Below are positions 1 through 64,000 of a DNA stretch of 64,000 bases, one piece after another. The notes under the pieces were generated by a model. That model was not told the origin of the DNA. It ran no database searches and worked only from the letters and a program-made list of their open reading frames with translations. The stretch is from Prostheceraeus crozeri (lineage: Eukaryota > Platyhelminthes > Polycladida > Euryleptidae). The position numbers were made by a program, and so were the translations under genes. How positions within the stretch are numbered: the stretch's first letter is position 1; each line of letters begins with the position of its first letter. The DNA lies in the NCBI GenBank assembly GCA_907163375.1, contig CAJQUW010010428.1:1-64000 (forward strand), given 5' to 3'.

Positions 1-244
1 AATTGACATTGAATGTCATACCCAGTTTTCAGAACAAACGACGATGATTTTCCAATTGGAAAACGAAATGTGGTGTGTCTTTACATCAAATTTACTTTTT
101 TTTTATCATCACATGCTTCAACTTCTGTTGTACATAAGGAATTACCTACATGAATGAAGCTTTCAACTGTATGGATATAGAAGCGGCATTATATTGATAG
201 CAACTTTTAAGATTCTTCAAAGACTGGTAAATTTTCTTGATGTC

Positions 245-1510
245 GATCGCCATAGAATTGTCACAAAGATGTCCACAAATGTCCACAACCAGCCAACATC
301 GCATGTTCCAAATGTCCTACCAGTCTCATCACAACGCCACACCATTCAGTCCCAAACCACATCACACACACATTCCCACACTACGTCCCAAAGTCCAACA
401 AACACAAGTCCAATGGTCCGCACAAACAAAATCACAAAACCCAAGCACCAATGTCCCACACAATTCCAAGAAGTCCCAAGACAATGTCCAATGTCCCAGT
501 CCCACACATCAACAACAACACAACACCAAATCCAGTCCAAGTCCACCCAAGTCGCCTCCAAGTAGATCGTCACCACTCACAACCCACCATTCCACATTCC
601 AAACAGTCCAAGCTCCCAAAGTCCACACAGTCCAACAGTCCAACATCCAAGTCCTAAATCCAGTCCATCCCAGTCCCACCTCCAAGACCACCACATTCCC
701 CACGCACACATCCCAACCAGTCCAACCTCAATGTCCATCCACAAATCCAGTCCATACACATGCACACAAACCAACATCCAGACAACACAAAGTCACATCA
801 CATCTTGTCCAAAAAGACGCATCAAACCTCAACACCCAAACCAGCAAAAAGTCCAAAAGTCCACAACACCACACACCACCACATGTCCACACAACCAGTC
901 CACCAAAAACAGATGTCGGCAGTCCAAGTCCACTAAGATTCCGTCCCAATCCAAAGAGTCCACCATTTACCACAACTCACAATGTCCACAACCATCCATC
1001 CAAGTCCCCGGATTGTCCACACAGTCCAACAGTCCACATTCCCAAACACACCAACCACCAACAAATCCAACAACATCCATCGCCTCCCACATCCAACACA
1101 AATGTCCAACCACAAATGTCCAAAACGAACACCATGTCCCCAACTACTATCCACACCACCATCCAATGTCCCATACAAAACATATCCAACACAGTCCACA
1201 TCCAGCAATCCACACCATCCAGCTCATCCAACACAAAATACCACCACAAACTACTACTAGATGTCCACACCACCATCCGACAGTCCACCAAGTCCAAACA
1301 CCACACCAAGATGTCCAACCCCACACAGTCCATAACGCACACCAACAAACACATCCACATCTCATGTCTCATTCCCCCACATCAGTCGTCATCATCACAC
1401 ATGTCCAAACCACAAAAGATGTCCCAACAGATCCAACGACCCACCAACATCACAGTCCACGCAAACAAATCATACCAACAGTCGCAAAAATGTCCCCAAC
1501 AGTCGCCAAT
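245..1510. repeat. GTCC-based A/C-rich degenerate array
   Basis: The plus strand is almost all A, C and T. Most G residues sit inside GTCC or GTCCA words spaced roughly 7-15 bases apart. The word spacing is irregular, so this is a degenerate simple-sequence region rather than a clean tandem array. Because T-initial stop codons are scarce, long open frames appear on both strands, and I do not regard them as genes. At about 1510-1535 the array runs into the 3' end of a minus-strand element A gene, whose last residues are read from repeat DNA. Confidence 0.75.
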
Positions 1511-2420
1511 CCACCCACCATTCATCATTAACTGAATCAGCTTTAGTGTGATATTCATGAGAAGCATACACCACACCGCTTCCAATAATAGGTGTATAAT
1601 GTCTTACAAAATGACGCAAGGTTGGAGAGAAATAAACTGTAAGTTTGTCATTATATTTCTGAATAACCAACTTATTTTTGTCCGCCATAATTTTCTCTCC
1701 ATACTTCTTACCCACAGTCTCATTCCATCGTTTTACTAACTCAATAAGTGATAAAGGTTGAACACCACGCTTTTTCAAAATGATGCGTTCTTCGCATTCT
1801 ACAACATCTTCATCAAATATTTTAAATTTGTAATGAAATTTGTTGATTCGATTTGAATAAACTTTTTTAACATTTGCAGTAGCAATTGACGTTAGATGTA
1901 GTCCATGGCCAAAACCGAGATGCGGATAGAATTCATTATCCAACCTCAGTGTAAGACCTTTAGTAAAAGAATGAAAGCGGAGGAACTGTCTCCCACTCCA
2001 ATGATAGATAGTAAACTCATAAGCTTTCTGATTTTTATTCTTCATGATGGAAGTATTACCACTGTTGAATGCCTTAATAATTTTCTCATTCCCAAATGGT
2101 TCATAAGAATCTGATTTTATCTGAATCCATTCATAGTTCCACTTTCCATCTGATGTTAAATTGTATGGGAACTGGAATGCATTATTCATCGTTATTCCAT
2201 CATGGATGCGAGGAGTCAATATCATTTCTTCCAAATCATTCACATTCTGAATATTGCTATCATAGCAAATACTAGAAACGCCAACCTCCCATTCACCTTC
2301 TAAATGTAGTGGGCGATTTAATTCTACTCGATAGTCTGATGGTTTATTTTTGGGAAATTTATTCATAGAAGCATTACTGGGTAAGTAGATTAGAAACGAG
2401 TCCTTATTTTCACTTTCCAT
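1470..2420 (-). CDS. Penton/minor-capsid-type protein, 3' end lost in repeat
   Basis: The start is placed at the internal methionine beginning MESEN, because the ten residues before it look like leader sequence. Near residues 30-45 it carries an N-x-P-L-x-L-x-G-x-WEVGV pattern, shared with the next gene at 2460-3856. This pattern is typical of a virion protein family common in invertebrate Polinton/adintovirus-like elements; I infer a penton-like or minor capsid role. The C-terminal 15 or so residues are encoded by the adjoining GTCC array, so the natural end is probably missing. It lies downstream of the split penton-like gene in the same orientation, and a late structural role fits its place beside the protease and capsid genes. 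Confidence 0.5.
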   Translation of the reverse strand: MESENKDSFLIYLPSNASMNKFPKNKPSDYRVELNRPLHLEGEWEVGVSSICYDSNIQNVNDLEEMILTPRIHDGITMNNAFQFPYNLTSDGKWNYEWIQIKSDSYEPFGNEKIIKAFNSGNTSIMKNKNQKAYEFTIYHWSGRQFLRFHSFTKGLTLRLDNEFYPHLGFGHGLHLTSIATANVKKVYSNRINKFHYKFKIFDEDVVECEERIILKKRGVQPLSLIELVKRWNETVGKKYGEKIMADKNKLVIQKYNDKLTVYFSPTLRHFVRHYTPIIGSGVVYASHEYHTKADSVNDEWWVDWRLLGTFLRLLV

Positions 2421-2459
2421 ATTATTCACATTGGAAAAATATATTAGCATACTTTTGCA

Positions 2460-3856
2460 TTAACTCTTCATTCGGAAATGGAGTGTGATACTTGTCACAG
2501 CATCTTTATGAAAAGGAATCAACGCACCAGCATCGTCATAAATGGCAATATCAATTTGTGGGATGTAGTTTGATTTCAGCTTTGTATAATGCACTTTCTT
2601 GAAAGTATGCTCAGATAAAATACTGCAGCTTTTTGGCTGGTATGGTATCATTGCTAGCAATGGAGCTTCAACGTCTCCCACACGTACATCTTCACCAATA
2701 TTGGAATATATCTGAAAATAGTTAATACGACGCGATATCGACATGTCTGCGCTAGCTTTGGTTACAGTACCACTTTTAAAGATATTTTGGTCAAAACCCA
2801 AAATGTCCATTAGAGTTTTATCCATAATTAGTTCAATACCTTTTCCACTTATAGTGAGAGACAAACACCTTCTTTTTCAGAAAATGAAATATGTTGCTCA
2901 TTAATCACTTCATTTAAATAATCTACAACCAATTTAACCGAAGTAATAATGCGAGGCATCAACACTCTTGTTTCATGTAAGATACCACCTAAAGGCTCTA
3001 CACACTTTCTGTATAAAGATACGGTCCACTCTGTATCAAATTGATTTGACCTTTCACATGGTAAATGTTGCATATCAGATTTTCCATGAACAGCTGCAGA
3101 ACGATGTCGTAAGAACTGATGAAAATCTTTTGAACAAACTAATACTAGATCATCATCATTTAATTTACTTATTGCAATATGATTAGATGATTTGATATAA
3201 GTCAATGTTGCCACTTGTTTACCATCAACTCGAAGGAGATAATTAAATTTCTTCAATAATGTTTCAGGAGTCATGTTTGTCTTTCTTGGCTTAATCACAA
3301 TCTTCTTTACCAACGTCTTCTCACTTCTTGGAATAAGATCTACATAATAAGCTTCCTCTCGATATATTAACTGTTTGTGACCACTTATGTGGTAATTAAC
3401 GTTAAAATTATCATAGCTTGTTAAGGCGCTAGCGAGGTAACCTAAATCATTTCTTAAACTTGGACTTAAACCAACAATCCAATCTTTCTCAACTACATGA
3501 TGTACATAAGTATAATCATCATTGTGCGGAGTAAATTGGACAATATGTTTACACGCTTTATTCAAGAAATCATATATAAACTTTTTACATGATAAGAGAT
3601 CTTTCTTTGGCCACTGTGGAATGTATACTCGGCACCCCTTTTCACATTGGTAAGCAGCTGTACGTCTCATATTAATAGTCATCACCTCATGATCAAAAGT
3701 ATAGACACAGTTGCTATAAACAAGTTGAGTGACACCCACTTCCCAATTTCCATTTAGCTGTTGTGCATGATCAATGGGAGTAGAAAAGAGTGCGGCTCGA
3801 TTACTAGCAAATCTCTTTGTAGCCGCATTGCTAAGCAAAATATGATAAAACGACAT
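2460..3856 (-). pseudogene. Penton-like virion protein split by a -1 frame change
   Basis: Two overlapping frames cover what looks like one protein of about 465 residues. The first part (2849-3856) has the NGNWEVGV pattern near residues 35-42. The second part (2460-2864) is open but lacks an upstream ATG; its first ATG is at 2825. It ends in a pattern (GDVEAPLLA, then IDIAIYDDAGALIPF, then LHFR) that I associate with the C-terminal jelly-roll-like part of the same family. The frame change falls in a window of about 35 nt (2849-2884) containing a short A-run. A one-base indel is the simplest explanation. Programmed frameshifting or two separate genes remain possible. Confidence 0.5.
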
Positions 3857-3891
3857 TTTTATATTGCTGATCAGCGGCTTTGCATAACATC

Positions 3892-4248
3892 ATGAAGACT
3901 TGGGTTTTGGACTCTCTACAATATATCAGAGTTGATCGTGATGGAAACGTACACTTCAAAAATTCTCATGGTCATACATCAAGAGGTATTACATTAACAT
4001 GGCGACAATTTGTCAACCTCAATGATATCATGAGGGATTTGGAATATTTTGAAACATTAATATTCATTTCCTTGGGTGATCAAGTTTGGCTTCAACATTA
4101 CAGAAATGAAATTCAAATCTGCCATTCTCATTCCACAAACTGTTTCTCATTTCGCAAATACAATTGGGAGAAGTATAGAAGATACATACATCGCTCCATC
4201 ATGACATTTATTCGTCGTGATTTCATCGCCCTACTATGCAAATCTTAA
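3892..4248 (+). CDS. Small conserved element A protein (LDSL family)
   Basis: This 118-residue product starts at MKTW; the four codons before it are probably not used. I do not recognise a catalytic domain. Visible features are an LDSLQ-I-x-x-D-x-x-GNV-x-FK block near the N-terminus, a TWRQF block near residue 40, a W/Y-rich centre, and a basic C-terminus with SF-x-x-YNWEKY. It is divergently placed from the penton-like gene, with only about 35 bp between the two starts. A shorter tandem paralogue follows at 4271. Similar small proteins seem recurrent in this element type, but the function is unknown. Confidence 0.5.
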   Translation: MKTWVLDSLQYIRVDRDGNVHFKNSHGHTSRGITLTWRQFVNLNDIMRDLEYFETLIFISLGDQVWLQHYRNEIQICHSHSTNCFSFRKYNWEKYRRYIHRSIMTFIRRDFIALLCKS

Positions 4249-4270
4249 TCAGACATGACTACCACGCACC

Positions 4271-4486
4271 ATGAGTTGGAAATTAGATTCCCTACAACGT
4301 ATTGAAACGGATCATGATCGAAACGTCTATTTCAAAGATTCAACTGGAAATGTGAGAAGAGAGTTTGCTTTATCTTATCGTCATTTTCAATCTCTACATC
4401 ATATCATGAAGGATTTGAAATACTTCTATATGAAAAGACATTCACGTATTGGAAATCGCATCTGGTTGCGCGTCAACAATCGGTGA
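4271..4486 (+). CDS. Truncated tandem paralogue of the LDSL-family protein
   Basis: The 71-residue frame repeats the first half of the preceding gene: MSWKLDSLQRI, a GNV-like block, RHFQSL in place of RQFVNL, then an early stop. DNA similarity to the upstream gene continues past the stop into the segment carrying the TATA box of the TBP-like gene. This suggests a duplication of about 380 bp. It may be a decaying copy rather than a functional gene. Confidence 0.4.
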   Translation: MSWKLDSLQRIETDHDRNVYFKDSTGNVRREFALSYRHFQSLHHIMKDLKYFYMKRHSRIGNRIWLRVNNR

Positions 4487-4549
4487 ATTCAACTCTATCA
4501 TTCCCAACTTCATACTAACTTCACATTTCATCAAGGTAGTTGGGAAAAG

Positions 4550-4557
4550 TATAAAAG
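4550..4557 (+). promoter_or_regulatory. TATA box (TATAAAAG) for TBP-like gene
   Basis: A canonical TATAAAAG lies 36 bp upstream of the ATG at 4593. The aligned position in the upstream duplicate (about 4171-4180) reads TATAGAAG inside coding sequence. This box therefore seems to have arisen in a duplicated gene tail. Confidence 0.5.
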
Positions 4558-4592
4558 GAAGGTACATCGCTCAATTTACTCATTCTTTCATC

Positions 4593-5141
4593 ATGAAGCG
4601 TCATCGCTACACCATCGTCAACATTCTCCGTCGCTTCAGACTACTCTACACCAAAATCGATCTCACAACATTACACCAACACCTTCCAAACAGCAAGTAT
4701 TACCCGGGCCGACCTCAAATGTTAGTGGTGAAGATGAACAATTCACGGAATCTTCAACTCTTCCCAAATGGGACTGTACAGATTCTCGGCGCCCTTTCTC
4801 ATTCATCGGCGCAGTCAATGCGCTTAGAGCTACAAAGACTACTACGTCGGATATGGAAGAGGGAGAGGTGTGTGATGTCGAATCTGACTGTGGACAATAT
4901 GGTGATCTCTACTCAATTGAGTGACAGTCTATCATTTTTGAAGATTCGTACCAGCAGTTACAATTTGTGTTATGAACCCGAACTTTTTCCTGCAGCTCTC
5001 ATTAGTTGTTGGTTACCTGTGCATGTGGCAATCTTTCATAATAGTAAAGTGATCATTACTGGACTAAAATCTCATGTACAAGCAAATGTGATCCTAGACT
5101 ATCTCATTGAGTATGTACGCACCCAGCGGATTGTAAAATAA
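4593..5141 (+). CDS. TATA-binding-protein-like protein
   Basis: The 182-residue product has two imperfect repeats like the TBP saddle. Repeat one is near residues 37-85 and contains LFPNGTVQILGA, matching the F-x-x-GK-x-V-x-TGA strand pair. Repeat two is near 95-175 and contains YEPELFPA followed by IFHNSKVIITG. YEPELFP is a hallmark of TBP. I chose the ATG at 4593 because it follows a TATA box; the frame is open further upstream but without similarity. The gene runs opposite to the capsid genes and converges on the protease. It may redirect transcription to element promoters. DNA binding is inferred; several DNA-contacting residues of cellular TBP are not obviously kept. Confidence 0.72.
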   Translation: MKRHRYTIVNILRRFRLLYTKIDLTTLHQHLPNSKYYPGRPQMLVVKMNNSRNLQLFPNGTVQILGALSHSSAQSMRLELQRLLRRIWKRERCVMSNLTVDNMVISTQLSDSLSFLKIRTSSYNLCYEPELFPAALISCWLPVHVAIFHNSKVIITGLKSHVQANVILDYLIEYVRTQRIVK

Positions 5142-5167
5142 AAAACAATTTTTCCAACATGATGTTT

Positions 5168-5629
5168 TTATTTCAAATCATGATAGAACTTACAAATCAT
5201 TTTTTCATTAGAGGATGGATTACATGAAAAGTTTTGAATAACAGATACAAATCGAGATACATGTAAACGTTTTAAGATGAAGTACAGTACAAAAGCACCA
5301 CACGTTGATGAAAGTGGATGTTGTAGTATGCGTTCATTTCGCTGATATTGACGCGTATGTTTTCTCAACCACTGCTGTGTTGGTATATTTGGAGGTTGAG
5401 CAAGAGAGTCAAATAGGTCACCACGTTGGTCTTCTCCAATAAAGATCGCTTTCCAATGCTCACCGCCTAAATTCTGCGAATGAGTGTTTAGCACAATAAA
5501 GATGGGATAGTGATTTACTGCAGGTGGTAAGGTATCGAGTGAATAGACATTATCGAAAGCTTTCAACGTCGCTTCGTCTGCATTACGCTGCACTTTAGTC
5601 TTAATATCGTCAGCAGTCAACCAACTCAT
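5168..5629 (-). CDS. Adenain-like cysteine protease (virion maturation)
   Basis: The 153-residue protein matches the C5 (adenain) / Ulp1-like protease layout. Histidine 58 lies in GEHWKA, aspartate 74 in DLFDSLAQPP, and cysteine 110 in SSTCGAFVLYF, with a candidate oxyanion glutamine at 103. In Polinton and adintovirus elements this enzyme matures capsid and core proteins. Its ATG overlaps the stop codon of the capsid gene (TAATG), a compact virus-like arrangement. The frame is intact with all catalytic positions present. Confidence 0.88.
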   Translation of the reverse strand: MSWLTADDIKTKVQRNADEATLKAFDNVYSLDTLPPAVNHYPIFIVLNTHSQNLGGEHWKAIFIGEDQRGDLFDSLAQPPNIPTQQWLRKHTRQYQRNERILQHPLSSTCGAFVLYFILKRLHVSRFVSVIQNFSCNPSSNEKMICKFYHDLK

Positions 5630-6906
5630 TAACGATTATACTGAAGAATCACGTCACGATACTTTGTAATTTCAATATTTGAATCGAAGACTGCATAAAT
5701 TAATACATTGATCGTCTCAGGTAGTGTTCTTTTGAACGTCAAATCCAAACGAATATTATGAGGCACGTTCGCTTGACGATAGGGTGCACTAATATCGCTG
5801 TCAGCAGTCAAATCAAATGCATAAATAGTATATCCACTCTTAAACTCTTTCATAGTAAGTCCGTTGGTGTCATCCGTATTGTAAAAGCCAAAGACATCCA
5901 TAAAATCAACATAACTGCGCATAAATTGATCCGCAGCAAAATCTGGTTTGTAGGGTGGACCAGGATGACTCACACCATTTACACGTAAAGCAATTTCACT
6001 TAACTGATTGTGTTTAAAATTGAAAGGATTCTTCTTTATATTACCATTAAATGCATCATTTTCAACCATTGCCACCATGAGGAGCTTCGGTGCTTCCGAT
6101 GGAAAGAGGCCATCTTTCATGAAACTCTTTTGATCTTTCGGAATTGTAAAGGTGAGAAGCTTTGTATGCTGAACGGGGTAAATGGCATTTTGGCGGTTAA
6201 GACCTTCAGCATGTCCTCTAATGACACTTGGATTCGGTACTACTCGACGAATGTAAAGTGCAATATCTTCCACATGAATTCTAAAATTGTCAACTTTACC
6301 AAATGCATTCAGCGCAAATTCAGGCTTATTCAATGTCAGCTTGAGTCGCATGCTGGTATTACAGAGTAAAAACTTTGACTGTCTAAAGAAGTCTAAATTC
6401 AGCGGACCATATAGCTGACATACTTTACTATCTTTAATCATAGCAGATCGCTTTACAAAGCCACTGTTTGTTTCAACATCAAATTTTCCTGCTTCATCTC
6501 TGTACCATCCCATGGCTTTCATATGACTTTTTTGTGCTGCTGGATGAAACTGTGATACATGATTGAAATATGATTTATAGGGATAATCGCTTTGACCACC
6601 TTCCACCTGCTGCTCTCCAATCGTTAGAGAAACATCGCGAAGTAATGTAGTCAATGGTAAATTGTTCAGCCCAACTTTATGTGTATCGTCAATAGCAGTT
6701 CCATCTGCTTGCTGAATTCTAAACCTCAAATCAACCATCGCATAACTCAAATCTATGTAGTCATCACTACAACCAGGAATAACAAATTCAATGGGGCCAG
6801 CATTCTCAGCTGTTCGAGGATGATAATCTACAATACTTGAACTAAGAATATCTGTCTGTATGGCTTGTTGATCAAACAAACAAAAACCGGAAGTTTTACA
6901 CTCCAT
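5629..6906 (-). CDS. Major capsid protein, F54H12.2-like
   Basis: This 425-residue protein resembles the invertebrate family often annotated F54H12.2-like, which corresponds to the double-jelly-roll capsid protein of adintovirus-like Polintons. Supporting points are length, position directly upstream of the protease, and the C-terminal block near residues 365-400 (GYTIYAFDLTADSD) that aligns by eye with the FCFDLSAQSED block of the element C capsid protein. It would assemble the icosahedral shell. The frame is fully open although neighbouring A genes carry stops. Confidence is high for the family and moderate for the exact capsid role. Confidence 0.8.
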   Translation of the reverse strand: MECKTSGFCLFDQQAIQTDILSSSIVDYHPRTAENAGPIEFVIPGCSDDYIDLSYAMVDLRFRIQQADGTAIDDTHKVGLNNLPLTTLLRDVSLTIGEQQVEGGQSDYPYKSYFNHVSQFHPAAQKSHMKAMGWYRDEAGKFDVETNSGFVKRSAMIKDSKVCQLYGPLNLDFFRQSKFLLCNTSMRLKLTLNKPEFALNAFGKVDNFRIHVEDIALYIRRVVPNPSVIRGHAEGLNRQNAIYPVQHTKLLTFTIPKDQKSFMKDGLFPSEAPKLLMVAMVENDAFNGNIKKNPFNFKHNQLSEIALRVNGVSHPGPPYKPDFAADQFMRSYVDFMDVFGFYNTDDTNGLTMKEFKSGYTIYAFDLTADSDISAPYRQANVPHNIRLDLTFKRTLPETINVLIYAVFDSNIEITKYRDVILQYNR

Positions 6907-6908
6907 GA

Positions 6909-7364
6909 TTAGAAGTTATAGCAGCGTCGTCGTTTAGCGCCTGATGAATGATTAGAGCCTCTGCGACGTTTGCGTGAATGCCTTTTGACTGAAGATCGCA
7001 CCTTACCAGCTCCGCGATGTTTCCTCCTTCCTTTATTCATTCGTTTAGGTGATTTCTTTCCTTGAGTAATACCAGCAAAGGTCTGCTTCAATGTTTTTAA
7101 ACCGCGTTCCCTCCCACGATTCAACAAACTGCTCTTAAAACTTCTACCTCTGGAAAGATCACTAGCAACATCACCAGCAAAGCCAACGGCATTACTTAAA
7201 ACATTTCGTTTTAAAGATCTACCGACATTGGATATGAGAGGTGCTACAACAGATTTCAGTGCACCAAGTATGCTACCTCCACGTTGGCGGCGAGCGCCGA
7301 TGTAAATTTGTCCTCCACCACTTACATAGGAGGGTCGTGAATAAAATGAGGCAGTTGGATTCAT
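6909..7364 (-). CDS. Basic, Gly/Arg-rich core-like protein
   Basis: The 151-residue protein has a Gly-rich N-terminus (SGGGQIYIGARRQRGGS), a weakly hydrophobic middle, and a strongly basic C-terminus with RKRRRGS and AKRRRC clusters that could act as nuclear localisation or DNA-binding segments. Position immediately upstream of the capsid gene, with a 2-bp gap, and the composition suggest a virion core protein comparable to adenovirus pVII or pX. GG-containing sites could be cut by the neighbouring protease. This is inference from composition and context only. Confidence 0.55.
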   Translation of the reverse strand: MNPTASFYSRPSYVSGGGQIYIGARRQRGGSILGALKSVVAPLISNVGRSLKRNVLSNAVGFAGDVASDLSRGRSFKSSLLNRGRERGLKTLKQTFAGITQGKKSPKRMNKGRRKHRGAGKVRSSVKRHSRKRRRGSNHSSGAKRRRCYNF

Positions 7365-7405
7365 AGCTCAAACCCTAAACATTGTTAGTTACAACTTTGC
7401 ATGAA

Positions 7406-8494
7406 TCACTGTCGATCACTTAGATGAAAGATGTCGGCACGACGCATCCAAGAGTTCATACTTGAAGGATAACCAGTCCATTTAACAAGACACCATTCTT
7501 CACCTTGGCGTTTTTTACATCGAATGATTTTCTCTAGCAAATATGTTTCACTTTCAGTGACTACCTCAATCTCATCGCAGTAAAAGCTACCCTCAATTTC
7601 TTCATTATCGTAATCTTTCAACTTGTAGGTGGTCGGAGGGTCTTTTTGATTAATCCTTGATACTGTAAATACCTCCTCTGTCCAATTCGGAAGGTACCCT
7701 TTAGCAAAAACACTTTTCACTTTTGAGATACGAACTTTATCACCAATTTTCACATCACTTTTCACATGAGTGCGTTTACGTTGGAGTGATTCGCGCACTT
7801 TATCTACATTGTCAGCATTTACATCTACTGGTCTGAGTCCAATAGAACGATGGATAGAGTGATTGTAGGCATGGAGTGTATCTTGTAGAACCTTTGTCCA
7901 ATTTTGTGTCAAGTTGGCAGTAAAATGTCGCCACAAGCGATTTTTTAATGTGCGATTAAAACGTTCAACGAGGGCAGCTTTATAAGCACTCTTTACACTA
8001 AACAACTCAATGTCATGCCTCTCAAATAATCTTCTCACATGCTGATTTTCAAACTCTTTTCCTTGATCACTCTGAATTCCTTTTGGAATGCGACCTTCTC
8101 GAAAAATTGTTTGGAATGCTTTTGCTACTCCTTTCCCTTCTTTAGTTTTTAAAGGTTGAGCTCACGCATAACGCGAGAAAATATCAATGACGGTTAAAAT
8201 AAAATTATTGCCCGAGTTATGTTTTGAAATGGAGGCGACATCACACAAATCTGCTTGCCACTGTTCATTGATGTCATGAACAATATAATGGCGGGTGCGG
8301 TACTTCTTTTTCGCTTGTTTGTGGAGTGTATAGGTAGCCTGACCCTTTAACCATCGTTTCACTTGTGATTGTGGAAGACCACTCGCTTTTGATAATTTCT
8401 TGATAGATGCAAATCCTGCCGGATGTTTTACATCATAATAGATTGATTTCAAACGTTCAGTCGATGACGACTGACTCTTTTTCCTCCTTCTCAT
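7406..8494 (-). pseudogene. Chromodomain integrase (rve), one in-frame stop
   Basis: The frame holds a Polinton/retroviral-type DDE integrase. The first catalytic aspartate is in QADLCD and the second in the SDQG block. The glutamate is in LVERFNRTLKN, followed by an SH3-like segment (KIGDKVRISK) and a C-terminal chromodomain (WCLVKWTGYPSS). I place the start at 8494 (MRRRKK), which overlaps the Cys-rich gene by 38 bp in another frame. A TGA at 8162-8164 interrupts the core between the first and second aspartates, so the copy is disabled. The same frame resumes directly afterwards, indicating a single point mutation. Confidence 0.85.
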
Positions 8495-8672
8495 CTTTTT
8501 GCTTTCTTGCCTTTCTACATTTACAACAACTGCAGCATTTAGCTTTAGCGGTTTTGCGATCGTGTTCACATTGCTTAGGGGTTTCATTGTGAGAGCTGGC
8601 ACAGCAAGTGCAAGTGACAACGACATTCACCTCTGGCGGCTCATTACATGGCAAGCAACACATCTGCTTCAT
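8457..8672 (-). CDS. Small Cys-rich protein
   Basis: The 71-residue product has about 13 cysteines in CC and CxC clusters (CCLPC, CTCCASS, CCSCCKC) and a Lys/Glu-rich tail. The element B homologue at 29080 keeps the cysteine pattern despite substitutions, which supports a real gene rather than a shadow of the integrase. It starts 1 bp after the stop of the upstream gene and overlaps the integrase start. It probably binds metal; the function is unknown. Confidence 0.6.
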   Translation of the reverse strand: MKQMCCLPCNEPPEVNVVVTCTCCASSHNETPKQCEHDRKTAKAKCCSCCKCRKARKQKDEKEEKESVVID

Positions 8673-8673
8673 A

Positions 8674-9366
8674 TTAATAGTCTGAGAACATGTATTTCCT
8701 AGGAGGAGCTGTTTTACGTTTTCTTTTTACTAGTTTTAGTGGCGATGTAGATCTACGTCGAGTTCTTCCTCTTGTTTGCTTAGTGAGTGTGGGAGGGGAT
8801 GTAGCAGGTGACGCCTTAAACCAATTTGTTGGCATTTTCATCGTCTGAAGCATTGGAGCAGTAGCCACTGTTGAATCAAGTTCTTTCAATGTCTCATTAT
8901 TCAAAGCAAATTTTGGTACATTATGCTTTTTCAATAGTTTAAGAAAGTATGACCAACCAGGTGGAACATAGCCCTGACGGCGCTTTCTACGTGTCGCATA
9001 CTGAATCAAGTCTTCATAACGTGAAGCATCAATCACTTTATTTTCATCTGTAATGATTTCTCCTCTATCATTTACATTGAGATGGGGTTCAATACTGTTG
9101 AAAAGAGATATGGCATGTGCGCGAGATGCTAAAGGTGTAGCAGTCGATACAGAGTCACGCATCTTATTCTTCAAGTTTTTCAATTGCTCAACAGTTTCCG
9201 ATTGTAATAATACAGCACGATGTGGATCTTTGATGTGAACATTTTGCTGATAATCTATTTCTTTCCTATACATTTGATTTGCAAGAGGTTGCTTTACTTG
9301 CTGCATGGCAGTCAATTGTACATATTCATCTTGAGGAATAACAATCATGTGAGAATAAGAACTCAT
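8674..9366 (-). CDS. Conserved element protein of unknown function
   Basis: The 230-residue protein has no domain I can name. It contains a helical N-terminal half, a central block YEDLIQYATRRKR, then PPGWSYFLKLLKKHNVP, a basic Ser/Arg-rich segment and a C-terminal KYMFSDY. The element B copies preserve the ends and the central block, so it is a lineage-specific conserved gene. Its ATG overlaps the ATPase stop by 4 bp. Position between ATPase and integrase suggests a role in DNA packaging or in the virion, but this is a guess. Confidence 0.55.
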   Translation of the reverse strand: MSSYSHMIVIPQDEYVQLTAMQQVKQPLANQMYRKEIDYQQNVHIKDPHRAVLLQSETVEQLKNLKNKMRDSVSTATPLASRAHAISLFNSIEPHLNVNDRGEIITDENKVIDASRYEDLIQYATRRKRRQGYVPPGWSYFLKLLKKHNVPKFALNNETLKELDSTVATAPMLQTMKMPTNWFKASPATSPPTLTKQTRGRTRRRSTSPLKLVKRKRKTAPPRKYMFSDY

Positions 9367-9980
9367 AGTTTGTAGATAATCATGGGAGTTTTCAAAATAT
9401 CACTTCGAAATCTAAATTCTTCCGGACACTCTTGCGTAAAGTCAATGAATAAGTAACCGTATGGTTTTTCAGTAGCTGCTTGAAAAATTTCAATTAAGGC
9501 TTTTGATCCTCTGGGTGCAACTTGTGGCGCTAAAATTTCAAATTGACTTTTATCTCGCGGATTCTTGAAAATAGCATAATAGTGTGTATTCAGGTTTCGT
9601 GTACGAGCTTCGTTTCCACCAGGAAACAAATTTTGTGTGATATAGATGATAAAGCACCTTTTATGATGTGCTGCGCGAGTGAACATATCTGTAACATCTT
9701 TTGAATTCTTACTTTCTTTTAATAAATCATCCAATACAACAACATCATTAGACTGAAGTTTATCCACTGGAATAATTCCTTCATGTCGAATAAAGTTGCG
9801 ACTTTGCAATTCCTGAAACAGCGACGGTTGATAAATACCATAACACCAAATCACTCGATTGATAGCTTCCTTAAACAACTCCCTTCTTTTATCCAATAAA
9901 TTCAGCGTGAAAACAGTTTTACCTGCATGAGATGGACCTGATACAGTCAGAACTTTATCACATTGAAGTCTGAAATCCAT
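9363..9980 (-). CDS. FtsK/A32-type genome-packaging ATPase
   Basis: The start is placed at MDFRLQ; an in-frame upstream ATG exists at 10028 but would overlap the previous gene. Walker A is GPSHAGKT at residues 15-22 and Walker B is VVVLDDL near 80-86. The block FTRAAHHKRCFIIYITQNLF near 100 resembles the sensor region of Polinton and poxvirus A32-like packaging ATPases. It would pump element DNA into capsids. The frame is intact at 205 residues, whereas both element B copies carry three stops. Confidence 0.85.
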   Translation of the reverse strand: MDFRLQCDKVLTVSGPSHAGKTVFTLNLLDKRRELFKEAINRVIWCYGIYQPSLFQELQSRNFIRHEGIIPVDKLQSNDVVVLDDLLKESKNSKDVTDMFTRAAHHKRCFIIYITQNLFPGGNEARTRNLNTHYYAIFKNPRDKSQFEILAPQVAPRGSKALIEIFQAATEKPYGYLFIDFTQECPEEFRFRSDILKTPMIIYKL

Positions 9981-10011
9981 TTTATTACTTTGAGATTCAA
10001 CATTTGCATAA

Positions 10012-10377
10012 TTAACGCTTAGAGCCAAAGATATTACCCAATAGGTTGCCCATGGTAGGAGCTATCATTGGAAGTATTGCTGAATGGAAACCGCCCTTTT
10101 GTGTTAGAGTTTTCCTCTTTCTTTGAAGGGTGACTTTAGGATTGGAGATGAAACGCAATTTCGTAGCATATCGCTTAAGTAACTTTCGTTGTTTTGGCGC
10201 TAATTTCTTCGTCCTCAACTTCCTCACATGAGAAATAATTTCACAAATGAATTTATCGTTAGCATGTCGTATAGCATTGTATCGCTGATTTGCTTTCATT
10301 CGTCGGACAGCTTGAATGGCTGAAGAAAACTTTGAAGACTTTTGACTTTTACGTTTCGTCATTTTACGTTTCGCCAT
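10012..10377 (-). CDS. Small basic protein with QKGGF motif
   Basis: The 121-residue protein starts with a Lys/Arg-rich stretch (MAKRKMTKRKSQK), continues with amphipathic helices, and ends with QKGGF followed by a hydrophobic Gly-rich tail. I recall comparable QKGGF or QRGGF proteins in many invertebrate Polinton-like elements. A virion-associated, membrane-interacting role like adenovirus pVI is possible but unproven. The element B homologue at 27410 is also open, which supports selection in the recent past. Confidence 0.6.
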   Translation of the reverse strand: MAKRKMTKRKSQKSSKFSSAIQAVRRMKANQRYNAIRHANDKFICEIISHVRKLRTKKLAPKQRKLLKRYATKLRFISNPKVTLQRKRKTLTQKGGFHSAILPMIAPTMGNLLGNIFGSKR

Positions 10378-10428
10378 TTTCCGTGTTAGTCTTTGCTAAA
10401 ACCTATCTTTACCACATTTGCATAGGTA

Positions 10429-10752
10429 CTAACTATTGCGACATAAGTGACACTCGAAATGAGCAATATCACAGTGGTTACATTGGCAAAGTTGAATGCA
10501 ATTACGTATGAAACAGCGTTGACAAAAAGCATGCTTACATCTCTTGAAGATGCGCTTTTCATTTCCATCCTTTCGCTTACATACATCGCAACACATAGTT
10601 TCACCGTTACTGATGTCTATAGCAAGTCTTTTTGAAGATATGAATTTGCTAGCCTTTTCTAAATAATAGACGCATGTACAGAAGGAATATACTTCGAGAG
10701 TGAGCAGACATAGCTCGAAAACCAGTTGTGCTACAATCAAGTACCACTGCAT
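10429..10752 (-). CDS. Membrane-anchored RING-like zinc-finger protein
   Basis: The 107-residue product has an N-terminal hydrophobic helix (residues 3-28) and a Cys/His-rich domain with CCDVCKRK, a CKHAFCQRC core and further C-x-C-x-x-C pairs. This spacing resembles a RING-type E3 ligase domain. It may alter ubiquitination of host factors at a membrane. The stop of the upstream gene (10755) is 2 bp from the ATG used here. The element B homologue has lost one base near the end of the hydrophobic helix. Confidence 0.6.
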   Translation of the reverse strand: MQWYLIVAQLVFELCLLTLEVYSFCTCVYYLEKASKFISSKRLAIDISNGETMCCDVCKRKDGNEKRIFKRCKHAFCQRCFIRNCIQLCQCNHCDIAHFECHLCRNS

Positions 10753-10754
10753 TT

Positions 10755-11165
10755 TCAATTTTTCTTTATAGAAAGTTGAATGTGAATATCTGAAATCGCT
10801 TCAATCACTAGACTGCTACCATGATGGTTAAATGCGTTAAGACGTTCAGCAATTTTTATCATATGTCTTTTAAAAAATTCTTCGGGGTGATCTACCACTT
10901 CCATTGAATAAGAAGCAAAATGGAAAGAGCGACTTTCCACCTCTTCCTTTCCAAAATGACTAAACTTAATTTTCGCAACTAATCGCGCCATGATAATGCT
11001 ATCAGAGAATGTATTCATTAACTCTAGAAATAGAGTGCTAGCATCATCGACCACTGCTTCGATGTCGGTCTCATCTTTATGAAAATTTATCACATAATCT
11101 TGAACAGCTCCTTTTAAACTTTGCCTATAAAAATGTAATGTTCCGCAGTCGTTTGAGAAAGACAT
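10755..11165 (-). CDS. Stand-alone homologue of the PolB N-terminal region
   Basis: The 136-residue protein contains an FHFASYSMEV block, an EFFKRHM-x-KI block and a FNHHGSSLVIEAI block near its C-terminus. By eye this aligns with residues 145-235 of the element C DNA polymerase, which has FTKSQEIHNV, then LKLENCI, then ESGWRFVKII. Here the frame stops where the polymerase would continue, and no exonuclease or polymerase motif is found downstream. The family looks conserved because element B carries an open homologue. It may act in replication initiation or in binding another polymerase; this is inferred. Confidence 0.55.
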   Translation of the reverse strand: MSFSNDCGTLHFYRQSLKGAVQDYVINFHKDETDIEAVVDDASTLFLELMNTFSDSIIMARLVAKIKFSHFGKEEVESRSFHFASYSMEVVDHPEEFFKRHMIKIAERLNAFNHHGSSLVIEAISDIHIQLSIKKN

Positions 11166-11249
11166 GATCGCCCTTTATCTAACCCATCCATTGCATGAAA
11201 ACAACTCTTCTCATAGTAACATTTATTGAATAACGGTAACAAGCATGCA

Positions 11250-11780
11250 TTATAAATCAATGGTTTGAAAGAGATAAAATAGATACAGCTGGTAACTATC
11301 ATACAGCGAGCAATGATAACCATACAGGACTTTGGCAGTGTTGAGGTAAGGAGGAAAGAAGCATTGGTTATGAACGTAGCTACTACAACGAACAGACAAA
11401 ATAGGAACACACAAATCCTTAAAACGTTTCGTGACTTCATGGTAGTGTTGATTCACTCTACTATCCCAAGGCGGGAGCAAAATATCATCAATGATTAGAT
11501 TGGGAAATACTTTCCTCTCCTTACCAGGATTATTACAAAAGATGCGTATAACATTGAAAGTAGCTAACCATCGTTTAAAGTCAATAAGAAGAGCACTCTC
11601 ACAAGAAAAGCCATAGTCTTGCAAATATTTCAGATTAAGTCCATGAATGTGTTTTCTCGCCCATTGATCAACATTGGGATTGCAGTTGGCATGTTGATGA
11701 TAGACACTGACAATCTGATATGTTCAATTGTTCATAGCAATAGCACTGAGCTCCTGTACAGGTTCACCCTCACAATCCAT
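11250..11780 (-). pseudogene. DEDD-like nuclease-related protein, nonsense-mutated
   Basis: The reading frame starts at MDCEGEPVQEL, which resembles a DEDD-type exonuclease first motif (D-x-E), and continues with a RKHIHGLN block and a PPWDSRVNQHYHEV block. A TGA at 11724-11726, where element B has a cysteine codon, truncates the product after 18 residues; the remainder stays open. I infer an RNase-H-fold exonuclease ancestry, but only the first acidic pair is convincing. The gene lies directly upstream of the PolB-N-like gene, consistent with a replication role. Confidence 0.5.
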
Positions 11781-11832
11781 AAAAATGATGATAGAAGCCT
11801 AAAACGGAAATCTACACATCTAAGGAAACGAT

Positions 11833-12033
11833 CTATAACATATTACAAAATGAAGAATTACATCGATGCTTTTCACGACAAAATACGCAAATGATATGAT
11901 GGCAACGAAGAAGTAAAATGTATCTAATAAGACCACGTCTACGACACTCAAAGCACATAAGCGAATTGTCATAGGGTAGAGTTAGGAAAGGACTAGTAAT
12001 TCTCCTTCTTTGATTTGCGTTTTGATGCAGCAT
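11833..12033 (-). CDS. Small RING-like Cys/His protein
   Basis: The 66-residue product has CFECRRRGL, then LLLRCHHIICVFCREKHRC, giving a C-x-x-C ... C-H-H ... C-x-x-C ... C zinc-binding pattern like a minimal RING. The start is chosen at MLHQN, which overlaps the 3' end of the spliced upstream gene by about 40 bp in a different frame. The homologues in both B copies preserve every cysteine. It is the second RING-like gene of the element. Confidence 0.5.
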   Translation of the reverse strand: MLHQNANQRRRITSPFLTLPYDNSLMCFECRRRGLIRYILLLRCHHIICVFCREKHRCNSSFCNML

Positions 12034-12767
12034 TCTTCTCCGACTTGCGCTTCGTACCACTGCTGTTAAGGATTTGATCATTTATGTCATCCACGTTGGG
12101 TGGTTTTGGAATATATAGGATGGATTCCATATGCATGGAGAGAGAGGCTATTTTATTATCCTTATGTCGACCATAATATAGCCCATTCACTTTGAAAAGG
12201 ATATCCCAAGTACCTTCTCCGAGCTCATCACATCTAATGGGTATTGAATGATCTCCATCCTCCTTATAGTAAGTACATCAATGTGATACCGGTAGGCAAA
12301 TGTGATTACCATCCCAAATCTTTCTATAGGGAGTATCCTTGTCATCTCTCGCCTTCCACTCTTGAGCAAGAGGAGTAGGAATGTCCATATTTAATGTCAC
12401 GTACTCCTCAATAATATCAAGTTGGTGGCGAATGTACGGACTCACGGGGATCAGTATGTAGTCCCCATACTGATTGCGCATTATCTTGACATCCGTGGAA
12501 GGGAGCATTCCCATTTGGAGTACTACGCTATGATCGTCATAACGCAAGACTTGTTTAAATTTACTCTGTAGCGGTGTAGGATTATGTACCTTGGTTGTTT
12601 CTTCCACTGGCCTCAGTTGTAGATGATCTGATCGTAGCGAACCTTGTAACGTTTGACCGCCATTTTGTCCTACTAGTGCAGCAGATGGAGTAGATGCCTG
12701 AAAATGAAAAAGATTGTATTAAGTTTACGTTCAAGGGAGGAGAGGGAGGAAAGTATCGACTTACCAT
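11993..12767 (-). pseudogene. First element A gene, spliced after ATG, nonsense-mutated
   Basis: Exon 1 supplies only the ATG (12765-12767), and exon 2 begins at 12697 after a 67-bp intron with a GTAAGT donor and a TTTTCAG acceptor. The deduced product is about 235 residues, with an NPTPLQ block, an EEYVTLNMDIPTPLAQEWKA block, a KIWDG block, a YIPKPPNVDD block and a Lys-rich tail. A TGA at 12278-12280 stands where element B has a tryptophan codon; the frame resumes after it. The function is unknown. Its position right behind a TATA box suggests the first gene of the unit. Confidence 0.6.
12698..12764 (-). other. Spliceosomal intron after the start codon
   Basis: The donor GTAAGT immediately follows the ATG, and the acceptor is a pyrimidine-rich tract ending in TTTTCAG. 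The element B intron has the same 67-bp length and the same place, with diverged sequence, so the intron predates the split of A and B. Confidence 0.7.
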
Positions 12768-12868
12768 TTTAGTTGGATAATAGAATAGGGAACTAGAGAG
12801 AGAGAAAATGTGCGTCCGTCACTCGTGTGATTCAACGATGGAATGATTCTCACTGTCGAAGGCTCGCT

Positions 12869-12898
12869 ATTTATATAGAAATGCTTGATTCTCATTGG
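12869..12898 (-). promoter_or_regulatory. TATA box and CCAAT box upstream of first A gene
   Basis: On the minus strand TATATAAATA lies about 100 bp upstream of the ATG, and CCAAT (12894-12898) about 15 bp before it. The element B flank has CCAAT words and TATAAATA in the same order and shares the AATCAGCTTGATGT block just upstream. Confidence 0.6.
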
Positions 12899-13119
12899 AC
12901 AATAACATCAAGCTGATTCCAAATCTGAAATCCGTTTTCCAATCCGATGCTTCGTTTTGGCGCTACAGCCCAAAACGTCCCAAATTCTAACTCTGTCGTT
13001 TTTCGCCAATGTCCCAAAATCTTAAATGGCGTCTCACATCTAAACGAAGACAGATAGGAACAAGGCGATTCTTTCAGTGAATTTGTCTCACTCTTAGCTT
13101 TCAAAAGAGCTATGGCACG
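12899..13119. other. Element A upstream flank, no gene
   Basis: No convincing coding signal is present. Blocks such as AATCAGCTTGATGT and TTTGAAAGCTAAGAGTG (read on the minus strand) recur upstream of the element B promoter, so this belongs to element A. Confidence 0.5.
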
Positions 13120-13850
13120 ACAAAATCCGTCCACTGGAAGCCAAGATCGAAGCTAGCTCTCCCGAGGGGGGTAGGGGGGTAGGGGTAGGGTGGGAAAAAC
13201 TTGTCGACCTAACTTTTGACGAGAAAGACGATGGTAGCACTGGCGCATCGAATTTCGACACTTTGGAAAAAAATTTTCATTTTTACCGTACACAGTCACT
13301 CTGACACTTAGGATTTTTTCAACCTTTCCTAAAATCTTGTAACCGCTCTAACTTTTGAACGGCTGATCGGATTGACTCGCGCCAAAAAATGTCATAGGTT
13401 AGTTTTCATCCTCTTTCGAATGCAACCCGAACGAACAAAATCAGTCCACTAGAAGCCGAGATAGCAGCTAGCTCTCCCGGGGGGGGGTAGGGGGGGGTAG
13501 GGTGGGAAAAACTTGTCGACCTAACTTTTGACGAGGAAGACGATGGTAGCACTGGCGGATCGAATTTCGACACTTTGGAAAAAAATTTTCATTTTTACCG
13601 TACACAGTCACTCTGACACTTAGGATTTTTTCAACCTTTCCTAAAATCTTGTAACCGCTCTAACTTTTGAACGGCTGATCGGATTGACTCGCGCCAAAAA
13701 ATGTCATAGGATAGTTTTTCATCCTCTTTCGAATGCAACCCGAACGAACAAAATCCGTCCACTAGAAGCCGAGATAGCAGCTAGCTCTCCCGGGGGGGGG
13801 TAGGGTGGGAAAAACTTGTCGACCTAACTTTTGACGAGGAAGACGATGGA
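13120..13850. repeat. About 315-bp tandem repeat, 2.3 copies, with G-rich core
   Basis: Units begin at 13120, 13435 and 13749 with ACAAAATC-x-GTCCACT. Each contains a GGGGTAGGG tract, a CTTGTCGACCTAACTTTTGA block and a GTAACCGCTCTAACTTTTGAA block. Units one and two are nearly identical, and the third breaks off at about 13850. Part of the unit resembles the adjoining element A flank, so it is probably element-derived terminal DNA. Confidence 0.8.
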
Positions 13851-14046
13851 CACCACGTCCACCAGGCCGGCACACCACGTCCACCAGGCCGGCACCCAAG
13901 CCCACCCGGGCGGCACAACACCCCAGGACAGGGAGGAGGAGGAGGAAGAGAGAGGGGGTAGGGGTAGGGGGGTAGGGGTAGGGGGGTAGGGGTAGGGGGT
14001 AGGGGTAGGGGTAGGGGGTAGGGGGTAGGGGGGGTAGGGTGGGAAA
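13851..14046. repeat. CACCACGTCCACCAGG doublet and telomere-like GGGGTAGGG array
   Basis: A short C-rich direct repeat at 13851-13900 is followed by a purine-rich tract and then, from about 13954, by many TAG(3-7) units on the plus strand. The G-tracts are consistent with quadruplex formation. The units are variable and not the canonical animal TTAGGG telomere repeat. Confidence 0.7.
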
Positions 14047-15534
14047 CGGCCGCCATCTTGCGCTATCTGGTGTTTGTCACTTGCTTACTACTGATGTAGT
14101 GCATATGATGGTGCGATCAACACGTTCATTCACCCACAGATGCATTTATATAACTGTTATAAGAATGATTTCTATAACATATGATCACTACTCGCAATAG
14201 ATTTATAAGTAACACTTTCAGTTTTGTGCTACAAATTGTTGATCCATGGTATAAAATGGGCAGATTATCATGCCTTACAGCGTTTTTGATTCATTTGTAT
14301 AAGTGGATGAGCAGTTCCCGTACTTTTCTGCTCAATCTGACTCTAAGAGACTTCATATATACGGTAACTCATTTCTTTAATCTCTTTTGTGGTTGTATTC
14401 AACAGGGCCTAATTATCTCAATGCAATCATGCAGACTCTCAACATTGCCTTATTTTCCAGCATTAATTCTTTCCAAGCCTTCATGGGATAACTAATTAAA
14501 ACACATCGCTTATCAAAGTTGTCTGCCATAAATTTCCAACAGGAAATCAAATCAATTTTTTTTAAAAAAATTGAATTTAGATTTTCGAATGCTATTTATA
14601 GCAGCCAAATCGTCGAGGTGCTAGGAACTCATACCTCCTTTGGAACGACCATGCACAATTTCTGCTACATAATGTAATAATTGTGGGAAAGATTGAATCA
14701 TAGGCACGTCAACAATATTGTAAAAGACATTGATTTCGGCGTAAATTGATTCAATAAAGCGATTTAGTTAAGATTCTGCTCCGCAATAAAGAGAGTATTC
14801 AAAATTCATTGACTTCTATTGATGGGATGCGTTCAGATTTGTAAGATCATGGAAATAATTGAATTGAAATTATGCTACTCACGTCACTCAGAGATGTCTG
14901 CAACCCTAATTTTCATGAAAAGTATTCGAAGACTCATTAAGATTTGAATCTTCTCGCTGTTTCCTGTTGAACGATTCAGCACCTATATACAGCAAGTAGA
15001 CGGAGTTAGCATGGGAGCCCCGTATGACCAACCATCGCTAATATTTTCATAGCTAGTCTAAAATGACAGCTCAATGTAAACTGCAACCAGCCATGATGAT
15101 CAGACCACAGAATTAAATATTTTGTTTATCTGCTCTCTTGTTTATCGCGCAGATGAATCTAATTCTGTGGATCAGACAATTGCAGCAGACAATGTGAGAC
15201 AATGTGCAGCCAAAATATCAGACAATGCTGTCTCCTTTTCTGAAAATATTGTCTCTGAAGCGATTCAAAACCAACGAATTATATCTAGACATTCCTGACC
15301 ACATCTGCTCTCTCTCTCTCTCACACACACACACACTCTTGTTGTGAAGATAATTGTAAAAACTGAATTAACACATGGAATCAATGTGTCAAATATCCAT
15401 GAACTGCAATTGCCATGACTCTAAGTCTACAGAAAGAACCCTACCTGTCTCAAGCATTGCATGTTCACATTATTGAAGATCATCAAGGATACTTATCATC
15501 CAGTTTTGATAAAAGTATATATATATATATATAT
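14047..15534. other. Host intergenic DNA with a Penelope-like RT scrap
   Basis: No intact gene is seen. Around 14970-15040 a plus-strand frame reads YIQQVDGVSMGAP, which matches the reverse-transcriptase motif QVDGVAMGSP of Penelope-like elements, and then decays. A CT/CA microsatellite lies at 15308-15338 and a TA run at 15516-15534, beside the hAT insertion. Confidence 0.5.
15308..15338. repeat. (CT)n(CA)n microsatellite
   Basis: A compound dinucleotide run of about eight CT units is followed by about seven CA units. Confidence 0.9.
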
Positions 15535-18348
15535 CAGAGGCGGCTCGTCGGGGTGTGCTAGGCGTGCTAAGACGCCTGCTCTATTTTCCTGTCCCAAAAA
15601 TAATGTGCACTGTGCAGTTGTAAGTAAATATGTTGAATAATGTTTGTTTGAGATCAAAATAAGCCTACAGAAATGTCGTTGAACTCCTTTTCCATCAGCC
15701 ACATTCACACAAATATTTTGCATGGATTCGATGACATTGGAGTATCGGTAGGGTGTGCTGTCAGATATTAGAACGACTGAATGATTTCCCTCCGACGAAG
15801 TACCAGTGATCAACCAATCAAATGCGAGATTACCTCAGCCACTGCTGCTGCAAATCACGTCAAGGAAAATGCGAGAGGGTGTGCTAATTGAAATCAGGAC
15901 GACCGTCTGTTAGTTGCTCGCCTTCTCTCCACTGACAGCGATCTCACCGACTGTTTATACTTCACAAGACATGGATGAAATCAATACTGTGAACTTTATG
16001 ATAAACAATCCTTTTTCTCGACTATCCAGCGAAGAAAAAAAAACTATTGTTGAACGTGGGAGACATACACCTAAAATACATTGGTCAGAAAAGGTTGGAA
16101 AGCAGAACAGAAAATTCAACTCCTCGTGGTTCGACAGAAAAGAATGGTTGACTGCATGTCCGATGCGTAAGCGATTGTTTTGTTTTCCGTGTCTCTTGTT
16201 TGATACGAAAAGAGAAGCGTGTCATCCTTGGACCGTTAAAGGTTTCGATGACCTTGCACATTTATCAAGTGCTATTTCAAAGCACGAAAAGTCGGTTGCT
16301 CATGTGGATAATAGTGTTAAATTGAAACTTTTTCTTAAAGTTTCACCTATTGACGTCGCATTGTCAGAAGCACGAAAACTATCTGTTGATATTCACAATG
16401 CTGAAGTGAGTAAGAATAGAGATATCCTACGACGACTGATAGATATTTGCATACTTTTGGCGAAAAATGAACTCGCATTCCGCGGACACGACGAATCTAT
16501 CGACTCAATGAACAGAGGTAACTTTAAAGAGATAAGTGCTCTTATACAGAAGTACGACCCCTCATTAAAAGAACATTTTGAAAACTCTTCCGTCTTCAAG
16601 GGTGATTAAAAAACCATACAAAATGATCTCATATTTTCTATTGCTTCTGAAATTAAGAATGTAATTCGTTCACAAATTAATGATAGCGACTTTTTTTCGA
16701 TCCTTGTGGATGAAACATCTGATCGCTCTGTTAGAAGCCAATTGGCAATAGCAGTACGTTATGAAAGGAACGGTAATGTTTATGAACGCTTTCTTGGGCT
16801 CTCTGATATATCTATCAGCCAAAATGCAGATAATATTTCTAAAACAGTGTTAGCTAATATCGCTGATATCGATCCCAAGGCAAAGCTTGTTTCTCAGACA
16901 TACGACGGATGTTCTACGATGGCAGGTTCTCGAAATGGAGTGCATATTGTAATTCGTTCGCATTACCCGATGGCGCTTTATGTCCATTGTTTTGCGCACC
17001 GCTTGAATTTATCTTTATCGAGAGCTTGCTGCTCTAACCAATACGTTAAGAACTTTTTTTCTGATATTTCATCTTTTCATGTTTTTTAATCATTCAGCAA
17101 AGCGCCGCTCCCATTTGAGTGAAATTTGTGGTAAAAGTGGCAAAAGAATGATATCGATAACTCCAATACGATGGTCGTATAATCACAGAGCTGTTTCCGT
17201 TGTTCACGAAAATTTTGAAAGTTTATGTGAATGTTTTTCGTCGATACGTGATAATAACAGAGACTGGGATTGTGTGACCATAGATAAAGCAGGGTCTCTG
17301 TTGGGTAAGTTGAGAGATTTCAACTTTATTGTTATGCTTGAAATTTTCAATACGACTTTGCCTTTGTGTCACATTTTGTTTCAAAGATGACAGAAGGCTT
17401 CTTTGCTTTTGCACACAGCTCATGGTGCTGTTGAGCAAACCATTGAGGATTTGCGTAAACTTCGGTGTAGTGATGTGTTTTCCAAAATCGCGACAGTTAT
17501 ATCACGGTTCGAAACAAGCTGTAACATGCAGACTCGAAGTCAAGCATTTGAAAGCGAAGCCCACAGATTGGCACATTATGAATCAGTTTTCTTCTCGATT
17601 ATCGATATATTAATTCAAAATCTTCAAACTCGTTTTCAAGATATGACAGTCTTGTCCTTTTTCACTCTACTAAATCAGGACCAATTTCATAATTACAGAC
17701 GCGAATTTCCACTGAAGATTTTTTCTGTGTTAAAGTATTCTGTATACAAAGATTTATTTGATTTTCCTCGATTGAAATCACAGTTGTATGTCGTATACTC
17801 GTCTGATCAATTTGATATACATCTCAGTGATATGTTAAAATTCATTTATGACAATGATCTTCATGATGCACTCTCAGAAGTTAGCAAGCTCTTGAAATTA
17901 ATTTTGACTATCCCTGTTACCACCGTACCGGTTGAGCGCACTTTTACATGCCTGAATCGGATCGAGTCAGTCCTCCGGTCAACGATGTTAGAACATAGAT
18001 TGGAAAGTCTCATACTAATTTCAGTTGAAAATGAAATTGCTGATTCAATTAGCTACAATGACATCATCGATCGTTTTGCATTAATGAAGGACAGGCGCAT
18101 AAAGCTAATTTATAAATAAATTGAACGTTTTTGCCGTTTATGCATGCCAAAAATACAACATCCTAAATACTCGCAGTGTTTCTTCTGTACATTGTATCTT
18201 ATGCGGTATTTTTTATATTAAAATTATGGGTTATAATGAGGTCCGGAAACAAACAAATAACGGTTTGGTGGTTTTATAAGACGTAGGATCATTGATATTT
18301 CATTTGACTTTTACTAGCACGCCCTGTAGTTCGGGGCACGAGCCGCCC

Positions 18349-18351
<3 letters not shown>
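15535..18351 (+). mobile_element. hAT DNA transposon (ZMYM1-like), 2817 bp
   Basis: Terminal inverted repeats start CAGAGGCGGCTCGTC on the left; the right end, read inward on the minus strand, is CAGGGGCGGCTCGTG. Both flanks are ATATATAT, consistent with the 8-bp hAT target duplication, although the site lies in a TA microsatellite and so is ambiguous. The interior encodes a broken transposase with a TTF-type zinc finger and a C-terminal hAT dimerisation region. Confidence 0.88.
15914..18119 (+). pseudogene. hAT transposase, inactivated
   Basis: The first segment (15914-16609) contains a TTF-like zinc-finger region (residues about 65-130, with WFDRKEWL, CFPCLLF and an HEKS block). The second (16706-17089) holds FFSILVDETSDRS with a likely catalytic aspartate. 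The third and fourth (17079-18119) end with the hAT dimerisation motif (TIPVTTVPVERTFTCLNRI). Breaks are a TAA at 16607-16609, a frame change near 17080 and a TGA at 17388-17390. The order is typical of ZMYM1 or 52-kDa-repressor-like hAT transposases. This copy cannot make a full protein. Confidence 0.85.

Positions 18352-18386
<35 letters not shown>
18352..18386. repeat. (TA)n microsatellite at hAT right flank
   Basis: A pure TA run directly abuts the right hAT terminus and provides the ambiguous 8-bp target duplication. Confidence 0.9.
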
Positions 18387-18391
<5 letters not shown>

Positions 18392-18615
18392 TACTACAAA
18401 AGAAAAAAAAACTTTTATCAGCTGCCGATCGATTTCAGCCGTTTCTGGCTTGTCAAGGCAATCAACTGATTTATTCAACGAAATTGTTCATCTTCTGAAA
18501 CTTCTCGAAAATCTAATTTTTGTTTCATCTCTAGAGTTACATTTTTGATTCCAGTATTTAACTCATTTTTCATTGTTTGCACTTCGGATAACCACTCTGA
18601 CTTAAACGTATTAAT

Positions 18616-18619
<4 letters not shown>

Positions 18620-18703
<84 letters not shown>
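18620..18703. repeat. Long (TA)n microsatellite
   Basis: About 41 uninterrupted TA units; a likely slippage and assembly-length hotspot. Confidence 0.95.
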
Positions 18704-18706
<3 letters not shown>

Positions 18707-19504
18707 TCATGAGTAGCCTGAAATGCAATAAAAATAATGCAAGTTAGTCAGTTCGATGAGACAAAAATTGTCTGACAAGCAGGAGATTTGTCGGATAGCG
18801 CGCAACATCAGTCAAAATACTGATTTGACTGATAAGTTGTCTATTAAGTGGATGCTTACAGTTTACAGTGAGGACTAATGAGTTCACCTTTTAACCTGCT
18901 TTTGTGCCGGCAGTGCAAATGCGGCAGCGGAAATGATGATCTAGCTAAGGCTGCAAAGTTGTTTCATGATTTTTGAGTGCTCAACATAACAACTGCTGTT
19001 TTGTTTCGAAGAGCTGGCTCTCCTTGATGCACTACTTAAAATCAACGATGGTAGACATACTCTACTGAATGAAATCTAGCGTTAGCCTACTTCTCCTGGT
19101 GTTCACTTATTTAATGCTCTTTTTCTTCGTAAATGGTAGTACACCCTTGTCTCATGTATGTCACAAATTGCGATTGTGTTCCATCTGCCAATTGGAGCGT
19201 GTTCCATAACGGATGAAATATAATTAATTACAAGTATATTTGAAGTAGTGGTTAGGGGCCTATACATCGCAATCATCTCGAAACATAATCGACAGATTTA
19301 CATATGTGAAATGAACAACTCCTCACACCATACAGAAGTAGTGATTACTATTATAAACCTGTTGAAATTCTGTTTATTGGCCATGCGTCACAAAAACTCA
19401 ACAATCGTTTGAAGAGAAGTTTCGTGACCTCAACATTGACTGTGAAAGCATTGTCACTTACATAGAGTTAGTTTCCACTTAAAAGTGAAGCAGGTCCTGA
19501 AATG
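18704..19504. other. No gene seen; host DNA
   Basis: All frames carry frequent stops. The end of this interval leads into the GIY-YIG remnant, so part of it may be decayed Penelope-like element sequence. Confidence 0.4.
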
Positions 19505-19651
19505 CAATCATGTCTTGTCTATTGCTTTCAATGTCATGTTGATCATGATTGCCAATATATTAGCAAGACGAAGCGATGATTGCATCAACGCAAATGTGAA
19601 TATTCAATCGGTAATAGCGCAATTGCGAAGCATCTTGAATACTGTAGTCAT
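19505..19651 (+). pseudogene. GIY-YIG endonuclease remnant of a Penelope-like element
   Basis: In one frame the translation has CLVYCFQCHVD, QYISKTKR, LHQRKCE and SAIAKHLEYCSH in order. This is the pattern of the GIY-YIG domain at the C-terminus of Penelope-like reverse transcriptases (VY-x-I-x-C-x-x-C, YVGKTKR, L-x-x-R, H). A TGA at 19577-19579 interrupts it directly after KTKR. No intact RT is adjacent. Confidence 0.65.
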
Positions 19652-20758
19652 TATTTTCTAATTTATAATTATTCTTTCAAAATTACGCACCAGTACCGAA
19701 TTTATTCTGACAATCCGATCAGCATTGTCGAATTTAGGAAGAAAACATCAGTACCTCTCTCACTACTTAAGATACCTCGTAGTGCTAAAAGAATGTTCAA
19801 CTAATCTTCAGCGTTTTAATATTATCTCTCCTTCGTTGAAGGAGCAATTCCACGTGATTTACAAGCATGTGTACTTTATTAAATGTGCTAGATGTACATT
19901 ACCACTTAACAGATAAGCATTTCAGTTATTGAATTATTGATCGAGCTTAGTCACTGTAATGATTTTCGGGTTCAAAGAATGTTCATGTCAAAAGAATCTT
20001 CGAATTTGCAGGGAATCAACTCGCTCGATGAGAAATCAGTATTCATGAAATGAAACATTTTGGTGACAACTCTGAGGCCAGGCTGGATATTCTACCTCCA
20101 TCCGAAAAGAAAGGAAGACCATTACTCTCTTATTCCCAGAATCTATAGGCAGAATCAGAAAAGTGGCAACACACCCGGTTCAATAGCAAACGAAAATTAG
20201 ATCACGGATAGTCGTCGACATGCTCACGGCATTGTGCATTCAGAGAGGAATCCGAGAACTGATAATGTAATCTTAGAACAATCTTTTCAATGAATTATGG
20301 GAACATTCAAGCATCCCATTTTTACATCAAAACTTTCCAGTGCCTTCTAGAAAGTTGCTCTCCGAGATAAACATGTCCCTATTCTATAAATACAATTTCA
20401 AATCTCTCAACATCTAAAGCATGTAATCATAGAACAATATACATATGTGCATAAAAATGCAGACTTAGCGCATGCATTGCCTAGTGTTGAGGGTATCCTA
20501 TACCGTGTTTTAAGTTACCGGAGCTGAATTTTGCTGTCTAGTTGCGATCGCTAGTCTCTGTTACTTTCTAAATTTTTAGAAATCTTTCTAAGCGTCATCA
20601 AACTTTTCAAATTTCATGAAGTTTTATGAGAAACTCGACAAGGCGCTCAATGGGTTTAATACTTTAAAATCTTCTAAGTCTTGTAGTTACTCACTATCTT
20701 GACATTTTTGTTACTTAATCAATCACTTCGAATTGTACTTCTCACTAATGCTACTTAC
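19652..20758. other. No gene seen; probably intron of the LRR gene on the minus strand
   Basis: The LRR exon donor at 20757-20758 points leftward, so this interval would be first-intron sequence if the gene continues. I found no further LRR-like exon here. Confidence 0.4.
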
Positions 20759-20943
20759 GCATGAACATAGTGATATGCTGTGTTGAACTTCGGGATTTCC
20801 TTCAGACCCAAATTCGAACAGTGCAAATAAGTCTGATTGCACGAACAAGGAGAACATTGAGGCGGAGTATTAATTCTTCCGTTGACACAATTTGCAAATT
20901 GGATAGATAAGATTAAAAGAATCACTGAGACACTATTCTTCAT
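20759..20943 (-). CDS. First coding exon of a secreted or membrane LRR protein (host)
   Basis: The exon encodes MKNSVSVILLILSIQFANC, a clear signal peptide. It is followed by a cysteine cluster CSPCSCNQTYLHCSNLGL and KEIPK, the LRR N-terminal cap pattern of Slit, Toll and related proteins. The exon ends after two bases of a codon at a perfect GTAAGT donor (from 20758 leftward), giving a phase-2 intron. Downstream exons are not visible to the left within this window. The product would be extracellular and leucine-rich; the exact gene cannot be named. Confidence 0.65.
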
Positions 20944-21274
20944 TTCTGTCGTTAATCACCTCTCTAAGTGAACATTTTATGCACTGATCACGTGTATAGG
21001 CAGGTCTTATGCAAACTTCATGTCAGACTTTCGACCAATGAACTAGCCAAATGACGTCACCAGATTATTGTACACTTCGATTCACTCGCAAGTGGATCTA
21101 TTTCAAAGGAAGTTATTTTTACCTTCTATTTTCTCTGCCTCCTGTCGAGGCTGACAACATAACATTCAAAGCAAATATTGTGAATTGAGATGTACATGTA
21201 ATAACATTCCACTCAACATGACCGTGACTCGATACTACTAGATAATACCTCACTCTGACTCGGTTATTCAAGTT
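20944..21274. other. LRR gene 5' flank, no other gene
   Basis: This interval is presumed 5' UTR and promoter of the minus-strand LRR exon. I saw no convincing TATA box. Confidence 0.35.
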
Positions 21275-21592
21275 GTGTCATCAATCAAATTGTTAGCCCT
21301 TAAAATTGATTTGTCATGGAATACTCATACTTGCAACATCCTCTCGAAAATTCGCAATAGAGTCTACATGCTGTATTCTCTGCGTCAAGTGAAGGCACCT
21401 AAGACCGTGCTATGGACTGTGTACCGCACCATGATAAGATCAATTGCGAGCTACAGATGTCCTGCCTGGTGCAACATCAAAAAATGCCACATGTTGAATC
21501 TAATCAAATTTGAAGATCGTTTGTGCAGAATATTTAACCTACCTCTCAAAAAGAAATTTGTTAAGTTTTGTGATGGCCTAGGTGTGAGTTAA
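21275..21592 (+). pseudogene. Non-LTR retrotransposon RT C-terminal fragment
   Basis: The 105-residue frame reads LALKIDLSWNTHTCNILSK, MLYSLRQVKAPKTV, VYRTMIRSIASY, CPAW and LNLIKFEDRLCRIF. This is the thumb and connection region found after the polymerase core in Jockey/CR1/RTE-type LINEs. The catalytic FADD core is absent, so this is a 5'-truncated relic. Its last part overlaps the left boundary of the 9.72-kb tandem duplication. Confidence 0.65.
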
Positions 21593-22163
21593 GCGAAGAA
21601 AGCATTATGTCCTTCTCATCCTTTGAACTCCATCTACAATAACGAGTCGACAAGATATTCCAGTCGACAAGGGAATCAGAGCAGGAGAGTAAAATCAAAA
21701 ACATCTCGATATGGCTGCTCTTTTATTAAATGCGCTTAGTCCGTGATTTTTTTGTGTTTTCTTATAGAACAGATGTGTCACTTTTCATTGTGTAAACTGC
21801 AATGCCATGTCCGAATGCACCATGACATGCAAAAAAACAATTATTATCATTATTATTTGCTGGACCGTGAAATGTTGAATTTCCGCTTTGACGCTAATTA
21901 GACGCTTTTTTGGTATTGAGGAGGATTGTAGCCTGGATCTGATTTTTCATCGACTCAGTTTTCTTGAAAAATTCTGTTCAACCGGGGTTACCGCAAATGA
22001 ATTGCAATTAAATTAATCATACTAAATTGACAATTTCAATCAAAAATTGCAGTGATGGAATTACAATGAACTGACATAATCGAGGGATTTCGGTCATCCT
22101 TTATGAAGACATGAGATGAGGAAAATGTCGCTGACTCTCAAATGATTAATTTAGTTATGTTCA
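21593..22163. other. No gene seen (copy 1)
   Basis: A/T-rich sequence with frequent stops in all frames. Confidence 0.4.
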
Positions 22164-22529
22164 CTACTGTCCGATATACCATGCGATTAGTCCCTGGAAA
22201 AGAAGACCAAATATTGGACCGTGATACTCATGCACATGATCAGTATAATCAGTGATAAAAGTAGGAATAGTGCGACACTTGCGGATTGCTGCAAAATTCC
22301 TTAAAAATGCTCCGATCGCCACGATTCTTTTAGATTTGAAGAATCCAGATGATTGTGCAAAAGTTTTGTCGATGATGTTTGTCCTTTCGATCATTATCAT
22401 AAAAGATGGCAGGCGCACGAAAAGACGTTCACAAACTTCTTTGTAGAACTTGACATCGTCAGTGTCTCTTTGCTGTGTGATCTGGTTGATAACAGTCATT
22501 GAAGCTTCGCACAATTTGATGTGCTTCAT
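22164..22529 (-). CDS. Unrecognised 121-residue frame, partly duplicated
   Basis: The frame begins MKHIKLCEASM and ends GLIAWYIGQ. I recognise no domain. A decayed second copy of its coding DNA lies at about 22665-22985 on the same strand, with stops and indels but recognisable KFYKEV and FVRL blocks. That suggests a real ancestral exon that was tandemly duplicated. It may be host-coding or an old transposon fragment. The second window copy (31883-32248) is identical at protein level. Confidence 0.35.
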   Translation of the reverse strand: MKHIKLCEASMTVINQITQQRDTDDVKFYKEVCERLFVRLPSFMIMIERTNIIDKTFAQSSGFFKSKRIVAIGAFLRNFAAIRKCRTIPTFITDYTDHVHEYHGPIFGLLFQGLIAWYIGQ

Positions 22530-23312
22530 TTTGAACTGACTGCTGCTCGTTGTTCGATTGCTATGGCCACAGAATTTTTAAGCCACAGTTTAAGCGCATC
22601 ACTTTGCTAGAAGTGCAAACTGATTAAACACGATGGCACAGGCAGGAACTTGCTAAGTGGGCAAAAAGAAATTTTCGAAACCTTACAGAGATAGGAAAAA
22701 TAGTCGTGTGTCGCTTTCGGATTGTTGTGAACTCCTTTAAAGTGCTTCAATCGCCACGATTCTTTCAGATTCGAAGAATTCAAATCACTGCGCTAAAGTT
22801 TTCTCAATAATGTGTTGGCCTTCCTATCATTATTAAAAAAGTTAGCAGGCGCACGAAAAAACGTTCAGAAACTTCTTTGTAGAACTTGATATCTGTGTCT
22901 CTTTACTGTGTGATCCGGTTGATAACAGTCACTCAAATTTTGCACAATTTGGCGTGCTTTATGTTGAATTGGATGCTTATTGATCGATTTCTGTGGTATT
23001 ATGTCAGCACATTGTGCCATTTCATACGCATTACATGTTCCAATGCTTCCTTTCTAGTCAAATAGAAGAAGAGACGAATTTCATATACAAAATTGGAAAA
23101 ATGGAACTGTAGTTACAATTAACATGTTCATTCTACGAATGCATGCAAGACTGGGCAAAAACTCGTGTTGGGTTTGACAACCATGTTTTTCCACAAACCT
23201 GGTTCAAAACCCAAGTCCAAGGTTGAAGAACTAAGGTTTTGAAGCCCATTTTTTTAAAAAAGCTACGCCACATTTAGCCGCCAGGCCTTTCGTCTTAGGT
23301 GTTCCTAGGTCT
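22530..23312. other. Decayed duplicate of the 121-residue frame, otherwise gene-free
   Basis: The interval 22665-22985 is a degenerate paralogue of 22164-22529 on the minus strand, interrupted by several stops. Nothing else is seen. Confidence 0.5.
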
Positions 23313-23867
23313 TATATTGTAGCAAGTATTGGTGCTATCCAGTTAGCGAGTTTGTACAGCATTCCGACGGAAATATTTAGAAACAGGCACTAAACACTGA
23401 GTTTGTACAGCAACTTCCTGCACATTCTCTACACGAACAACCGGTAAAACCGCCAAAAACAGATTTTATTAAAAAAATGATAAGATTCTCCAGAAAAGTA
23501 CTTTTTCCACTCCTTTTCCACACACATTCTTGTATTTATTGTATAATAACCAGCATTTGCCGGTCGTACGAGTGCTTGAGTGTCGGAGAACTGTGTGTTC
23601 AAACTCAGACTTGATTAGTAGAACACTATTCCACCGGTTGGAGCACTATACAAACTCATTTTCCATGTAGCATCAAGTGCTTTTCAGGAAAATCTTATCA
23701 TTTTTTTTTAATAAAATCTGTTTTTGGCGGTTTTACCGGTTGTTCGTGTAGAGAATGTGCAGGAAGTTGCTGTACAAACTCAGTGTTTAGTGCTTGTTTC
23801 TAAATATTTCCGTCGGAATGCTGTCCAAACTCGCTAACTAGGTAGCACCAATACTTGCTACAATATT
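23313..23867. repeat. Foldback inverted repeat with about 175-bp arms (copy 1)
   Basis: The left arm (about 23313-23490) and right arm (about 23691-23867) are near-perfect inverted copies sharing ATTGTAGCAAGTATTGG at the outer ends and CTTATCATTTTTTTTAATAA at the inner ends. About 200 bp separate them. It resembles a non-autonomous foldback or MITE-like element. Confidence 0.75.
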
Positions 23868-24922
23868 TGGAATTTAAATTTGAATTTTGAAGCTGAAAGA
23901 GTTCGAACTTTGGAAAAGCAATTGTATGTACAAACTCGGCGTCATTGATAGCACCTGCACCTGTGGTTTTCCATTCTGTGGAAACTCTTCCCAAAAAGTT
24001 GGTGTTGAAGTTGGTGCTAACTTCAACGACATCATATACTATCAAGAAGTACAGATTATCATGCAACTCAAAAAACAGTTGCCAATTCGACGAACAAAAT
24101 TTCAATCTCACTTCCTATTTGTATTTGCTCTGTCTCATGATTCAAACATACATAAGGCCGTCTACTGTATGACATTTATGACATTAGCTCATTCAGTAAA
24201 TATGGTCTAAGTAGTAAGGAATCCTCCCAACTGCGCACAGCGCCCCCCTTTGGAGCGTGAGTTGGTTGTTGTCGTTCTGGGTCGACCGTCCGTGTAGGTC
24301 GTGGTCGACCGTCCTTATTGGTCTTGGGCGGCGGTCTATGTTTTTGGTGTGTAGGAGTGTTTGTAGGTGTGAGTTGTGTTTAGATTTGTCTTCGTGCTGA
24401 AATTCTGCGTCGCCCTGTTGAGATTCATGGGTGTAGGTGGAGGTCTTGTGTGCTTTAGGTTGTTTTAAGAGTGTTTTTGAGTGAAAAAATGGCTGTAGCG
24501 GCTAAGCGAAGCCTCGTACGTTAAAATGGACGGTGGATTTGAGCTTTTTGACCCATTTTGGGTCTAGGGGAGTTGTTTCCAAAGTCATAGGCCAAAGACT
24601 GAAAAACTTCGACACCCCCTCGGCAGCGTTTCTTCCAACTTTGGTTCTAGAGATCGTAGAAAGTCGCGCAATAGCTCGTTTGAAAGCTAAGAGTGTCACA
24701 AATTCATTGGAAAGCACAGTTTGACCCTATCTTTCATTGCTGAGGATTGAGAGTGACATTGAGACTTTTGGTCATGTTAGAGAGCCGTCACAGGTTGAGT
24801 TTTGTGTTTTGGACTCCAGCGGGCGAACAAAGCATCGGACGAGAAAACTGAGACCAGCTTTGGAATCAGCTTGATGTCATTGACCAATGAGGAGCACATC
24901 CAATGAGAATCCAGCATTTCTC

Positions 24923-24930
24923 TATAAATA
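24923..24930 (+). promoter_or_regulatory. TATA box (TATAAATA) of element B first gene
   Basis: TATAAATA lies about 100 bp upstream of the ATG at 25027, after CCAAT words at about 24890 and 24900. Order and spacing match the element A promoter. Confidence 0.6.
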
Positions 24931-25026
24931 ATGAGGTTTTCAGAGTGACAATCATTCTATCTTTGAGTCCCACAAGTGTCGGACGCACGTTCTCCCTCTA
25001 CATTCCTATTATATTATCCATCTGAA

Positions 25027-25784
25027 ATGGTAAGTCGGAACCTTCCTTCCTCTCCTTCCTTGAGTGTTAACTTAATAGCATCTCTTTTATTTTCAGGCAT
25101 CTACTACATCTACTACATTTACAGGACAAGATAGTGTTCTGGCGTTACAAGGTTCTCTACAATCAGATCGTCTTATGTTGAGGCCAATAGAAGAGACAAC
25201 AAAGGTACATAATCCTACACCACTACAGCGTAAATTTAGACAAGCCATGCGTTATTACGATCATAGTATAGTATTGCAAACGGGAATGATTCCTTCCACT
25301 GAAATGAAGATGTTGAACAATCCGTATGGGGACTACGTAGTCATTCCTGTGAATCCATACATTCGTCGCCAACTCGATATTATTGAAGAGTTTGCAACAT
25401 TAAATATGGACATCCCTACTCCCCTTAGCAAGGAATGGAAGGCGAGAGATGACAATGATACTCCATATAGAAAGATATGGGATGGTACAAAGCTTTCTTT
25501 ACCACTATCGCATTGGTGCTCATACTATAAAAACACCCATCAGATGTGAAGACCTCGCAGACCTCACTTGGAATATTGGTTTTGCTATCAGTGGAATATA
25601 TTATGGCTATCACCAGAATAACAAATTAGCCTCTATATCGATGCATGCTTATTCCATCCTATATATACCAAAGCAACCAGACGTTCATGACATTATTGAT
25701 CAAATCTTCAACGAGAGCGGTACGAAGCGCAAGTCAGAGAAGAATGCTGCCGGTAAACGCAAGCCAAAGAAGGAGAATCACTAG
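25027..25784 (+). pseudogene. First element B gene, spliced after ATG, frameshifted
   Basis: The ATG at 25027 is followed by a 67-bp intron (25030-25096; GTAAGT to TTTTCAG). Exon 2 opens with a Thr/Ser-rich segment and continues through NPTPLQ, MDIPTPL, KIWDG and SHWC blocks homologous to element A. A net deletion of about 17 nt near 25530, relative to A, shifts the frame so the first frame ends at 25549; the remainder (YIPKQPDVHD, Lys-rich tail) stays open to 25784 in the next frame. The function is unknown. Confidence 0.65.
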
Positions 25785-25944
25785 TCCTTACCTATCTCTA
25801 CCTTATGACAATTCGCTTATGTGCTTTGAGTGTCATAGACGTGGACTTATCAGATACATTTTACTTCTTCGCTGCCATCATGTTATTTGTGTATTTTGTC
25901 GTGAACAGCATCGATGTACTTCATCATTTTGTAATATGTTATAG
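25744..25944 (+). CDS. Small RING-like Cys/His protein (element B, copy 1)
   Basis: This 66-residue homologue of the element A gene at 11833 keeps CFECHRRGL and CHHVICVFCREQHRC. It overlaps the 3' end of the first gene by about 40 bp, the same overlap as in element A. The frame is intact. Confidence 0.5.
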   Translation: MLPVNASQRRRITSPYLSLPYDNSLMCFECHRRGLIRYILLLRCHHVICVFCREQHRCTSSFCNML

Positions 25945-26005
25945 GACTCTTCATCAGATGAGTAAAAATATGTAATTTCCTTTTTAGTCATCTATCATCA
26001 TTTTT

Positions 26006-26537
26006 ATGGATTGTGAGGGTGAACCTGTACAGGAGCTCAGTGCTATTGCTATGGACAATTGTTCGTATCAAATTGTTAGTGTCTACCATCAACATGCCAA
26101 GTGTGATCCCAACGCTGACAGCTGGGCGAGAAAACACATCCATGGACTTAATCAGCAATACTTGCAAGGCTATGGCTTTTCTAATGAATGTGCTCTTCTT
26201 ATTGACTTTAAAAGATGGTTAGCAGCTTTTAATGTTGTGTGCATCTTTTGCAATGATCCTTCTAAGGAGAAGAAACTGTTTCCAAATCTAATCATCAATA
26301 ATATTCTACTTCCACCCTGGGATAGTAGAATTAATCAACACTATCATGAAGTCACTAAACGTTTTAAGGAATTAAGTGTTCATATTTTAAATGTTCACTG
26401 TAGTCGCTACATTCATAATCAATACTTTTTTTCCTCCATATCTCAACACTGCTAAAGTAATGTTTGGTCATCATTGCTCTTTATATGATAGCTACCAACT
26501 GTATCTGTTTTATCTGTTTCAAACCCAAAATTTGTAA
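26006..26537 (+). pseudogene. DEDD-like nuclease-related protein, frameshifted (element B, copy 1)
   Basis: The frame starts MDCEGEPVQEL and continues through RKHIHGLN and PPWDSRINQHYHEV. Unlike element A it has a cysteine codon where A has a stop. One extra T in a T-run near 26430 shifts the frame, ending the main ORF at 26455, while the normal C-terminal part stays readable to a TAA at 26535-26537. The first-motif D-x-E is present; other catalytic residues are uncertain. Confidence 0.5.
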
Positions 26538-26623
26538 TGCATGCTTGTTAAAGTCGCACAATAAATGCTTTATGAAAAGATTTGTTATTTTCATGCAACG
26601 GGTGGGATAGATGAAAGCTGATA

Positions 26624-27028
26624 ATGTCTTTCTCAAATGATTGTGGAACATTAAGTTTTCATAGACAAAGCTTAAAGGGAGCTATTCAAGATTATGTGAT
26701 AACTTTTCATAAAGATGAGATCAACATCAAATCAGTTATTGGTGATGCTAGCACTCTATTTTTGAAGTTAATGGATACGTTTTCTAATAGAATTGTAATA
26801 GCGAGATTAGTTGCAAAAATTCATTTCAGTTATTTTGGGAAAGAAGAGGTAGAAGATCGTTTCTTCCACTTTGCTTCTTATTCGATGGAAGATGTAGATA
26901 ATCCCGACGAATTTTTTGAAAGACATATGGGAAAAATTGCTCAACGTTTTGATGCATTTAACCATCATGGTAGCAGTCTAGTGATTGAAGCAATTTCGCA
27001 TATTCACATTCAACTTTGTATAAAATAA
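26624..27028 (+). CDS. Stand-alone PolB N-terminal-region homologue (element B, copy 1)
   Basis: The 134-residue open frame is homologous to element A 10755-11165, with the FHFASYSMED, EFFERHM and FNHHGSSLVIEAI blocks kept. No polymerase motifs follow. It is one of the few element B genes without a break. Confidence 0.55.
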   Translation: MSFSNDCGTLSFHRQSLKGAIQDYVITFHKDEINIKSVIGDASTLFLKLMDTFSNRIVIARLVAKIHFSYFGKEEVEDRFFHFASYSMEDVDNPDEFFERHMGKIAQRFDAFNHHGSSLVIEAISHIHIQLCIK

Positions 27029-27036
27029 ACTTAAAG

Positions 27037-27359
27037 ATGCAGTGGTACTTGATCGTAGCACAATTGGTTTTCGAGTTGTGTCCGCTTACTCTCGAAGTAT
27101 GTTCCTTCTGCACATGTGTCTATTATTAAAAAAGGCTAGCAAATTCATATCTTCAAAAAGACTTGCTTTAGAAGTTGTTAGTAAGAGTGAAAATATGTGC
27201 GATGTATGTAAGCGAAAGGATGGAAGTGAAAAAAGCATCTTTAAGAGATGTAAGCATACTTTCTGCCAGCGCTGTTTCATACGATGCTGCATTCAACTTT
27301 GTCAATGTAGCCACTGTGATGTAGCTCATTTTGAGTGTCACTTCTGTCATAAAAGTTAG
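27037..27359 (+). pseudogene. Membrane RING-like protein, frameshifted (element B, copy 1)
   Basis: The first 30 codons encode the hydrophobic helix (MQWYLIVAQLVFEL and so on). A one-base loss near 27125, relative to element A, then creates a stop. The RING-like part (CDVCKRK, CKHTFCQRC) remains open in the shifted frame to 27359. Confidence 0.6.
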
Positions 27360-27409
27360 CACCTATGCAAATGTGGAAAAATCAAGTTGTAACAATGGTT
27401 AGGAGAAAA

Positions 27410-27760
27410 ATGGCGAAACGTAAAAGTAGAAAGTCTTCAAAATTTTCTTCAGCCATTCGAGCTCTTCAACGAATGAAAGGAAATCAACGATATAATGCTA
27501 TACGACATGCTAATGATAAATTTATTCGAGAAATCGTTTCTCATGTCAGAAGTTTGAGGACAGAGAAATTATCATCGCAACAACGAAAGTTACTTAAGCA
27601 ACATTCTACGAAATTGCGATTCATCTCCAATCATAAAATCACCCTTCAAAGAAAGTGGAAAACTCTAACACAAAGGGGTGGTTTCCTTTCAGTGTTACTT
27701 CCGCTGTTAGCTCCTGTAGTAGGTGACCTATTGGGTAGGATCTTTGGTCCTAACCGTTAA
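27410..27760 (+). CDS. Small basic protein with QRGGF motif (element B, copy 1)
   Basis: Homologue of element A 10012-10377 with an intact frame; the start at MAKRK matches A. It ends in a GGF block followed by a hydrophobic LLPLLAPVVG tail. Copy 2 has lysine in place of arginine before GGF. Confidence 0.6.
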   Translation: MAKRKSRKSSKFSSAIRALQRMKGNQRYNAIRHANDKFIREIVSHVRSLRTEKLSSQQRKLLKQHSTKLRFISNHKITLQRKWKTLTQRGGFLSVLLPLLAPVVGDLLGRIFGPNR

Positions 27761-27791
27761 TTATGCAAATATTGAATCTCAAAGTATTAAA

Positions 27792-28409
27792 ATGGATTTT
27801 AGACTTCAATGTGATAAAGTTCTGACTGCATCAGGTCCATCCCATGCAGGTAAAACTGTTTTCACTCTGAATTTGCTAGATAAAAGAAAAGAGTTGTTTA
27901 GGGAACCTATCAATCGAGTGATTTGGTGTTATGGCATTTATCAACCGTCACTCTTTCAGGAATTGCAACGTCGTAACTTTATTCGACATGAAGGAATTAT
28001 TCCAGTGAATAAGATTCAGTCCAATGATGTCGTTGTATTGGATGATCTATTAAAAGAAAGCAAGAATTCTTAAGATGTTACAGATATGTTCACTCGCGCA
28101 GCACATCACAAAAGATACTTTATAATCTATATCATGCAAAATTTGTTTCCTGATGAGAAAGAAGCCCCCACACGAAACCTGAATACACACCATTACGCTA
28201 TTTTTAAGAATCCACGAGATAGAAGTCAATTTGAAATTTTAGCGCGACAAGTTGCGCCAAGAGGTTCAAAAGCCTTAATTGAAATTTTTTAAGCAGCAAC
28301 TGAAAAACCACACGGTTACTTATTTATTGATTTTCCACAGGAGTGTCCGGAACACTTTAGATTTTGAAGTGATATTTTGAAAAAGCCTATGATTATCTAC
28401 AAACTATGA
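27792..28409 (+). pseudogene. Packaging ATPase with three stops (element B, copy 1)
   Basis: Walker A GPSHAGKT and Walker B VVVLDDL are intact. The frame is interrupted by TAA at 28071-28073, TAA at about 28290 and TGA near 28366. The C-terminal end overlaps the next ATG by 4 bp as in element A. Homology to A is otherwise continuous. Confidence 0.8.
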
Positions 28410-29078
28410 GTTCTTATTTTCGCATGGTTGTTATTCCTCAGGATGAATATGTGCAATTGACTGCTGTGCAACAAGTAAGACAACCTCTCGCAATTCAAAT
28501 TTATAAGAATGAACTGAATTATCAGCAAAATGCGCATATCAAAGATCCACATCGTGCTAGATCATTACAATCGGAAACTGTCGAAGAATTGAAAAGTTTG
28601 AAGAATAAGATGCGTGACTCTGTTTCGACTGCTACACCTTTTATCATCTCGCGCACATGCAATGTCCCTTTTCAACAGCATTGAACTATATCTCACTGTG
28701 AATGATAGAGGTGAAATCATTTCAGATGAAAATGAAATTATTAACGCCTCACGTTATGAAGACTTGATTAAGTATGCAACACGCAGAAAGCGCCGTCAAG
28801 GCTATGTCCCATCTGGTTGGTCTTACTTTCTTAAACTATTGAAAAAGCACAATGTTCCAAAATTTGCTTTGAATAATGAAACATTGAAAGAACTTGATTC
28901 TATTTCAGCAGTTGATGCTACTTCATCTACTTCACAGGTTAAGAGTAAAATTAAAATGCCAAGGAATTGGTTTAAGAGATCACCTTCCAAATCCCCTCCT
29001 ACACCCATCAAGCAAACAAGGGGAAGAGAACGACGTAGAGGAACTCCTCCAAAGAAATACATGTTCTCAGACTATTAA
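28406..29078 (+). pseudogene. Conserved protein of unknown function, frameshifted (element B, copy 1)
   Basis: Homologue of element A 8674-9366. An indel near 28640 shifts the frame: the first ORF ends at 28684, and the main part (YEDLIKYATRRKR, PSGWSYFLKLL, KYMFSDY) is open in the next frame to 29078. The TCGGAA at 28571-28576 is the empty-site equivalent of the element C target duplication in copy 2. Confidence 0.65.
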
Positions 29079-29079
29079 T

Positions 29080-29283
29080 ATGAAGCAAATGTGTTGCTTA
29101 CCATGTAATGAGCCGCCGGAAGTAAATGTAGCTGTAACTTGTACTTGCTGTGCCAGCTCTCACAATAAGACTCCTAAGCAATGTAAATGTAAATCCCATA
29201 AATCCTGTGAATGCTGTAAATGCAAAAAGGTAGGAAAGCAAAAACATGAGAAGAAGCAGAAAGAATCAGTCGTCATCGGATGA
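29080..29283 (+). CDS. Small Cys-rich protein (element B, copy 1)
   Basis: The 67-residue homologue of element A 8457-8672 keeps MKQMCCLPC and CTCCASS and has a modified CKCKSHKSCECCKCK cluster. The frame is intact, and it overlaps the truncated integrase start as in A. Confidence 0.55.
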   Translation: MKQMCCLPCNEPPEVNVAVTCTCCASSHNKTPKQCKCKSHKSCECCKCKKVGKQKHEKKQKESVVIG

Positions 29284-29377
29284 ACTTTTAAAGTCAACAT
29301 ATTATGATGTAAAACATCCGGCAGGATTTGCATCTATAGAGAAATTGTCAAAAGCAAGCGGTCTTCCACTAGTCTAG
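29246..29377 (+). pseudogene. Integrase N-terminal stub (element B, copy 1)
   Basis: The frame encodes the first 40 or so residues of the chromodomain integrase (YYDVKHPAGFASIEKLSKAS). Homology to A is then lost at about 29369, and a chance TAG follows at 29375-29377. All catalytic residues are missing. The same breakpoint occurs in copy 2, so truncation preceded the 9.72-kb duplication. Confidence 0.8.
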
Positions 29378-31271
29378 GAAATTTAAGTCAAAAAATAGCC
29401 GTAGTTGGAATAAATTGCAAGATTTGATATTAAGGTTTCATTTTAGTCTTAAACTTCCATTAAGCACATTGGTGAAGTTTTATAGAAATTGATGCAAGTT
29501 TAGTGGTGCAATTCTTACTTTTTCTACCAGGAATTTATTTAAAGCCACTTGATTTTTAACACACTTAAAATGAGCTAAACGCATTATAAATATAAATATT
29601 CAAAGAATTAAACTGTCAGCTGACTAAGCTCTTTCTATAATTACCATTATTTCAATTGCTCACAAATTTTCCTGAGTGAAATAATTTTCTAAAAGTTGAT
29701 ATTATGACATCGAAGTAATAGGGAACTGACTCCAAAAAAGTATTAGATATAATGGCATTCATACGGAAAAGTGATGAGTGATGGATGGCTACTTTGTCGA
29801 AGTCATGATGAAAATGACACGGAAATATATTTTTAGCATCATGCTACTATCTAAAGAAAAAGGATTTATTTTGCATGACGCCACATTGAAGCCCATTCAG
29901 AAATACTGTGCCTAGGTAATTTGAAAAATATACTATTAGGCTAGGCAAAATAGACTTGAGGTTGGAATAAATTGCAAGATTTTGTTTTTCACTTTTTATT
30001 GGTTGATTATGGTCTGGGCAACATTATGGCAAAATTTTATGAAAATTGCATCAGGTTTAGATATGCATTCTGACATTTTTGTTAGAAATAATACAAAAGA
30101 AGCTATTCGGGATTTAGTGCTTGTTTTTCCACAACAAATTATATATGTAATGGGCTCTCAATGAGTATGAAGTTTTTCACGTAAAAAATCATGCGGGCCG
30201 GTGTAAAATCCGATGTCATCATTACAAAGGAAAAAGTTCGGAGATAAGAGAAGGGTAGGAATTTAAAATTATAACCGTTTAAACAAATAACTTTTGTTAA
30301 TTTAATTCAATCAACGAAAGTTATTAATTGATAATGAGAATTAAGCAAGTAAATTAATTACATAGTAAACGAATTAAATATTATTTTCCAATAGAATAAG
30401 CGCCAAATTTGAATAATCAGCTGTTGACTCTGAGTGAATAAATCGCTAAATTTTGTTGAACGTATCGTGAACTGTGACTGAATAGAATTTCCGCATTCTC
30501 TGAAACTGTTATCTGAAAAATATGTAATCAGTCACAACTTCTTTAATACTGTTTTTGCAAACTGATCAAGACTCGAGATAACCTTTGATGCCTTTTCTAC
30601 TGGCAATGCAAGATTTAGGTCATTCTGTCAAGTAATTACTGCTGTAGGATGGAACAAAGCCATTAATTTCAAAGAAGCTAAATTAAAATGAATCGCTTGT
30701 ATTTTATGAGACCGAGATAGAACATGAATCATTCTTGCTTTACTATTCTACATCTAGTGAGTATGTTTGCAAAGTTGTGGCTCAATCGGTTTGGGCCTCT
30801 GGTGATCGGGGACTGTAAAGTGTTCGCGAACAAAAGTCCTTTGTAATCAGCCTTTGTAAAGCATTTGTAATCAGTCACTAGTGTCTCATGAGACAGAGAT
30901 GGAACCTGAATCAATCAGTCATACTTCATCAAGCTGCATTGTCTGAAAATAGAGGGACTCACATCCACAAAGCACGAGTTCATCTCTACTACGGAACTCC
31001 CTTCGTCGCTATTGGAGAAATCAGTGAGTCTGGTAATAAAGTGGGCAAGAACTCGACTCAAAACGATACTGAATGACTGAATTGAATGATGCAGTCGATT
31101 TGATCAATTCTACTCAACTCCTTAGTGGCAACCAAGACACTGTTAAACTAGTTCCTAATGTAATTTACAACGAGTGAGAATTATTTCCACTATAGAGCTC
31201 CACGACAGGGCTACTCAAACGTCTGATATCCACATGGATGCTTCCACTACAATTGGAACCCCGTTGCAAAA
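29378..31271. other. Gene-free DNA after truncated element B (copy 1)
   Basis: I see no supportable gene. A motif GTTGGAATAAATTGCAAGATTT occurs twice (about 29404 and 29960) with related following sequence, suggesting an old internal duplication. The rest is A/T-rich with stops in all frames. Confidence 0.45.
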
Positions 31272-31882
31272 GAAATTTGTTAAGTTTTGTGATGGCCTAG
31301 GTGTGAGTTAAGCGAAGAAAGCATTATGTCCTTCTCATCCTTTGAACTCCATCTACAATAACGAGTCGACAAGATATTCCAGTCGACAAGGGAATCAGAG
31401 CAGGAGAGTAAAATCAAAAACATCTCGATATGGCTGTTCTTTTATTAAATGCGCTTAGTCCGTGATTTTTTTGTGTTTTCTTATAGAACAGATGTGTCAC
31501 TTTTCATTGTGTAAACTGCAATGCCATGTCCGAATGCACCATGACATGCAAAAAAACAATTATTATCATTATTATTTGCTGGACCGTGAAATGTTGAATT
31601 TCCGCTTTGACGCTAATTAGACGCTTTTTTGGTATTGAGGAGGATTGTAGCCTGGATCTGATTTTTCATCGACTCAGTTTTCTTGAAAAATTCTGTTCAA
31701 CCGGGGTTACCGCAAATGAATTGCAATTAAATTAATCATACTAAATTGACAATTTCAATCAAAAATTGCAGTGATGGAATTACAATGAACTGACATAATC
31801 GAGGGATTTCGGTCATCCTTTATGAAGACATGAGATGAGGAAAATGTCGCTGACTCTCAAATGATTAATTTAGTTATGTTCA
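31272..31882. other. No gene seen (copy 2)
   Basis: Equivalent of 21553-22163. Confidence 0.4.
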
Positions 31883-32248
31883 CTACTGTCCGATATACCA
31901 TGCGATTAGTCCCTGGAAAAGAAGACCAAATATTGGACCGTGATACTCATGCACATGATCAGTATAATCAGTGATAAAAGTAGGAATAGTGCGACACTTG
32001 CGGATTGCTGCAAAATTCCTTAAAAATGCTCCGATCGCCACGATTCTTTTAGATTTGAAGAATCCAGATGATTGTGCAAAAGTTTTGTCGATGATGTTTG
32101 TCCTTTCGATCATTATCATAAAAGATGGCAGGCGCACGAAAAGACGTTCACAAACTTCTTTGTAGAACTTGACATCGTCAGTGTCTCTTTGCTGTGTGAT
32201 CTGGTTGATAACAGTCATTGAAGCTTCGCACAATTTGATGTGCTTCAT
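31883..32248 (-). CDS. Unrecognised 121-residue frame (copy 2)
   Basis: Identical translation to 22164-22529, with the same decayed paralogue beside it at about 32384-32704. The function is not recognised. Confidence 0.35.
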   Translation of the reverse strand: MKHIKLCEASMTVINQITQQRDTDDVKFYKEVCERLFVRLPSFMIMIERTNIIDKTFAQSSGFFKSKRIVAIGAFLRNFAAIRKCRTIPTFITDYTDHVHEYHGPIFGLLFQGLIAWYIGQ

Positions 32249-33031
32249 TTTGAACTGACTGCTGCTCGTTGTTCGATTGCTATGGCCACAGAATTTTTAA
32301 GCCACAGTTTAAGCGCATCACTTTGCTAGAAGTGCAAACTGATTAAACACGATGGCACAGGCAGGAACTTGCTAAGTGGGCAAAAAGAAATTTTCGAAAC
32401 CTTACAGAGATAGGAAAAATAGTCGTGTGTCGCTTTCGGATTGTTGTGAACTCCTTTAAAGTGCTTCAATCGCCACGATTCTTTCAGATTCGAAGAATTC
32501 AAATCACTGCGCTAAAGTTTTCTCAATAATGTGTTGGCCTTCCTATCATTATTAAAAAAGTTAGCAGGCGCACGAAAAAACGTTCAGAAACTTCTTTGTA
32601 GAACTTGATATCTGTGTCTCTTTACTGTGTGATCCGGTTGATAACAGTCACTCAAATTTTGCACAATTTGGCGTGCTTTATGTTGAATTGGATGCTTATT
32701 GATCGATTTCTGTGGTATTATGTCAGCACATTGTGCCATTTCATACGCATTACATGTTCCAATGCTTCCTTTCTAGTCAAATAGAAGAAGAGACGAATTT
32801 CATATACAAAATTGGAAAAATGGAACTGTAGTTACAATTAACATGTTCATTCTACGAATGCATGCAAGACTGGGCAAAAACTCGTGTTGGGTTTGACAAC
32901 CATGTTTTTCCACAAACCTGGTTCAAAACCCAAGTCCAAGGTTGAAGAACTAAGGTTTTGAAGCCCATTTTTTTAAAAAAGCTACGCCACATTTAGCCGC
33001 CAGGCCTTTCGTCTTAGGTGTTCCTAGGTCT

Positions 33032-33587
33032 TATATTGTAGCAAGTATTGGTGCTATCCAGTTAGCGAGTTTGTACAGCATTCCGACGGAAATATTTAGA
33101 AACAGGCACTAAACACTGAGTTTGTACAGCAACTTCCTGCACATTCTCTACACGAACAACCGGTAAAACCGCCAAAAACAGATTTTATTAAAAAAAATGA
33201 TAAGATTCTCCAGAAAAGTACTTTTTCCACTCCTTTTCCACACACATTCTTGTATTTATTGTATAATAACCAGCATTTGCCGGTCGTACGAGTGCTTGAG
33301 TGTCGGAGAACTGTGTGTTCAAACTCAGACTTGATTAGTAGAACACTATTCCACCGGTTGGAGCACTATACAAACTCATTTTCCATGTAGCATCAAGTGC
33401 TTTTCAGGAAAATCTTATCATTTTTTTTTAATAAAATCTGTTTTTGGCGGTTTTACCGGTTGTTCGTGTAGAGAATGTGCAGGAAGTTGCTGTACAAACT
33501 CAGTGTTTAGTGCTTGTTTCTAAATATTTCCGTCGGAATGCTGTCCAAACTCGCTAACTAGGTAGCACCAATACTTGCTACAATATT
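33032..33587. repeat. Foldback inverted repeat (copy 2)
   Basis: Same structure as 23313-23867. The poly-A in the left inner arm is one base longer, which is the single length difference between the left parts of the two copies. Confidence 0.75.
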
Positions 33588-34642
33588 TGGAATTTAAATT
33601 TGAATTTTGAAGCTGAAAGAGTTCGAACTTTGGAAAAGCAATTGTATGTACAAACTCGGCGTCATTGATAGCACCTGCACCTGTGGTTTTCCATTCTGTG
33701 GAAACTCTTCCCAAAAAGTTGGTGTTGAAGTTGGTGCTAACTTCAACGACATCATATACTATCAAGAAGTACAGATTATCATGCAACTCAAAAAACAGTT
33801 GCCAATTCGACGAACAAAATTTCAATCTCACTTCCTATTTGTATTTGCTCTGTCTCATGATTCAAACATACATAAGGCCGTCTACTGTATGACATTTATG
33901 ACATTAGCTCATTCAGTAAATATGGTCTAAGTAGTAAGGAATCCTCCCAACTGCGCACAGCGCCCCCCTTTGGAGCGTGAGTTGGTTGTTGTCGTTCTGG
34001 GTCGACCGTCCGTGTAGGTCGTGGTCGACCGTCCTTATTGGTCTTGGGCGGCGGTCTATGTTTTTGGTGTGTAGGAGTGTTTGTAGGTGTGAGTTGTGTT
34101 TAGATTTGTCTTCGTGCTGAAATTCTGCGTCGCCCTGTTGAGATTCATGGGTGTAGGTGGAGGTCTTGTGTGCTTTAGGTTGTTTTAAGAGTGTTTTTGA
34201 GTGAAAAAATGGCTGTAGCGGCTAAGCGAAGCCTCGTACGTTAAAATGGACGGTGGATTTGAGCTTTTTGACCCATTTTGGGTCTAGGGGAGTTGTTTCC
34301 AAAGTCATAGGCCAAAGACTGAAAAACTTCGACACCCCCTCGGCAGCGTTTCTTCCAACTTTGGTTCTAGAGATCGTAGAAAGTCGCGCAATAGCTCGTT
34401 TGAAAGCTAAGAGTGTCACAAATTCATTGGAAAGCACAGTTTGACCCTATCTTTCATTGCTGAGGATTGAGAGTGACATTGAGACTTTTGGTCATGTTAG
34501 AGAGCCGTCACAGGTTGAGTTTTGTGTTTTGGACTCCAGCGGGCGAACAAAGCATCGGACGAGAAAACTGAGACCAGCTTTGGAATCAGCTTGATGTCAT
34601 TGACCAATGAGGAGCACATCCAATGAGAATCCAGCATTTCTC

Positions 34643-34650
34643 TATAAATA
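34643..34650 (+). promoter_or_regulatory. TATA box of element B first gene (copy 2)
   Basis: Same TATAAATA context as 24923-24930. Confidence 0.55.
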
Positions 34651-34746
34651 ATGAGGTTTTCAGAGTGACAATCATTCTATCTTTGAGTCCCACAAGTGTC
34701 GGACGCACGTTCTCCCTCTACATTCCTATTATATTATCCATCTGAA

Positions 34747-35504
34747 ATGGTAAGTCGGAACCTTCCTTCCTCTCCTTCCTTGAGTGTTAACTTAATAGCA
34801 TCTCTTTTATTTTCAGGCATCTACTACATCTACTACATTTACAGGACAAGATAGTGTTCTGGCGTTACAAGGTTCTCTACAATCAGATCGTCTTATGTTG
34901 AGGCCAATAGAAGAGACAACAAAGGTACATAATCCTACACCACTACAGCGTAAATTTAGACAAGCCATGCGTTATTACGATCATAGTATAGTATTGCAAA
35001 CGGGAATGATTCCTTCCACTGAAATGAAGATGTTGAACAATCCGTATGGGGACTACGTAGTCATTCCTGTGAATCCATACATTCGTCGCCAACTCGATAT
35101 TATTGAAGAGTTTGCAACATTAAATATGGACATCCCTACTCCCCTTAGCAAGGAATGGAAGGCGAGAGATGACAATGATACTCCATATAGAAAGATATGG
35201 GATGGTACAAAGCTTTCTTTACCACTATCGCATTGGTGCTCATACTATAAAAACACCCATCAGATGTGAAGACCTCGCAGACCGCACTTGGAATATTGGT
35301 TTTGCTATCAGTGGAATATATTATGGCTATCACCAGAATAACAAATTAGCCTCTATATCGATGCATGCTTATTCCATCCTATATATACCAAAGCAACCAG
35401 ACGTTCATGACATTATTGATCAAATCTTCAACGAGAGCGGTACGAAGCGCAAGTCAGAGAAGAATGCTGCCGGTAAACGCAAGCCAAAGAAGGAGAATCA
35501 CTAG
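34747..35504 (+). pseudogene. First element B gene, spliced, frameshifted (copy 2)
   Basis: The ATG at 34747 is followed by a 67-bp intron at 34750-34816. The frameshift is the same as in copy 1, with one substitution (Leu to Arg in the shifted tail near 35283). Confidence 0.65.
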
Positions 35505-35664
35505 TCCTTACCTATCTCTACCTTATGACAATTCGCTTATGTGCTTTGAGTGTCATAGACGTGGACTTATCAGATACATTTTACTTCTTCGCTGCCATCA
35601 TGTTATTTGTGTATTTTGTCGTGAACAGCATCGATGTACTTCATCATTTTGTAATATGTTATAG
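35464..35664 (+). CDS. Small RING-like protein (element B, copy 2)
   Basis: Identical to 25744-25944, with the CFECHRRGL and CHHVICVFC motifs. Confidence 0.5.
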   Translation: MLPVNASQRRRITSPYLSLPYDNSLMCFECHRRGLIRYILLLRCHHVICVFCREQHRCTSSFCNML

Positions 35665-35725
35665 GACTCTTCATCAGATGAGTAAAAATATGTAATTTCC
35701 TTTTTAGTCATCTATCATCATTTTT

Positions 35726-36257
35726 ATGGATTGTGAGGGTGAACCTGTACAGGAGCTCAGTGCTATTGCTATGGACAATTGTTCGTATCAAATTGTTAGT
35801 GTCTACCATCAACATGCCAAGTGTGATCCCAACGCTGACAGCTGGGCGAGAAAACACATCCATGGACTTAATCAGCAATACTTGCAAGGCTATGGCTTTT
35901 CTAATGAATGTGCTCTTCTTATTGACTTTAAAAGATGGTTAGCAGCTTTTAATGTTGTGTGCATCTTTTGCAATGATCCTTCTAAGGAGAAGAAACTGTT
36001 TCCAAATCTAATCATCAATAATATTCTACTTCCACCCTGGGATAGTAGAATTAATCAACACTATCATGAAGTCACTAAACGTTTTAAGGAATTAAGTGTT
36101 CATATTTTAAATGTTCACTGTAGTCGCTACATTCATAATCAATACTTTTTTTCCTCCATATCTCAACACTGCTAAAGTAATGTTTGGTCATCATTGCTCT
36201 TTATATGATAGCTACCAACTGTATCTGTTTTATCTGTTTCAAACCCAAAATTTGTAA
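35726..36257 (+). pseudogene. DEDD-like nuclease-related protein, frameshifted (copy 2)
   Basis: Same sequence and same T-run frameshift as 26006-26537. Confidence 0.5.
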
Positions 36258-36343
36258 TGCATGCTTGTTAAAGTCGCACAATAAATGCTTTATGAAAAGA
36301 TTTGTTATTTTCATGCAACGGGTGGGATAGATGAAAGCTGATA

Positions 36344-36748
36344 ATGTCTTTCTCAAATGATTGTGGAACATTAAGTTTTCATAGACAAAGCTTAAAGGGA
36401 GCTATTCAAGATTATGTGATAACTTTTCATAAAGATGAGATCAACATCAAATCAGTTATTGGTGATGCTAGCACTCTATTTTTGAAGTTAATGGATACGT
36501 TTTCTAATAGAATTGTAATAGCGAGATTAGTTGCAAAAATTCATTTCAGTTATTTTGGGAAAGAAGAGGTAGAAGATCTTTTCTTCCACTTTGCTTCTTA
36601 TTCGATGGAAGATGTAGATAATCCCGACGAATTTTTTGAAAGACATATGGGAAAAATTGCTCAACGTTTTGATGCATTTAACCATCATGGTAGCAGTCTA
36701 GTGATTGAAGCAATTTCGCATATTCACATTCAACTTTGTATAAAATAA
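36344..36748 (+). CDS. Stand-alone PolB N-terminal-region homologue (copy 2)
   Basis: Same 134-residue frame as 26624-27028, with one Arg to Leu difference near 36579. The arginine is shared by copy 1, and element A also has Arg nearby, so the leucine is probably derived. Confidence 0.55.
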   Translation: MSFSNDCGTLSFHRQSLKGAIQDYVITFHKDEINIKSVIGDASTLFLKLMDTFSNRIVIARLVAKIHFSYFGKEEVEDLFFHFASYSMEDVDNPDEFFERHMGKIAQRFDAFNHHGSSLVIEAISHIHIQLCIK

Positions 36749-36756
36749 ACTTAAAG

Positions 36757-37079
36757 ATGCAGTGGTACTTGATCGTAGCACAATTGGTTTTCGAGTTGTG
36801 TCCGCTTACTCTCGAAGTATGTTCCTTCTGCACATGTGTCTATTATTAAAAAAGGCTAGCAAATTCATATCTTCAAAAAGACTTGCTTTAGAAGTTGTTA
36901 GTAAGAGTGAAAATATGTGCGATGTATGTAAGCGAAAGGATGGAAGTGAAAAACGCATCTTTAAGAGATGTAAGCATACTTTCTGCCAGCGCTGTTTCAT
37001 ACGATGCTGCATTCAACTTTGTCAATGTAGCCACTGTGATGTAGCTCATTTTGAGTGTCACTTCTGTCATAAAAGTTAG
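36757..37079 (+). pseudogene. Membrane RING-like protein, frameshifted (copy 2)
   Basis: Same one-base loss as copy 1. It has Arg where copy 1 has Ser before IFKRCKH; element A also has Arg, so copy 1 carries the derived state. Confidence 0.6.
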
Positions 37080-37129
37080 CACCTATGCAAATGTGGAAAA
37101 ATCAAGTTGTAACAATGGTTAGGAGAAAA

Positions 37130-37480
37130 ATGGCGAAACGTAAAAGTAGAAAGTCTTCAAAATTTTCTTCAGCCATTCGAGCTCTTCAACGAATGAAAGG
37201 AAATCAACGATATAATGCTATACGACATGCTAATGATAAATTTATTCGAGAAATCGTTTCTCATGTCAGAAGTTTGAGGACAGAGAAATTATCATCGCAA
37301 CAACGAAAGTTACTTAAGCAACATTCTACGAAATTGCGATTCATCTCCAATCATAAAATCACCCTTCAAAGAAAGTGGAAAACTCTAACACAAAAGGGTG
37401 GTTTCCTTTCAGTGTTACTTCCGCTGTTAGCTCCTGTAGTAGGTGACCTATTGGGTAGGATCTTTGGTCCTAACCGTTAA
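37130..37480 (+). CDS. Small basic protein with QKGGF motif (copy 2)
   Basis: Same as 27410-27760, but the motif is QKGGF, matching element A. Confidence 0.6.
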   Translation: MAKRKSRKSSKFSSAIRALQRMKGNQRYNAIRHANDKFIREIVSHVRSLRTEKLSSQQRKLLKQHSTKLRFISNHKITLQRKWKTLTQKGGFLSVLLPLLAPVVGDLLGRIFGPNR

Positions 37481-37511
37481 TTATGCAAATATTGAATCTC
37501 AAAGTATTAAA

Positions 37512-38129
37512 ATGGATTTTAGACTTCAATGTGATAAAGTTCTGACTGCATCAGGTCCATCCCATGCAGGTAAAACTGTTTTCACTCTGAATTTGCTAGA
37601 TAAAAGAAAAGAGTTGTTTAGGGAACCTATCAATCGAGTGATTTGGTGTTATGGCATTTATCAACCGTCACTCTTTCAGGAATTGCAACGTCGTAACTTT
37701 ATTCGACATGAAGGAATTATTCCAGTGAATAAGATTCAGTCCAATGATGTCGTTGTATTGGATGATCTATTAAAAGAAAGCAAGAATTCTTAAGATGTTA
37801 CAGATATGTTCACTCGCGCAGCACATCACAAAAGATACTTTATAATCTATATCATGCAAAATTTGTTTCCTGATGAGAAAGAAGCCCCCACACGAAACCT
37901 GAATACACACCATTACGCTATTTTTAAGAATCCACGAGATAGAAGTCAATTTGAAATTTTAGCGCGACAAGTTGCGCCAAGAGGTTCAAAAGCCTTAATT
38001 GAAATTTTTTAAGCAGCAACTGAAAAACCACACGGTTACTTATTTATTGATTTTCCACAGGAGTGTCCGGAACACTTTAGATTTTGAAGTGATATTTTGA
38101 AAAAGCCTATGATTATCTACAAACAATGA
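37512..38129 (+). pseudogene. Packaging ATPase with three stops (copy 2)
   Basis: Walker A and B are present and the same three stops as copy 1 are shared. The last sense codon is changed (CTA to CAA). Confidence 0.8.
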
Positions 38130-38296
38130 GTTCTTATTTTCGCATGGTTGTTATTCCTCAGGATGAATATGTGCAATTGACTGCTGTGCAACAAGTAAGA
38201 CAACCTCTCGCAATTCAAATTTATAAGAATGAACTGAATTATCAGCAAAATGCGCATATCAAAGATCCACATCGTGCTAGATCATTACAATCGGAA
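38126..38296 (+). pseudogene. Conserved protein, 5' part, split by element C
   Basis: The first 57 codons match 28406 onward. The gene is then interrupted by element C after TCGGAA, and its remainder lies at 57668-58169. Confidence 0.75.
38291..38296. repeat. Target-site duplication TCGGAA, left
   Basis: The six bases directly before the element C terminus are repeated directly after the right terminus at 57662-57667 and occur once in the empty site at 28571-28576. Six-base duplications are diagnostic for Polinton integration. Confidence 0.95.
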
Positions 38297-38903
38297 AGTA
38301 ATGGTCAAAAGACTGTTCCAGGACAGGCCAAAAATAAAAAAAATAGTACTTTTAAAAACGACATAAATTTATGAATTTAGACCCTTTTTCAGGTTTTTAA
38401 GACCTAAATTCATGAATTTGGTTCATTCAAAAAGTACCATTTTTTCAAAAATGGTACTTTTAAAAAACAACATAAATTCATGAATTTGAACCCTTTTTCA
38501 GGTTATGAAGACCTAAATTCATAAATCGGCTAAAGCCAGAGGATCTTCGCTCCGATTTGGGCGTTTTTAAAAATACACAATTTTCAAATTTTTCAAAATC
38601 TCAAATTTGTGATTATGACATTTTTCATTGCTTAAATCATGACCGTTCCAGGACACCGAAAAAATCAGAAAAGTTAAGAATCTCAAATTTGTGATTATGA
38701 CATTTTTCATTGCTTAAATCATGACCGTTCTAGGACACCGAAAATTAGTATTTTTAAAAACGTCTTTTAAATCCATTTTCAGGTTTTTAAAATATATCAT
38801 GTGACTAAAAATATTTCTTTAAAAATGGAAGAAACAAAAGTGGAAGAAACTTCAGAAATGGAAGAAACCTCAAGAATATATCCTTCGTTATCTCAATTAA
38901 AAA
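38297..38903 (+). repeat. Element C left terminal inverted repeat
   Basis: About 607 bp match the inverse of 57056-57661 with few differences. The repeat includes palindromic AAATTCATGAATTT words, two direct copies of an AATCTCAAATTTGTGATTATG block, a GC-rich mini-hairpin at 38525-38556, and the start of an ORF (MEETK). Confidence 0.93.
38525..38556. repeat. GC-rich double hairpin in left TIR
   Basis: ATCGG and CCGAT enclose GGCTAAAGCC and a GGATCTTCGCTCC stem. Here one stem base pair is broken compared with the right TIR copy (GGAGCTTCGCTCC). Confidence 0.8.
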
Positions 38904-38932
38904 CAGGTGAAATGGTTCTCAATTATTATTAA
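38825..38932 (+). pseudogene. Truncated TIR copy of the membrane-protein gene
   Basis: This 35-codon frame starts MEETKVEETSEMEET, identical to the gene at 56414-57133 in the opposite TIR, and stops soon after the TIR ends. A further scrap of the parent gene (LLLRLEHY region) is recognisable to about 38960. The full gene is therefore present only on the right side. Confidence 0.7.
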
Positions 38933-39779
38933 GATTAGAGCACTATGATAAATTAAGAAGACGCAATTATTACTTAGTCATTCTTTGTTATTGTATGCTC
39001 AACATTATTTAAAGTACTAATTGTGTGAACTAGAAGATCATTGTAACTCATAAACTCAAAATTATTCAATGAACCCGTACACTGGCTGATAATTGAAGAG
39101 AGACAGAGATTGAAGAGAGAGACAGAGATTGAAGAGAGAGAAACGTCTAGCAGCTTTCCCCTAAAATTATCATGCTATATCTTGTCATTTCAATTTACCC
39201 ATCGGTAAACTTTTGACATTTCAACTTACGCGTGCGTAAAGTTTTGACATTTCAATTTACCCCTACGTAAATTATTTTCAGAATCTGTTTTCAAAATCTA
39301 TTTTCAAAATCCATTTGCAAAGTCTATTTTAAAATTCAGTTTTAGAAATCGATTTGCAAAATTCATTTAGCGTTTGCCAAACACATACGGGTAGTAAAGT
39401 ACTTCCCATTGTGAAGACATGAATAGATTAAGCACATAAGAGTGCATTGACAATAAAAGCAAATGACAATAAAATTCTTCTTCTGAATTTAGAACGCATA
39501 GACGGCGACATGCGGGATAGTTGTTATGACAATTTTAAACAATCATTTTAACGATGAAACATATTTTACAAATGAAGTTCATGAAGAAAAATGGAAATAT
39601 ATAAAACAATATAGATTAGAATCGGCTAAAGCCAGAGGAGCTTCGCTCCGATAATTATAATATAATCATTTCAAAATCGAATAAGTAGTAAGGAAAGACA
39701 TCATTAGAGAACAGTTTTAAATCAATACCCCCTCCCTTCTGTCTTCTAGGGGTCCCTTAAGAAATTTTTTTATTATAAA
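38933..39779. other. Element C left subterminal region, no gene
   Basis: This region holds short repeats (AGAGAGACAGAGATTGA at 39095-39140; TTTTGACATTTCAATTTAC-like units at 39180-39270; TTCAAAATC-like units at 39280-39360) and a perfect GC-rich hairpin at 39621-39652. No ORF of note is present. It may contain the protease promoter. Confidence 0.55.
39621..39652. repeat. GC-rich double hairpin
   Basis: ATCGGCTAAAGCC plus GGAGCTTCGCTCCGAT: two triloop stems (AAA and TTC loops) inside an ATCGG/CCGAT outer pair, identical to the copies at 42277-42308 (variant loop) and 57402-57433 in inverse orientation. Confidence 0.85.
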
Positions 39780-40241
39780 ATGAGCAACATAAATGAGTTT
39801 TTTAAATTATATGGAACACAAACGACAACGAATTTTGACCTAAAGAAAATCGCAAATCAATTAGGAATAAAGAATTTTCATGTTCTAATGAGAAACGAAT
39901 TACAATTCCTAAAAAATAGGCCAACAGGAACCTTCAGTTCCCGGAACAAAGTTCCATCAATAACTGTAAATTTCATAACGAATCTTCACACTTCAGACCA
40001 AAACGGCGTACATTGGTCAGCAGGTATCTTTAGTAAAAACGGAGATAATTATTATTTTGACTCATACGGGCTTCCACCTACAAATGAAGTAAAAGAATTA
40101 CTTGGAACGGGAACATACAATACATTTCAAATTCAAAAACCGGGAACAACTTATTGTGGACAATTATGTCTTTATGTTTTATTTAAATTACAAAAAGGAG
40201 TACCATTTCTAGATATTATGTTAGAGTTAAACAATCTATAA
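39780..40241 (+). CDS. Adenain-like cysteine protease (element C)
   Basis: The 153-residue C5-type protease has histidine 78 (GVHWSAG), aspartate 94 (YYFDSYGLPP), candidate glutamine 119 and nucleophile cysteine 126 (TTYCGQLCLYVLF). It would cleave capsid and core precursors during maturation. A mini-hairpin sequence (GGAAC-AAA-GTTCC, 39942-39954) lies in the coding region around codons 55-59, in the loop before the catalytic histidine. Only this gene reads plus in the left half of the element. Confidence 0.9.
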   Translation: MSNINEFFKLYGTQTTTNFDLKKIANQLGIKNFHVLMRNELQFLKNRPTGTFSSRNKVPSITVNFITNLHTSDQNGVHWSAGIFSKNGDNYYFDSYGLPPTNEVKELLGTGTYNTFQIQKPGTTYCGQLCLYVLFKLQKGVPFLDIMLELNNL

Positions 40242-40275
40242 CTCAAGCGAAGCTAGCTAAAGCGCCACCTAGAGG

Positions 40276-41616
40276 TTAAAGCTCTGTTTTCTGTAATTCA
40301 TTTTGATAAAAACGACCTCTGATATCTTCATCATCTAAATCTTTAATTTCATAAGTAATCGGATAACTTTGATTTATTTTGCAAACTTCAAATATTTCTT
40401 TAGTCCAATAGCCAACAAAGCCTTTTTCAAATTTGTTCTTATATTTAAATATTCTAACTCTATCTCCAATTTTAAATTTCGATTTAAGTTTCTGCAAATT
40501 CGGATTACTCTCATTCGAATAATTATTCTCGAATATTTTCTTTCGTATTAAATCAGGGTCGTCAGAAGCATTCTTTGGGGTTTCTTCAATACCTGAATGA
40601 ACTTTATTATTGTACTCTTCTACAACTCCTGGTAATATCCTCAACCATTTCTGATTTCCTTGCTGAGTAAACTTTTTGAAAATTTTATTTTTTAACGTCC
40701 GATTGAATCTTTCTATCACTACAGCTTTTCCTGCGTTTTCAGTTGAATAAACAGTTTCAAATAGTGGCTGAACGTTTCGGTTATAAAATTCCGATCCTTT
40801 ATCAACAAACAATTTTTTTGGCTTTCTATTACTTTCTTTAAAGATTTCTTCAAACGCATATTTAACTGATAGACCACTTTTATTTTTTAAAGGTTTTACC
40901 CAAGCGTATCGTGTATATAAATCTATAACTGTCAATGCGTATTTGTAGTCAGACTTTGTCTTAGAACCTTCGGTTCGGTCCCTTTCATTCGGCATATGAA
41001 TAAGATCAGCACTCCAAATATCATCTTTATTAAATACTTTTACTTTTAATAAATATTTAGGCTTTCTATATTCTTTATGAATTTCAGATGCATAAACGCC
41101 TGAATTATGATTTTCATTTAAACCCTGGCCGAATAATATTTTAGCTTGTAAAGCTTTCTTAACAAACATTCTTTCAATTTTTTCTCTAAATGTAGGATTC
41201 TGAATACTATCTAATTCTTGTATCATCTTCTTATCAGCTGCATGTCGAGAACTTAGATCATGATTTCGATAAGCTAAATCATGCCTGTAAGCTGCGGCAT
41301 CTACTCTATTTATCGGTTCTTCACCTGGTTTCGGATTATTATTCTCATCTAGTCTTATATCTAATCGAGTTCCTGGACCGGTATATGAATGACCAGGAAG
41401 ATGTTTTTCTTTCGAATATTTACTCCAAATAAAGCCAGGAAAGTTTTCTAATTTTTTTTGTATGTCACCACCGTAGGTAGTAGCCAAACTTTGTTTGTCG
41501 TCGTTATCTTCATAAATTTTACAATTTGAGTTTTTATTTTTGTTTAATAGATAATTCAATAAATCTAAATTAGAAATTTTTAATTTAGTTAAATTTTCGG
41601 AATTTGTAGAATTCAT
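40276..41616 (-). CDS. Integrase with N-terminal phospholipase-A2-like domain
   Basis: The 446-residue protein has two parts. Residues about 55-165 contain YTGPGTRLD, like the Ca-binding loop, and DAAAYRHDLAY, like the His-Asp catalytic helix (H112, D113) of parvovirus-type VP1 PLA2 domains. Residues about 195-440 form an rve integrase with D204 (WSADLIHM), D272 (FVDKGSE) and E302 (VIERFNRTLK), followed by an SH3-like KIGDRVRIFK segment. No chromodomain or HHCC zinc finger is visible, unlike element A. A hairpin-derived RTEGSKTK insert lies at about residues 214-221. The integrase would insert the element; a PLA2 domain would help entry. Internal cleavage between them is possible. Confidence 0.85.
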   Translation of the reverse strand: MNSTNSENLTKLKISNLDLLNYLLNKNKNSNCKIYEDNDDKQSLATTYGGDIQKKLENFPGFIWSKYSKEKHLPGHSYTGPGTRLDIRLDENNNPKPGEEPINRVDAAAYRHDLAYRNHDLSSRHAADKKMIQELDSIQNPTFREKIERMFVKKALQAKILFGQGLNENHNSGVYASEIHKEYRKPKYLLKVKVFNKDDIWSADLIHMPNERDRTEGSKTKSDYKYALTVIDLYTRYAWVKPLKNKSGLSVKYAFEEIFKESNRKPKKLFVDKGSEFYNRNVQPLFETVYSTENAGKAVVIERFNRTLKNKIFKKFTQQGNQKWLRILPGVVEEYNNKVHSGIEETPKNASDDPDLIRKKIFENNYSNESNPNLQKLKSKFKIGDRVRIFKYKNKFEKGFVGYWTKEIFEVCKINQSYPITYEIKDLDDEDIRGRFYQNELQKTEL

Positions 41617-41692
41617 TTTAAAAGATAAAAAAAAATTAAAAGATAAAATAAAATAATTGTTTTACCGAAAAGAACTAAAGGTTCTGAGGTTA

Positions 41693-42220
41693 TTACCTTA
41701 TCATACTAGGACTTAGATATATTCCAGAACCATCTTTTGTTTCTTTAATTTCAATTAAATCATCAACATTGTGGAGAATATTTTTAAGAACTCGTTTTCC
41801 TTCATCAACTAATTTCAACTTACTAATAAAATTATCTACTACTCCTTTTCCTTCGGGCGAAGCCCTGGAAGACATCTCCGATGTCCCTTCACCCCTAGCA
41901 ACTTTCTCTAACTCTCTATTATGTCGTTTTTGTTCTTCTAATGCAGCCTTCTCTGATTTATTTTTATTTACTGCTTGGACAATACCAGCTGTCCCACCTG
42001 CAACACTTCCTGCTGCAGCTATGCCACCTATTATTAGTGGAATTAATGGGAGAATCCCGCCATTCTTTTCTTCTTGTAATTGAATATTCTCTATCATTGG
42101 TTTACTTATGTAATACTTTTTTTTGTTAATCGTAATATTTTTAGGGGTATTTTTGTCAACAATATTACGTAATTTTAATTCAACAGTTTTATTATTAATA
42201 TTACTTTTCGCTTGCGACAT
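41693..42220 (-). CDS. pVI-like hydrophobic virion protein candidate
   Basis: The 175-residue protein has a Lys/Asn-rich N-terminus, a Gly/Ala/Ile-rich hydrophobic segment at residues 53-85 (NGGILPLIPLIIGGIAAAG), a charged helix and a C-terminal amphipathic region. NGG at the start of the hydrophobic segment could be a maturation cleavage site. Polintons and adenoviruses encode membrane-lytic minor capsid proteins of this style. Residues about 113-121 (TSEMSSRASP) come from a GC-rich hairpin insert shared with PolB. Confidence 0.55.
   Translation of the reverse strand: MSQAKSNINNKTVELKLRNIVDKNTPKNITINKKKYYISKPMIENIQLQEEKNGGILPLIPLIIGGIAAAGSVAGGTAGIVQAVNKNKSEKAALEEQKRHNRELEKVARGEGTSEMSSRASPEGKGVVDNFISKLKLVDEGKRVLKNILHNVDDLIEIKETKDGSGIYLSPSMIR
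41851..41890. repeat. GC-rich double hairpin inside coding sequence
   Basis: GGGC-GAA-GCCC is followed by GACATC-TCC-GATGTC. It is in frame inside the pVI-like gene, encoding the SEMSSRASP peptide on the minus strand. The inverse of the same module occurs in PolB at 53051-53082. Confidence 0.85.
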
Positions 42221-42276
42221 TTTTAATAAAAAATTTTAAGTTAAGAATTTAAAGTTATTTAAATTTTAATTAACCT

Positions 42277-42308
42277 ATCGGAGCAAAGCTCCTCTGGCTT
42301 TAGCCGAT
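42277..42308. repeat. GC-rich double hairpin between genes
   Basis: ATCGGAGC-AAA-GCTCC plus GGCTTTAGCCGAT. It is followed by a GGACC-AAA-GGTCC triloop palindrome at about 42311-42323. Confidence 0.85.
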
Positions 42309-42330
42309 CGGACCAAAGGTCCTAAGGTTA

Positions 42331-43665
42331 TTAACCTATCCTAACCATCTTTCCATTAAGAATTTCAATAGAATATTTTGCATCTTCTAGCAATAAACCA
42401 TAAGCCATCAATGAAGTTGTGGAATCTTTCTTTTCAATATTAATTGTTACATCACAACCATTTTTAATAATATCTTCTGATTGTGCACTTAAATCGAAGC
42501 AGAAAATTGGATATAAATGTCTCCAATCTCCAGGAGTTAATTGTGGTTCAACTCCAAATTCTATACAAAGATTTCTATAAGAATCATATCCTTCCATAAA
42601 TTGATTATTGGTATCATCGAATCTTAATGGATCAATTGGATATCGAGTTTGATTTAATGAAACTTGTAAACTTCGAATTGTATTAATATGGAAGATATTA
42701 TTGTTCTTATCAAAACTTGGAGAATTATTTCTTTGAAATGTTAGTAATAAATATCTTGGAGTATTCGCAGTTCTAGTAAAATGCCAGTTAAATCTTTGTT
42801 CGGAAAAAGTTACTGAACTAGCAGTTCTCTTTAGAAAATTAACTGGAATTGGTTTGTTAGTATTTAATCTTTTTGCAATAGCTGTTTCAATCTCTAAACT
42901 AGGAGTAATATGCTTAATCCACCATTCAAGTCTATCAATTTTTAAATATGCTTTTTTTCCTGTCTTACCAAAAAAGATTAATTCATTATTTGCTGTACGA
43001 TGAATTATTAATTTAAATTTTAATTGATATGATATTTTATCATAATCTAAATATCCGAATAATGGAGACAATGACCAATTTACTGTCTGTTTACTTTTTT
43101 TGTTAAATTCACGTCTTTCTTTATATGCTTCATTATTTGTTTTATTTAAATGTTTTGCAATATTTTCTACATCTTTCGCAATTCCTGCGGCATCTGTTCC
43201 AGCGTGAGTTAAATCATCAATAATTATGCCATCATTAGTATCAGGAAACCAACCTTCGATTTCATGCTTTTTATTATTTTCACCAATTATTACAAATCTA
43301 AGCATTGTATCAATTACACCTGGGGAATCACTTATTGTTTCTATATTTTGAGTTGCAACATCTAAACGCATTTGTGTAAATAAACTTGGGAAAAAATTAT
43401 TCTCTAGTGTAATATTATCGGTATCTGGTAATGGTGTTGTAAAATTAGCATCACTATATAAAGAATATTCACAGTGTAAAAATGAATCAGGTAAATATAA
43501 ATAACTCTGCTGATTATCAACTTCAAAGATTAAATCTCCCCCAGTATTTACTCTACTGGAAGATCCGGGATTCATAGCAATTCTTATATAGTCATTCTTT
43601 TTTTGATTGTAACTGGTGAACGGGGGATCATCTAATCTAAATTTATTTTCGATAAGCGAAGACAT
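42331..43665 (-). CDS. Major capsid protein (element C)
   Basis: The 444-residue protein is of the size and position expected for a Polinton double-jelly-roll capsid protein. Near residues 380-400 it has DWRHLYPIFCFDLSAQSED, which aligns by eye with the FDLTADSD block of the element A capsid protein. Its N-terminal half has several beta-rich segments (SYLYLPDSFLHCEYSLY). It sits between the two candidate minor virion proteins. No hairpin insert is seen inside this gene, in contrast to its neighbours. Confidence 0.8.
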   Translation of the reverse strand: MSSLIENKFRLDDPPFTSYNQKKNDYIRIAMNPGSSSRVNTGGDLIFEVDNQQSYLYLPDSFLHCEYSLYSDANFTTPLPDTDNITLENNFFPSLFTQMRLDVATQNIETISDSPGVIDTMLRFVIIGENNKKHEIEGWFPDTNDGIIIDDLTHAGTDAAGIAKDVENIAKHLNKTNNEAYKERREFNKKSKQTVNWSLSPLFGYLDYDKISYQLKFKLIIHRTANNELIFFGKTGKKAYLKIDRLEWWIKHITPSLEIETAIAKRLNTNKPIPVNFLKRTASSVTFSEQRFNWHFTRTANTPRYLLLTFQRNNSPSFDKNNNIFHINTIRSLQVSLNQTRYPIDPLRFDDTNNQFMEGYDSYRNLCIEFGVEPQLTPGDWRHLYPIFCFDLSAQSEDIIKNGCDVTINIEKKDSTTSLMAYGLLLEDAKYSIEILNGKMVRIG

Positions 43666-43779
43666 TTTTATAAGAAATAATTTGACTTTTTGTTTTTCTC
43701 ACAGATAGAAAAAAATTTTTATTAAATATAATTTTAAAATTTTACTAAATATAATTTTAGAATTTTACTAAATATAATT

Positions 43780-44343
43780 TTAGAATTTTGCTAGACCAGC
43801 TCCGCTACAGCTTTGCTGGTTAGACCGAAGGTTGCTGCTCACGCCATTACCTCTTATTTCTTCAATTGTTTTTTCATTATTTTTATTTTCATTATGTTTA
43901 CTATTAGACGGAGCTCCGCTCCTCAAGGTTTCACCATCAACAGCTATGTTAGCAATTTTGTTTTTTGTTTCATCTGAAAGTTTTTTTAATTTTTTTAGTT
44001 CTTCAGAATCATTCTTGAGTTTACGAATAGCTTCTAGTTGTTTTAATTCGTTTTGTGATTTAACAGCATTTGATATTGCACTAGCTGTACTACCTATAGC
44101 AGCTGCTCCTTTTGCAGCAGATGTAATCAAATCTTTATTATTTTTAATTAAGTTAACGATACTACCAATACCAGAAAAGATGCCATCCCCTTCTTTTTGG
44201 ATGGCACCTGCGGTGCCTAGGAACTTTTCTGTTCCGACTGTTTCTCTATTATCATAATGATAAACAGGATTCATACGTGGTTCATGAGCAATTTTTTGAT
44301 TTGAAGCAAAATGTTTAAGATTGTGTTTATAAATTATAGGCAT
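43780..44343 (-). CDS. Candidate minor virion or core protein ending GAGLAKF
   Basis: The 187-residue product has a small Ala/Gly-rich hydrophobic helix (residues about 68-95, AAKGAAAIGSTASAI), a Lys/Glu coiled-coil-like segment (105-130) and a C-terminus GAGLAKF. Short G-x-GL termini are common in adintovirus and adenovirus pX/pVI-type proteins processed by adenain. GC-rich hairpin sequences fall in its C-terminal region and near the N-terminal third (GTAGAIQKE). The virion role is inferred from composition and neighbours. Confidence 0.45.
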   Translation of the reverse strand: MPIIYKHNLKHFASNQKIAHEPRMNPVYHYDNRETVGTEKFLGTAGAIQKEGDGIFSGIGSIVNLIKNNKDLITSAAKGAAAIGSTASAISNAVKSQNELKQLEAIRKLKNDSEELKKLKKLSDETKNKIANIAVDGETLRSGAPSNSKHNENKNNEKTIEEIRGNGVSSNLRSNQQSCSGAGLAKF

Positions 44344-44384
44344 TTTTTAGTAATAAATTTGACTTTTTGGGAAAAATATAAATA

Positions 44385-44435
44385 CGGACGAAGCGCGAAG
44401 CGCGAAGCGCGAAGCCCTGGAAGACATCTCCGTTG
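44385..44435. repeat. GCGCGAA tandem plus double-hairpin module
   Basis: Repeats of GAAGCGC (x3) precede GAAGCCCTGGAAGACATCTCCG, the same module as at 41851-41890, in an intergenic place. Confidence 0.75.
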
Positions 44436-44469
44436 ACCCATGAACCGATATCCATTATAAAAAAAATGT

Positions 44470-44643
44470 TTATTTTTTGTTCTTAACTTTTACAGATTGC
44501 GTTTTTGGTTTAACTTTATCAGGAACCAAACCTGCATCAATCATTCTTTTTATTCTATGATTTTCTTTCATAATATTTCTTTCTTTTATTAACTCTTCTA
44601 ATTGTTTAATTCTTTTAAAATTATTAGCTCTAATTTTATCCAT
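44470..44643 (-). CDS. 57-residue protein sharing its N-terminus with the 271-residue gene
   Basis: The frame encodes MDKIRANNFKRIKQLEELI followed by a KERNIMKENH block and a Lys-rich tail ending in a TAA at 44470-44472. The first 35 residues are nearly identical to the start of the protein at 53439-54254 (MDKVRADNFKRIKQLDELI). It is a short stand-alone copy of that helical N-terminal module. The function is unknown; it could compete with or regulate the larger protein. Confidence 0.55.
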   Translation of the reverse strand: MDKIRANNFKRIKQLEELIKERNIMKENHRIKRMIDAGLVPDKVKPKTQSVKVKNKK

Positions 44644-44803
44644 TTTTAAAATTATATACTTTTATATACTTTTATATATTTATACTTTTTTTATTTTAAA
44701 AATTATATTTATACTTTTGTATTTTTAAAATTATATTTATATTTTTTATGATTCTCATTTTTTGTAGGTAAAAAATATTTAAGTTAATATTTACAATACT
44801 CGT

Positions 44804-45691
44804 TTAAGATTTACGTTTGTGAATGGACAACAACTTCGAGATAACTTTATTAATTGACTGTTGCACTTTATCTATTGCGTCAAGTAGCGTGTGATGTACT
44901 TTAATTTCACTTCTATTAACTTGCATTTTCTGCTGATTAATCTTCAACGCCGTTTTAAGAGCATTTAACTTAATTTTAAGAACATCTAATTGTCTTTTAA
45001 CAGTATCTAACTGTTCTTTATTTTCTTTAGAGTTTTCTTGTAAATTTTTCTTTAATTCATTTTCTAAATTGATTTTAAGAGTTTTCATTTTATCAACTTT
45101 TTCATTAAGTGAGTTTACTTCATTTATTATTCTATTCATCTTTTTCATTTGTTGAGTAATTTTAGAACTCAATTCATCAACACTTTTTTGGAATGTAGTT
45201 TGCAACTGCTTTAAATTTTTTTTAATTCTTTCAGGTAGTTTTTCTATTTCATCTTCTAATTGTTCTTTTAACATTTTTATCTGATGTTTATTTTTAATGA
45301 CTGCAGATTTTAAATTTAAAGAAAGTAATATTAAAATTTTTGATTGTTCTGAAATCTTTTTAAAAAGTTTTGCTATATCTGCTTCTAGCTTTCTATCCTT
45401 TTTATCAAGTTTTGATAATTTTTCGTTTAATGATTTGTCATTAAGTTTAAGCAACTTTAATTCATTCATCAGTGGAACCATAACATCGTTTATATATTTT
45501 TCCTTTAAGTCATTGATTTGTGTATCAACATATTGTTTATTTGTTAACTCTGTATTTTGTTGTGGAAGAATAGAAAGATGCAATGGACCAGATAAAACGT
45601 CTCCAGTTTTCATAATATAATTTTCTATCTCTATTTCTAATTCACGATTATTCGGGATATATGCACCTCCACCAACATTTGGTAACATCAT
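44804..45691 (-). CDS. Coiled-coil fibre-like protein
   Basis: The start is placed at the MML preceding PNVGGGAYIP (45691), because the upstream extension would overlap the divergent gene. Residues about 30-60 read MKTGDVLSGPLHLS and TNKQYVDTQIN. This is the (M-x-G-x-L-x-G, NKQYVD) trimerisation-leader pattern seen in tail-fibre and spike proteins. The remaining 230 residues are Leu/Lys/Glu heptad-like coiled coil. It would be a virion spike or fibre. That role is inferred; the motif is short but characteristic. Confidence 0.6.
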   Translation of the reverse strand: MMLPNVGGGAYIPNNRELEIEIENYIMKTGDVLSGPLHLSILPQQNTELTNKQYVDTQINDLKEKYINDVMVPLMNELKLLKLNDKSLNEKLSKLDKKDRKLEADIAKLFKKISEQSKILILLSLNLKSAVIKNKHQIKMLKEQLEDEIEKLPERIKKNLKQLQTTFQKSVDELSSKITQQMKKMNRIINEVNSLNEKVDKMKTLKINLENELKKNLQENSKENKEQLDTVKRQLDVLKIKLNALKTALKINQQKMQVNRSEIKVHHTLLDAIDKVQQSINKVISKLLSIHKRKS

Positions 45692-45777
45692 TTTTAAACA
45701 ATAAAAATAAAATTTTTTCTGATTATAAAAAATACATAAATTATAAAAAATAAAATTTTTCCTAATAAAAATAAAAA

Positions 45778-46710
45778 ATGGAAATGACTCAAATTTGTCA
45801 AGTTTGCAATATGCGTTTTTTAAATCAAACACTATTATATTCTCATATGAAAAACACACCATGTGGTATGCATATGAATCAATTACAACCTAATAATATA
45901 CAACCTAATAATATACAACCTAATAATATTCAACCTAATAATATTCAGAATAATATTCAACCTAATAATAGTATTCAGTATAATAATATTCAATCAGAGC
46001 AACCATTACAAAGATTAAAGCATTTATTTATTTCAGATAAAGAACAAAATCTTTATACTGCTAGAATAAATACACCTAGGCAAAATACTGCTAGAATAAA
46101 TACACCTAGGCAAAATACTGCTAGAATAAATACTGCTAGAATAAATACACCTAGGCAAAATAATAATAATTATTTAGCACAAAATAATAATGTAGCACAA
46201 AATAATCCTTTTGTTCAAAATAATCCTTTTGTTCAAAATAATAATGTAGCACAAAATAATTATATTGATAAAAATCAATTTGTTGAAAGTAATAACAAAA
46301 AAATATGTACCGGATGTAATAAAAATATAACATCAAAAAATTTTGCACGTCATTTAAAATTATGTGAACAAACAGAAGAGGTTAAAAAAGAAAAAAAAGA
46401 TAAATTAAAAGATCAGTTATGTCGTAATTGTAATAAATATTTTACAAATCAAGGAATTACTAATCATTATAATTCTTGTATAAGTTCTACAAGACAATGT
46501 ACAAGTTGTCAAAATACTAAACCTAAGACAGAGTTTTATGATAGTAAATATCAGTGTAAGGATTGTTTAAAGGAAAAAGTAAAATGTAGAGGTTGTCAAA
46601 AAATTATATTAAAGAAAAATTTTCAGCGACATGTAACACTATGTCCAAAACTTAATCAACATAATAATCAACATAATAATAATTTATGTCAAAATAATAA
46701 TTTATGTTAA
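45778..46710 (+). CDS. Multi-zinc-finger protein with internal repeats
   Basis: The 310-residue protein opens with a C2H2 finger (ICQVCNMRF, then H and C). It has low-complexity repeats QPNNI (residues 36-60) and ARINTPRQNT (about 98-130), then NNPFVQ repeats. The C-terminal half holds at least four C-x-x-C zinc sites (CTGCNKNI, CRNCNKYF, CTSCQNTK, CRGCQKII). It is the first plus-strand gene after the divergent promoter region. A regulatory nucleic-acid-binding role is plausible. Confidence 0.55.
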   Translation: MEMTQICQVCNMRFLNQTLLYSHMKNTPCGMHMNQLQPNNIQPNNIQPNNIQPNNIQNNIQPNNSIQYNNIQSEQPLQRLKHLFISDKEQNLYTARINTPRQNTARINTPRQNTARINTARINTPRQNNNNYLAQNNNVAQNNPFVQNNPFVQNNNVAQNNYIDKNQFVESNNKKICTGCNKNITSKNFARHLKLCEQTEEVKKEKKDKLKDQLCRNCNKYFTNQGITNHYNSCISSTRQCTSCQNTKPKTEFYDSKYQCKDCLKEKVKCRGCQKIILKKNFQRHVTLCPKLNQHNNQHNNNLCQNNNLC

Positions 46711-46800
46711 AATAATAATTTATATTAGTATTTCAACTAAAATAGTTGTATTTCAACTAAAATAGTTGTATTTCAACTAAAATATTATTTTTTTATAAAG
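46711..46800. repeat. TATTTCAACTAAAATAGTTG tandem units
   Basis: About three units of 20 bp follow the stop codon; each contains a CAACTAAAATAGTTG palindrome that could act as a hairpin terminator or 3' processing signal. Confidence 0.6.
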
Positions 46801-46831
46801 AATAAAATATTATTTTATTAAAATATTCTTA

Positions 46832-46958
46832 AGCATTCCGGAAGAGAGGAGAGGTATAAAAACACTTCTTTTGAGTATAGGAACAAAAAGTCCGACACAT
46901 TCCGGAGGTTCTACAGAGGTTAAAAACACTCATAAGAGTGTAAGAATGCGAGTCCGGA
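46832..46958. repeat. Diverged about 62-bp direct repeat with TATAAAAA
   Basis: Two units start CATTCCGGA and share a GAGGT-(A)-TAAAAACACT core. The first unit contains TATAAAAA at 46855-46862. They lie upstream of the ATPase gene at 47004 and may form its promoter. Confidence 0.5.
46855..46862 (+). promoter_or_regulatory. Candidate TATA box for the right-half genes
   Basis: TATAAAAA lies 142 bp upstream of the ATG at 47004, inside a duplicated 62-bp unit. In such A/T-rich DNA the match alone is weak evidence. Confidence 0.3.
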
Positions 46959-47003
46959 ATTAAAAAATAATAATTCCTAAATTTTTTATTTAAAAAATAA
47001 TAA

Positions 47004-48542
47004 ATGAATAAAAGCGAAAATTTGGAAGATTTATATTCACCGGTTATAATTAAAAGTGATAAAAGTAATAAAAGTAATAAAAGTAATCTAAGTCGTCATA
47101 AATCTCTTAATGCAATAAACGAAATAATAAATAATTATATGAATAACACTGAGTTTCAAGATACACTAACCCCTCAAGATCCGAATCTCAAAGATATTAA
47201 TAATATTGTAGATAATCCTATATATAATACTAGATATAATAATAATATAGATAATAATATAGATAAAAATATGTATAATAATATAGATAAAAAATATTTA
47301 GAGCCACTACCCCCTAATTCATCTCTTAATAAAAAAATACCACAATCAGATCTTACACGTCTTTGGAATTTTTTAAAATTTCATTGTATAAAAATATTGT
47401 TAGCATGTATTTTAATATTTTTTATTTATCATCTTGTTATATGTATTGGAAATCAATGGGGTTACTTTCTAACAGAGGAACAAAAGAGAATAATTTTTTA
47501 TAACCAAGAAAAAAAAACTTTTAAAGGATGGAAGACTGAGGAGGATAAGATTAAGGATAAAACTAATAATAAAAATATTAAACAAGGTAAAATGTATCAA
47601 GAAAATTTACATTTCATTGTTTACGGTAAAACTGGAAGTGGTAAGACTACGTTTATTAAAAAATATATAAACCAATATTATAAGGACGAAACAAAAGTAC
47701 ATATTTTTTGTATGCATGCTTCTGAATGGCCAACTTTTACAAACGTCTATAATGATAAACAATTAGATGAGTTACAAGATATGGAAAGTTTTGCTGGTAC
47801 ACCTGAAAATAAATCTTTATTAATTTTAGATGATGTTGCAAGTTTATCAAAACAAAAAAATATGTCAGAAATATTTACAAAAGGAAGACATCAAAATATT
47901 CAAATAGTTGTATTAGCTCATAAAGCTTGTGATGTAGATAATAAGATTAGAGAAAACATTCAAACATTTTTTACAACTACACAAAATAATGCAGCATTCT
48001 TTAATGATATTAATAAAAATTATAAAATGAATATGCCTTTATCATATTATACACAACATAAATATGGAATAATACGTGTTGACACCATAAGAGGACATAT
48101 GCAAGTATATGATAAAGATTTAAATATATTAGTAGATACCGAACATGAAATCTATAATAACTCTCAAGATTTTGATATTAGAATGTATGCAAATGCAAAA
48201 CATTTATCAAATCAAGTTATAGAACAAATAATTATCTTTTTAGAGTCTGAAGCAAAAGTACCACTAAAAATTATTCCTGATACATTTTATTTTTATTTTG
48301 ATCATTATTTAAATGCAAAATTTGGTATACCAATACCTAACAGATTACAAGATAATGAAACATTAAACTATTTAAAAATTGCAATAAATGATGTTAGAAA
48401 CGGTTTAAGAAAAGCAACCCCAATAATATCTCATGTTAAATCTACATTTTCTGATGCTAAATCTACATTTGATGAAGCCAAAAAAACATATAATGATATA
48501 AAACCATTAATAAATGGTGTAAGTGAAATACTTAATAATTAA
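47004..48542 (+). CDS. Membrane-anchored P-loop ATPase, second A32/FtsK-like paralogue
   Basis: The 512-residue protein has a low-complexity Asn-rich N-terminus and a transmembrane helix at about 126-150 (IKILLACILIFFIYHLVI). Its ATPase domain has Walker A GKTGSGKT (about 208-215) and Walker B SLLILDDVA (about 271). FTKGRHQNIQIVVLAHKA after Walker B mirrors FTRGRHNNCSVFYLTQS in the packaging ATPase at 55378, so the two are probably paralogues. The C-terminus has repeated Lys/Ser/Phe helices. A second, membrane-bound ATPase is not part of the usual Polinton core; a role in membrane attachment or DNA translocation is inferred. Confidence 0.7.
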   Translation: MNKSENLEDLYSPVIIKSDKSNKSNKSNLSRHKSLNAINEIINNYMNNTEFQDTLTPQDPNLKDINNIVDNPIYNTRYNNNIDNNIDKNMYNNIDKKYLEPLPPNSSLNKKIPQSDLTRLWNFLKFHCIKILLACILIFFIYHLVICIGNQWGYFLTEEQKRIIFYNQEKKTFKGWKTEEDKIKDKTNNKNIKQGKMYQENLHFIVYGKTGSGKTTFIKKYINQYYKDETKVHIFCMHASEWPTFTNVYNDKQLDELQDMESFAGTPENKSLLILDDVASLSKQKNMSEIFTKGRHQNIQIVVLAHKACDVDNKIRENIQTFFTTTQNNAAFFNDINKNYKMNMPLSYYTQHKYGIIRVDTIRGHMQVYDKDLNILVDTEHEIYNNSQDFDIRMYANAKHLSNQVIEQIIIFLESEAKVPLKIIPDTFYFYFDHYLNAKFGIPIPNRLQDNETLNYLKIAINDVRNGLRKATPIISHVKSTFSDAKSTFDEAKKTYNDIKPLINGVSEILNN

Positions 48543-48578
48543 ACAAATTTATCATAATTAAACAAATTTATCATAATC

Positions 48579-48612
48579 AAACCGAAGGTTCTAGGGCTTC
48601 GCGCTTCGCACG
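48579..48612. repeat. AACCGAAGGTT and GC-rich hairpins between genes
   Basis: AACC-GAA-GGTT is followed by TAGGGCTTCGCGCTTCGCA, a decayed form of the GGGCTTCGCCC module. Confidence 0.7.
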
Positions 48613-48710
48613 ATTTTGCAGATATATTAGTATTTTTTTTCTCTAAAAATTAAAACAAAAATTCTTTTAAAAAAAACTAAAACACAAATTTTTTCTTTAA
48701 AAAATAAAAA

Positions 48711-51700
48711 ATGGAAAAATTTTATTGCAACTTATGTAAAAAAAAGTTACAAACAAAAAGAAGTTATCAATCTCATCTACAAAGTAAAATGCATTTACAA
48801 AATGTAGAACGAGTTGATGAAGGAAATATATTAAAATTAAATAGTTATAAAAACTATATAGAAACATTGCCTACTGATATAAAAGTTAAAAAAATATTTT
48901 ATGATTATTCACATTCGGAATATAAAAAAGTTTTTAATAGTGAAGATGAAGCCGTAACAGATATAAAATATTTATTTAGCGATACTGATGAATTTAACGA
49001 AATAGATGAATTTAACGAAATAGATGAATTTGATGAAGCTGAACGAACCGATGAAGCCTTAGCAAATATAAAATATTTATTTAATCAGTCTTTTGAACAT
49101 AATGAAACCGATAAAACTTTTTCTGATATTCTAACCAACTTTTATAATATATTTAAGAAATCTTTCAAATGTTATATGAATGTAGAAGTACTTTATACAA
49201 AAAATGGACCTGACGGAATTCCTGAAGAAATAATACAAGGACATTTTACAAAGTCACAAGAAATTCATAATGTAAATGATATACAACCCATATTTGAATC
49301 GATGATACTTAAATTAGAAAATTGTATAATTGAAGCCCAGTTACGTGAATCTGGTTGGAGATTTGTTAAAATAATATCTAAGAAAATAGTAATTGATAAA
49401 TATAAAAATAATACTGGTGGTAGTTATGTTCCTTTACCTTTCAGTTCACCACAATTAATCAACATAAAAAATGAAGATGATTATTGTTTTCTGTGGAGTA
49501 TTATAGCACATTTACATCCTGCAAAATATCATAAAGAAAGACTAAGTCATTACAATAAAGAAGAATACATAAGTGAATTTGATCTTTCTGATGGCTTAGA
49601 TGAATTTCCATATGATTATAATAGGTTACTAAAGTTTCATAAAAAGAATAAAAATTTAATTGAAGTAAATGTTTTTGAATTAAATGTGAATTATGTTTCT
49701 ATTGGTAAAATTACTCCACTATACTCAGATTCAAAAAAATTTTATTTGAATAATAAAAATTTATGCCAATCAGAAATAGTATATAATGATAGAGGAAATT
49801 ACATGCATCATAATATTTTTTACCAAGGAAATATAATATGTACTGAAAAATTTGAACTTGTTAAAACACTATCACCAATAATGATTAATCATAATAATTA
49901 TAAAGGACGTACTGATGATTATAATTACAAATATTCATCTTTATCTTCAGAATACCAACAAAAATTAGAAAATTTAAATAAAAGTTTACAAAAATGTAAA
50001 ATAGATTATCAACAACAAACAAAAATGTTACTACAAGAATATCACCATAAATATCAAAATAAGATAGAAACAATTCAAAAATTAAATGAAGAAAATAATA
50101 AAAAATTAAATAATGAAGAATTAAATAATGAAGAAAATGAAACCAAACAAAAAATAAATGAATGTTTAAAAAAATGTCTACAACAATATAAAGAACAATA
50201 TGATAAAGAATATAGTTATCAGTTACAAATATTAAATCAAAATTATTATCAAAATACATTTAATCTTACAAAAGAAATTAATGAAACACATGAAATATAT
50301 CAAGATAAATTTGAAAAATTAGAACAGTCAAAACAACCAGCACAAGCGAATATATTATATTATCAGGGTCATTTTATATTGTGTAAAGATGTTTCTATAT
50401 TTACAAAAACTTCAGATAATAAAAATTTTCCTTGTCTTCAATGTATGACAAGTTTTAGAACTTTAGAAGAAATGAATAGACATTTGGAGAATTGTCAACA
50501 AAACGAAGCAGTTCAAAATACTTTTCCTAAAGATGATTATTTAGAATATAATAAATGGTATTTTAAAAATAAAGTACCCTTTACTATTTATTGTGATTTT
50601 GAAGCATATAATGTTAATATGACACAAAATCGAACGGAAAGTTCCAGGGCTTCACCCGATTCTGAAAATTATAATTCTGAAAAAAGTGCGCCTGAAAAAA
50701 GTGCGCCTGGAAAAAGTTCAGCTGAACAAAGTAAAGAAAAATATTTATTTGAACAAAAACCATTATGTTGGGGAATGTACATTCATTCAAATTATCCTGA
50801 ATTATTTAAATCAGAATATTTACAATACTATGGTGAAGACAGTTCAGAAATGTTTACAAAGAAAGTAGAAGAATTACAAGGACGTTTTTCACAATTGCTT
50901 GAAACAAATAAACCAATGATACCATTAACGGATGAAGAAAGAAAAGAATTTTATGATGAAATAAATTGTTATTACTGTGGAAAAGGTTTTACAAATAAAT
51001 ATAAAACTGGCAGAGGTAGATATATTGATAAAGTAAAAGATCATGATCATCTAAATGGATTATATAGAGGTGCAGCACATAATTCTTGTAATCTTAATGC
51101 TAACAAATTTAAATATAACTTTGTTCCTTTATATTTCTATAATGGTTCTAAATATGATTTCCATCTAGTAATGAAAGATTTATTTTCATCTGAAAAATTA
51201 CAACAACAAAAAATAAATGTACTATGTAAACAAGAAGAAGAATATTTTTCAATGCAATTAGGTTGTATTAGAATTTTAGATGCATTTAGATTTTTTACTC
51301 CTTATTCATTAGATGTTATGGGAAAAACTTTGAAACCTGAACAATGTAAAATATTAAATAAATATAATTTAAAACCTTTAAAAGGAATATTTCCGTATGA
51401 GTATATAGCCTGCGGCTCACAGTCGAAGACTGATATAACTGGAGATAAAACCTGTGGTTCACAGTCGAAGACTGATTTTAACTCTGTGAATACAATTATG
51501 GAAGAAGAACAACTTCCTCCAATAAATAAATTTAAATCAACATTAAAACAATCACAATTATCTGACGAAGACTATGCAGAAGCTGAAAAGAATTGGAGAG
51601 AGTTAAATTGTAAAACAATGTATGATTATACAATGAAATATCTACAGATAGATGTATTAATACTAGCTGATCTTTTTGAAAACTTTCGTGATATGTGTTT

Positions 51701-53315
51701 AGAATATTACGGAATAGATCCATGTTATTGTTATTCTACACCAGGTTTAACATGGTTAGCAGGATTAAAACATACTGGTGTTCAAGCCGATGGCTCTAGG
51801 ACAAAGTCCGTTAAACTTAAACATTATAAAGAAAATACATATGATAAATTATTATTTTTTGAATCTGGAATTAGAGGTGGAGTTTCATCAGTTTTAGGTA
51901 ATAGATATGTTAAATGTTATAATAAGAAAGTAAATCCACAAGAATATGGAATAATGAAACCTTTATCTCCAGAAGAAAAAGAAAAAATATTAGAAATTTT
52001 TCGAACAAAACGAGAAGGAGTAGAACGTGAAAAAGCAATTGATGAATTCATGCGAGAAAACTATTTGTTATATTATGATTTTAATAGCTTATATTCTTCT
52101 TGCATGATACAAGAATTACCAACAGGTGAAATGACATGGTGTAATAATCTTGTTTATCAAAGAACATATGATGGTGAAAATAATTTTGGTTATGTATATG
52201 AAGTTGATTTAGTATATCCTGATTATATAAAAGACGCAACAAAATATTATCCTTTCTGTCCAGAAAACAAAATTCCCAATATAGAAGATTTTTCAGATTA
52301 TCAAAAATCTATAATTCCGAAAAAATACAGACCAACAAAAAAACTTATGTTAACACAAAGTAATAAAGGAAAGTATGTTGTTGAAGGAAGAATGCTAGAT
52401 TGGTATTTAAATCATGGCATGATTCTCACCAAAATACATCGAAAACTAGAGTATAGAAAATCTAAATGGTTAAAAAATTATATAGAGTTCAATATTGAAA
52501 AACGCAAAATATCTAAAAGAAATAAAGATGATTTTGGAAACGTTTTCTTCAAATTAATGAATAATGCATTTTATGGTAAGACTTTAGAAAATGTGCGTAA
52601 TAGACAAAATATTGAAATAGTTTATGATAGAGATAGATTTCAAAATTTAACAAGGAAACCTACATATAAAAGAACTACTAGATTCAGTGATGAACTTTGT
52701 GCTGTTCATCTAAGAAGAAGCATTGTAAAACATGATAAGTTTAATTTCATTGGTTTCACTATATTAGAATTAGCTAAACTATTTATGTATAGTTTTATAT
52801 ATGATTATTTAGCACCTGCTTATGGTAAAAACTATAAATTACACTTTACAGATACCGATTCTATTTTCTTAGAATTAACAGTACCATATGGTTCTTCACT
52901 AGATAAAGAAATTAATAAAATAAAAGATATTATTCATCCTTCTGATTTATGTAAAGTAAAAGATGAATTAGAAGGAAATGAAGATTTCATAACAGAAGCT
53001 ATATTTTTAAAATCTAAATGTTACTGTTATGATACAACTAATAATATTAGGACATCGGAGATGTCTTCCAGGGCTTCGCCCGTTAAAACACATAAAACAT
53101 TAAAAGGAATTTCAAAGGCATCAGTGGTTAATCAAATAACATTTCAAGATTATAAAAATGCATTATTTAATAATGAAATAAAAACAGCATATAATTATAG
53201 ACTTAATTCAAAAAAACATAAAATGTATTTAAAAGAAGAACATAAATTAGCATTAGATCCATTTGATGATAAAAGAAAAATTTTACCTGATGGAATAACT
53301 ACTTTACCTTTTTAA
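48711..53315 (+). CDS. Protein-primed family B DNA polymerase
   Basis: The 1534-residue protein has, in order, an N-terminal C2H2 finger (CNLCKKKL, residues 5-27) and an N-terminal domain to about 300 with GGSYVPLP (235). A coiled coil lies near 420-540 and a second C2H2 finger near 580. Exo I is CDFEAYN (about 627). A CYYCGKGF plus KDHDHLNGLYRGAAH HNH-like zinc module spans 752-790, then Exo II NGSKYDF (813) and Exo III YLQIDVLILAD (977). PolA is YYDFNSLYSS (1122), PolB LMNNAFYGKT (1282) and PolC TDTDSIF (1382). All catalytic aspartates are present. It would replicate the linear element by protein priming. Two in-frame SSRASP inserts and a duplicated GSQSKTD insert derive from GC-rich hairpins. 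Confidence 0.95.
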   Translation: MEKFYCNLCKKKLQTKRSYQSHLQSKMHLQNVERVDEGNILKLNSYKNYIETLPTDIKVKKIFYDYSHSEYKKVFNSEDEAVTDIKYLFSDTDEFNEIDEFNEIDEFDEAERTDEALANIKYLFNQSFEHNETDKTFSDILTNFYNIFKKSFKCYMNVEVLYTKNGPDGIPEEIIQGHFTKSQEIHNVNDIQPIFESMILKLENCIIEAQLRESGWRFVKIISKKIVIDKYKNNTGGSYVPLPFSSPQLINIKNEDDYCFLWSIIAHLHPAKYHKERLSHYNKEEYISEFDLSDGLDEFPYDYNRLLKFHKKNKNLIEVNVFELNVNYVSIGKITPLYSDSKKFYLNNKNLCQSEIVYNDRGNYMHHNIFYQGNIICTEKFELVKTLSPIMINHNNYKGRTDDYNYKYSSLSSEYQQKLENLNKSLQKCKIDYQQQTKMLLQEYHHKYQNKIETIQKLNEENNKKLNNEELNNEENETKQKINECLKKCLQQYKEQYDKEYSYQLQILNQNYYQNTFNLTKEINETHEIYQDKFEKLEQSKQPAQANILYYQGHFILCKDVSIFTKTSDNKNFPCLQCMTSFRTLEEMNRHLENCQQNEAVQNTFPKDDYLEYNKWYFKNKVPFTIYCDFEAYNVNMTQNRTESSRASPDSENYNSEKSAPEKSAPGKSSAEQSKEKYLFEQKPLCWGMYIHSNYPELFKSEYLQYYGEDSSEMFTKKVEELQGRFSQLLETNKPMIPLTDEERKEFYDEINCYYCGKGFTNKYKTGRGRYIDKVKDHDHLNGLYRGAAHNSCNLNANKFKYNFVPLYFYNGSKYDFHLVMKDLFSSEKLQQQKINVLCKQEEEYFSMQLGCIRILDAFRFFTPYSLDVMGKTLKPEQCKILNKYNLKPLKGIFPYEYIACGSQSKTDITGDKTCGSQSKTDFNSVNTIMEEEQLPPINKFKSTLKQSQLSDEDYAEAEKNWRELNCKTMYDYTMKYLQIDVLILADLFENFRDMCLEYYGIDPCYCYSTPGLTWLAGLKHTGVQADGSRTKSVKLKHYKENTYDKLLFFESGIRGGVSSVLGNRYVKCYNKKVNPQEYGIMKPLSPEEKEKILEIFRTKREGVEREKAIDEFMRENYLLYYDFNSLYSSCMIQELPTGEMTWCNNLVYQRTYDGENNFGYVYEVDLVYPDYIKDATKYYPFCPENKIPNIEDFSDYQKSIIPKKYRPTKKLMLTQSNKGKYVVEGRMLDWYLNHGMILTKIHRKLEYRKSKWLKNYIEFNIEKRKISKRNKDDFGNVFFKLMNNAFYGKTLENVRNRQNIEIVYDRDRFQNLTRKPTYKRTTRFSDELCAVHLRRSIVKHDKFNFIGFTILELAKLFMYSFIYDYLAPAYGKNYKLHFTDTDSIFLELTVPYGSSLDKEINKIKDIIHPSDLCKVKDELEGNEDFITEAIFLKSKCYCYDTTNNIRTSEMSSRASPVKTHKTLKGISKASVVNQITFQDYKNALFNNEIKTAYNYRLNSKKHKMYLKEEHKLALDPFDDKRKILPDGITTLPF
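50632..50660. repeat. Hairpin insert in PolB after Exo I
   Basis: CGAACGGAAAGTTCCAGGGC followed by TTCACCCG: an imperfect GGGCTTC(A/G)CCC stem next to a GAAC/GTTC stem. It encodes RTESSRASP, followed by Ser/Glu/Lys/Pro repeats (EKSAPEKSAPGKSS). Confidence 0.75.
51409..51475. repeat. Duplicated CAGTC-GAA-GACTG hairpin insert in PolB
   Basis: Two copies of a CACAGTCGAAGACTGAT unit, each preceded by CCTG(C/T)GG(C/T)T, encode CGSQSKTDITGDKTCGSQSKTD between the Exo II and Exo III motifs. Confidence 0.8.
53051..53082. repeat. GC-rich double hairpin inside PolB C-terminal region
   Basis: GACATC-GGA-GATGTC plus GGGC-TTC-GCCC, in frame, encoding TSEMSSRASP after the PolC motif. It is the inverse of the module at 41851-41890. 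Confidence 0.88.
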
Positions 53316-53438
53316 TTTTCTAATTTCTATTTTCTAAATATAACAATATAAAAATATAAAAATATAAAATATTATAAAATATTATAAAATAATATAATAA
53401 TATAACATAAAATAATAATATAAAATTATCATATAAAA

Positions 53439-54254
53439 ATGGATAAAGTTAGAGCTGATAATTTTAAAAGAATAAAACAATTAGACGAATTAATAAAACA
53501 AAGAAATATTATGAAAGAAAATCATCTTCAACATAGAATGACAAAAGCTGGTATTCAATCTGATATGTTTGATAAATTAAAATTAACTGAAGAAGTAAAA
53601 ACTGATTATGAAAAAACTGTCAAACCATTTAAAACTCTTGAAAAGGAACTTAATGAAAAACGTGTTGATATAGCGGATCCTGTACTTAAAACACTATTAG
53701 ATGACTATGGTTTATTAGAGGCAAACATAGATAAAAAATTACCAAAATCTATGTTATTCGAACATTCTACTTTCTTTTTAGATAAAAAATTATTTGCAAG
53801 ATTTTATCTTGGTGGTAAAGAAATATTTCCACAACCTTTACGAGGATTAATTTTTACTCCAGATAAAAAACCTATTAGTTTAGATAGAAATTTTGTTGAT
53901 CTTTTAAGAGGAGCAGATTTAAAAAATTATGCTGTAGAAGATCTAATAAAATATAAAACTATATTAGATAGAGTTGGCACAGTAAAAACTCTTAGACGTT
54001 ATAAACAATTAGAAAATTTATTATCAACGGGAGTTAAAGTAGGGAAAGGTTTATCTGAAAAACAGAAAACAGAAACAACTGTATTTTTACCAGATGATCC
54101 ACAAGAATTACTAAATAGATTAAATATTTTAATATCGGCAATAAAAGAAGGACATAATTCTAGTTTTAATGAAATTCATGCTATATTGAAAAGACTGTTA
54201 GAAAAGAAGATTCTAAATGAAGAGGATTATAAAAGTATAACCGGTCATCTCTGA
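53439..54254 (+). CDS. Conserved Polinton protein of unknown function, 271 aa
   Basis: Residues 1-35 (MDKVRADNFKRIKQLDELI) duplicate the 57-residue protein at 44470. The middle has a compact block (PLRGLIFTPDKKPISLD). The C-terminus has QELLNRLNILISAIKEGHNSS and ILKRLLEKKILNEEDY, a helical pair I associate with a conserved gene near the penton and ATPase genes of many Polintons. It might correspond functionally to the 230-residue protein of element A, but I cannot show homology by eye. The stop codon falls within a GC-rich hairpin pair. Confidence 0.5.
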   Translation: MDKVRADNFKRIKQLDELIKQRNIMKENHLQHRMTKAGIQSDMFDKLKLTEEVKTDYEKTVKPFKTLEKELNEKRVDIADPVLKTLLDDYGLLEANIDKKLPKSMLFEHSTFFLDKKLFARFYLGGKEIFPQPLRGLIFTPDKKPISLDRNFVDLLRGADLKNYAVEDLIKYKTILDRVGTVKTLRRYKQLENLLSTGVKVGKGLSEKQKTETTVFLPDDPQELLNRLNILISAIKEGHNSSFNEIHAILKRLLEKKILNEEDYKSITGHL

Positions 54255-54312
54255 TGTCCTCCAGGGCTTCGCCCGAACCGGTCATCTCTGATGTCCTCCA
54301 GGGCTTCGCCCG
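54240..54312. repeat. Tandem pair of AACCGGTCATCTCTGATGTCC hairpin modules
   Basis: Two copies of a 37-bp unit hold GGGC-TTC-GCCC and an imperfect GACATC/GATGTC stem. The first copy supplies the last codons and the stop of the preceding gene. Confidence 0.85.
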
Positions 54313-54395
54313 TAGCTGAAATATGTTGTTGTTTTTAATTTTTTATAAAAAAAATATTTCATAAAAAAATATTTATTTAATTTTTTAGTTTAAAA

Positions 54396-55184
54396 ATGTG
54401 TTCAGCAGATTTAGACAAAATTAATAATCATTTAGAAAATTTGATAGAGATTTTGGGTTCATCAAAATTTAGTACGACGTTAAAAATTATAACAACTACT
54501 TCATCACACACTTGTAATTTAGAACCCATTCTACATTTGGAACAAAATAAAAATTATCAAATTGCATTGACTAGTTTCTCTACATTTAACACTATTCAAA
54601 ACGTTATCAAAGATGTGAATGATCAATTTAGATATTCTACTGATAAAGGCAAAACGTGGAAAGTACTAACTTTTCTTCCTGGTTCTTACGAAGTTGAATC
54701 AATATCAAATGAAATTAAGAGACATTTAGGTATACCATTTAAAGATAAGAAACAATTACATTTTGCAGTTGAACCGGCAGTTAATAAATTTTCTCTTACT
54801 TTAGACGAAAATCATCAAGTTGATTTTAATCATGATAGATCATTGTCAAAGCTATTAGGATTTAATAAGCAAACCTATAGTCAAGGTTATCATTTAGGTG
54901 AGAAGATTCCAAAAATAACTGAAATAAATTCAATTGTTGTACATTGTGACATTATTGAAGGAGGATATATAAATGGTAAATTATCAAATTTAATATTCAG
55001 TTTTCCAGCTTTTACTGTACCCATTGGTTATAGATTAAATGTAATTCCACAAACATTAATATATTTTCCTATTACAAGAAAAACTATTAACAACATTGGC
55101 ATTAGAATCACTGATGAAAAAGGACAAGAAATAAATTTTGGAGGTGAAGAGATTATGATAGATCTTTTGGTTCGGGAGGTATAA
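54396..55184 (+). CDS. Penton-like minor capsid protein (single jelly roll)
   Basis: The 262-residue protein has the order expected for Polinton/adintovirus penton proteins: NYQIALTSFSTFNTIQNV near residues 52-69, PGSYEVESI (about 97), LLGFNKQTYSQGYH (about 153), a V-x-x-HCDIIEGGYINGK block (about 185) and a final GQEINFGGEE. It would sit at capsid vertices. The last codons (VREV) and stop come from the start of a GGGAGGTATAAACTCCC repeat array. Confidence 0.7.
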   Translation: MCSADLDKINNHLENLIEILGSSKFSTTLKIITTTSSHTCNLEPILHLEQNKNYQIALTSFSTFNTIQNVIKDVNDQFRYSTDKGKTWKVLTFLPGSYEVESISNEIKRHLGIPFKDKKQLHFAVEPAVNKFSLTLDENHQVDFNHDRSLSKLLGFNKQTYSQGYHLGEKIPKITEINSIVVHCDIIEGGYINGKLSNLIFSFPAFTVPIGYRLNVIPQTLIYFPITRKTINNIGIRITDEKGQEINFGGEEIMIDLLVREV

Positions 55185-55229
55185 ACTCCCGTTCGGGAGG
55201 TATAAACTCCCGTTCGGGAGGTATAAACT
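55170..55229. repeat. Three GGTTCGGGAGGTATAAACTCCC-type units
   Basis: GGGAG and CTCCC flank a GTATAAA loop, and the unit is repeated about three times with the last one incomplete. It covers the end of the penton-like gene and its 3' region. Confidence 0.85.
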
Positions 55230-55377
55230 TTTACGCTACAATAGAGAAGTTTAATTTTTTTTATCATTTTCATTATTAATCTTATTAATCTTATTAATCT
55301 TATTATTAGAAACAAAAAATAAACTTAAATTAAAATTTTATTTTTATTTTTTTGTTTCTAAAAACACTAATTCAATA

Positions 55378-56166
55378 ATGGATAAATTTATTACTTTAAA
55401 AATGAATGAAATGTCTTTAAATAAAAAAAAACTTAAATTTAATCATCATCCAAATTTATCTAATAAAGTTTTAGCAGTTATTTGCGGAAGATCAGGATGT
55501 GGAAAAACGTATCTATCATTTAAAATTTTAACGACTCCAAATTTTTTGGATTATAACAATCTTATAATTTATACAACAACGGCAGAACAATCCGTCTATC
55601 AATTTTTAAAATATGGATTTGAAAATAATCTTACAAAAACAGCAATTGCTTCTCTATTCGAAGAATATGAAAAATCTGAATATGAAGAAGAAATAAATTT
55701 GTGGTGTGAAGAAGCAGCAAAAAATAAACAATTAGTTGAATCCAATAAAAATAAACATATAAAAATACAATTAATAGATGATAGTGGTAATATGCAAGAT
55801 CCTAGTAAACTAGATAAAACAATGAAACATTGTGTAATTTTTGATGATTGTGTTAATGATAGAAATCAGTCAGTTCAGAGAAATTATTTCACAAGAGGTA
55901 GACATAATAACTGTAGTGTATTTTATTTGACACAAAGTATGTATTCATTAGATGGAAGTGTTATTAGAAAGAATGCAAATATATTTATACTATTTGAAAT
56001 AAATGCAAGAAACTTAAGTGATTTGTTAAGAGATTTATGTATAAGAGATAAAGATGAATTTAAACAATCGTGTAACAATGCTTGGTCAAAAGATTATGGA
56101 TTTATCACAATTAATATTGATAAAAAAATTCATGAAAGAGTTATCGAACAATTGTTTACCGAGTAA
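55378..56166 (+). CDS. FtsK/A32-type genome-packaging ATPase (element C)
   Basis: The 262-residue protein has Walker A GRSGCGKT (37-44), Walker B CVIFDDCV (about 150) and the sensor block FTRGRHNNCSVFYLTQS. This is the usual Polinton packaging ATPase by size and position next to the penton-like gene. It would translocate DNA into the capsid. The frame is intact. It is probably the ancestor-type paralogue of the larger membrane-anchored ATPase at 47004. Confidence 0.88.
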   Translation: MDKFITLKMNEMSLNKKKLKFNHHPNLSNKVLAVICGRSGCGKTYLSFKILTTPNFLDYNNLIIYTTTAEQSVYQFLKYGFENNLTKTAIASLFEEYEKSEYEEEINLWCEEAAKNKQLVESNKNKHIKIQLIDDSGNMQDPSKLDKTMKHCVIFDDCVNDRNQSVQRNYFTRGRHNNCSVFYLTQSMYSLDGSVIRKNANIFILFEINARNLSDLLRDLCIRDKDEFKQSCNNAWSKDYGFITINIDKKIHERVIEQLFTE

Positions 56167-56413
56167 TAAAAATATACAAATATAATGTTTTAATATTTTA
56201 TTTTTTATTATCAGCTTTAATTTTGTCTATTTTTTTAAAATATAATATTTGAATTTTGTGGTAACATTGGTATACAGCAAAAACATTTTACTGAACAAAT
56301 TATTTTTTTATTGCTTTGTTGTTTGTAATCTTTTCGTTTAAAGTTTTCACGTTTCAAGTTTTCACGTTTAAAGTTTTCACGTTTAAAATTTTCACGTTTA
56401 AAATTTTCCTGTT
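56167..56413. repeat. TTTTCACGTTTAAAG tandem units, no gene
   Basis: From about 56332 to 56410 a 16-17-bp unit is repeated four to five times and merges into AAGTTTTGT(C/T)TAATA units. The latter run into the end of the next gene and encode its TLLDK/TLLNK C-terminal repeats. Confidence 0.6.
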
Positions 56414-57133
56414 TTAAGTTTTGTTTAATAAAGTTTTGTTTAATAAAGTTTTGTCTAATAAAGTTTTGTCTAATAAAGTTTTTAGCTCTTCTAAAAAAAT
56501 TTTTTCATTTTCTTCATTAAAAATTTTATCATCAATAAAAGTTTTACCATCACTAGAAATTTTACCATCCTTTTTATTTTTATCATTAACTTTTTCTGTC
56601 TGTGATTGAAATGATATTTGATTTACTTCATTAGCTATTTGATCAAATTTTTCAATCTCATCTAACGTAATAACATTATCATCACATACTCTTTGAAAGT
56701 AGTAGTGTAGTTTATCATAGACTTCTTTAATATGTAAATGCTTAGTTTTTAATGATTTTCGTTTCTTTGATATTAAAGATTTATCTAACATTGTAACAAG
56801 TGAAGTTGCAAAAACACCCGTACCTGTTAAAGCTGTAGCAACTACTGGAATTACTAAAACACCTGAAGATATAACAATTGTTAAAGCACCTAAACTTATT
56901 GTTAAGAATATGCCAATTCCTTGTGTTACATTCTTAACTTTACTCCATCTCTTTCTTAATTTTTTATAATGCTCTAATCTTAATAATAATTGGGATTCCT
57001 TATCTTTCATATAACGTACTCTATCTTTGTGTTTTTCAATATTTAATTCACTTATTTTTAATTGAGATAACGAAGGATATATTCTTGAGGTTTCTTCCAT
57101 TTCTGAAGTTTCTTCCACTTTTGTTTCTTCCAT
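56414..57133 (-). CDS. TIR-borne two-helix membrane protein
   Basis: The start is placed at MEETKVEE (57133); an upstream GTG is possible. The 239-residue protein has a charged N-terminus lying inside the right TIR and a hydrophobic region at about residues 75-120 (GIGIFLTISLGALTIVI and VLVIPVVATALTG) consistent with two membrane helices. A helical domain follows, and the C-terminus consists of TLLDK/TLLNK repeats made by a 17-bp DNA repeat. I do not recognise the family. A truncated duplicate of its 5' end is in the left TIR. Confidence 0.5.
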   Translation of the reverse strand: MEETKVEETSEMEETSRIYPSLSQLKISELNIEKHKDRVRYMKDKESQLLLRLEHYKKLRKRWSKVKNVTQGIGIFLTISLGALTIVISSGVLVIPVVATALTGTGVFATSLVTMLDKSLISKKRKSLKTKHLHIKEVYDKLHYYFQRVCDDNVITLDEIEKFDQIANEVNQISFQSQTEKVNDKNKKDGKISSDGKTFIDDKIFNEENEKIFLEELKTLLDKTLLDKTLLNKTLLNKT

Positions 57134-57661
57134 TTTTAAAGAAATATTTTTAGTCACATGATATATTTTAAAAACCTGAAAATGGATTTAAAAGACGTTT
57201 TTAAAAATACTAATTTTCGGTGTCCTAGAACGGTCATGATTTAAGCAATGAAAAATGTCATAATCACAAATTTGAGATTCTTAACTTTTCTGATTTTTTC
57301 GGTGTCCTGGAACGGTCATGATTTAAGCAATGAAAAATGTCATAATCACAAATTTGAGATTTTGAAAAATTTGAAAATTGTGTATTTTTAAAAACGCCCA
57401 AATCGGAGCGAAGCTCCTCTGGCTTTAGCCGATTTATGAATTTAGGTCTTCATAACCTGAAATAGGGTTCAAATTCATGAATTTATGTTGTTTTTTAAAA
57501 GTACCATTTTTGAAAAAATGGTACTTTTTGAATGAACCAAATTCATGAATTTAGGTCTTAAAAACCTGAAAAAGGGTCTAAATTCATAAATTTATGTCGT
57601 TTTTAAAAGTACTTTTTTTTTTATTTTTGGCCTGTCCTGGAACAGTCTTTTGACCATTACT
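57056..57661 (-). repeat. Element C right terminal inverted repeat
   Basis: This is the inverse of 38297-38903, with only a few substitutions and a poly-A length difference. It contains the coding start of the membrane-protein gene and a perfect GC-rich hairpin at 57402-57433. Confidence 0.93.
57402..57433. repeat. GC-rich double hairpin in right TIR
   Basis: ATCGGAGC-GAA-GCTCC followed by GGCTTTAGCCGAT: perfect stems, unlike the left TIR copy, which has a mismatch. Confidence 0.85.
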
Positions 57662-57667
57662 TCGGAA
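57662..57667. repeat. Target-site duplication TCGGAA, right
   Basis: Direct repeat of 38291-38296. Confidence 0.95.
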
Positions 57668-58169
57668 ACTGTCGAAGAATTGAAAAGTTTGAAGAATAAG
57701 ATGCGTGACTCTGTTTCGACTGATACACCTTTTATCATCTCGCGCACATGCAATGTCCCTTTTCAACAGCATTGAACTATATCTCACTGTGAATGATAGA
57801 GGTGAAATCATTTCAGATGAAAATGAAATTATTAACGCCTCACGTTATGAAGACTTGATTAAGTATGCAACACGCAGAAAGCGCCGTCAAGGCTATGTCC
57901 CATCTGGTTGGTCTTACTTTCTTAAACTATTGAAAAAGCACAATGTTCCAAAATTTGCTTTGAATAATGAAACATTGAAAGAACTTGATTCTATTTCAGC
58001 AGTTGATGCTACTTCATCTACTTCACAGGTTAAGAGTAAAATTAAAATGCCAAGGAATTGGTTTAAGAGATCACCTTCCAAATCCCCTCCTACACCCATC
58101 AAGCAAACAAGGGGAAGAGAACGACGTAGAGGAACTCCTCCAAAGAAATACATGTTCTCAGACTATTAA
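57668..58169 (+). pseudogene. Conserved protein, 3' part, split by element C
   Basis: Same sequence as 28577-29078, including the frameshift near 57731. One substitution (GCT to GAT at about 57722) separates the copies. Confidence 0.7.
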
Positions 58170-58170
58170 T

Positions 58171-58374
58171 ATGAAGCAAATGTGTTGCTTACCATGTAAT
58201 GAGCCGCCGGAAGTAAATGTAGCTGTAACTTGTACTTGCTGTGCCAGCTCTCACAATAAGACTCCTAAGCAATGTAAATGTAAATCCCATAAATCCTGTG
58301 AATGCTGTAAATGCAAAAAGGTAGGAAAGCAAAAACATGAGAAGAAGCAGAAAGAATCAGTCGTCATCGGATGA
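58171..58374 (+). CDS. Small Cys-rich protein (element B, copy 2)
   Basis: Identical to 29080-29283. Confidence 0.55.
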   Translation: MKQMCCLPCNEPPEVNVAVTCTCCASSHNKTPKQCKCKSHKSCECCKCKKVGKQKHEKKQKESVVIG

Positions 58375-58468
58375 ACTTTTAAAGTCAACATATTATGATG
58401 TAAAACATCCGGCAGGATTTGCATCTATAGAGAAATTGTCAAAAGCAAGCGGTCTTCCACTAGTCTAG
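58337..58468 (+). pseudogene. Integrase N-terminal stub (element B, copy 2)
   Basis: Identical to 29246-29377 with the same truncation point. Confidence 0.8.
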
Positions 58469-60423
58469 GAAATTTAAGTCAAAAAATAGCCGTAGTTGGA
58501 ATAAATTGCAAGATTTGATATTAAGGTTTCATTTTAGTCTTAAACTTCCATTAAGCACATTGGTGAAGTTTTATAGAAATTGATGCAAGTTTAGTGGTGC
58601 AATTCTTACTTTTTCTACCAGGAATTTATTTAAAGCCACTTGATTTTTAACACACTTAAAATGAGCTAAACGCATTATAAATATAAATATTCAAAGAATT
58701 AAACTGTCAGCTGACTAAGCTCTTTCTATAATTACCATTATTTCAATTGCTCACAAATTTTCCTGAGTGAAATAATTTTCTAAAAGTTGATATTATGACA
58801 TCGAAGTAATAGGGAACTGACTCCAAAAAAGTATTAGATATAATGGCATTCATACGGAAAAGTGATGAGTGATGGATGGCTACTTTGTCGAAGTCATGAT
58901 GAAAATGACACGGAAATATATTTTTAGCATCATGCTACTATCTAAAGAAAAAGGATTTATTTTGCATGACGCCACATTGAAGCCCATTCAGAAATACTGT
59001 GCCTAGGTAATTTGAAAAATATACTATTAGGCTAGGCAACATAGACTTGAGGTTGGAATAAATTGCAAGATTTTGTTTTTCACTTTTTATTGGTTGATTA
59101 TGGTCTGGGCAACATTATGGCAAAATTTTATGAAAATTGCATCAGGTTTAGATATGCATTCTGACATTTTTGTTAGAAATAATACAAAAGAAGCTATTCG
59201 GGATTTAGTGCTTGTTTTTCCACAACAAATTATATATGTAATGGGCTCTCAATGAGTATGAAGTTTTTCACGTAAAAAATCATGCGGGCCGGTGTAAAAT
59301 CCGATGTCATCATTACAAAGGAAAAAGTTCGGAGATAAGAGGAGGGTAGGAATTTAAAATTATAAACGTTTAAACAAATAACTTTTGTTAATTTAATTCA
59401 ATCAACGAAAGTTATTAATTGATAATGAGAATTAAGCAAGTAAATTAATTACATAGTAAACGAATTAAATATTATTTTCCAATAGAATAAGCGCCAAATT
59501 TGAATAATCAGCTGTTGACTCTGAGTGAATAAATCGCTAAATTTTGTTGAACGTATCGTGAACTGTGACTGAATAGAATTTCCGCATTCTCTGAAACTGT
59601 TATCTGAAAAATATGTAATCAGTCACAACTTCTTTAATACTGTTTTTGCAAACTGATCAAGACTCGAGATAACCTTTGATGCCTTTTCTACTGGCAATGC
59701 AAGATTTAGGTCATTCTGTCAAGTAATTACTGCTGTAGGATGGAACAAAGCCATTAATTTCAAAGAAGCTAAATTAAAATGAATCGCTTGTATTTTATGA
59801 GACCGAGATAGAACATGAATCATTCTTGCTTTACTATTCTACATCTAGTGAGTATGTTTGCAAAGTTGGGGCTCAATCGGTTTGGGCCTCTGGTGATCGG
59901 GGACTGTAAAGTGTTCCCGAACAAAAGTCCTTTGTAATCAGCCTTTGTAAAGCATTTGTAATCAGTCACTAGTGTCTCATGAGACAGAGATGGAACCTGA
60001 ATCAATCAGTCATACTTCATCAAGCTGCATTGTCTGAAAATAGAGGGACTCACATCCACAAAGCACGAGTTCATCTCTACTACGGAACTCCCTTCGTCGC
60101 TATTGGAGAAATCAGTGAGTCTGGTAATAAAATGGGCAAGAACTCGACTCAAAACGATACTGAATGACTGAATTGAATGATGCAGTCGATTTGATCAATT
60201 CTACTCAACTCCTTAGTGGCAACCAAGACACTGTTAAACTAGTTCCTAATGTAATTTACAACGAGTGAGAATTATTTCCACTATAGAGCTCCACGACAGG
60301 GCTACTCAAACGTCTGATATCCACATGGATGCTTCCACTACAATTGGAACCCCGTTGCAAAAGACAACGGTCCATCAACAGACTACTTTGACCAGTGATT
60401 CTCAAGTACTACCTTCTCCTACT
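58469..60423. other. Gene-free DNA after element B (copy 2) and its right junction
   Basis: Equivalent of 29378-31271. The duplication ends at about 60363 and unique host sequence follows. Only shadow frames are seen. Confidence 0.45.
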
Positions 60424-61138
60424 AGTCCGGCAGCCAGAACGAGTTTCTGCAGGGAACTAGGCGGAAAATAAGACTTTCACAGAATGATGTACATCTTCTG
60501 CATACTATGAATCTGCACGTCTGCCGACTTCTAGTGAATTCCTCTTCTTGTCAGACAGGATCAAAGAAAAACACATGTGAATCCAATGGGACGCAGATTG
60601 CAGCTTATGGGTAAAGAAATTTTCTTTGTTTTCGCTAATCAACTGGAAAATATTCAGTCTAGAGTCATAATTTTTGACATGGAATGTCTTCAGGTCATTT
60701 CCTATGATGTGCATGTGCTTTTATCATGTTTCTGATCGGCAGTGCATGTGAGAATGTGGTTGAATGTGGATAAAGTTGTTCAAAATGTTTGTTTGCCGAC
60801 ATTAGAGGCTCCAAATCTAATCTTTTGCTTTATACATAGGGGCGCATGAGCATAAAAGGAAATGACCAGAAGACATTTCATGCCAAAAAATATGACTCTC
60901 GGCTTAGTGATCATCGTTTAAACAGAGAAAAGATACAAAAATTCATTTTAGCCAAAAAGCTGCAATCTGTGTTCCATTGGATTAACATGTGTTTTTCTTT
61001 GATCCTGTCTGACAAGAAAGGAACTCACTAGAACTAGGCAGACGCACCGATTCGTAGTAGGCAGAAGATGTACATCATTCTGTGAAAGTCTCATTTTCCT
61101 CTTCGTTCCCTGCAGAGGCTCGTTCTGGCTGCCGGACT
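60424..61138. repeat. Large imperfect inverted repeat (about 295-bp arms)
   Basis: AGTCCGGCAGCCAGAACGAG at the left outer end is mirrored by CTCGTTCTGGCTGCCGGACT at the right outer end. The arms (about 60424-60720 and 60842-61138) are diverged inverted copies around a spacer of about 120 bp. Similar short ORFs on opposite strands (60505-60714 and 60846-61031) are a by-product of the inversion. It resembles a foldback element. Confidence 0.7.
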
Positions 61139-62129
61139 ATAGTACTTCAGATTCGATTCCACAAAGTGTTCCAGCCGAGCACAACCTAATCTGTGATCCT
61201 ACTCAGCTCGTACTAACTGTAATCCCACATAGGATCAATAACTCTTACAACGTCGATTTGGATGATCCAGACCAATCGATGAGCATCACACTCTTTTTCT
61301 TTACCAAACCACTTCTATGCTCTATGGTTTGGGCTTTTCTCGTGAGCATATTATTTTCGTTGACACTAATCTCACTTCCTTTGACTTTCCTAATTGCTGT
61401 ATTTTTGCTCCACCTAATGGTAGATTGATTTTTTTAAATAATCTGGCTATTCATTAAAGGTGCTTGAAAATGCTACACGTTTCCTCCTTGTTTCATCACA
61501 GCTAGACTGAAGAAATAGGCCTTCAACTAATTTTATCGTTTTTCGATCGGTCATTTATCAACCTAAAAAAGCTTTTCCTAATGCTACTATTGCTGTCTTA
61601 CTGAATGGTGTGCCAACTAATGTATCTGAGGATATTCATACAAATGTTTTTGAATTTAACAATCTGGTGAGATCTTGGAAACCTGACTTTTGCAAAGTTT
61701 TAGAAGCACCAGATGGTTTCGCTTGTGGTGAAGTTACTTGGAATTGTGCTACTAAAGAAAAAATGTTCAGATTATTTACAATTTTTTGTGTTAGAAGAGG
61801 TTAGATACTTTTCCAACCTCGATTTTAGTGTGAATGAGACGACTCTTATTCATAAGAAAGATGTAGTTATTACTTGTAAAAGTTTTCGCCCCACTGCGGC
61901 AACTTTTCCTCTTTTACACCAAGTCCTTGTTCTAATCATTTGCATATTATTAATGGTGTAGACGATTTGTTAAGAAAATCCAAATGGAGTTTTGTTGAAT
62001 CCAATAATTTTAACAATTGTAGATTCTTTCCAAAAGCAACCGTTTTCCTCATGATTACCCTGTACCTACTAATGTTTTGCGTATTTGTCATTGTATACGT
62101 TCAGCAGTTTTTTGCTTTTGTCAAATTGC
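61139..62129. other. Host DNA or decayed Penelope-like 5' region
   Basis: Short frames (for example 61610-61804) resemble the region upstream of a Penelope-like RT but carry stops and shifts. I cannot assign them firmly. Confidence 0.35.
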
Positions 62130-62650
62130 TCTAGTTGTTTTCCTCCGGATTTGAGTACCGCTGAATGTGTAGAGCTGAATCGTCTATCTGAGGATACCAC
62201 AGTTAAAATTGCCCCAGTCGATGGGAGCAATACATGGGTGATTGTACCTATTGAGCATTACAATGCGGAATGTTACCGCCAACTTTATGATGAAAATTTA
62301 TATTCTTGTATTAATGAAGATTGTACTAACAATGTAGCTTCTCAACTTTGTAACTTATTGTATTACATAAAGAAAAAAGGTTTTATTAACAATCGCAAAT
62401 TATCTCTTTTGCTGCCTAAAAGCGATTGTAATTCGCACCTTTTCTATTTGCTCCATAAAGTACATAAGAATAGCTGGTATTACACTACTATGCTCCAGGC
62501 AGACCAATCATTTCAGACTCCCAAAGTATCTGCAAATTTTGTTCTGTTTTTGTAGAATATTTTCTTGCTCCTATAGTAAAGCAATCGCCTACTTTTGTTA
62601 GAAACACTACATTTCATTTCCCGCATACAGCAGGTATGAGAATCTTCCGG
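62130..62650 (+). pseudogene. Penelope-like reverse transcriptase remnant
   Basis: The first frame reads VKIAPVDGSNTWVIVPIEHY (compare DKGSAVVV-x-x-x-x-Y), then YDENLYSC, then FYLLHKVHK (compare FYLLPKIHK). After a frame change near 62490 the next frame reads GRPIISD, FVEYFLAPIV and SPTFVRNT. This order is the N-terminal part of Penelope-like RT domains (DKG, KIHK, RPIVS, F-x-x-x-L-x-P). The catalytic YADD part is missing. Confidence 0.65.
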
Positions 62651-63380
62651 GTTTTCCGGGTTTTTGGTGCTGAAAAGACCATTCTCGTAATTCACCTAAA
62701 TATGCAATAAAAAAGTATACCCCCTCCGAAAGTTAGATTATTTAGAAAACGTCCATTTTTTCGCCCTAGCCAACTATTTTTCTTACATTAGATTATGCCA
62801 AATATCAATAAAAAGGTCACAAAAATTTCAAGACCAGACCCCCTTCGCAAACTTGCTCGCTCGTTCCGGGTTTTTTATTTGCCCTCAATCTCATGCCTGA
62901 TACAGGCCTGTGATTACTCCTCAAATTCCTCAAATTTGTTTATAACTCCTCAAATCCTCAAAAATTCCTCAAATATAGCTTAACTATGAGAAATTCCTCA
63001 AATACGACACACTACAGACTAAATGTCGGATAATGTATTTTTTTTGGCGAATGGCGATGATATGTAAACTTCCAAACAAGAAGCTAAGATAGAATCCTGT
63101 AACATGTACCTTACTTCCATGCTAGTAATCATGAATCACTCATGATTTATTTCTTTTCTTTTTCGTCTCTCATGATTTATAACTTAATGATTTTTCTCTC
63201 ACACACTTGGTAGATTTTAGATAGCGTAATCCCGCTGTGCTAGCTAGATATGATATTTTGATTGGAAACAGACCTGTCCTTTTATCATCTGAATGGGCGG
63301 ACTGTTAAATAGAATCTTTTCAATATATAAGTGATAAACATAATTTTGAAAAGAGCGACTTACTCACCAATTCATTCCAC
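62651..63380. other. Host intergenic DNA with ATTCCTCAAAT repeats
   Basis: TCCTCAAAT words recur at 62915-63005, and CATGATTTAT words recur at 63120-63180. TATATAAG lies at about 63334. No gene is supported. Confidence 0.4.
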
Positions 63381-63413
63381 ATGAGGAGAAGAGAACCGTT
63401 GCTTGTCCTTCTA
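63381..63413 (+). CDS. Possible first coding exon of a host gene
   Basis: ATG opens an 11-codon exon (MRRREPLLVLL), like the start of a signal peptide, and is followed directly by a perfect GTAAGT donor. A TATATAAG lies about 47 bp upstream of the ATG. Downstream exons were not identified with confidence. This is a weak call based on splice and promoter words. Confidence 0.25.
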
Positions 63414-63785
63414 GTAAGTATTTTTAAATTTCTAGACATTTTCGGATATAATGATTTTCTTTTAGCCATGTCATATTTATCACATCAAAAATTAACCAGT
63501 CGTTAGCTTGTTTTTTTTAATTTTGTTACCTTGACGCACTTTGTTACGTTGAATGCATTGAATGTCGTTTTCATTTCTGCAAGCTACAGGGCTGCAGATG
63601 TTCCGGTTCGTCTGGAATTATTTTGCTAAGCAGAGAAGTTGTCCGAAGTTATTGTCTATCGAACTCACTCATTAAATGCTTTCACGTATTTAATGAGTGA
63701 AACACTGCGATCAACCAACAGAAATTGTATATTTGAACACTGCAATTTTTTACTTCATAATATTGCTTAGAATTCCAACAATAAA

Positions 63786-63938
63786 ATGCACATTCAATTA
63801 TTTTCATTAATTGTATTGACCTTTGTCACAACCTTCTTTATATGTTTCTGCGACTATATGGCTGCTAAATGCATGCCTGTACTTCTTAAAGAACTTAAGG
63901 ATATCGATCTTCCATATCCATTATATGATAACATATAG
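63786..63938 (+). CDS. Possible small secreted or membrane peptide, 50 aa
   Basis: The frame starts MHIQLFSLIVLTFVTTFFI, a strong hydrophobic leader, then CFCDYMAAKCMPVLL and a short acidic tail ending at TAG. A CTTAG acceptor-like site lies 15 bp upstream. There is no homology that I recognise; it may be chance. Confidence 0.2.
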   Translation: MHIQLFSLIVLTFVTTFFICFCDYMAAKCMPVLLKELKDIDLPYPLYDNI

Positions 63939-64000
63939 GTAGCCCAGCCCACTTGGATTTCAGTGCTCTTATCAACTGAAGCGTTTGTTTTACTCACTCT

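Follow-up and report, generated by a model that had tools for sequence, protein, structure and literature searches.

A family of probably mobile double-hairpin mini-elements in an integrated Polinton of Prostheceraeus crozeri

Mobile hairpin elements have so far been argued mainly for mitochondria, where their few copies leave the mechanism open. The GC clusters of Saccharomyces (GC42) are described in PMC4478555 as short GC-rich palindromic units in AT-rich mitochondrial DNA, variable between strains, flanked by AG or ACT repeats, with loops that vary more than the stems and units that merge and shuffle. Elements of two small hairpins occur in the mitochondria of Allomyces and fission yeast and, by the accounts in PMC10085805 and PMC7218506, are thought to be mobile from the comparison of relatives; the same accounts trace the Allomyces elements to Paquin 2000 and place the fission-yeast ones nearly all between genes or within rRNA genes. 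According to PMC2800124, the Allomyces elements lack flanking duplications; that paper also describes repetitive hairpin-forming elements in sponge mitochondria, with fast multiplication in an animal lineage. Magnusiomyces mitochondria, as presented in PMC5009743, hold short bypassed inserts at 81 positions in protein genes. The Rickettsia palindromic elements are portrayed in PMC10969869 as mobile units that sit in frame inside unrelated genes and encode a conserved peptide. The original prediction knew of no such module family in a Polinton, and no report of one was found in the open-access PMC literature.

This study addresses hairpins scattered through an integrated Polinton, element C, in a window of 64,000 nucleotides of the flatworm genome. 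Sequence comparison indicates that they are very probably copies of a family of mobile double-hairpin mini-elements. In each module, two small GC-rich hairpins are separated by 1-5 bases; the whole measures about 20-40 bp and is inserted as a unit. The GC clusters of yeast mitochondria, the double-hairpin elements of Allomyces and the Rickettsia palindromic elements offer a supported analogy for the way the modules work, drawn from likeness and implying no claim of kinship. They share with the Saccharomyces clusters, as these are described, GC-rich palindromic units in AT-rich DNA, presence/absence, short flanking repeats, loops more variable than stems and merging of units; unlike the clusters, which are mitochondrial with AG or ACT flanks, they sit in an integrated Polinton, have varied 2-4-bp flanks and include many in-frame genic copies. 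Two short GC-rich hairpins around a short spacer, present or absent as an exact unit, are likewise found in the mitochondrial double-hairpin elements as published, but the modules differ from the described Allomyces elements in having short flanking repeats and in not being mitochondrial. The sponge elements are reported from mitochondrial intergenic regions, with in-frame insertions not seen in that account, whereas the modules lie in Polinton genes too. The Magnusiomyces inserts are also short blocks inside protein genes, yet by their description they break frames and are skipped in translation, while the modules keep the frame. Like the Rickettsia elements, the modules enter unrelated genes in frame and yield a recurrent peptide; those elements are given as ~150 bp long and bacterial, against about 20-37 bp (inserts 24-42 bp) in a eukaryotic virus-like element here. 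A derivation of the units from host mitochondrial hairpin repeats or from another organism's double-hairpin elements is improbable; their architecture resembles the mitochondrial double-hairpin and sponge hairpin elements, but no sequence link was found in a comparison that lay outside the host mitochondrial DNA.

Element C is complete at 19,365 bp and spans 38297-57661, instead of the 38525-57433 first given. A 6-bp target duplication, TCGGAA, flanks it at 38291-38296 and 57662-57667, its terminal inverted repeats (TIRs) measure 616 bp at 99.2%, and the same window holds an empty insertion site in a duplicated copy near 28571. The inverted repeats, the duplication and the empty site mark it as a Polinton/Maverick, as does its gene set of PolB, rve integrase, A32-type ATPase and double jelly-roll capsid protein. 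The last three have the Pfam matches PF00665, PF04665 and PF21738; PolB was recognised via homologues with PF03175, its own sole Pfam match being zf-met. The protease-like ORF 39780-40241, to which Pfam gave no match, is a candidate adenovirus-type cysteine protease, so named from its motifs. Near-identical copies of element C occur in the same genome of 2.05 Gb, where they sit in large contigs, integrated and not in mitochondrial DNA.

The predicted excess of palindromes holds, the density being far above that of shuffled controls. A strict scan (stem at least 4 with no fewer than 3 G/C, loop of exactly 3) was set against 60 shuffles that preserved dinucleotides within 500-bp blocks. Element C contains 26 GC-rich triloop hairpins, most of them paired into modules, where the shuffles average 1.6 and never exceed 4; with stems of at least 5, the figures are 13 versus a mean of 0.9 and a maximum of 4. 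All loop lengths from 0 to 10 exceed the shuffle mean in element C (4-13 versus 1.4-2.0), and the counts peak at loop 3, followed by loops 2 and 10 (13 each). The remaining window has no loop-3 peak, with 7.8 per element length versus 6-11 for the other loop lengths. Eight of nine named module hairpins are present in element C and none in the other 44.6 kb of the window; the one first written as GGCT-AAA-GCC actually reads GGC-TAAA-GCC or GGCT-AA-AGCC. An origin by chance or composition was rejected on the shuffles and on genome counts with reversed-pattern controls. Of the 37 distinct module hairpins, 28 are closed by C-G, versus 6 of 18 hairpins in the remaining window, and 7 have a GAA loop, versus 0 of 18. 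A purine-N-A loop was dropped as a module hallmark (26/37 versus 14/18); since such loops are equally common outside modules, the argument from ultra-stable loops is limited to GAA loops and to closure by C-G. Both hairpins of a module fold as DNA into two separate hairpins, and family-1 modules additionally have short inverted ends, CGG/CCG; in MITEs, terminal inverted repeats are shared with an autonomous transposon.

The predicted module coordinates hold. Family-1 modules lie in the left TIR (38527-38554, +; second hairpin decayed, GGATC-TTC-GCTCC), in the right TIR (57404-57431, -; intact, AT/AT flanks), between genes at 39623-39650 (+, AT/AT flanks) and between the pVI-like and capsid genes at 42279-42306 (-), where the region varies among copies and an additional hairpin pair follows at 42310-42337. 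The ORF 43780-44343 carries in-frame hairpins at its 3' end (43787-43838, -) and a GGAGC-TCC-GCTCC hairpin with a weak partner, also in frame (43909-43935, -), both seen in the window copy. The recurrence announced at 44400 is indeed an intergenic family-2 module (44385-44435, -), but in the form of an expanded GCGAA array; copies L097 and L106 carry a 22-bp core here. One 7-bp repeat, GCTTCGC, distinguishes copies in the intergenic module upstream of PolB (48580-48612, +). Two tandem family-2-like modules (54239-54312, +) lie at the 3' end of ORF 53439-54254, the first of which provides the stop codon; other copies have no module there, a single one, two, or a different one.

Comparison of the near-identical copies shows that single modules are present or absent at exact sites, at 12 coding and several non-coding sites, in the PolB, integrase, pVI-like and protease-like genes; the variation predicted between close relatives was thus found. 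Among eight copies compared, the protease-like ORF has a 33-bp in-frame insertion with two GGAAC hairpins (39921-39953, +) that is empty in one (L090), the PLA2-integrase ORF a 30-bp in-frame module, RTEGSKTKS (40948-40977, -), empty in two (L088, L093), and the pVI-like ORF a 42-bp in-frame insertion with a 33-bp family-2 unit, TSEMSSRASP (41844-41885, -), empty in two (L092, L093). In PolB, the 30-bp in-frame modules ACGSQSKTD (51405-51434, +) and KTCGSQSKT (51447-51476, +) are each absent from 4 of 30 copies (L072, L073, L075, L076 and L072, L074, L075, L078, respectively) and are fused together in three (L068, L069, L085), and a 36-bp in-frame insertion with a 33-bp family-2 unit, again TSEMSSRASP (53047-53082, +), is absent from 3 of 30 (L071, L083, L084). 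Conversely, several sites empty in the window are filled elsewhere: 49092/49093 by a 39-bp family-2 insertion in 2 of 23 covering copies (L060, L076), 50104/50105 by a 30-bp family-1 insertion in 8 of 30, 51028/51029 by a double-hairpin insertion of 24 bp in one copy of 30 (L070), 52146/52147 by a 39-bp family-2 insertion in 2 of 30 (L064, L082), and 41111/41112 in the integrase gene by a 33-bp double-hairpin insertion in 4 of 8 (L090-L093). Sites 49092 and 52146 are each filled in two copies distant in the copy tree, so modules also travel by exchange between copies.

The 28-bp in-frame PolB modules RTESSRASP (50631-50658, +, AT/AT flanks) and QADGSRTKS (51783-51810, +, TT/TT flanks) are filled in all 30 copies, with a different module at the first site in L094 and L100, so that their mobility rests on homologues. 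As predicted, aligned homologous proteins lack the module peptides and show gaps at these places: a 10-residue gap at PolB site 51783 in 9 of 9, absence of the integrase module in 17 of 17 (12 with an exact 10-residue gap) and of the pVI-like module in 16 of 16. Some 5-residue word of the six-frame readings of 16 units is shared by 28 of 280 homologous proteins, and in the five of those inspected it stands at other places. It is very unlikely that the modules are ancestral and were lost by precise deletion between short repeats, a process that would yield identical empty sites and that the fused modules resemble; against it stand their absence from the aligned homologues, the occurrence of some in just one or two of 30 copies, and the copying required for identical units at different sites. 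Searches of viral_contigs with PolB, with a PolB alignment and with an integrase alignment confirmed no relative, and phage records yielded none. In viral_contigs, 47 stretches match a 16-bp module core, and longer patterns have no match there or in genome_contigs.

Filled and empty sites also reveal the insertion structure. A direct repeat of 2-4 bp flanks the module in 10 of 11 pairs tested (TTA, ATA, GAT, TT, ATC, GTC, TT, TA, TA and AAGG), against a chance of 0.133 per site; the protease pair scored without one, owing to a substitution in its flank. The rule of a 27-bp unit that always duplicates 3 bp was dropped, the repeats varying from 2 to 4 bp. The right end of the module is constant and the left end ragged. 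Non-autonomous transposons served in trans by a dedicated transposase of the host or of another element are an unlikely reading: whole units, short target repeats and high copy number are as a transposase would give, but the units are merely about 20-37 bp, the repeat length varies, the left end is ragged and element C's own insertion produced a 6-bp duplication.

The predicted occurrence in frame within genes is confirmed by the module-type coding indels: all 12, at 24-42 bp, have lengths divisible by three, whereas non-coding ones include 29, 31 and 38. Within module families one reading frame is reused although 3-6 frames are open, and TSxMSSRASP-type readings recur in both PolB and the pVI-like protein. 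Other PolB indels of at least 15 bp are likewise multiples of three, so the keeping of the frame reflects selection on the gene and is not a property of the module. That the hairpins are RNA signals under selection, such as terminators, 3'-end or processing signals, is highly improbable: several do occupy intergenic or gene-end positions, and one supplies a stop codon, but many are deep within open frames, their presence differs among near-identical copies, and Rfam gave no match at gathering scores.

A search of the host genome yielded 2,556 occurrences of one 22-bp module core, versus 0 for the reversed-pattern control. All 20 places sampled among the matches listed belong to relatives of element C, where the core occupies eight sites up to about 12 kb apart; modules may also occur outside this family. 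Insertion polymorphism, one unit at eight sites, duplications of 2-4 bp and genic insert lengths divisible by three together argue for a mobile family, and for the predicted resemblance of these dispersed palindromes to fungal double-hairpin and Rickettsia elements. Template switching or slippage that copies hairpins during replication, in the absence of a free DNA intermediate, is possible, if somewhat unlikely. Tandem and fused modules, 7-bp and 27-bp expansions among copies and a fixed right end with a ragged left end speak for it; simple slippage, however, is unable to give one unit at eight sites up to ~12 kb apart with target repeats.

We regard mobile double-hairpin mini-elements, spreading by copying within a Polinton family, as the very likely overall explanation. 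Many of the hairpins have a GAA or similar loop closed by C-G; such loops in DNA are extraordinarily stable and nuclease-resistant. Polintons presumably replicate through protein-primed strand displacement, which would expose single strands. Our tentatively favoured route is that stable single-stranded hairpins are captured or copied in the course of such replication, a view in which our confidence was lowered slightly by the purine-N-A loop control. The moving agent would be the single-stranded hairpin: pairs of hairpins on displaced or broken strands may be captured at staggered breaks in other Polinton copies, or copied by template switching; filling-in of the stagger would leave the short target repeat, and selection would afterwards retain in-frame, hydrophilic readings.

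With thousands of module copies in many related elements of one genome, filled and empty sites stand together, and these sites, the constant and ragged ends, the loop variants and the fused units make the movement of tiny DNA testable by counting. The modules are also a source of new protein segments, being in frame, in one copy or another, at ten PolB sites and at others in the integrase, pVI-like and protease-like genes. More speculatively, and with considerable doubt, they may represent selfish DNA that needs no transposase, very stable and nuclease-resistant mini-hairpins that would persist as single-stranded fragments of a virus-like element replicated by strand displacement and be repeatedly captured at breaks, with the Polinton as their habitat, where they would seed in-frame protein loops.

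The mobile unit in element C, the Polinton at 38297-57661, is a pair of small GC-rich hairpins. The typical unit of family 2 reads GGACATC-GGA-GATGTC/TTCCA/GGGC-TTC-GCCC-G and that of family 1 CGGCTAAAGCC/AGA/GGAGC-TTC-GCTCC-G, with further typical units being CAAGCC-GAT-GGCT/CTA/GGAC-AAA-GTCC-G and AGCC-TGC-GGCT/CA/CAGTC-GAA-GACTG. Folded as DNA, six units, one of them on both strands, formed two hairpins in 7/7 strands, with z-scores of -1.2 to -3.0 against shuffles. A strict scan (minimum stem 4 with no fewer than 3 G/C, loop of 3) found 26 triloop hairpins in element C versus a mean of 1.6 and a maximum of 4 in 60 local dinucleotide shuffles, a density far above chance that leaves the original observation standing. 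Other loop lengths gave 4-13 hairpins versus shuffle means of 1.4-2.0, so that the element has a general excess of short inverted repeats with a peak at loop 3. No such peak is seen in the remaining window, where the scaled counts are 7.8 hairpins for loop 3 and 6-11 for the other lengths; the nine named module hairpins have no occurrence in the window outside element C.

Element C spans 19,365 bp and is structurally a complete Polinton, with TIRs of 616 bp (99.2% identity) and a flanking TCGGAA target duplication. It interrupts a duplicated stretch whose other copy, intact within the window, is 99.3% identical to the joined flanks over 602 columns; near 9 kb, an older third stretch agrees with them at 87%. 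Among the proteins it encodes are a double jelly-roll capsid protein, an ATPase of the A32 type, a fusion of phospholipase A2 with an rve integrase, and a PolB with homologues that bear PF03175; its G+C per kb is about 22-32% versus mostly 33-44% in the flanks. The fusion, at 40276-41616, joins a phospholipase-A2-like domain (PF08398) to the rve integrase and has 974 homologues (sources ena, jgi and lgn), with both domains in most of the 120 matches listed. Tandem TTCGGGAGGTATAAACTCCCG repeats, a palindrome with a longer loop, lie at 55168-55225 at the end of ORF 54396-55184, and imperfect repeats around TTCCGGA and GTCCGGA occupy 46831-46960, between ORFs 45778-46710 and 47004-48542. Outside the element, a tandem duplication with an offset of 9,720 bp relates 21549-28577 to 31268-38297 (99.9% across 7,030 bp), and the second copy adjoins element C while the first does not. 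The open frames at 2400-10400, which resemble remains of a different Polinton, have a chromodomain in 7406-8038 as their sole Pfam match and contain none of the named module hairpins. Positions 1-1535 show a strong strand skew (GC skew about -0.5) and a long His/Pro/Gln/Thr-rich open frame.

Copies of the element within the same genome show module insertions directly. The assembly searched comprises 2.05 Gb in 14,165 contigs, and 30 PolB copies of 96-100% identity were scored, with further candidates existing beyond these. The module at 53047-53082 is absent in 3/30. Of the two modules at 51405 and 51447, 21 copies have both, 2 have neither, 2 and 2 have a single one, and 3 have them fused. 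Conversely, a 30-bp family-1 module occupies the 50104 site in 8/30 copies, a 39-bp insertion the 52146 site in 2/30, and a 24-bp insertion the 51028 site in one, while all 30 carry the 50631 and 51783 modules. Among 23 covering copies, two have a 39-bp insertion at 49092 and two (L074 and L078) a 30-bp module near 49036, where most others have a shorter, different stretch. For the left 5 kb, where eight copies were compared, one lacks the protease-like module, two lack the integrase module and two the pVI-like module, and four have a second integrase module at 41111. Depending on the copy, the 54239 site is empty, holds one or two modules, or has a different one; in the window its module supplies the stop codon. 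The presence/absence variability that had been predicted is thus seen in both sets. In two copies, L092 and L093, half a module is tandemly expanded by 27 bp near window position 41095, inside the integrase frame.

The homologous proteins aligned likewise lack the modules. Close homologues with the same residues and no gap, which would have spoken against the original observation, are not what the alignments show: the module peptide is missing from 9/9 PolB (51783 site), 17/17 integrase and 16/16 pVI-like homologues. Of 673 PolB homologues (120 listed), the nine best all show a gap of 10 residues where the 51783 module stands, and the CGSQSKTD repeats are missing from each; the TSEMSSRASP site holds unrelated inserts in two of them (P0003 and P0005), and the 50631 site varies in length. 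Among the 17 aligned of 120 listed integrase homologues, in 12 the gap is exactly 10 residues long, while the other five hold three to five unrelated residues there. SSRASP occurs in none of the 16 pVI-like homologues aligned out of 40, and in P0241 (89% in the alignment) and P0244 ARG[DE]G runs directly into [IV]VDNF, where the window protein has 14 extra residues.

All 12 module-type coding indels (24, 30, 30, 30, 30, 30, 33, 33, 36, 39, 39 and 42 bp) are divisible by three. Other PolB indels of at least 15 bp are also multiples of three, so frame-keeping is a sign of selection on the genes. Outside coding sequence, indel lengths include 38 and 31 bp (54239), 29 bp (41670) and 30 bp (42334). 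L076, with the 49092 insertion, is out of frame from the start because of an upstream indel, and in L082 the start of the frame lies outside its coverage. As had been noticed from the sequence, one two-hairpin module encodes TSEMSSRASP in both the pVI-like protein and PolB of the window. Family-2 insertions in PolB read TSKMSSRASP in L060 and TSEMSTRASP in L064; these units have three to six frames open, yet this type of frame is reused. A direct repeat of 2-4 bp borders the insert in 10/11 filled/empty pairs tested, the 49036, 50104 and 51028 pairs being outside this set, and random placement of the same inserts gave a repeat of at least 2 bp in 13.3%. The protease pair has no scored repeat owing to flank substitution, and by eye ATCA stands on both sides in L091. 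Family 2 has a fixed right end (..GCCCG; an additional C in L113) and a left end that shifts by a few bases from site to site.

Genome-wide, GGAGCTTCGCTCC has 6,453 exact matches versus 24 for the reversed pattern, CAGTCGAAGACTG 3,125 versus 87, and a 22-base family-2 core 2,556 versus 0. All eight GGAGCTTCGCTCC places cut out lie in element-C relatives, as do all 20 family-2-core places chosen among the matches listed (best segment 83.5-98.7% identical; eight sites). Since the exact element-C end occurs only 64 times, the majority of modules probably belong to more remote members of the family.

In their behaviour the modules are like the GC clusters of yeast mitochondria (PMC4478555) and the double-hairpin elements of mitochondrial DNA (PMC10085805, PMC7218506, PMC2800124), and recall the in-frame insertion of Rickettsia palindromic elements (PMC10969869). 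The first two are mitochondrial and the third differs in length, so the modules are classed as of this kind but not as members of any of these systems. In the open-access literature, the main texts of three Polinton-like-virus papers (PMC12220804, PMC10120064, PMC12721341) contain no palindrom- or hairpin term; subscription papers may differ.

The modules insert as whole units, have been copied to many sites, are bordered by short repeats at most tested sites, fuse with one another and lie in frame within genes. A transposase acting in trans could possibly move them. Exchange between copies moves them as well, since the PolB-copy tree requires one to four changes per module (six modules) and some modules are shared by distant copies. 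We infer a single-stranded hairpin as the mobile form: resistant hairpin fragments captured at staggered breaks would leave short variable repeats, and template switching would yield constant and ragged ends. DNA mini-hairpins that combine a GNA/GNNA loop with two or more G-C pairs have been described as extraordinarily stable and nuclease-resistant (PMC4686876). Among 37 distinct triloop hairpins from element C and a set of its copies, versus 18 from the rest of the window, a closing C-G with the purine-loop orientation occurs in 28/37 versus 6/18 and a GAA loop in 7/37 (191/396 copies) versus 0/18. The purine-N-A loop class shows no difference (26/37 versus 14/18), and one stem may carry several loops, such as GACATC with GGA, AAA or AGA. 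Because this loop control weakens the argument from ultra-stable loops, capture or copying of single-stranded hairpins is rated somewhat lower, as a tentative possibility. For the same reason, our estimate has also been lowered for the broader reading, itself rather doubtful, that these are selfish mini-hairpins which may spread free of any transposase, with the Polinton as their habitat.
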